Positions 1-20,572 of a DNA stretch of 20,572 nt are shown here, piece by piece. Below the pieces are notes generated by a model that was given only the letters and a program-made list of their open reading frames with translations, had not been told where the DNA came from and did no database searches. The first letter of the stretch is position 1. Each line of letters starts with the position of its first letter. A program made the position numbers and the translations under genes. Source of the stretch: a virus. The DNA is taken from IMG/VR virus record IMGVR_UViG_3300044833_000184, positions 1 through 20,572 of that record, one strand, 5' to 3'.

Positions 1-174
1 GACCTCGGCGGCTTCGGCGAGCAGGCTTTTCTGGCGTTCGGTCTCACGCTTGGCTTTCTCCCACTGATCGGCAGCCTCGGCGAGGGTCAGCCTGCGCTTC
101 TGCAGCGCTCGCGGGGTCCGCTTTACAGGAGCTCGAGCTCGAGCTGTCGACTCTGTGGCTGGGGAGCTGACCAT
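1..174 (-). CDS. Hypothetical basic, helical protein, partial (runs off left edge)
   Basis: Reading leftward from an ATG at 174, the frame stays open for 58 codons to the window edge, so the C-terminus is missing. The first ~25 residues are Ser/Thr/Arg/Pro-rich. They are followed by a charged, probably helical stretch (around residues 27-58) with alternating Ala/Glu/Lys/Arg/Gln, as in a coiled coil. The start overlaps the 3' end of the upstream leftward gene by 52 nt. I see no good Shine-Dalgarno just ahead of it, so translational coupling or a different start is possible. No family is recognised. It belongs to a leftward unit diverging from the phage gene block at 435. Confidence 0.5.
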   Translation of the reverse strand, partial: MVSSPATESTARARAPVKRTPRALQKRRLTLAEAADQWEKAKRETERQKSLLAEAAEV

Positions 175-359
175 GGGTCGTTTCGGATGACGAACAGGGT
201 GTCTTGCGCCTTCTCGAGCGCGACTATCGCGACGTTCAAGCGCCGGCGGTGCGGTGGCGGGAGCGGCCCGTGGCCCGCGGCGCGTGCGGCGCATGTCGCG
301 TCGAGGGTGAGGCCGGCTGCTCTGTCGATGGTGAGGTGGAAGTCGGTCTGGGCGTCCAT
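123..359 (-). CDS. Hypothetical protein (78 aa), leftward
   Basis: An ATG at 359 is preceded on the minus strand by a purine-rich GGAAGGGGGG, a good Shine-Dalgarno, which favours it over the ATG at 377. The protein has a short Asp/Thr-rich N-terminus, a Pro/His/Arg patch near residues 32-40, and a helix-like segment with AIVALEKAQDTLF. It ends with Leu/Glu and the stop TAA at 123-125. No family is recognised. It is the first gene of a leftward unit and overlaps the next leftward gene by 52 nt. A minus-strand copy of the nonamer GATAGTCGC lies inside this gene (220-228) but is not followed by a start at the usual spacing. Confidence 0.5.
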   Translation of the reverse strand: MDAQTDFHLTIDRAAGLTLDATCAARAAGHGPLPPPHRRRLNVAIVALEKAQDTLFVIRNDPWSAPQPQSRQLELELL

Positions 360-434
360 GCGCCCCCCTTCCGGCAATGCTTCATTCCGTAAAGCGTACG
401 CCTATGCGGGGACTTTCCCGGCGAAAAGGCTGCA
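360..434. promoter_or_regulatory. Divergent intergenic region
   Basis: These 75 nt separate the leftward pair from the rightward gene at 435. The stretch is noticeably richer in A/T than its surroundings in its middle part and contains the 8-bp palindrome GCGTACGC at 394-401. It is the natural place for divergent promoters or an operator. I cannot assign -35 and -10 boxes with confidence, and the GATAGTCGC motif used by later genes is absent here. Confidence 0.35.
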
Positions 435-983
435 ATGGGCCTGATCGAGGGTGTGGCGCTGTTCGACGTGGCGAGCTGCGAGGCGTTCATCCAGCGCGCC
501 CTCGACAAGTCGCAGATCCGCTACGAGCCCGAGGAGCGCGAGGAGCTGCTCGCGCTCGGCTGGGTGGAGTTCTTCGAGCTGGCCTGCAAGTACAAGCCGC
601 TTCCCGAGCCGCCCTGCGGCTACGGCTCCTGGTTCGCGATGACCCTCGATGACCGCCAGACATACGAGGCGCGCCTGCACGCGGACACCAAGGTCAAGCG
701 CGGGCGCTTCTCCGGGCACGCCGCCATGTTCTTCCCGCGGCGCTTCGGCGACGCCTGGCACAAATCCCATCCCGAGCACCGCTACGTCACCGACCGCGAG
801 ACCGGCAAGCGCAGATGGACCTACGGCGCCCCGATGGTCTCCCTCGACGGCCTGCTCGACATCAACCGGGAGGACCCCGACGAGCACCAGCTCCTCAACG
901 CACGGACGATCAATGCCTTCTGCCACGCAACCATTTCCAAGCTCGGTCTTTCTCGGATCGCTTCGGCGCGCGCTGCTCGATGA
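435..983 (+). CDS. Divergent sigma-70-like protein, N-terminal part (region 2-like)
   Basis: This frame encodes 182 aa from ATG 435, with a weak AAAAGG 8 nt upstream. Residues ~15-75 look like sigma region 2: an acidic helix with YEPEEREELLALGW, then FFELACKYKP, then GSWFAMTLDDRQTYEARL. This is the usual order of an EREDL-type helix, an aromatic ARKYDP-like turn and a helix before a basic stretch. Later, SLDGLLD and an acidic patch resemble the linker between regions 2 and 4. This frame stops at 983 without a region 4. A region-4-like segment continues directly downstream in the +1 frame (952-1149), so the gene may be frameshifted. If it works, it would direct RNA polymerase to phage promoters. 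The assignment is by pattern only and the similarity is distant; an unrelated phage DNA-binding protein is possible. Confidence 0.42.
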   Translation: MGLIEGVALFDVASCEAFIQRALDKSQIRYEPEEREELLALGWVEFFELACKYKPLPEPPCGYGSWFAMTLDDRQTYEARLHADTKVKRGRFSGHAAMFFPRRFGDAWHKSHPEHRYVTDRETGKRRWTYGAPMVSLDGLLDINREDPDEHQLLNARTINAFCHATISKLGLSRIASARAAR

Positions 984-1149
984 CTTCGAGTCAGAGCTCG
1001 TGCTCGCCTCGAAGGTAGCGGTGCTCCAAGCCTCCGGGTATCGGCGCTCAGAGATCGCGCGCATGCTCGACGCCCCGCCGGCGGCGCTCAGGGTCGCCGA
1101 GCTCCGCGTCAAACGAGCCGCCGAGCACCTGGATCTGGGCAACGACTGA
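952..1149 (+). CDS. Sigma region-4-like HTH segment in the +1 frame
   Basis: Beginning around 952, the +1 frame reads LRRALLDDFESELVLASKV, then SGYRRSEIARMLDAPPAALR, then a basic helix ending HLDLGND and TGA at 1149. The order of helix, turn with EIA, and a second helix followed by Arg-rich residues matches sigma region 4 or a similar HTH. It can be reached by a +1 slip from the upstream frame at GGT CTT T (945-951; CTT can re-pair with TTT), or it could start separately at GTG 1000 (49 aa). A sequencing or assembly indel would look the same. The next gene starts at 1150, directly after the stop. Confidence 0.4.
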   Translation, partial: LGSLRRALLDDFESELVLASKVAVLQASGYRRSEIARMLDAPPAALRVAELRVKRAAEHLDLGND

Positions 1150-1386
1150 GTGGGCTTTGTCCGCTATGCCGACCGGCAGTCGCGGGACGCCGAGATCCTC
1201 CGACTGCGCTCAACCGGGCTGTCGCTTAGGAAGATCGCCGCGCTCGTCGGGTGCGGTACGGACGTCGTTCACGGCGTCGTCAACCCCGAGGCGCGCGCCG
1301 CTTACGACGCTCGCCGGCGCGAGCACAACACATCGCCTGAGGGCCTCGAGCGACAGCGCGAGTACCGCGCTCGCAAGAGCGCATAG
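1150..1386 (+). CDS. Small helix-turn-helix DNA-binding protein (78 aa)
   Basis: The GTG start follows immediately on the TGA at 1147-1149, so it is probably coupled to the upstream sigma-like gene. Residues ~12-42 form an HTH of the resolvase/recombinase type (AEILRLRSTGLSLRKIAALV, then a recognition helix with CGTDVVHGVV). The C-terminal half is basic and hydrophilic (ARRREH, RQREYRARK), consistent with DNA contact. There is no catalytic domain. It sits just before the palindromes at 1409-1458 and the integrase, so a role as a repressor or an excisionase-like accessory factor is plausible. That role comes from context, not homology. Confidence 0.6.
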   Translation: MGFVRYADRQSRDAEILRLRSTGLSLRKIAALVGCGTDVVHGVVNPEARAAYDARRREHNTSPEGLERQREYRARKSA

Positions 1387-1408
1387 ACCTAACAGTCCGC
1401 GCAGGGTT

Positions 1409-1426
1409 ATGTCCTGGCCAGGACAT
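1409..1426. repeat. Perfect 18-bp palindrome
   Basis: ATGTCCTGGCCAGGACAT equals its own reverse complement and has no loop. It lies in the 130-nt gap between the HTH gene and the integrase. A spacer-free perfect palindrome fits a dimeric operator or recombinase site better than a terminator. Confidence 0.7.
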
Positions 1427-1458
1427 CGCTACCCATTCGGTGTGAACTGGGTAGCGAT
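1425..1458. repeat. 11-bp inverted repeat with 12-nt loop
   Basis: ATCGCTACCCA (1425-1435) is repeated exactly inverted as TGGGTAGCGAT (1448-1458). It abuts the 18-bp palindrome, sharing the AT at 1425-1426. It could fold as a stem-loop in RNA, but no T-run follows, so a classic intrinsic terminator is not supported. Its place just upstream of the integrase makes an attP arm or core site, or an integrase operator, possible. Confidence 0.6.
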
Positions 1459-1503
1459 CGCCGGCGATCTTCAGCGCTGGCGGGGGCTGGGGAAGTGGGT
1501 AGG

Positions 1504-1512
1504 GATAGTCGA
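1504..1512 (+). promoter_or_regulatory. GATAGTCGM start-site motif, integrase copy (GATAGTCGA)
   Basis: First of nine copies, with the first base 13 nt before the GTG at 1517. GATAGT matches the bacterial -10 consensus at positions 2, 3, 4 and 6, and is placed for transcription to begin at or near the start codon. The last base is A here and C in the other eight copies. Confidence 0.6.
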
Positions 1513-1516
1513 GCTC

Positions 1517-2092
1517 GTGCCCGGCCGCAAGCTCCCGATGACGCTCACGAGCGATGAGATCACGGCGCTCATGGGACGCCCGAACCTGGACGCCCCGACC
1601 GGCCTGCGCAACCGATGCATGCTCGAGCTCATGTATCGGTGCGGGCTTCGTAACTCGGAAGGCTGCGGGATTCATCTGCGCGACGTCGACTGGAAAGCGG
1701 CCGAGCTCCGCATCCGCCCCGAGGTCGCGAAGGGCGGGCGCGAAGCGGTGCTCCCGCTCGAGGCCTCGGCGCTCGAGCTGCTCGAGCGCTGGAAGCCGGT
1801 GCGCCGGCGCTACGCCAACGGCAACGCGAGCCTTTTCGTCACCCTCACCGGCGGCCCCGTCGACCGCCATTACGTGTGGGAGATGACGAGCCGGTACGGC
1901 CGGCGCGCGGGAATCGACCGGCCGATCTGGCCGCACATGCTCCGCCACACCTTCGGGACCGAGCTCCTGCGCGAAGGGTTCGACCTGCGCGAGGTGCAGA
2001 CGCTCATGCGCCACGCCGACATCCGAACCACCGTCCTCTACACGCACCTCGTCGACGTCGAGCTCGCGGCGAAGGTCAGGGCCCGGCGATGA
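1517..2092 (+). CDS. int: Tyrosine recombinase/integrase, catalytic domain only
   Basis: The product would integrate or excise the phage, or resolve its DNA. All hallmark residues are visible when numbered from GTG 1517: Arg45 in CGLRNSE, Lys72 in AKGGRE, His140 and Arg143 in PHMLRHTFGTELL, His166 in LMRHADIRTT, and the nucleophile Tyr175 in LYTHL. The frame is open further upstream, but that extension overlaps the HTH gene in another frame and is not protein-like. The start motif at 1504 points to GTG 1517, giving 191 aa. Phage integrases usually have 300-400 residues with arm-binding and core-binding N-terminal domains, and both are absent here. The stop overlaps the terS start (ATGA). Function as a complete integrase is therefore uncertain; assignment to the superfamily is secure. 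Confidence 0.88.
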   Translation: MPGRKLPMTLTSDEITALMGRPNLDAPTGLRNRCMLELMYRCGLRNSEGCGIHLRDVDWKAAELRIRPEVAKGGREAVLPLEASALELLERWKPVRRRYANGNASLFVTLTGGPVDRHYVWEMTSRYGRRAGIDRPIWPHMLRHTFGTELLREGFDLREVQTLMRHADIRTTVLYTHLVDVELAAKVRARR

Positions 2093-2715
2093 CGCCCAAA
2101 AAGCCTGTCCAGAAACCTGTCCATAAATCTGTCCAAATGGCCACCAAAATGGCCACCAAAAAGCGCCGGCGGTGTGCGGGCAAGACGAAGTCCGGCAAGC
2201 GGTGCAAGGCGTGGGCGCTCATGGGCACGGCGCGGTGCGCCGCGCATCCGACAGGTCCGACACCTAAAAACGCGCGCGCGACGCTGTTCCTCGCCGCGTT
2301 CGCCGAGTCGCACCTGGTCTCGGAGGCGGCGAAGCGCGCGGGGATCCACCGCGACACGGCGTACGCGTGGCGCAAGGCCGATCCCGAGTTCGCGGCCGAG
2401 TGGGCGGAGATCGAGGAGGCCTCGACCGAGCGCCTCGAGCAGGAGGCCCTGCGGCGCGCCGTCGACGGCTGGGTGGAGCGTCCCGTCTTCGACAAGGAGG
2501 GAGAGCAGGTGGGCGAGGTGCGGAAGTTCTCGGACACGCTGCTCATCTTCATGCTCAAGGCGCGCCGGCCGGACACGTATCGCGAGCGCTATCAGCATGA
2601 GCACACGGGCCCTGACGGCGGTCCGATCGCCGCGGAGATAGTCGCGGTCGATGCCCGCGAAGTCGCCGACGCGACCCACGATTTCCTCCGGCGCCTCGCC
2701 GGGCCTGAGTACTGA
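2089..2715 (+). CDS. terS: Terminase small subunit with N-terminal zinc motif
   Basis: The ATG at 2089 overlaps the integrase stop (ATGA). The 208-aa product would recognise phage DNA and recruit TerL for packaging. Residues 1-25 are a Lys/Val/Thr repeat region encoded by short tandem repeats. Cys29, Cys39, Cys50 and His53 (CAGKTKSGKRC, then CAAH) form a small zinc-binding motif common at the N-terminus of phage DNA-binding proteins. Residues ~66-110 are a TerS-type HTH (FLAAFAESHLVSEAAKRAGI, then HRDTAYAWRKADPEF), followed by a long acidic helix and FSDTLLIFMLKARRPDTYRERY, a segment typical of small-terminase homologues. The 3' end overlaps terL by 65 nt. Assignment by pattern and by position before terL is strong. 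Confidence 0.85.
   Translation: MTPKKPVQKPVHKSVQMATKMATKKRRRCAGKTKSGKRCKAWALMGTARCAAHPTGPTPKNARATLFLAAFAESHLVSEAAKRAGIHRDTAYAWRKADPEFAAEWAEIEEASTERLEQEALRRAVDGWVERPVFDKEGEQVGEVRKFSDTLLIFMLKARRPDTYRERYQHEHTGPDGGPIAAEIVAVDAREVADATHDFLRRLAGPEY
2098..2163 (+). repeat. Short tandem repeats in the 5' end of terS
   Basis: Three imperfect ~12-nt units ending in CTGTCC are followed by two near-identical units, AATGGCCACCAA. They encode KPVQKPVHKSVQ and MATKMATKK. This stretch is clearly poorer in GC than its surroundings. It may be replication slippage or a cis site at the start of terS. Confidence 0.6.
2637..2645 (+). promoter_or_regulatory. GATAGTCGC start-site motif, terL copy
   Basis: Begins 14 nt before the ATG at 2651 and lies within the terS coding region, where the codons encode EIVAV. 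It therefore gives terL its own initiation signal despite the overlap with terS. Confidence 0.6.
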
Positions 2716-4165
2716 CGTCGCCCGCCGGATGGCGCGCGGGTCGCCGGCAGGCCTCGCATATGTCGCTTCGGGGGGACGGTGGACGCCGGCGCGCCATCTC
2801 GTGGCGATCGCCGACCGGTTGTGCGCGATCGAGCGCGGCGAGATCGACCGGCTGATGATCTTCCAGCCGCCGCGCTCGGGGAAGAGCATGCTCACCTCGG
2901 AGTTCACGCCGTCCTGGTATCTCGGCCTTCACCCGGACCGGCGGGTCATCCTGTGCTCCTACGGTGCGCATCTCGCGTCGAACTGGGGGCGCAAGTCGCG
3001 TGACGTGCTCGAGGCGTACGGGCCCGCGTACTTCGATGTCGCCGTGGCCAGGACGTCGAAGGCGGCCGATCACTGGAACCTCGAGGGTCAGCCGGGAGGA
3101 ATGAACACCGCGGGCGTCGGCGGGCCGATCACCGGGTTCGGCGCCGATCTCCTCATCATCGACGATCCGCTCAAAGACGCGGAGGAGGCAGGCTCGGAGG
3201 TGATCCGCGCCAAGCAGATCGACTGGTGGCAGGCAGTCGCCCGCACGAGGCTGATGGCCGGCGGGGCGGTGGTGCTGATGCAGACCCGCTGGCATGAGCA
3301 GGACCTCGCCGGGTGGCTGCTCGAGGACATGCGCCACGGCGGCGATCAGTGGGAGGTGCTCTCGCTTCCCGCGATCGCGGAGGAGACCGATCAGCTCGGG
3401 CGCTCAGAAGGTGAGGCTTTGTGGCCATCGAAGTTCCCGCTGGCAGACCTCGAGCGCACCAAGCGCGCGCTCGGCGGCTACTACTGGGCCGCGCTCTACC
3501 AGCAGCGTCCGGTGCCCGCGGGCGGGGCGATCTTCAAGCGCCACGATTTTCGCTACTTCACCGAGGATCCCGAGAACGACCTGTACTGGATGCGCGGCGC
3601 CCAAGGCGAGGAGGACAAGCCGGTCGGGCGCTCCTACTGCTACCAGTTCGTCACCTGCGACCCCGCCTTCTCAGAGAAGGAGACGGCCGACTACACCGCG
3701 CTCGGGCTGTGGGCTGTCACCCCGTGGATGGACCTGCTCCTCTTGGACGTGGCGCGGATCCGCTTCGACGTCGAGAACCTACCCGCCGCCATTCACCGCT
3801 ACTTCGAGCTGTGGTCACCGTCGGACATTCGCATCGAGAGCAAGGCGTATGGGACCAGGGTGATCAACGCGCTCGTGCAACAAGGGTTGCCGATCATCCC
3901 GCTCGAGGCCGACACCGACAAAGTCACCCGCGCCCTCAGTGCTGTTCCCCGCTATGAGTGCCATGCCGTCTTTCACCGTCAGGGCGGCGAGTACGTCGAT
4001 GACTACGAGCGAGAGATGCTCGCATTCCCGAACGGGGCTTACGACGATCAGGTCGACATGTACGCCTACGCCGCGCTCGCACTCCCTGACCTGCAGTTGG
4101 TAGCCGTCAAGCAAGAGTCGATGGGTGAGACACAGACGGGTGGGCTGATGGACCAGCAGCTCTAG
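2651..4165 (+). CDS. terL: Terminase large subunit (packaging ATPase-nuclease)
   Basis: This is the motor that pumps DNA into the prohead and cuts it. In the 504-aa product the ATPase shows Walker A PPRSGKS (73-79), Walker B LLIIDD (167-172), and the coupling segment QTRWHEQDLAGWL around 211-223. The RNase-H-like nuclease shows CDPAFS (Asp337), IESKAYG (Glu396) and AYDDQVD (Asp465/466). Length and domain order are normal. ATG 2651 is chosen because GATAGTCGC lies 14 nt upstream; an internal ATG at 2729 would also keep all motifs. It overlaps the end of terS by 65 nt and is followed after 51 nt by the JAMM gene. Confidence 0.95.
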   Translation: MPAKSPTRPTISSGASPGLSTDVARRMARGSPAGLAYVASGGRWTPARHLVAIADRLCAIERGEIDRLMIFQPPRSGKSMLTSEFTPSWYLGLHPDRRVILCSYGAHLASNWGRKSRDVLEAYGPAYFDVAVARTSKAADHWNLEGQPGGMNTAGVGGPITGFGADLLIIDDPLKDAEEAGSEVIRAKQIDWWQAVARTRLMAGGAVVLMQTRWHEQDLAGWLLEDMRHGGDQWEVLSLPAIAEETDQLGRSEGEALWPSKFPLADLERTKRALGGYYWAALYQQRPVPAGGAIFKRHDFRYFTEDPENDLYWMRGAQGEEDKPVGRSYCYQFVTCDPAFSEKETADYTALGLWAVTPWMDLLLLDVARIRFDVENLPAAIHRYFELWSPSDIRIESKAYGTRVINALVQQGLPIIPLEADTDKVTRALSAVPRYECHAVFHRQGGEYVDDYEREMLAFPNGAYDDQVDMYAYAALALPDLQLVAVKQESMGETQTGGLMDQQL

Positions 4166-4216
4166 GGAAGGAGGGGCGAGCGGGAGGTTGGCGGGCCGAC
4201 TGGGGGTGACGGCAGA

Positions 4217-4651
4217 ATGAGGCTTGTGGATGGTGACTGCGCAGTGACCGCCGCGTCGGTGGTGATCGACTTGCTTGTGGCTCACGCGCTCGAGGAAGCA
4301 CCGAACGAGTGCTGCGGGCTGATCGGTTTGTTCGACGGCGCGCTCCACTTCCCCCTGCGCGCGACCAACTGCGCGCCGCTGCCCGAGCTTGCCTATGAGA
4401 TCGAGGGTAGGGAGCAGTGGGAACTCGAGAACGCGCTCGCGCTCTACGGCCTCGAGGTCGGCGCCATCTACCACTCCCACACTCGGGCCGACGCGCGCCC
4501 GTCGACCAGCGACGTCGAACTCGCGCGCTATCCGGAGCTGCTCTACGTGATCGTGGGCGTGCGCGACCCCCACGCGCCTGAGGTTCGCGTGTTCCGGGTT
4601 GTCGAGAGGGGCATGGAAGAAGTGAACCTGGACATTCGCCTGCCGGGATAG
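4217..4651 (+). CDS. JAMM/MPN (Mov34/PAD-1) family metalloprotease
   Basis: This 144-aa protein has the zinc isopeptidase signature: Glu31 in NECCGLIG, then His86-Ser-His88 followed by Ser96 and Asp99 in YHSHTRADARPSTSD. All predicted zinc ligands and the catalytic Glu are present, so it should be active. Family members cleave ubiquitin-like conjugates or precursors, and in phage lambda a JAMM domain forms part of tail protein K. Here it stands alone between terminase and portal, with no NlpC/P60 domain. A GGGGGTGA 8 nt upstream serves as the Shine-Dalgarno. The stop TAG is embedded in the GATAGTCGC motif of the next gene. The substrate is unknown; virion protein processing or removal of host-attached ubiquitin-like tags are both possible. 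Confidence 0.82.
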   Translation: MRLVDGDCAVTAASVVIDLLVAHALEEAPNECCGLIGLFDGALHFPLRATNCAPLPELAYEIEGREQWELENALALYGLEVGAIYHSHTRADARPSTSDVELARYPELLYVIVGVRDPHAPEVRVFRVVERGMEEVNLDIRLPG

Positions 4652-4655
4652 TCGC
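4647..4655 (+). promoter_or_regulatory. GATAGTCGC start-site motif, 82-aa gene copy
   Basis: Starts 16 nt before ATG 4663, the longest spacing of the set. Its TAG at 4649-4651 is the stop codon of the JAMM gene. Confidence 0.58.
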
Positions 4656-4662
4656 ACTGGCG

Positions 4663-4911
4663 ATGGGGCACACGAAGTTCAAGCGCGACAAGGGCCTCGA
4701 TCACGGCAAGCCGGGCGCCGCGCTCGAGCACGCCACGGACGGTCACACGTCGCTCGTTGTCGGCCATCACGTCCTCGCAGACGGAATCAAGAAGGCGACG
4801 GGGAAGGCGGTCGAGCTGCAGATCGGCGGCCTCGCGAAGCTCGAGATTCGCGACGGGCAATGGAAGCTCGCGCAGCTCCTCGGCCCCGCCGACATCGCGA
4901 AGCTCGCATGA
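4663..4911 (+). CDS. Hypothetical protein (82 aa)
   Basis: The start is supported by the upstream motif. The N-terminal ~27 residues are Lys/His/Gly-rich and polar. The rest looks like a small alternating strand/helix domain: TSLVVGHHVLADGIKKATG, then VELQIGGLAKLEIRDGQW, then a closing helix. No family is recognised. It follows the JAMM gene and its stop overlaps the start of the zinc-finger gene (ATGA), so those two are probably co-translated. A virion or head-assembly role is suggested only by position. Confidence 0.65.
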   Translation: MGHTKFKRDKGLDHGKPGAALEHATDGHTSLVVGHHVLADGIKKATGKAVELQIGGLAKLEIRDGQWKLAQLLGPADIAKLA

Positions 4912-5087
4912 GCCGCCGCCGCTGCCTCGAGTGCGACCGCCCGCTCCTCCCTAACGAGCAGGGGGCGTTGTGCAACGGCTGCTACTTCGAGGCGATCACC
5001 ACTCCCGAGCCTGCGGATTCGCCACGCCCTCTATTCCGTCCAGCGTCATCTTCTCGAGATATGCCCGGTAGACCGGCGCCCCGTTGA
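4908..5087 (+). CDS. Small zinc-finger protein (59 aa)
   Basis: The ATG overlaps the previous stop (ATGA). Two Cys pairs, CLEC near residue 7 and CNGC near residue 22, form a compact zinc-ribbon-like knuckle. Everything after about residue 30 is Pro/Ser/Arg-rich and lies antisense to a leftward gene (4996-5175), so the conserved part is probably only the first ~28 residues. Function is unknown; such knuckles serve as nucleic acid or protein adaptors in phage genomes. Confidence 0.6.
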   Translation: MSRRRCLECDRPLLPNEQGALCNGCYFEAITTPEPADSPRPLFRPASSSRDMPGRPAPR

Positions 5088-5175
5088 CCAACTCGATCGC
5101 TTTGCAGGCGGCCTCAAGTGCCTCGCGGTGAAGCTGCTCGTTATCGCCGTGGGCCGCGATCACTAGGCGGTACAT
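4996..5175 (-). CDS. Hypothetical leftward protein (59 aa)
   Basis: The minus-strand ATG at 5173-5175 has an ideal Shine-Dalgarno, GGAGGA, 4-5 nt ahead. The product looks like a real folded protein: MYRLVIAAHGDNEQLHREAL (a strand then a helix), EAACKAIELVNG (helix), and PVYRAYLEKMTLDGIEGV. It is opposite in direction to all late genes around it and overlaps the last 92 nt of the zinc-finger gene tail to tail. No family is recognised. The strong ribosome site and protein-like composition argue against it being a shadow of the + strand frame, whose tail is low in complexity here. Confidence 0.6.
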   Translation of the reverse strand: MYRLVIAAHGDNEQLHREALEAACKAIELVNGAPVYRAYLEKMTLDGIEGVANPQAREW

Positions 5176-5242
5176 CGCTCTCCTCCAGGTAGCGGACCAC
5201 GCCAGCCCCACCCCCCTTCCCTGCCGCCGTTTCAGCCGGGGA
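5176..5242. promoter_or_regulatory. Divergent spacer before the portal gene
   Basis: This gap holds the ribosome site of the leftward gene (minus strand, 5181-5186) and leads into the portal start motif. It includes a C-rich run around 5208-5220. No hairpin terminator or clear -35 box is seen. Confidence 0.3.
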
Positions 5243-5251
5243 GATAGTCGC
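5243..5251 (+). promoter_or_regulatory. GATAGTCGC start-site motif, portal copy
   Basis: Begins 13 nt before the GTG at 5256 and lies in non-coding DNA, so its conservation here cannot be due to a protein sequence. Confidence 0.62.
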
Positions 5252-5255
5252 CCTC

Positions 5256-7070
5256 GTGGCGATCCGCGACCTCTTCACCAAGCGCCCGAAGGCTGACGAT
5301 CAGCCGATCTCAGACTCCGGTCGCGCGCACGTCTCAGGCTTCCTGCAGCTCGAGGAGATCAACGCGACATTGCAGGGCCCGGGCGGCCTGGCGATCTATG
5401 ACCAGATGTGGTGGACGGACCCTGACGTTCACCGCGCCGGAAGGATGATCGTCAACACCGTCACGGCCGCCGCGTGGTCGGTCGAGCCGTTCGGCGGCGA
5501 CGAAGCGTCAGCGCACGATCAGGAGGTCGCGGACAACCTCGAGTGGGCGCTCGGCCTCGGCTCCCAAGGCGCCACCAGCCCGCTCAGACCGCGCTGGCAG
5601 GGCCATCTCGCCCAGGCGGTCCCGGCCACCGTCCGCTTCGGCTTCTGCCCATTTGAGATCACCTGGGCGTCGGCGGCCCGCAACGGCAAGACCCTGCTGA
5701 CCCCGTCACGGCTCGGGCTGCGCCTGCCCCGCACCATCTACCGCTGGCTGCTCGACGAGAACCACGAGCTGCAGGCCATCGAGCAGTTCCTCCCCCTGCG
5801 CGGCTACATGGTCCTTCCCCGCGCGAACCTCCTCTACTACCGGATCGGCACCGAGGGCGACAACTATGAGGGCCGCTCGATGCTGCGCCCCTGCTACAAG
5901 CCGTGGCTGTTCAAGGACAAGGTCGAGCGCCTCGACGTCATCGCCCAGGAGCGCGAAGCGGTCGGCCTCCCCGTCGTCTTCCCCCCGCGCGCGGGCGTCA
6001 CCTCGCCGGCCGTCCTCGCCGATCTCGAGGTCAAGCTCCAGAACCTCCGCGCCGGCGAGCTGGCCTACATGATCATGCCCGGCCCCGAAGCGACGACGGT
6101 GAAGGATCAGGGCGGGTGGACGTTCCGCATCGAGGGCCTCGCGGGCACCAAGGGCGGCCGTGACCCATCGAAGACGCTCGAGTACCACAAGGACGGGATC
6201 GCCGCGGCGTTCATCGAGGAGTTCATGCGCCTCGGCCAGTCGGGCGTCGGAGCGAGAGCGACCGCTGACGTGCAAGAGGGGCCGTTCAACATGGCCGCCG
6301 AGGCGCTCGGGCACATCTTCGAGGATGAGGCGAACGAAATGCTCATCCCCCGCTGGGTGGAGCTCAACTACGGTGCCGACTGTCCGCTGCCGACGCTGTC
6401 GATGTCGATGGCGGAGGAGCCGCTCGAGGACCTCCGCGACTACTGCTCGGTGCTCATAGCGGCAGGCGCCCTGCAGCCCGACGGCCCGCTCGAGGACTTC
6501 CTGCGCGAGCGCGCCGACCTGCCGCCCGCCGATCCGCTCGTCCGCGACCAGGTGCAAGCCCAGCAGGAAGCGGCACGCAAAGCCGCGACCGACGTCTCCA
6601 ACGACCCCGCATCGCATCAGGTCACGCCGACCGAGCCGTCCGTCGGCCCGGCACCGCTGCTCGGTAAGCGCCGCGATCAGCCCTCCATCGCCCCGGCCTC
6701 CCAGCAGGCCGCGCGAGGCGTCGAGCGCGCCGCACGCCTGCTCTCGGCGATCCGCGACGGCGACGTCGCCGAGCAGCTGCGCATCCTCGACACCCCGAAC
6801 CGCTCGAGCGGCGTCTCGGGCGACGGGACATGGCCGACGACCTCAGGGAAGGCGGGCGTCGACGGCGTCCCCACCCCCGACTCCTGGCACTGCCCGTGTG
6901 GTGGAGAGCACTGCTCGTGCGACTCGCCGGTGTCGTGCACGTTCGTCCCGACCGTCGACATGTCCTACTCGATCGACATGAACCCGAAACGGAGGCGGCG
7001 TAACGCGGGAGACGGGACGCAGGCGAACGCGCCCGATGCTGTCGATCCGCCTGGCGGAAGGACGCTGTGA
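5256..7070 (+). CDS. Portal protein, DUF935/Mu gp29-like, with Cys-rich C-terminal extension
   Basis: The dodecameric portal is the DNA entry channel at the capsid vertex. The N-terminal two thirds match the DUF935 pattern: a motif with YDQMWWTDPDVHRAGRMIVN, an AAWSVEPFGG strand, then VRFGFCPFEITW, then NLLYYRIGTEGDNYEGRSML with a following CYKPWLFK, and a GLPVVFPP segment. The start is GTG 5256, fixed by the motif. Beyond about residue 450 the 604-aa chain is Pro/Ala/Gln-rich and probably disordered. It then carries an unusual cluster, WHCPCGGEHCSCDSPVSC (Cys546, 548, 553, 555, 561), and a basic RRRR tail. The Cys cluster is not a standard part of portals and may bind metal. The zinc-ribbon and head-morphogenesis genes follow. 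Confidence 0.88.
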   Translation: MAIRDLFTKRPKADDQPISDSGRAHVSGFLQLEEINATLQGPGGLAIYDQMWWTDPDVHRAGRMIVNTVTAAAWSVEPFGGDEASAHDQEVADNLEWALGLGSQGATSPLRPRWQGHLAQAVPATVRFGFCPFEITWASAARNGKTLLTPSRLGLRLPRTIYRWLLDENHELQAIEQFLPLRGYMVLPRANLLYYRIGTEGDNYEGRSMLRPCYKPWLFKDKVERLDVIAQEREAVGLPVVFPPRAGVTSPAVLADLEVKLQNLRAGELAYMIMPGPEATTVKDQGGWTFRIEGLAGTKGGRDPSKTLEYHKDGIAAAFIEEFMRLGQSGVGARATADVQEGPFNMAAEALGHIFEDEANEMLIPRWVELNYGADCPLPTLSMSMAEEPLEDLRDYCSVLIAAGALQPDGPLEDFLRERADLPPADPLVRDQVQAQQEAARKAATDVSNDPASHQVTPTEPSVGPAPLLGKRRDQPSIAPASQQAARGVERAARLLSAIRDGDVAEQLRILDTPNRSSGVSGDGTWPTTSGKAGVDGVPTPDSWHCPCGGEHCSCDSPVSCTFVPTVDMSYSIDMNPKRRRRNAGDGTQANAPDAVDPPGGRTL

Positions 7071-7075
7071 TTCCT

Positions 7076-7096
7076 GAATCCATGAATCCATGGATT
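7076..7096. repeat. Direct repeat and 12-bp palindrome ahead of the zinc-ribbon gene
   Basis: GAATCCAT occurs twice in tandem (7076-7083, 7084-7091), and the second copy forms the perfect palindrome AATCCATGGATT (7085-7096). The gap is strikingly A/T-rich for this genome. It may be an operator or an RNA processing or folding site between the portal and the next gene. No T-run follows, so a terminator is unlikely. Confidence 0.5.
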
Positions 7097-7111
7097 GCTA
7101 GGTGAATGCAA

Positions 7112-7324
7112 ATGCATAACGACGCTGGGAAGGGGGAGGCGGCGCAGTCCGACGCTGGGGCTCGGTTCGAGGCGTGCAGCCTTGAGCGCCTGAAGCGGGC
7201 TTACAGCCATCTGATCACGCGCCGCTGTCCGCTCTGCGATGAGTATTCGCTGTGCGTAAACCCCGACTACCCTCGGCAGCCTCGGCTCCGCTGCTATGTC
7301 TGCGACGTTCGCCTCCCGTGGTGA
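7112..7324 (+). CDS. Small zinc-ribbon protein (70 aa)
   Basis: Cys39-Pro-Leu-Cys42 and Cys61-Tyr-Val-Cys64 form a classic zinc ribbon, with an extra Cys48. The N-terminal 20 residues are polar, followed by a helix, LERLKRAYSHLI. I prefer ATG 7112 to ATG 7106 because AGGTG (7100-7104) is then at proper Shine-Dalgarno distance. The stop overlaps the next ATG by one base (TGATG), so translation is coupled to the head-morphogenesis gene. Function is unknown. Confidence 0.65.
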   Translation: MHNDAGKGEAAQSDAGARFEACSLERLKRAYSHLITRRCPLCDEYSLCVNPDYPRQPRLRCYVCDVRLPW

Positions 7325-8289
7325 TGCAGAACCGCCCGCTCCGTCCCTTTGAGCAGGGCGCCCACCTTCATGTCCTCGACTGGGCGCACACCACCGCCCG
7401 GGTGCGCTTCCAGGCTGCCGGGGCCGCCCAGGTCAAAGCGGCCGCCAAGGCGTTCGTGGACACCCCCGCCGACGCGGCTCTGCACGTCGCCCATCCCCCT
7501 TCCCTGCCCGCCTTGGAGGCAGCGATCAACCAGGAGCTACGAAAGCTTTACGCCCTCGGGCACGCCACGGTCCGCTCAGAGATCGACCATCAGCTGAACG
7601 GCCGCCAGCTCCCCATCGGCCTGAGCGCCGCACCGGAGCCGCCGAACCTCCGCAAGGCGAAAACCAAGAAGGGCCGCTTCGATCACTGCGCGACATGCAA
7701 GATGTACGACGCCTCCTCCCACTCCTGCTGGGGGTATGGAAACTGGCCGGTCAAGCCGAACCAGCTGTGCGACAGCTTCGAGCGTGACCCGAAGCCGAAA
7801 ACGCTCGCGCTCGATGACGCCCGGCGGGATCCGGGACGCCTCCGAGCCCGCGCCCGCTTGGTGGCTCAGGCGACGGCGCACGCGATCTGGCAGGCCATCC
7901 AGCGCGCCCGCTTACAAGGCATAAGCGACCCGAAGCGCCTGCGCCAGCTCGGCCGTGACGCGGGCACGACCGCGCTCGGCCAGGCCGCCACCCACCATGC
8001 GGGCGGCGCGATCAACGGAGGCCGCCATGCTGCCGCCCTGACCGTGCTTCCCGGCGGGAAGGGCCAGCCTGAGATCGTCGGCGCCCGCTACACCTCGGTC
8101 CTCGACAAGAACACGTGCGGGCCGTGCGCCGACGCCGACACGGGGCAGCTCATCCCCGTCGGCTCCCCCGAGTGGATCCCCACGCCGAACCCGGCGTGCA
8201 TGGGCGGAGATCGCTGCCGGTGCATACACGTCTACCAGCTCTCCACCGAGGTGGGCTCTGAGGCCCTGCCCATCGCGGCGGGGGGATAG
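7324..8289 (+). CDS. Head morphogenesis protein, SPP1 gp7/Mu gpF-like, with two Cys clusters
   Basis: Minor head proteins of this family attach near the portal and help procapsid assembly or DNA ejection. The 321-aa product ends with the family hallmark RYTSVLDKNTCGPCADADTG, then MGGDRCRCIHVY (Cys265, 268, 292, 298, 300). A central insert, Cys122-x2-Cys125 with Cys135 and Cys149 (HCATCKMYD, SCWGYGNWPV, LCDSFERD), looks like a separate metal-binding knuckle. A helix-rich segment between residues 165 and 235 links them. ATG 7324 is chosen over the in-frame upstream ATG at 7252 because it overlaps the preceding stop and avoids running across the zinc-ribbon gene. The stop TAG lies in the next GATAGTCGC motif. 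Confidence 0.8.
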   Translation: MQNRPLRPFEQGAHLHVLDWAHTTARVRFQAAGAAQVKAAAKAFVDTPADAALHVAHPPSLPALEAAINQELRKLYALGHATVRSEIDHQLNGRQLPIGLSAAPEPPNLRKAKTKKGRFDHCATCKMYDASSHSCWGYGNWPVKPNQLCDSFERDPKPKTLALDDARRDPGRLRARARLVAQATAHAIWQAIQRARLQGISDPKRLRQLGRDAGTTALGQAATHHAGGAINGGRHAAALTVLPGGKGQPEIVGARYTSVLDKNTCGPCADADTGQLIPVGSPEWIPTPNPACMGGDRCRCIHVYQLSTEVGSEALPIAAGG

Positions 8290-8293
8290 TCGC
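8285..8293 (+). promoter_or_regulatory. GATAGTCGC start-site motif, 99-aa virion gene copy
   Basis: Begins 13 nt before GTG 8298. As at 4647, its TAG (8287-8289) serves as the stop codon of the preceding gene. Confidence 0.6.
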
Positions 8294-8297
8294 GGCC

Positions 8298-8597
8298 GTG
8301 AGCTTCTCCGTTCATCACGGCGGATCGCCGACCGCCGCGATCGCCACCACCATCGTGTGCGCCGCCGCGACGAGCATCGTCCTCGCGCCGCCCAATCCGC
8401 TACGCGAGGCGTTCTCACTGTTCAACGGCAGCTCCTCCGCGCTCTATGTCGCCTATGGGGTGGCCGCCCAGCCGTCCCAGGGATTTCCGGTGCCGGCGCT
8501 CTCGGGCATGTATGAGCCCGACTACATCGGCACTGTCGCCGTCTGCGTGCCCACGGGCGCTTCTGGCGCGCCCGCGTTCTTCGTTGAGGTGGGCTGA
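8298..8597 (+). CDS. Small virion-type protein (99 aa)
   Basis: The start is GTG, fixed by the motif. The protein is rich in short beta strands: TSIVLAPPNPLREAFSLFNG, then SSSALYVAYGVAAQP, then a C-terminal IGTVAVCVPTGASGAPAFFV. The pattern of a residue run ending LFN-x-S, then ALYV, then a G-x-W/V strand resembles small phage proteins of the Pam3 gp28 type, which sit beside fibre genes. The stop overlaps the next ATG (TGATG-like junction at 8595-8599). It is probably a structural accessory to the fibre, inferred from pattern and context. Confidence 0.6.
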   Translation: MSFSVHHGGSPTAAIATTIVCAAATSIVLAPPNPLREAFSLFNGSSSALYVAYGVAAQPSQGFPVPALSGMYEPDYIGTVAVCVPTGASGAPAFFVEVG

Positions 8598-10711
8598 TGC
8601 CGGTCCTTGAGCCGTCGGGCTCGCCTGGACTGCCGAGTTCGGTGGTAAGCGGCAGTCCGTCCGTGGCGGGAAACGTGCCCGTTGCCAACGGCAGCGCATG
8701 GACTCCGCGAGCCCTGCTTCCCGCTGACGTCGGTATTGATCTCACCACCTCGACGCTGCCCGCTGACATCGGGGCCGCTTCGGCGGCAGCACTGACCGCG
8801 CATACCGGCAACACGGCCAATCCGCACAACGTCACTGCGGCGCAGGTTGGCATCACGTCCTCGGAGATGACGGCCCTGGTCGCACTGGCCGCCGGTACCT
8901 ACAGCGGGGTGGGCGGGGGCGGGGGACTGGCCAGTGGCCTGCTCTACGGCGACGGCTCGGATGGTGTCGTCGTTTTCGACGGCACGACCACCGTGCCGTT
9001 CGCCACGCTCGCCGGCAGCATCTACACGCTGACTCGTGACGCGAACCTCGCGGGCGGGTCGGTCGTCAACTCGGGCGTCACCGTCGAGGGTGCCTGCTGC
9101 CGGATTCTCTGCTTCGGCCAGCTGACGAACAGCGGCACGATCCAAGCCAACGGCGTGACGGCCACCAGCTCGGCGGCGCAGACCTACAACCTCGCGGCCA
9201 GCACCAGTTCCCTCGGAAAGCCTGGCGCTGGGGGTGCGGGCGGTAACCACACCAACGGCGCGGTCGGCGGCGCGGGAGCGGGCGGCGGCGCGGGCGGATT
9301 GGGCGGCAACACCTCACCGAACACGGCGGGGGCAGCAGGAGTCAGCCCTGCCGTGACGCTGCCGCACACGTGGGGGCCTGCGATCGGCTCGGTCATGTCC
9401 GCCGGGGTCTGGACCGCGTTCGGCCGGGGTGGCGGCGGCTCGGGCGGTTGCGGGGACGGCACCAACAACGGCGGCTCGGGCGGCACCGGCGCAGGTCTCG
9501 TCCTGATCGTCGCCCAGACGTTCGTCAACACGGGCGCTCTGAACGCGATCGGCGGCACCGGCGCGGCGGGCGTAGCCGGAAGCGCCTCCGGTGGCGGCGG
9601 TGGTGGTGGCGGCGCGATTGTGATCATCAGCGCGGCAGCGATCACGAACACCGGGACGACGAGCCTGGCTGGGGGTGCCGGTGGGGCCAAGTTCGGCGGC
9701 ACCGGCAACAACGGCGCATCAGGCGCAGCCGGGACCGCGCTGCAAAATCTTGTGCTGCCGCTCGACCCGGTCACCGGCAACCCGTTCTCCTGGGTCTACG
9801 GCGACGGAGCCGACGGCGTCTGCACGCTCGACGGGACCGCGACGTTCCCCTTCGCCACCCTGTCTGGCTCCACCTACATCCTCACTCGCGACGCGTTCCT
9901 CGCCGATGGGTCGAAGATCAACTCGGGCGTGACGGTCATCGGCGGAATCAACAATCCGGGGGTCAGCGGGCAGGGTTCGCAGGGCTTCCGGCTCTTCTGC
10001 AAGGGCCAGCTGACGAACGCGGGCTTGATCCACGCAAACGGCATGGCCGGAGCCGGAAGCACCGCCGTGTCCCCGGGAACCACCACGCCTACAGGCACAA
10101 TCAACTCACCGTGTCGTGCGGGCAACGGAGCAGTCGCCGCGGGCGTTGCCGGATTCTCCAACGGCGGCGGCCAAGGCGGCGGGTTAGGTGGCGGCGGCGG
10201 TCTGGGATCGTCGGCGGCAGCGACGGCGAACTGCACGGGCGGACCCGGCAGCGCAGGCGTAACTACCTCCATTCCGCGCACCGCGCAGGCCGTCATCGGC
10301 TCAGCGATGCTCGCCGGGGCCTGGACGATGTTCGGATTGGGTGGCTCGGGCGGCGGCGGCACAGCGGACGGTACCAACACCGCAGCCTGCGGCGGCCAGG
10401 GCGCAGGGCCCATCCTGATCGCTGCCGTGACGTTCATCAACAACGGTGTCGTTCAGTCAATCGGCGGCAACGGCGGCACCCAATCGGTCGGCACCTGCGG
10501 CGGCGGTGGCGGCGGGGGCGGGGGCATGATCCTGCTCATCACCACGACCTTCGTGACCGGCAGCGGCTCGATCAGTGCCGCGGGCGGGAGCGGCGGTGCT
10601 GGCACCAATGCGGGCGCTGGGCATGGAAGCATCGCCTCCAAAACCCCATCGACCACAACCGACGGAAACAACGGCGGTCCGGGCGGCGTTCTGAACCTGC
10701 TCGTGGCCTGA
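8597..10711 (+). CDS. Glycine-rich tail fibre/adhesin-like protein with tandem modules
   Basis: The 704-aa protein begins with a 115-residue section containing HTGNTANPHNVTAAQVG, a motif common in phage tail fibres. Two homologous modules follow. Module 1 begins at residue ~116 (LYGDGSDGVVVFDGTTTVPF) and module 2 at ~400 (VYGDGADGVCTLDGTATFPF). Each continues with a TRDA-x-LA-GS strand region, a KGQLTN/FGQLTN segment and long runs of Gly-Gly-x with collagen- or PGRS-like composition, ending in a TFVN/TFIN segment. Such regions form beta-solenoid or polyglycine-helix shafts. The start is coupled to the upstream gene, with GAGGTGG as ribosome site. It probably mediates host binding together with the next gene. 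Confidence 0.78.
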   Translation: MPVLEPSGSPGLPSSVVSGSPSVAGNVPVANGSAWTPRALLPADVGIDLTTSTLPADIGAASAAALTAHTGNTANPHNVTAAQVGITSSEMTALVALAAGTYSGVGGGGGLASGLLYGDGSDGVVVFDGTTTVPFATLAGSIYTLTRDANLAGGSVVNSGVTVEGACCRILCFGQLTNSGTIQANGVTATSSAAQTYNLAASTSSLGKPGAGGAGGNHTNGAVGGAGAGGGAGGLGGNTSPNTAGAAGVSPAVTLPHTWGPAIGSVMSAGVWTAFGRGGGGSGGCGDGTNNGGSGGTGAGLVLIVAQTFVNTGALNAIGGTGAAGVAGSASGGGGGGGGAIVIISAAAITNTGTTSLAGGAGGAKFGGTGNNGASGAAGTALQNLVLPLDPVTGNPFSWVYGDGADGVCTLDGTATFPFATLSGSTYILTRDAFLADGSKINSGVTVIGGINNPGVSGQGSQGFRLFCKGQLTNAGLIHANGMAGAGSTAVSPGTTTPTGTINSPCRAGNGAVAAGVAGFSNGGGQGGGLGGGGGLGSSAAATANCTGGPGSAGVTTSIPRTAQAVIGSAMLAGAWTMFGLGGSGGGGTADGTNTAACGGQGAGPILIAAVTFINNGVVQSIGGNGGTQSVGTCGGGGGGGGGMILLITTTFVTGSGSISAAGGSGGAGTNAGAGHGSIASKTPSTTTDGNNGGPGGVLNLLVA
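8942..9760 (+). repeat. Fibre module 1 (coding repeat)
   Basis: First copy of a ~280-residue module in the fibre gene. It pairs with 9794-10708 by the conserved YGDG-DG, FATL-GS, LTRDA, GQLTN and poly-Gly landmarks. It contains a C-C-R-I-L-C segment that is replaced in module 2 by a longer, Cys-poor insertion. Confidence 0.65.
9794..10708 (+). repeat. Fibre module 2 (coding repeat)
   Basis: Second copy of the fibre module. It is diverged in sequence but keeps the same landmark order, which points to an old internal duplication rather than a recent one. It ends with the C-terminus of the protein, NGGPGGVLNLLVA. Confidence 0.65.
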
Positions 10712-11742
10712 TGGCGGGTACCCCGTTCAGCCCTCGGTCGATCTGGCGCACCGCGCTCGCGGACAGCGCCCCAATCGTCGGAGCGGGCAGCCTCGCATCG
10801 GCGCTCGCCGCGCAATGCCGCGCGACGACAACCTCCTCGCCGCTATCCGGTCCGTGGGTCGCTCCGTTCAACACGGGCACCAATCAGAGTGCTTTCAGCG
10901 TGCCGGTGTGGGTCGTCGGAGGAGGCGTCACCACTCAGAAAGTAACGCTCGTCGGCGCTTCCGCTCCGTCCCTTCAGGCGGCATGGAATGCCGTCCCGCT
11001 CCCGCCAGGACAGGCGCAGTTGGAGGCAAGCGGCAGCGACAAGGATTGCGTGGTCTGGCGTCCCTCAACTGATGAGTTGTGGGAGTTCTACGGGTTCATC
11101 GACCTCAACACCAGCATCGTTCCCAACGGTCCCTCGGCGACGTGGGGCGGCTACATCCCGCACGTCAGTCGCCACCCCGGCTACTTCAAGGCGACCCCAG
11201 AGACCGACAACGTGTCCTGGGGGATTCGTGCTGCCGGGTTCTCCGCCCTCGGGGGACTCATTCGCCTGGACGAGCTGGCAGCGGGCGTGATCCCGCACGC
11301 GCTGGTATGCAGCCTCGCCCTGACCGGCGGGACTGTCTCACCCGCGCAGCGAAGCGACACGTACACCAACCTCAGCGGCAGCCCATCCGTCCTTGCCGCC
11401 AATCGAATCCCGGAGGGAAGCCTGTTTCGGTTCCCGCCGGGAGCCACGCCCGGTGGGCTGAGCGTCCCCGCCCAGATCCTCTACGCCGCGATCCGCGACT
11501 ACGGTCTCTACGTCGGGGACAGCAGCGGCGACATGACGCTGTACATCGAGGATCTGAGACCGCTGTCGACCGGCTACACGGACAGCGCGACGCTCACCAA
11601 CCCGTCGACGACGCCCGGGCCGGCTGACGTGCAGAGCCTGCCGTGGGAGAGCGTTCAACAGGTGCAGTGGGCCAGTCCGGTTCCGGCTGGCAAGAAGCTC
11701 TGCCACTACCAGGGGTCCGTCGCGCTCATCAGCGCCTACTGA
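10711..11742 (+). CDS. Tailspike/receptor-binding-like protein related to actinobacterial secreted proteins
   Basis: The 343-aa protein starts at an ATG sharing a base with the fibre stop (TGATG). It follows a layout I recognise from secreted proteins of actinobacteria: an N-terminal segment with PFSPRSIW and LADSAPI, then a central DCVVWRPSTDELWEFYGF, WGGYIPHV, SWGIRAAGFSALGGLIRLDE and GVIPHALVCSL, then RIPEGSLFRFPP, and near the end ILYAAIRDYGLYVGDSSG. No signal peptide is present here, unlike the cellular relatives, which fits a virion protein. Position after the fibre suggests a surface-binding or surface-degrading spike. No catalytic residues can be assigned. The family recognition is from memory of the pattern, so moderately sure. 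Confidence 0.65.
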   Translation: MAGTPFSPRSIWRTALADSAPIVGAGSLASALAAQCRATTTSSPLSGPWVAPFNTGTNQSAFSVPVWVVGGGVTTQKVTLVGASAPSLQAAWNAVPLPPGQAQLEASGSDKDCVVWRPSTDELWEFYGFIDLNTSIVPNGPSATWGGYIPHVSRHPGYFKATPETDNVSWGIRAAGFSALGGLIRLDELAAGVIPHALVCSLALTGGTVSPAQRSDTYTNLSGSPSVLAANRIPEGSLFRFPPGATPGGLSVPAQILYAAIRDYGLYVGDSSGDMTLYIEDLRPLSTGYTDSATLTNPSTTPGPADVQSLPWESVQQVQWASPVPAGKKLCHYQGSVALISAY

Positions 11743-11774
11743 CCTTCCGCTTTTGGCGATAACCGCCAGCCGAA

Positions 11775-11783
11775 GATAGTCGC
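11775..11783 (+). promoter_or_regulatory. GATAGTCGC start-site motif, membrane-gene copy
   Basis: Begins 14 nt before ATG 11789, in the 46-nt non-coding gap after the tailspike gene. A weak hairpin, TGGCG-ATAAC-CGCCA, sits just upstream (11754-11768). Confidence 0.62.
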
Positions 11784-11788
11784 CCGCG

Positions 11789-12088
11789 ATGCTCTTCTAC
11801 GCGATCCTCGGCGGCGGCTTTCTCGAGAACGCGCACGGTCACTTCGATCCGGTCAGCTACTTCTTCGGGGCCGGGGTGGCGACGAACATCGGGGCGGCAG
11901 CGATCGGTCTGCTGCTCGGCTACCTGTGGGGGCGCGCGAAGCTTCGCGGCTTGCACGCCAAGCTCGACGAGCACGCCGACATGCACGCCGCGCACGCCAC
12001 CAAGCTCGACCGACTGGAGAGGCGGCTCAGCGGTTCGCCCGCCGGGCCCGCCACGCCCTCTGGCCCTGGCGCATGGCGAGCGCCATGA
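11789..12088 (+). CDS. Single-pass membrane protein (99 aa), holin-like candidate
   Basis: A hydrophobic segment at about residues 24-47 (YFFGAGVATNIGAAAIGLLLGYLW) is followed by basic residues and a charged amphipathic helix (LHAKLDEHADMH, ATKLDRLERRL), then a Pro/Gly-rich tail. Small size, one membrane span and a charged cytoplasmic-type helix are compatible with a holin or another phage membrane protein, but no endolysin is nearby and no holin family is recognised. The last ~62 nt overlap a leftward membrane peptide gene. It has its own start motif and is probably transcribed alone. Confidence 0.6.
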   Translation: MLFYAILGGGFLENAHGHFDPVSYFFGAGVATNIGAAAIGLLLGYLWGRAKLRGLHAKLDEHADMHAAHATKLDRLERRLSGSPAGPATPSGPGAWRAP

Positions 12089-12173
12089 GCGACGCCGTGA
12101 GCACACACAGCCAGTAGAAGAGCGCTCCGATCGCCCAGAGCGTGACCGCGAAGATCGCGACCCACCACGGCAT
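12027..12173 (-). CDS. Small leftward membrane peptide (48 aa)
   Basis: Reading leftward from ATG 12173: MPWWVAIFAVTLWAIGALFY, then WLCVLTASLMALAM, then a strongly basic tail (RQGQRAWRARRANR). This makes one or two membrane helices followed by an Arg-rich cytoplasmic end. No Shine-Dalgarno is evident at this ATG; an upstream in-frame GTG at 12215 would link it to the homing endonuclease, which stops at 12220. It converges on the + strand membrane gene and overlaps its tail. It could be real, or the mirror of a biased sequence; the long Trp/Phe-rich run makes me favour a gene. Confidence 0.45.
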   Translation of the reverse strand: MPWWVAIFAVTLWAIGALFYWLCVLTASLMALAMRQGQRAWRARRANR

Positions 12174-12219
12174 GGAGACGCCGAAGTGGGGGGCGACACG
12201 GAAGTAAGCGCGCACAGCG

Positions 12220-12747
12220 TCAAAGTAGGGACAGCTGCGGCGGTGGGGGCTCGATCTCCTCAAGCGGCGCGTCATAAGCGCGCACGGCGCGAAGCTCGCG
12301 ATACAGGCGCGCCATCGTGGTCCAGTCACGCGGATATGAGCCGCCGCCGCCCGGCACGCTTCTCCCGACGCGGCTAATGCCGCACCAGACGCCGACCGCT
12401 TCGCGCCAAATCGCGTAGTCGCGAGCCTTCTTCGAGTGCAGCGGGTAGGCGTCGAAAATGCTCACGAGCGCGCGACAGCCTGCCTTGGATTGAACTTGCC
12501 AGGCGCTCTGGGGCTTGGCGTCGCCCTTCGAGTTGTACGGCGGGTGGTTGCAGATACGTCCGAGTCCGCTCTGCTGGGCAATCCAATCGAGCGTGGGCCG
12601 GTCGTCGGCGCGCAGGTTCAGGCGCACCATGCAGTGGTAGTACCAGCGCCCATTCCAACTCCCCCGGCCGATCGCGAAGCAGCCCTCGCCATCGAAGAAC
12701 CCGGCGAGCCAATGGCCGAAGGCCGGGTCGATATCTTGCGGGTGCAT
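12220..12747 (-). CDS. Free-standing LAGLIDADG homing endonuclease
   Basis: The 175-aa product carries HWLAGFFDGEGCFAIGRGSW (residues 12-31), an unmistakable LAGLIDADG helix with the catalytic acidic residue (Asp19/Glu21). It is followed by the strand pattern YHCMVRLNLRADDRPTLDWI and a typical PPYNSKGDAKPQSAWQVQSK region. Only one LAGLIDADG motif is seen, so it would act as a homodimer that cuts a long DNA target and promotes spread of its own gene. ATG 12747 has a GGAG 6 nt upstream on the minus strand. It is leftward in a rightward region and not inside an intron or intein, so it is an inserted selfish gene between the membrane gene and the protease gene. Confidence 0.88.
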   Translation of the reverse strand: MHPQDIDPAFGHWLAGFFDGEGCFAIGRGSWNGRWYYHCMVRLNLRADDRPTLDWIAQQSGLGRICNHPPYNSKGDAKPQSAWQVQSKAGCRALVSIFDAYPLHSKKARDYAIWREAVGVWCGISRVGRSVPGGGGSYPRDWTTMARLYRELRAVRAYDAPLEEIEPPPPQLSLL

Positions 12748-12833
12748 CAGGGCTCCGTTTCCTGGTGTCGGGCCCCGGCCGTTGACGCGGTGCGGGGCCA
12801 CTTTGTGAGCACTTAATTTTACTCGCGGGCGGG
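12748..12833. promoter_or_regulatory. Spacer between homing endonuclease and protease genes
   Basis: This divergent spacer holds the ribosome site of the endonuclease (minus strand) and an A/T-rich patch at 12811-12822. On the minus strand that patch reads TAAAAT, a possible -10 box for the endonuclease. The protease start motif begins immediately after, at 12834. Confidence 0.35.
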
Positions 12834-12842
12834 GATAGTCGC
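12834..12842 (+). promoter_or_regulatory. GATAGTCGC start-site motif, protease copy
   Basis: Begins 14 nt before ATG 12848, in non-coding sequence. Confidence 0.62.
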
Positions 12843-12847
12843 AGGCA

Positions 12848-14110
12848 ATGGACCTCGTTACCCTTGCCGACCTTCCCGACCTCTCGGGCACTGATCCGGC
12901 GCCTACCGTCGAGATCGCGATAGGGCGTCTCGACAGCAAGTTGACTGACCCGCGGTACGGTTCCTTCGCCATCACACAGGCCGACGTCGATGGATGGAAA
13001 CGCAACCTCTCGGAGACCTTCGGCGGCCGCGTAGCGATGGACGCCGACCACTCCTCAGACCGCGGCCGGGGCACGCGGGCGGCTGCTTGGATCACCGACA
13101 TCTCGCAGGCTGGGACCAAGAACGGCAGCCTGATCAACGCCAAGGTCGAGTTCACGAAATGGGGCGCTGATCTCGTGCGAGGCAAGGAATACCTCTACAC
13201 GAGCCCGACCTTCGTCGCCAACTACACCGACGAGCACGGGGGCAAGCACGGGCCGGCGCTGATCGGGGCGGCCCTCACTAACCGACCCGTCCTCCGCAAG
13301 GGCATGCCGACGCTCTCCCTCTCCCAGGATGCCTTTGACGGTGTCGCGGTCCCGGGCCCGGATGGCGGCTCTGAGGCGAAGCGTGAGCGTAAGCGCGCCC
13401 GCAAGCAGCTCGCCCGCCTGCTCTCCGCCAACACCGCGGCCCCGCGCGATAGTCGCGCCCAGATGGACCTCTCAGAACTCGCCAAGCTCCTGGACCTTCC
13501 CGCCGACGCCGATCAGGTCACGATCCTCGCGAAGGTCGCCGCGATCAAGCCGCCTGAGCCCGGCAAGGCGAAGGAGCCCGAGACCGTCACCCTCGACGCT
13601 GCCGCCCAGAAGAAGGCCGAGAAGAAGGCGGCCAAGAAGGCCCGCAAGCTTGCCCAGCAGAACGCCGACGGCACGATGGCGCTCTCCGCCGACGGGTACG
13701 CCGACCTGCTCTCCAAGGCGAACGCCGGCCAGGCCGCCGCGCTGCAGCTCTCAGAGCAGACCTTCGATCACGCCTGGCAGAAGGCGCTCGACCAAGGGCG
13801 CGCCGCCCCTTCCCAGGAGGATCAGATGCGCGCCCTGTTCCGCGAGAACCAGGACATGGCGATCAAGACCCTCGACTCCTTCGTGCAGATCGTTCCCGTC
13901 CGCCCGTCCGGCTCCGGTGAGGGCGCCGCGAATGGTGGCCCGACTCCCGCCGGCATGGACGATGACCGGTTCGCCCTTCACACCGAGGCCAAGCAGCTCG
14001 CCAAGCAGCTCGCCAAGGACAACCCCGCGATGTCGCCGGACGAGGTCTATACGATGGCGGCGATCGAGATCGACGACCGCCGCAACGGCACCTCGGACGG
14101 AGAGTTCTAA
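12848..14110 (+). CDS. Prohead protease with C-terminal scaffold (Mu I-like)
   Basis: The 420-aa product would mature the prohead. Its N-terminal ~165 residues follow the Mu I protein (phage protease) pattern: FGGRVAMDADHSSD (60-71), AAAWITDI (78-85), GKEYLYTSPTF (112-122) and IGAALTNRPVLRKGMPTL (139-156). After a basic linker the chain becomes Ala/Lys/Glu-rich and helical (AAQKKAEKKAAKKARKLAQQ near residue 260), as expected for a scaffold. It contains an internal start at residue 206 (see 13463). The 3' end shares one base with the next gene (TAATG). The protease assignment rests on the motif order and on its place two genes before the capsid gene. Confidence 0.85.
   Translation: MDLVTLADLPDLSGTDPAPTVEIAIGRLDSKLTDPRYGSFAITQADVDGWKRNLSETFGGRVAMDADHSSDRGRGTRAAAWITDISQAGTKNGSLINAKVEFTKWGADLVRGKEYLYTSPTFVANYTDEHGGKHGPALIGAALTNRPVLRKGMPTLSLSQDAFDGVAVPGPDGGSEAKRERKRARKQLARLLSANTAAPRDSRAQMDLSELAKLLDLPADADQVTILAKVAAIKPPEPGKAKEPETVTLDAAAQKKAEKKAAKKARKLAQQNADGTMALSADGYADLLSKANAGQAAALQLSEQTFDHAWQKALDQGRAAPSQEDQMRALFRENQDMAIKTLDSFVQIVPVRPSGSGEGAANGGPTPAGMDDDRFALHTEAKQLAKQLAKDNPAMSPDEVYTMAAIEIDDRRNGTSDGEF
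13448..13456 (+). promoter_or_regulatory. GATAGTCGC start-site motif, internal copy in the protease gene
   Basis: Begins 15 nt before an in-frame internal ATG at 13463. As coding DNA it reads RDSR, a non-conserved linker, so the exact nonamer is not needed by the protein. Confidence 0.62.
13463..14110 (+). CDS. Nested scaffold protein from an internal start
   Basis: This 215-aa product is the C-terminal half of the protease gene, in the same frame, beginning MDLSELAKLLDLPADADQV. It contains the Lys/Ala/Glu coiled-coil stretch and the acidic C-terminus (AKQLAKQLAKDNPAMSPDEV), the expected composition of a procapsid scaffold. In lambda (C/Nu3) and Mu (I/Z) the scaffold is likewise made from an internal in-frame start of the protease gene, so this organisation is well precedented. 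Here the start is marked by the same nonamer that marks eight other genes. It would lead an operon with the cement and capsid genes. Confidence 0.75.
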   Translation: MDLSELAKLLDLPADADQVTILAKVAAIKPPEPGKAKEPETVTLDAAAQKKAEKKAAKKARKLAQQNADGTMALSADGYADLLSKANAGQAAALQLSEQTFDHAWQKALDQGRAAPSQEDQMRALFRENQDMAIKTLDSFVQIVPVRPSGSGEGAANGGPTPAGMDDDRFALHTEAKQLAKQLAKDNPAMSPDEVYTMAAIEIDDRRNGTSDGEF

Positions 14111-14544
14111 TGGCCGGCGAGCGGATCAAGTGGGATGGCGCGATCCCGATGATCGCCGCCTCGGCGATCAACGACCGCCAGGCAGTGCAGCTGACCGCCT
14201 CCGCGCTTGAGCGCCAGGTCCTCCCGATCGCGACCGTCAACGTCGAGCCCTACGGGATCGCGATGGCGTCCGCCGGCGCGGCGGGTGCGTCCACCAATCC
14301 ACAGCTCACTCCCGCCTGCCCCGTCATCGACGACGGGAATATCGTCAAGGTCACCGCCGCAGCCTCGCTCGGCGTCGGCGCGGACATTGTCGTCGGCTCG
14401 ACGAACGGAGGGTTCGCGCCCGCGAGCGCCGGCGCGAGCGGCATCCTCATGTGGCGCGTCGGAAAGTCCCTGTCGGCGGCCAACGCCGGCGAAGTCTTCA
14501 GCCTGCACGTCAAACCCCGCCAGATCTCAGGAGCGCAGACATGA
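14110..14544 (+). CDS. Capsid cement/decoration protein (DUF2190-like)
   Basis: The 144-aa protein is coupled to the scaffold stop (TAATG). It is Ala/Gly/Val-rich with alternating beta strands: AINDRQAVQLTASALERQVL, GIAMASAGAAG, VIDDGNIVKVTAAASLGVG, and the closing MWRVGKSLSAANAGEVFSL. This is the pattern of small proteins that decorate and stabilise the capsid shell and lie just before the major capsid gene. Its stop overlaps the capsid start (ATGA). Confidence 0.72.
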   Translation: MAGERIKWDGAIPMIAASAINDRQAVQLTASALERQVLPIATVNVEPYGIAMASAGAAGASTNPQLTPACPVIDDGNIVKVTAAASLGVGADIVVGSTNGGFAPASAGASGILMWRVGKSLSAANAGEVFSLHVKPRQISGAQT

Positions 14545-15650
14545 GCCGGCGCCTTGACCCGCGCATCCTCGCGGACGTGCTCCAGCTGGCGGCGCTCGAG
14601 CGTCCCGGCTGGGATCAGCGCATCAGGACGCTGTCGGGCCCGGTGAACGTCGGTCCGTTCGGCGGCCAGGACGCCCGCGACCTGCAGATCATCGACCCGG
14701 TGCTCACGCAGATCGCCCGCCAGTACCGCCCGCACGGCTACATCTACAACGACGTGTGCCCCACGATCAACGTCCAGACGCTCTCGGGACAGTATCCCGT
14801 CTTCGACAAGGCGTACTGGTTCTCGAACGATGTCGATAACCGTATGACGGACCGCGAGGGCGTCATGGAGATCGACTTCAAATGGTCGACGGAGAGCTAC
14901 CTGTGCCTCGACTATGGCGAAGCGATCTCGATCACCCCGCGCGAGCGCCAGCAGGCCAACTCGGCCCTGCGCCTTGAGCAGTCAAAGACCCAGTATCTGA
15001 TGACTCGGATGGCCCAGGCCCGCGAGGTTCGCCTCGCCGCCAAGCTGAAGGTGATCGCCGCCGGTACCCCCGGTGGGCTCACCACCTCAGTTCCGGCGAC
15101 CACCGCGTTTGCGACCTCCACCGCTGTCGAGGCGGACTGGAAGACGTGCAAGATGGCGGTCTACAACCTCATCGGGATCACCCCGAACGTCGCGATCATC
15201 CCCTACGCCAAGGCATACGATCTCGCCACAAACGTAACTCTTCGCGACATCTGGAAGTACTTCGTCAACAACGACTCGTACATCCGCCTGGGCGCCGACC
15301 AGGACGGCGAGGATATCTTCCTGCCGCGCTGGTTCCACGGCACGCGCCTCGTGGTCCCCAAGGGCACGCTCGTCAACACGGCCCGTGAGGGTGCCGCCGT
15401 GTCGCTCGCGGACGCTTGGGGCACCTCGGTCCGCTTCCTGTACGTCGATCCGCAGGCCGCATGGGGCATTCCCTCCACCTGCTACCAGTTCCAGGCCCCC
15501 GTCGTGACCGGCCAGGGCACCGCGGGCTCGGGGCCGCTGATCGACCGCTGGCGTCAGCCAAACCCGGTGAAGGACATGATCCGCGCCGTCGAATGCATCG
15601 ACGAACGCGTCGTCGCACCCGACACCGGCGTTGAACTAACCGGGGTCTGA
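14541..15650 (+). CDS. Major capsid protein
   Basis: The 369-aa product should be the shell subunit. It follows scaffold and cement genes and has suitable size and composition. Landmarks include an N-terminal VNVGPFGGQDARDLQ, an E-loop-like region YPVFDKAYWFSNDVDNRMTD, a spine-helix-like LRLEQSKTQYLMTRMAQARE (around residues 140-165), a domain with PNVAIIPYAKAYDLATNVTL, and a C-terminal WGIPSTCYQFQAPVV. The start ATG 14541 overlaps the previous stop and has CAGGAG 7 nt upstream. The HK97 fold is inferred from the family, not visible directly. Confidence 0.83.
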   Translation: MSRRLDPRILADVLQLAALERPGWDQRIRTLSGPVNVGPFGGQDARDLQIIDPVLTQIARQYRPHGYIYNDVCPTINVQTLSGQYPVFDKAYWFSNDVDNRMTDREGVMEIDFKWSTESYLCLDYGEAISITPRERQQANSALRLEQSKTQYLMTRMAQAREVRLAAKLKVIAAGTPGGLTTSVPATTAFATSTAVEADWKTCKMAVYNLIGITPNVAIIPYAKAYDLATNVTLRDIWKYFVNNDSYIRLGADQDGEDIFLPRWFHGTRLVVPKGTLVNTAREGAAVSLADAWGTSVRFLYVDPQAAWGIPSTCYQFQAPVVTGQGTAGSGPLIDRWRQPNPVKDMIRAVECIDERVVAPDTGVELTGV

Positions 15651-15655
15651 ACACC

Positions 15656-15841
15656 GTGGCGTATCGCGCCCTGCACCTCGTCTCGCGCGGCCTGCTGCCG
15701 CCCGTCCCGATCGGCGAGGAGATCCCCGACTTCTACGTCGACTCGCTCGGCTCCAAGCAGCCCGTCGACTACGACCGCCTCGTGGAGCTCGGCGCCGCCG
15801 AAGAGGTCAAAACCCCCGCGAAGACTCAGGGCAAGGGGTAG
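15656..15841 (+). CDS. Small protein downstream of capsid (61 aa)
   Basis: GTG 15656 is 6 nt after the capsid stop. The chain starts MAYRALHLVSRGLLPPVPIG and contains FYVDSLGSKQPVDYDRLVEL, ending in a Lys-rich tail. Short proteins at this place often join head and tail or attach to the capsid, but no family is recognised. Confidence 0.55.
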   Translation: MAYRALHLVSRGLLPPVPIGEEIPDFYVDSLGSKQPVDYDRLVELGAAEEVKTPAKTQGKG

Positions 15842-15851
15842 CGATGCTCTC

Positions 15852-16079
15852 ATGGGCTCGCTCCTCGTCCCCCGCAAGCCGCCCGACCCGAGGGACTCGG
15901 CGCCCGTAGGGGCGTACCTGACCCGCTGCGACCTGACCGCCAGGCCCTGCCTCGTCGAAGTGCTCCAGTCCGACTATGCCGGCGTGGAATGCGCCGACTG
16001 CGTCACGGGCTTCGTGGTCGAGATCGAGCGGGTTGACCTGGCGCAGGGGTGGCGGAGGGTCAGATCGCCTGAACCTTGA
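15852..16079 (+). CDS. Hypothetical protein with Cys residues (75 aa)
   Basis: ATG 15852 is preferred to ATG 15844, whose frame stops after 21 codons. The chain has four Cys (CDLTARPC, CADC) that might bind a metal, then a hydrophobic strand, GFVVEIERVDL, and a basic end. No family is recognised. It lies between the capsid gene and the LuxR-type gene. Confidence 0.5.
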   Translation: MGSLLVPRKPPDPRDSAPVGAYLTRCDLTARPCLVEVLQSDYAGVECADCVTGFVVEIERVDLAQGWRRVRSPEP

Positions 16080-16086
16080 GAGAAGA

Positions 16087-16554
16087 GTGTCAGCCGCGCG
16101 AACTAAGGTCCCTGCGGGCTGCCCGCTCACCCGCCGCCAGTTCGAGGTCCTCTCCCTTCTCGCCGCCGGGCAGGCGGACGCGCAGATCGCCGCGAGCCTT
16201 CACATCTCGGGGATCGGCACCCATCTCTATAACGCTGCTCGCAAGCTCGGCGTGGTAGGCCGCACGCAGGCGCTCGGCGTCATGTACGCCGCAGGCTGGC
16301 TTGATCCCGTCGCGACGGAGTTCGGCGATGAGCGCTCGTCGCCGGCGCAGAGCCTCTACCTGCGGTCCTTCGAGAAGCTCCTCGCCTTGCGCCACACCGA
16401 CTCGGCGGCACTGTACTTCGCCGCCACCCGCGAGATGACCCATCACTTGCGCGGCATGTACTACGAGGTCGAGAAGCTGCCGCCATGGGAGGTGCTGGGC
16501 GCGCCGCGCCCGCCTGCGCACCGATCACTGCGCAGGGGCCTGGGCCGTTTCTGA
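16087..16554 (+). CDS. LuxR/FixJ-type HTH protein (155 aa)
   Basis: Residues ~14-65 form a LuxR-type HTH: LTRRQFEVLSLLAAGQADAQ, then IAASLHISGIGTHLYNAARK, then LGVVGRTQAL. No receiver or sensor domain is present. The C-terminal half is helical (SFEKLLALRHTDSAALYFAA, then a REMTHHLRGMYYEVEKL helix). GTG 16087 follows a GAGAGAAG purine run just after the previous stop. Its place at the end of the capsid operon suggests a phage regulator, perhaps of late or lysogeny genes. The target is unknown, and the site of start could be a little further upstream. Confidence 0.65.
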   Translation: MSAARTKVPAGCPLTRRQFEVLSLLAAGQADAQIAASLHISGIGTHLYNAARKLGVVGRTQALGVMYAAGWLDPVATEFGDERSSPAQSLYLRSFEKLLALRHTDSAALYFAATREMTHHLRGMYYEVEKLPPWEVLGAPRPPAHRSLRRGLGRF

Positions 16555-16564
16555 AACTCGGCGC

Positions 16565-16573
16565 GATAGTCGC
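16565..16573 (+). promoter_or_regulatory. GATAGTCGC start-site motif, XRE-gene copy
   Basis: Begins 14 nt before ATG 16579, in the short gap after the LuxR-type gene. It is the rightmost copy; no further copy is seen in the 4 kb to the end of the window. Confidence 0.62.
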
Positions 16574-16578
16574 CGCCG

Positions 16579-16812
16579 ATGGCGATCAGCCTGAAGGCCA
16601 CCCGCCTCTCCCACGACCCGCCGCTACGTCTCATCGACGTTGCCCACCTGGCGGGGGTGTCGGTCTCGCTCGTGTCCATGGTCGAGTCGGGATACGCGAG
16701 CACCGAGGAGTCCCGCGCGGCGATCGCCCAGGCCGTCGGCGCGAGCTATGGATCGTTCTGGCCGCCCGCTCCTGACGGCGTGCGCGCCATCACCCGGCAG
16801 GTCGAGCCGTGA
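16579..16812 (+). CDS. XRE/Cro-type HTH protein (77 aa)
   Basis: Residues ~17-65 show the five-helix HTH pattern: LRLIDVAHLAGVSVSLVSMV, then ESGYASTEESRAAIAQAVGA, then SYGSFWPP. It has the size of a small phage repressor or Cro protein, with the start fixed by the motif. The GTG of the next gene overlaps its stop (GTGA). It heads the right-hand unit leading to the glycosyltransferase genes. Confidence 0.72.
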   Translation: MAISLKATRLSHDPPLRLIDVAHLAGVSVSLVSMVESGYASTEESRAAIAQAVGASYGSFWPPAPDGVRAITRQVEP

Positions 16813-17120
16813 AGCCCGTCCGTCACGCCGGATCGAACGTCGTCTACGAGGCCCAGGAGGAGAACGTCGGGGACCTGTGGTGCGAGCGCATCCGGGAGCA
16901 CGAGATTCAGGTGGTGCTCGAACTCGACGACCACGACCGCGCCGCGATCGCTCAGGGCGCCCGGATCATGCTCATCATGTTCGCCGAGCCGATCCCGCCG
17001 ATCAACATGCTCGTCCTCGAGCCGGGCCAGTGCGAGCCGGTCGCCGAGCACGGCTGGAAAGGCCAGTCCACCGATGATCTCCCCGACTCGCTTCCCGCGG
17101 ACTGGCGTGGCGATGCCTGA
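16809..17120 (+). CDS. Hypothetical protein (103 aa)
   Basis: The GTG start overlaps the XRE stop. The chain is acidic and hydrophobic in turn: EENVGDLWCERIREHEIQVV, then LELDDHDRAAIAQGARIMLI, then MFAEPIPPINMLVLEPGQ. This looks like a small globular domain. No family is recognised. It overlaps the next start by 8 nt. Confidence 0.6.
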   Translation: MKPVRHAGSNVVYEAQEENVGDLWCERIREHEIQVVLELDDHDRAAIAQGARIMLIMFAEPIPPINMLVLEPGQCEPVAEHGWKGQSTDDLPDSLPADWRGDA

Positions 17121-17349
17121 AGATCCGAACCGCGCTGACTGCCAGGACGGCGTGCGCTACTGGGAGCACGGCCAGACCGGCCACCCCCACGACCTGCCAG
17201 TCCCCACCCCCTCCAGGTCGCCGTTGACTGAGGAGGATGTGCGCCGCATCGTCCGCGAGCAGATCGAAAACCTCTCTGGCACCGAACTGCTCGACCGCGT
17301 GCTGAGGGCCCGGACCCAGGAATACATCAGGCGGCTGACCGATGGCTGA
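17113..17349 (+). CDS. Hypothetical protein (78 aa)
   Basis: The start at ATG 17113 lies within the end of the preceding gene. The N-terminal half is polar (YWEHGQTGHPHDLP, then Pro/Ser). The C-terminal half is a charged helix, EEDVRRIVREQIENLSGTEL, followed by LDRVLRARTQEYIRRL. It could be a small dimerising or adaptor protein. The glycosyltransferase gene starts 8 nt before its end. Confidence 0.55.
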   Translation: MPEDPNRADCQDGVRYWEHGQTGHPHDLPVPTPSRSPLTEEDVRRIVREQIENLSGTELLDRVLRARTQEYIRRLTDG

Positions 17350-18781
17350 TCACCCGAAGCTCGGCCTGGCGCTCATCGCCCGCAACGAGGAGACGCGCCT
17401 CCCGAACCTCCTGAAGTCGGTGGCGGGCTGCTTTGACTACGCCGCCCTCGTCGATACCGGATCGAAGGACGGAACGGTCGAGGTCTTCAACGCCTGGTGC
17501 AAGGCAGAGACAGAGGCCAACCCGGAGTTCCGCGGCGTGTGGGCGCCCCTGCCATGGGCCGATGACTTCTCAGCGCCGAGGCGCAAGGGCGACGAGCTCC
17601 TCTCAGACTGGGCCGACTGCGAGTTCTTCTGCTGGGCCGACGCTGATGACACGATCAACGGCGCCGCCAACCTCCGAGGCCTCGCCGCGAGCATGCCCGC
17701 CGACGTCGCCGCCTTCGTCTTTGACTACAACTACGCGCAGGATCCGCACGGCAACTGCGTGTGCCGTCTCAAGCGCGAGCGGATCGTCCGCCGCGGCGCG
17801 CACGGGCGCTGGGAGGGGCGAGTCCACGAGGCGCAGCTCATCGACGGCGGCGCCGGCTACCAGCCGCCCGGCGCGTGCGAGTGGATTCACCATCCCGAAG
17901 CGGACGGCCGCGCGCCTGACCGGAACCTGAAGATCCTGCGGCGGTGGCTCAGGGACGAGCCGCGCAACCCGCGGGTCCTCGGCTACGTCGGGACGGAGCT
18001 GATGGGCCGCGGGCAGGTCAAGAAGGCGGCAGGCTACTTTCAGCGCTACCTCAAGGAACACACCGGCTGGGATGAGGAGCGCGCGCAGATCCACCGCAAG
18101 CTCGCGCTGTGTCTCATCTCCCAGGGCCGCCTCGCCGACGCCGAGCGCCAAGCCCTCACCGCCCTCACCGTCATGCCCTCATGGACCGACAGCTACCTCA
18201 CCCTCGCCGAGGTCTGCTACCACCGGCACGAATGGCAGAAGGCGGGGGACTGGTGTAAGCGCGTGCTCGAGCTGGGCTGCCCGGACACGCTGCTCATCGT
18301 CAACCCGCTGGAATATCAGATCCAGCCCAGAGTGATCATGGCCGGATCGCTCGGAGGCCTCGGCCGCTACGGCGGGGCGATCGAGATCGGCCAGGAGATC
18401 ATGGCGCTCGTCCCCGACCACGCCGAGGTCGCCAAGACCCTCGCCGCGTGGCGCTCACTGCACAAGCGCGAGCAGGTCGCCGCGAAGGCGATCGAGGACG
18501 CGCAGGTTCTCGTCGCCCACGACGAGCAGGCCAAGGCGCTCATCCTCCTCGAGCAGTGCGTGCCCGTGTTCGCGACCGACCATCCGAGCGTCGTCGCCAT
18601 CCGCTCCCAGCTCCGCGAACGGCTCCTCTTCGTCAACGACCCCGAGCTGTACGCCTCCCACTATGAGGATGCGCCCGACAACGCGCCCGACACCGACGAC
18701 GAGCGTGCGCTGGCCATCGTCGAGCAGCTCCCGCGCGCTCACTTCCTGCTCGACACGCTCAGGGAATTGGAGGCGGCATGA
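17342..18781 (+). CDS. GT2-family glycosyltransferase with TPR repeats
   Basis: The 479-aa protein has an N-terminal GT-A domain: LALIARNEETRLPNLLKSV (8-26), VDTGSKDGTVEVFN (37-50), and the metal-binding DADD (100-103) in FFCWADADDTINGAANL. Residues from ~210 to 400 contain helical pairs of TPR type (YFQRYLKEH, YLTLAEVCYHRHEWQKAGDW, GGLGRYGGAIEIGQEIM). It would transfer a sugar from an activated nucleotide sugar onto an unknown acceptor, perhaps a virion protein or host surface glycan. It overlaps the upstream gene by 8 nt and the next by 4 nt (ATGA), so it is part of a tight operon. No membrane segment is seen. Confidence 0.82.
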   Translation: MADHPKLGLALIARNEETRLPNLLKSVAGCFDYAALVDTGSKDGTVEVFNAWCKAETEANPEFRGVWAPLPWADDFSAPRRKGDELLSDWADCEFFCWADADDTINGAANLRGLAASMPADVAAFVFDYNYAQDPHGNCVCRLKRERIVRRGAHGRWEGRVHEAQLIDGGAGYQPPGACEWIHHPEADGRAPDRNLKILRRWLRDEPRNPRVLGYVGTELMGRGQVKKAAGYFQRYLKEHTGWDEERAQIHRKLALCLISQGRLADAERQALTALTVMPSWTDSYLTLAEVCYHRHEWQKAGDWCKRVLELGCPDTLLIVNPLEYQIQPRVIMAGSLGGLGRYGGAIEIGQEIMALVPDHAEVAKTLAAWRSLHKREQVAAKAIEDAQVLVAHDEQAKALILLEQCVPVFATDHPSVVAIRSQLRERLLFVNDPELYASHYEDAPDNAPDTDDERALAIVEQLPRAHFLLDTLRELEAA

Positions 18782-19011
18782 GGCAACGCTACCCCGACAC
18801 CCTGCGCGTGGTCGGCTTGATCCTCGGTTTCGCGGTGGTCGTGGTGCTGGACAAATTCTGGCGGCCCGGTCTGTGGATCGTCGTGGGCGTCTGCGTCGCC
18901 GCCCTCCTCGCTCTCACTATCCGCAGCGACCGCAAGCGCCGCCCCCGCACCGACGACCCCACCCATCCCGAGGGCAGCACCACCACCTCAGATGACGGGG
19001 GCCATTGGTGA
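18778..19011 (+). CDS. Two-span membrane protein (77 aa)
   Basis: Two hydrophobic helices (VVGLILGFAVVVVL at about 11-24 and GLWIVVGVCVAALLALTI at about 31-48) are followed by a polar Arg/Asp/Thr-rich tail. The start overlaps the glycosyltransferase stop (ATGA), and the stop overlaps the GTG of the next peptide (GTGA). It may anchor the neighbouring glycosyltransferases or act as a small membrane effector. No family is recognised. Confidence 0.65.
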   Translation: MRQRYPDTLRVVGLILGFAVVVVLDKFWRPGLWIVVGVCVAALLALTIRSDRKRRPRTDDPTHPEGSTTTSDDGGHW

Positions 19012-19097
19012 GCGTCTACGTCCAGCTCGCGCTCCTCGCCGCCGCGTTGCTTCTGCTCGAGGCCTTCCTGCGCTACCTGACCCGAGGGCGCCCATGA
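19008..19097 (+). CDS. 29-residue single-span membrane peptide
   Basis: GTG 19008 to TGA 19095-19097 encodes MSVYVQLALLAAALLLLEAF followed by LRYLTRGRP, one membrane helix with a short basic end. It is coupled at both ends: GTGA with the upstream gene and ATGA with the downstream gene. That perfect fit in the overlap chain is the main reason to call it real. Function is unknown. Confidence 0.55.
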   Translation: MSVYVQLALLAAALLLLEAFLRYLTRGRP

Positions 19098-20572
19098 CCT
19101 CGGTGCTCGACCTCGGCGCCCATGACGGCTTCATCGGCGCGTGGCTGCTCTCCCGCGACCCCTCCCTCTCCCTAGACGGCGTTGAGCTCGAGCCCCGCGG
19201 CGTAGCGGAGTGTCAGCGCCGCGGCTACCGCAAGGTGGTGCAGGGCTTCGCCGAGGACGCCGCCGAGCACTTCGAGCCCGGAAGCTACGACGTGGTGTTC
19301 GCCGCCGAGCTGATCGAGCACGTCCCCGACGTCCAGCGGCTGCTTACAGTTTGTGAGCGGATGGTCAAGCCGACCGGCCTCGTCGTCCTCACCACGCCCG
19401 ACGGGACGTTCGGCACCGGCAACAACCACCACCACCTCAGGGTCTACCGCTCGATCGATCTCGCCGAACTCCTGCGCCGCCGCGGCGACCTTCACCGCAT
19501 GGCGGTCGGCGTCGACGGCCTCACCCTCGCCGCCTACCGCCCGAAGGCGCGCCGCGGCGAGCTTGCGATCCACGCGGGCGCAGGGTGGATGCGCTGGGCG
19601 CCGCAGGACATCGAGACCAAAGGCCTCGGAGGATCAGAGACCGCCGCCGTCAAGCTCGCGCACGCGCTATCCGAGCTCGGCTGGGTCGTCACCGTCTACG
19701 GAGACGTCGAGCAGGGCTGCCACCAGAACGTCATCTTCCGCCATCACGAAACCTTCGATCCGCTCACCCCGCGCGACGTGCTCATCTCGAGCCGCCTCCC
19801 CGAGCTCTTCGACCGGCCGGTGAACGCCACCCACAAGCTGCTGTGGATGCACGACACCGATGCGGGCGCTCGCCTCACGCTCGAGCGCGCGAAGCACATC
19901 GACCACGTCCTGACCCTGTCCTCCTGGCATGCCCGGCACGTCGGCGAGCTCTACCCGTTCCTGGGCGACAAGGTCGCGCAGGTCCGCAACGGCCTCGACC
20001 TCGAGCTCTATTCGATGAACGGCAACGCTCCCAAGCGCCGTAAGCAGGTCGCCTACACGAGCTCCCCCGACCGCGGCCTCGACCTTCTGCTCGAGCTCTG
20101 GCCTCAGGTGCGCGAGCGCGTCAAGGGCGCCGAGCTCCACTTCGCCTACGCACCGGTGTACTTCGAGATCGCCGAGAAGGACCCGGTCGTCGGCGCGCAC
20201 GCCCAGAAGATCTCCGAGCTCGCGAAGCAGCCCGGCGTCAAGGCGCTCGGGTCGCTCTCCCAGCCTGACGTCGCGAAGCTGCTGTGCTCCTCGCTGGTGT
20301 GGTGCTGCCCGTCCTACTCGACGCCTCACGACACGCCGTTCATGGAGACGTCATGCATCGGAGCTATGGAAGCTCAGGCGGCGGGGTGCGCGGTCGTCGC
20401 ATCGAACTGGGGTGCGCTGCCCGAGACGGTCCGCGTGGGGTCGCTCATCGACGCCGATCCGAAAGGCGAAGCGTGGAAGCGATGCTTCGTGGAGGCGATC
20501 GTCCGCGGCCTGACCAACTCAGACGTGCAACGCGACGCGCAGGAGAAAGGCCCTGAAGCGGTCGCCGGACTG
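19094..20572 (+). CDS. Methyltransferase-GT4 glycosyltransferase fusion, partial (open at right edge)
   Basis: From ATG 19094 the frame stays open for 493 codons to the window end. Residues 1-150 are a class I SAM methyltransferase: VLDLGAHDGFIGAWLL (motif I, 4-19), DGVELEP (28-34), FAAELIEHVPD (69-79) and a TTPDG segment. From ~157 a GT-B fold GT4 domain follows: GLGGSETAAVKLAHALSELG (177-196), SSWHARH, a VRNGLDLELY segment, TSSPDRGLDLLLELWPQV, and near the end ETSCIGAMEAQAAGCAVVAS with the donor-binding acidic residues. A glycan may be both extended and methylated by one chain. It follows the 29-residue peptide with ATGA overlap. The C-terminus is missing. Confidence 0.82.
   Translation, partial: MTSVLDLGAHDGFIGAWLLSRDPSLSLDGVELEPRGVAECQRRGYRKVVQGFAEDAAEHFEPGSYDVVFAAELIEHVPDVQRLLTVCERMVKPTGLVVLTTPDGTFGTGNNHHHLRVYRSIDLAELLRRRGDLHRMAVGVDGLTLAAYRPKARRGELAIHAGAGWMRWAPQDIETKGLGGSETAAVKLAHALSELGWVVTVYGDVEQGCHQNVIFRHHETFDPLTPRDVLISSRLPELFDRPVNATHKLLWMHDTDAGARLTLERAKHIDHVLTLSSWHARHVGELYPFLGDKVAQVRNGLDLELYSMNGNAPKRRKQVAYTSSPDRGLDLLLELWPQVRERVKGAELHFAYAPVYFEIAEKDPVVGAHAQKISELAKQPGVKALGSLSQPDVAKLLCSSLVWCCPSYSTPHDTPFMETSCIGAMEAQAAGCAVVASNWGALPETVRVGSLIDADPKGEAWKRCFVEAIVRGLTNSDVQRDAQEKGPEAVAGL

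Follow-up and report, generated by a model that had tools for sequence, protein, structure and literature searches.

The window analysed here, the whole stretch of 20,572 nt of the IMG/VR virus record IMGVR_UViG_3300044833_000184, carries on its plus strand genes for a small recombinase, the large terminase subunit, a portal protein, a head maturation protease and a presumed scaffold protein. The starts of these genes, and of four more, are preceded by a short repeated motif, GATAGTCG (Table 1). Upstream of all of them lies a gene whose product remotely resembles sigma-70 region 2.

Copies of the motif in the window

We counted nine plus-strand copies of GATAGTCG, each 13-16 nt ahead of an ATG or GTG. 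A preliminary description, made from the sequence alone, had listed these nine positions, a C as the next base after eight copies and an A after the copy at 1504, and distances of 13, 14, 16, 13, 13, 14, 14, 15 and 14 nt to the start codon; all were correct. Its estimate of less than one chance copy per strand also held. In 100 shuffles of the window, counted on both strands together, 0.33 copies were expected on average and the highest count was 3, compared with 10 observed, which rules out a chance origin. The single extra copy, on the minus strand at 221-228, has no start codon behind it and falls outside the earlier claim, which was confined to the plus strand.

Some elements overlap coding sequence. 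The end of the upstream ORF at 2137-2715 contains the copy at 2637, and in the copies at 4647 and 8285 the upstream ORF terminates on the TAG of GATAGT. The copy at 13448 is internal to the protease gene (12848-14110) and is followed there by an in-frame ATG. A homologous scaffold start with the motif was found in all seven contigs compared, with in-frame nesting in four. This nested start is the exception to the claim that genes carrying the motif open a unit, which held only in part.

Table 1. Positions of the putative late-promoter elements and of their candidate recogniser in the window
Feature	Position	Strand	Remarks
Putative late-promoter element GATAGTCGA	1504..1512	+	GTG of small tyrosine recombinase at 1517
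Putative late-promoter element GATAGTCGC	2637..2645	+	ATG of terminase large subunit at 2651
Putative late-promoter element GATAGTCGC	4647..4655	+	ATG of 82-aa protein at 4663; ORF 4217-4651 ends on the element's TAG
Putative late-promoter element GATAGTCGC	5243..5251	+	GTG of Mu-type portal protein at 5256; element shared by 6/6 contigs at this gene
Putative late-promoter element GATAGTCGC	8285..8293	+	GTG of 99-aa protein at 8298; ORF 7324-8289 ends on the element's TAG
Putative late-promoter element GATAGTCGC	11775..11783	+	ATG of 99-aa protein at 11789
Putative late-promoter element GATAGTCGC	12834..12842	+	ATG of Mu-like head maturation protease at 12848
Putative late-promoter element	13448..13456	+	Within protease gene; ATG at 13463 of presumed scaffold protein (215 aa)
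Putative late-promoter element GATAGTCGC	16565..16573	+	ATG of small HTH protein at 16579
Putative second element TTCTGAAAC	16549..16557	+	16 nt ahead of the start of the last motif (16565)
Sigma-70 region 2-like protein, candidate recogniser of the element	435..983	+	
Region 4-like (HTH) part	940..1149	+	Overlapping, different frame; start uncertain, ATG near 913 possible

Distribution of the motif in the phage family

The motif is a trait of a whole phage family and extends beyond the window, as six related IMG/VR contigs show. It was the top or a near-top over-represented 8-mer in all six, where GATAGTC-plus-start sites occurred 81 times on the coding strand and never on the other. Six such sites were found in 854 kb from 79 contigs with a more distant terminase. 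The distance from the first motif base to the start codon was mostly 14 nt (44 of 81 sites; range 11-17), and an ATG or GTG was present at 12-16 nt for 79 of 87 sites, compared with 11% by chance.

A gap separated every motif gene from the gene upstream (62 of 62, versus 116 of 267 other genes), and a Shine-Dalgarno core preceded 2 of 62 motif genes versus 101 of 271 others. Conservation at orthologous starts was complete for the portal gene (6/6 contigs) and for the protease or scaffold gene (6/6), and the recombinase orthologues in G002 and G003, as well as the matching gene start in L157, also bear the motif. The DNA-metabolism blocks of the family are free of it; in G002, the motif-free part comprises exonuclease, Sak4-like, SSB, helicase and full-length integrase genes, and a tRNA-Ser lies beside the integrase gene. 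About half of the genes in the non-late parts of G001, G002 and G003 have a Shine-Dalgarno core.

No -35 box was visible, as had been reported for the window: in the 81 pooled sites from six contigs, information content more than 6 nt upstream was at background. TTCTGAA was rejected as a -35 box because its distance to the motif ranges from 11 to 27 nt.

A remote sigma-like protein and its linkage to the motif

The preliminary description did not single out the gene at 435-983. The product of this gene resembles region 2 of sigma-70 both in profile comparison and in fold ranking. In the window a region 4-like sequence follows in another frame; in the distant relatives L303 and L307 the two parts are fused. 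The profile comparison against 30 sigma-70 region 2 sequences gave a score of 30.4, equalled by none of 400 column shuffles, and in another shuffle test of the region 2 signature in register none of 300 shuffles reached the score. A profile comparison using only three sigma sequences was unsuccessful. Fold ranking of the L157 homologue placed T4 gp55 (7d7c) at Z 6.0, and most of the top rows were T4 gp55, SigB, sigma-28 and sigma-S region 2; the sigma factors score Z 5-6, yet unrelated helical proteins also reach 5-6, and the structure model is of moderate confidence (pLDDT 66-70). Sequence searches gave no significant match in Pfam, PHROGs, NCBIfam (the latter two with A1 as query) or PDB sequences. 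The best E-value for Pfam Sigma70_r2 among the homologues tested was 0.084, which is not significant, and Foldseek returned nothing below E 0.9, with E-values at or above about 1. The likeness is remote, and sigma activity is inferred from it, not shown.

This gene and the motif are linked. The sigma-like gene is present in eleven contigs. L154, L156 and L157 were fetched through the sigma-like protein alone and afterwards found to bear the motif, and L303, L304 and L307, fetched through the capsid protein, each have both motif and gene. Two more distant carriers of the gene have GATAATC or GATAGC in place of the motif at the same places. The word used in the L307 contig (G059) is GGATAATC (9 versus 2), and that in G060 is GGATAGC (4 versus 0), which sits at the terminase, portal and protease starts. 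G006 has the motif and no sigma-like gene in its 40.8 kb; the expected place of the gene, just upstream of the terminase genes, falls at the end of that contig.

Searches for the host and for further relatives returned little. A terminase scan of genome contigs for the host found distant relatives only, GATAGTCGCNGGCGATG was absent from 40 relatives of one Acidobacteria genome, and GATAGTCG followed by an ATG after 3-9 nt gave only scattered copies in eight other genomes or records. Long 17-mer scans of viral contigs yielded mostly single chance copies. Among the named phages of INPHARED, the sigma-like and capsid proteins had no relative, and the best terminase match was 43%. No tRNA was found in the window, and the Rfam search found no family. 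T7-type RNA polymerase (PF00940) was not matched in five contigs, but because the control also gave no match, its absence is not shown.

A proposed single-element late promoter and its alternatives

With no RNA data and no identified host, we consider it likely (probability about 0.7) that GATAGTCG serves as the -10-type core of late promoters consisting of a single element, in a little-known family of tailed phages that look temperate, and that host RNA polymerase reads these promoters together with a phage sigma-like factor. The preliminary description had suggested that a dedicated sigma factor serves a regulon of leaderless promoters. That proposal is supported by the placement of the motif on one strand at orthologous late-gene starts of related contigs, the motif-free DNA-metabolism block, the lack of Shine-Dalgarno sequences and the sigma region 2-like gene, with leaderless transcription itself remaining inferred; the regulon is better called a phage late (structural) regulon. 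Because the small recombinase at 1517 also bears the motif, it is not purely structural.

In the proposed mechanism, the core RNA polymerase of the host would associate with the sigma-like protein, taken here as the product of 435-983 together with that of the overlapping region 4-like ORF, which ends at 1149; carrying this factor, the polymerase would melt the DNA at GATAGT. By analogy with the geometry of T4 and phiEco32, transcription would start at the start codon, about 6 nt past the 8-mer, on or just before the ATG or GTG. Late messages would then be leaderless or nearly so, with leaders of 0-3 nt, and would therefore need no Shine-Dalgarno sequence. The element would drive the head, tail and packaging units, and the scaffold protein nested in the protease gene would have a separate message from its own element. 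Late timing is likewise inferred. A bolder reading, which we consider slightly more likely than not, is that minimal phage sigma factors of a new family drive the whole late regulon of leaderless messages, the nested scaffold message included, that in most members a split or frameshift separates the region 2-like part from the region 4-like part, and that promoter word and protein changed together in no fewer than three lineages (GATAGTC, GATAATC, GATAGC).

The motif could instead act in translation, as a Start-Associated Sequence (SAS) within the mRNA that brings the ribosome, or else some factor of the phage or host, to the start codon. Its position and orientation agree with the SAS of cluster K mycobacteriophages, which the paper describing them suggests to function in translation initiation (PMC3203893). 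We regard this as unlikely, however, given that GATAGTCGC has no evident complementarity to the 16S anti-Shine-Dalgarno whereas SAS contains GGAG, that the distance between motif and start codon differs among sites by up to 6 nt, that the element tracks the sigma-like gene and changes along with it, and that it follows intergenic gaps or lies within a long ORF, not at tightly coupled genes.

Less plausible still are two further alternatives. GATAGT could be the -10 box of an ordinary leaderless host promoter, served by the housekeeping sigma factor and merely used by the phage; A2 and T6 are common to GATAGT and TATAAT, and several groups of bacteria are described as having leaderless genes (PMC3160421, PMC4633059). 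This is very unlikely: the non-late parts of the same phages, with their frequent Shine-Dalgarno cores, lack the element, the 7-8 conserved nt are tighter than a housekeeping -10 box, and the element differs among contigs with diverged sigma-like proteins. The copies could also be operators or stoperators, genome-wide binding sites for a phage repressor or regulator. Repressor stoperators are likewise repeated asymmetric sites in one orientation, and small HTH and LuxR-type proteins are encoded nearby, but an operator has no need of the tie to start codons (79/87 versus 11% by chance) and the element is non-palindromic, so we hold this to be very improbable as well.

If the late-promoter reading holds, sequence alone is enough to work out the late programme of an uncultured phage family, and one promoter sets both the transcription start and the translation start. 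The family would provide a compact natural collection from which to learn how a -10 element is recognised by residues of sigma region 2, a case of a nested gene switched on by its own promoter, and a transcriptional model for unexplained start-associated sequences of other phages.

Among known systems, the middle/late promoters of phiEco32, which are read by gp36, have only one element, and transcription begins 6-8 bp past it (PMC8948821). Like them (tAATGTAtA), the present family has one short conserved element without a -35 box upstream of late units, and the sigma factor gp36 is phage-encoded, as is our candidate, whose sigma activity is inferred. The present family departs from phiEco32 in the sequence of the element, in its fixed placement relative to the start codon, which would leave leaders of 0-3 nt, and in the protein, which has no detectable sequence match to known sigma factors in the searches run. 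T4 late promoters (TATAAATA), which depend on gp55 with gp33 and gp45, similarly have an 8-bp element at -13 to -6 and many late-region copies (PMC1524935), and T4 gp55 ranks near the top of the candidate's fold matches. Unlike T4, these phages are GC-rich and temperate-looking, placement is near-leaderless, and no dependence on gp33 or a sliding clamp is known here. The SAS of cluster K is a 13-bp asymmetric repeat just before starts, with 11-19 copies per genome (PMC3203893). Our motif resembles this sequence, GGGATAGGAGCCC, and that of cluster EF Microbacterium phages (PMC7302621) in being an asymmetric repeat directly before starts, mostly in one orientation, in sometimes containing the stop codon of the upstream gene, and in the letters GGATAG. 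The literature searched links no sigma-like gene to SAS, and the SAS consensus includes a Shine-Dalgarno-like GGAG, unlike the sites here. SAS lies mostly outside the structural module (PMC12699233), whereas the present sites lie inside it.

The element in the window and its family

The window, a complete IMG/VR virus record, carries integrase-family, terminase, Mu-type portal, Mu-like protease and capsid genes. Within its 20,572 bp there are ten copies of GATAGTCG, nine on the + strand and one on the − strand, where 0.33 would be expected. Each + strand copy is located 13-16 nt upstream of an ATG or GTG, and the ORFs begun in this way comprise 77-604 codons.

The motif is a trait of the phage family and is not peculiar to the window; its positions and conservation are shown directly. 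The terminase, portal, protease, capsid and tail genes are common to the window and the related contigs G002, G003, G005 and G006, and the nearest terminase relative (L015, 74%), from the 49.9-kb contig G001, has 19 motif copies on a single strand. Conservation in G001 reaches further, to GATAGTCGCCGGCG immediately upstream of the ATG, and a scan with GATAGTCGCCGGCG yielded more large contigs with 10-18 copies each, almost all on the same strand. The top over-represented 8-mer in all six contigs was GATAGTCG or its twin shifted by one base, ATAGTCGC. GATAGTC followed by a start codon was counted 81 times on the coding strand of these contigs (0.31 per kb) and never on the other strand, compared with six cases in 854 kb outside the family (79 contigs with a related terminase). 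Searches for exact GATAGTC overstate the invariance of the element, and the contigs are metagenomic and possibly fragments. G001 also contains numerous single-strand copies of ACTCGCAGCT/CTGGACTCGCAG, probably repetitive coding sequence.

Genes that carry the element

An ATG or GTG follows at 12-16 nt in 79 of the 87 GATAGTC copies in the six contigs (chance, 11%), most commonly at offset 14. Using gene calls from a simple script, we found a positive upstream gap for 62/62 motif genes but only 116/267 other genes, which mostly overlap or abut their neighbours. A Shine-Dalgarno core preceded 2/62 motif genes and 101/271 others, partly because the element occupies the Shine-Dalgarno position. 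The portal gene carries the motif in all six contigs, as does the protease or scaffold gene. The element marks the late block, since genes for an exonuclease, a Sak4-like protein, an SSB, a helicase and an integrase of 434 aa make up the motif-free part of G002. A recombinase of 191-192 aa at the edge of this block also carries it.

A second motif copy lies within the protease gene in the window, G001, G005 and G006 and is followed by an in-frame ATG, from which the protein begins like MDLSELAKLL. In G002, G003 and the related record L157, a protein with this type of start begins downstream of a motif copy. Phages are known to place their scaffold gene within the protease gene, in its 3′ part. 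The nested start, inferred from sequence alone, fits this habit, the nested gene here having its own motif copy.

Features and side observations (rc, reverse-complement coordinates)
Feature	Record	Position	Observation
− strand GATAGTCG	window	221-228	
Sigma-like protein, region 2-like	window	435-983	
Region 2-like and region 4-like parts	window	435-1149	different overlapping frames, as in most relatives (L155, L157-L160)
Tyrosine recombinase	window	1517-2092	catalytic domain only; late motif
Tyrosine recombinase	G002	2615-3193 (rc)	catalytic domain only; late motif
JAB-domain protein	window	4217-4651	stop codon is the TAG within the next element
TTCTGAA(AC)	window	16549	second element, also in G002, G003, G005, L157; partly palindromic as GTTTCTGAAAC; ≤30 nt upstream of GATAGTC in 16/23 cases, often at the same genes across contigs
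Glycosyltransferase-like protein, TPR repeats	window	17342-18781	late block; several paralogues among relatives
Full-length integrase	G002	47156-48460 (rc)	near tRNA-Ser genes
Lone GATAGTC	G001	10886 (rc)	~60-70 nt upstream of sigma-like gene, not at start codon
Lone GATAGTC	L154	9926	same

A sigma-like protein and its linkage with the element

The candidate reader, a protein also conserved in four more of the six contigs, resembles sigma-70 region 2 (EELLALGWVEFFELACKYKP, then GRFSGHAAMF). Family libraries gave no significant match for this protein, nor did Foldseek with AlphaFold2 models of the window protein and its L157 homologue, which were of moderate confidence. When the Foldseek candidates were re-aligned, sigma region 2 made up most top rows; for the L157 model these began with S. 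aureus SigB (Z 6.1) and T4 gp55 (Z 6.0), values that are weak alone. HMM-HMM comparison with 30 sigma region 2 sequences scored 25.8 with eight members (reached by 0/300 column shuffles) and 30.4 with eleven (0/400), with alignments in the expected register. Homology to sigma factors is remote, and sigma activity is inferred.

A region 4-like HTH part follows in another frame, its own Pfam matches weak and mixed. No ordinary start codon for it was seen in G002, G003 or L157, and programmed frameshifting or reinitiation could account for the split. The L303 and L307 contigs have a single ORF for both parts, as in small ECF-type sigma factors. The lone GATAGTC upstream of the sigma-like gene might reflect autoregulation.

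The linkage of motif and protein is shown. L154, L156 and L157 were fetched by the sigma-like protein alone, and all three were then found to have the motif, L156 as GATAGTCA. A capsid-protein search recovered L303/L304, with both motif and protein, and two more distant carriers. One of these, G059, includes L307 (39% GC in the stretch examined); in L307 the sigma-like protein is diverged and GGATAATC ranks first among 8-mers. The late strand of the whole contig has nine copies of GGATAATC versus two for the opposite strand, and in the first stretch a start follows five GATAATC at a distance of 12-17 nt. The other, G060, also has a diverged protein, with GGATAGC 14-16 nt upstream of the terminase, portal and protease starts (4 versus 0). 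From these records, 11/11 protein-bearing contigs have such an element at late-gene starts. The three contigs fetched first by the protein, L154, L156 and L157, are stronger evidence than the GATAATC and GATAGC variants, which were sought only once the protein was known. G006 shows the motif but no protein, and this contig ends at the expected place of the gene. The eleven carriers are related phages, and their linkage reflects descent as much as independent association; what is informative is that a different protein goes with a different word.

Proposed late promoters and known systems

T4 late promoters consist of an 8-mer at −13 to −6 (PMC1524935), and phiEco32 gp36 relies on a single element, transcription starting 6-8 bp downstream of it (PMC8948821). 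This geometry would place the transcription start at offset 13-15 from the first motif base, on or beside the start codon, and a reading as single-element late promoters is therefore favoured. We consider it likely (probability about 0.7), by analogy and without transcript data or an identified host, that the phage sigma-like protein reads these promoters, giving late messages with leaders of 0-3 nt. Transcription starts, leaderless translation and late timing are all inferred. The closest look-alike of the motif is the Start-Associated Sequence of cluster K mycobacteriophages, which, however, has Shine-Dalgarno content and is without a known reader.
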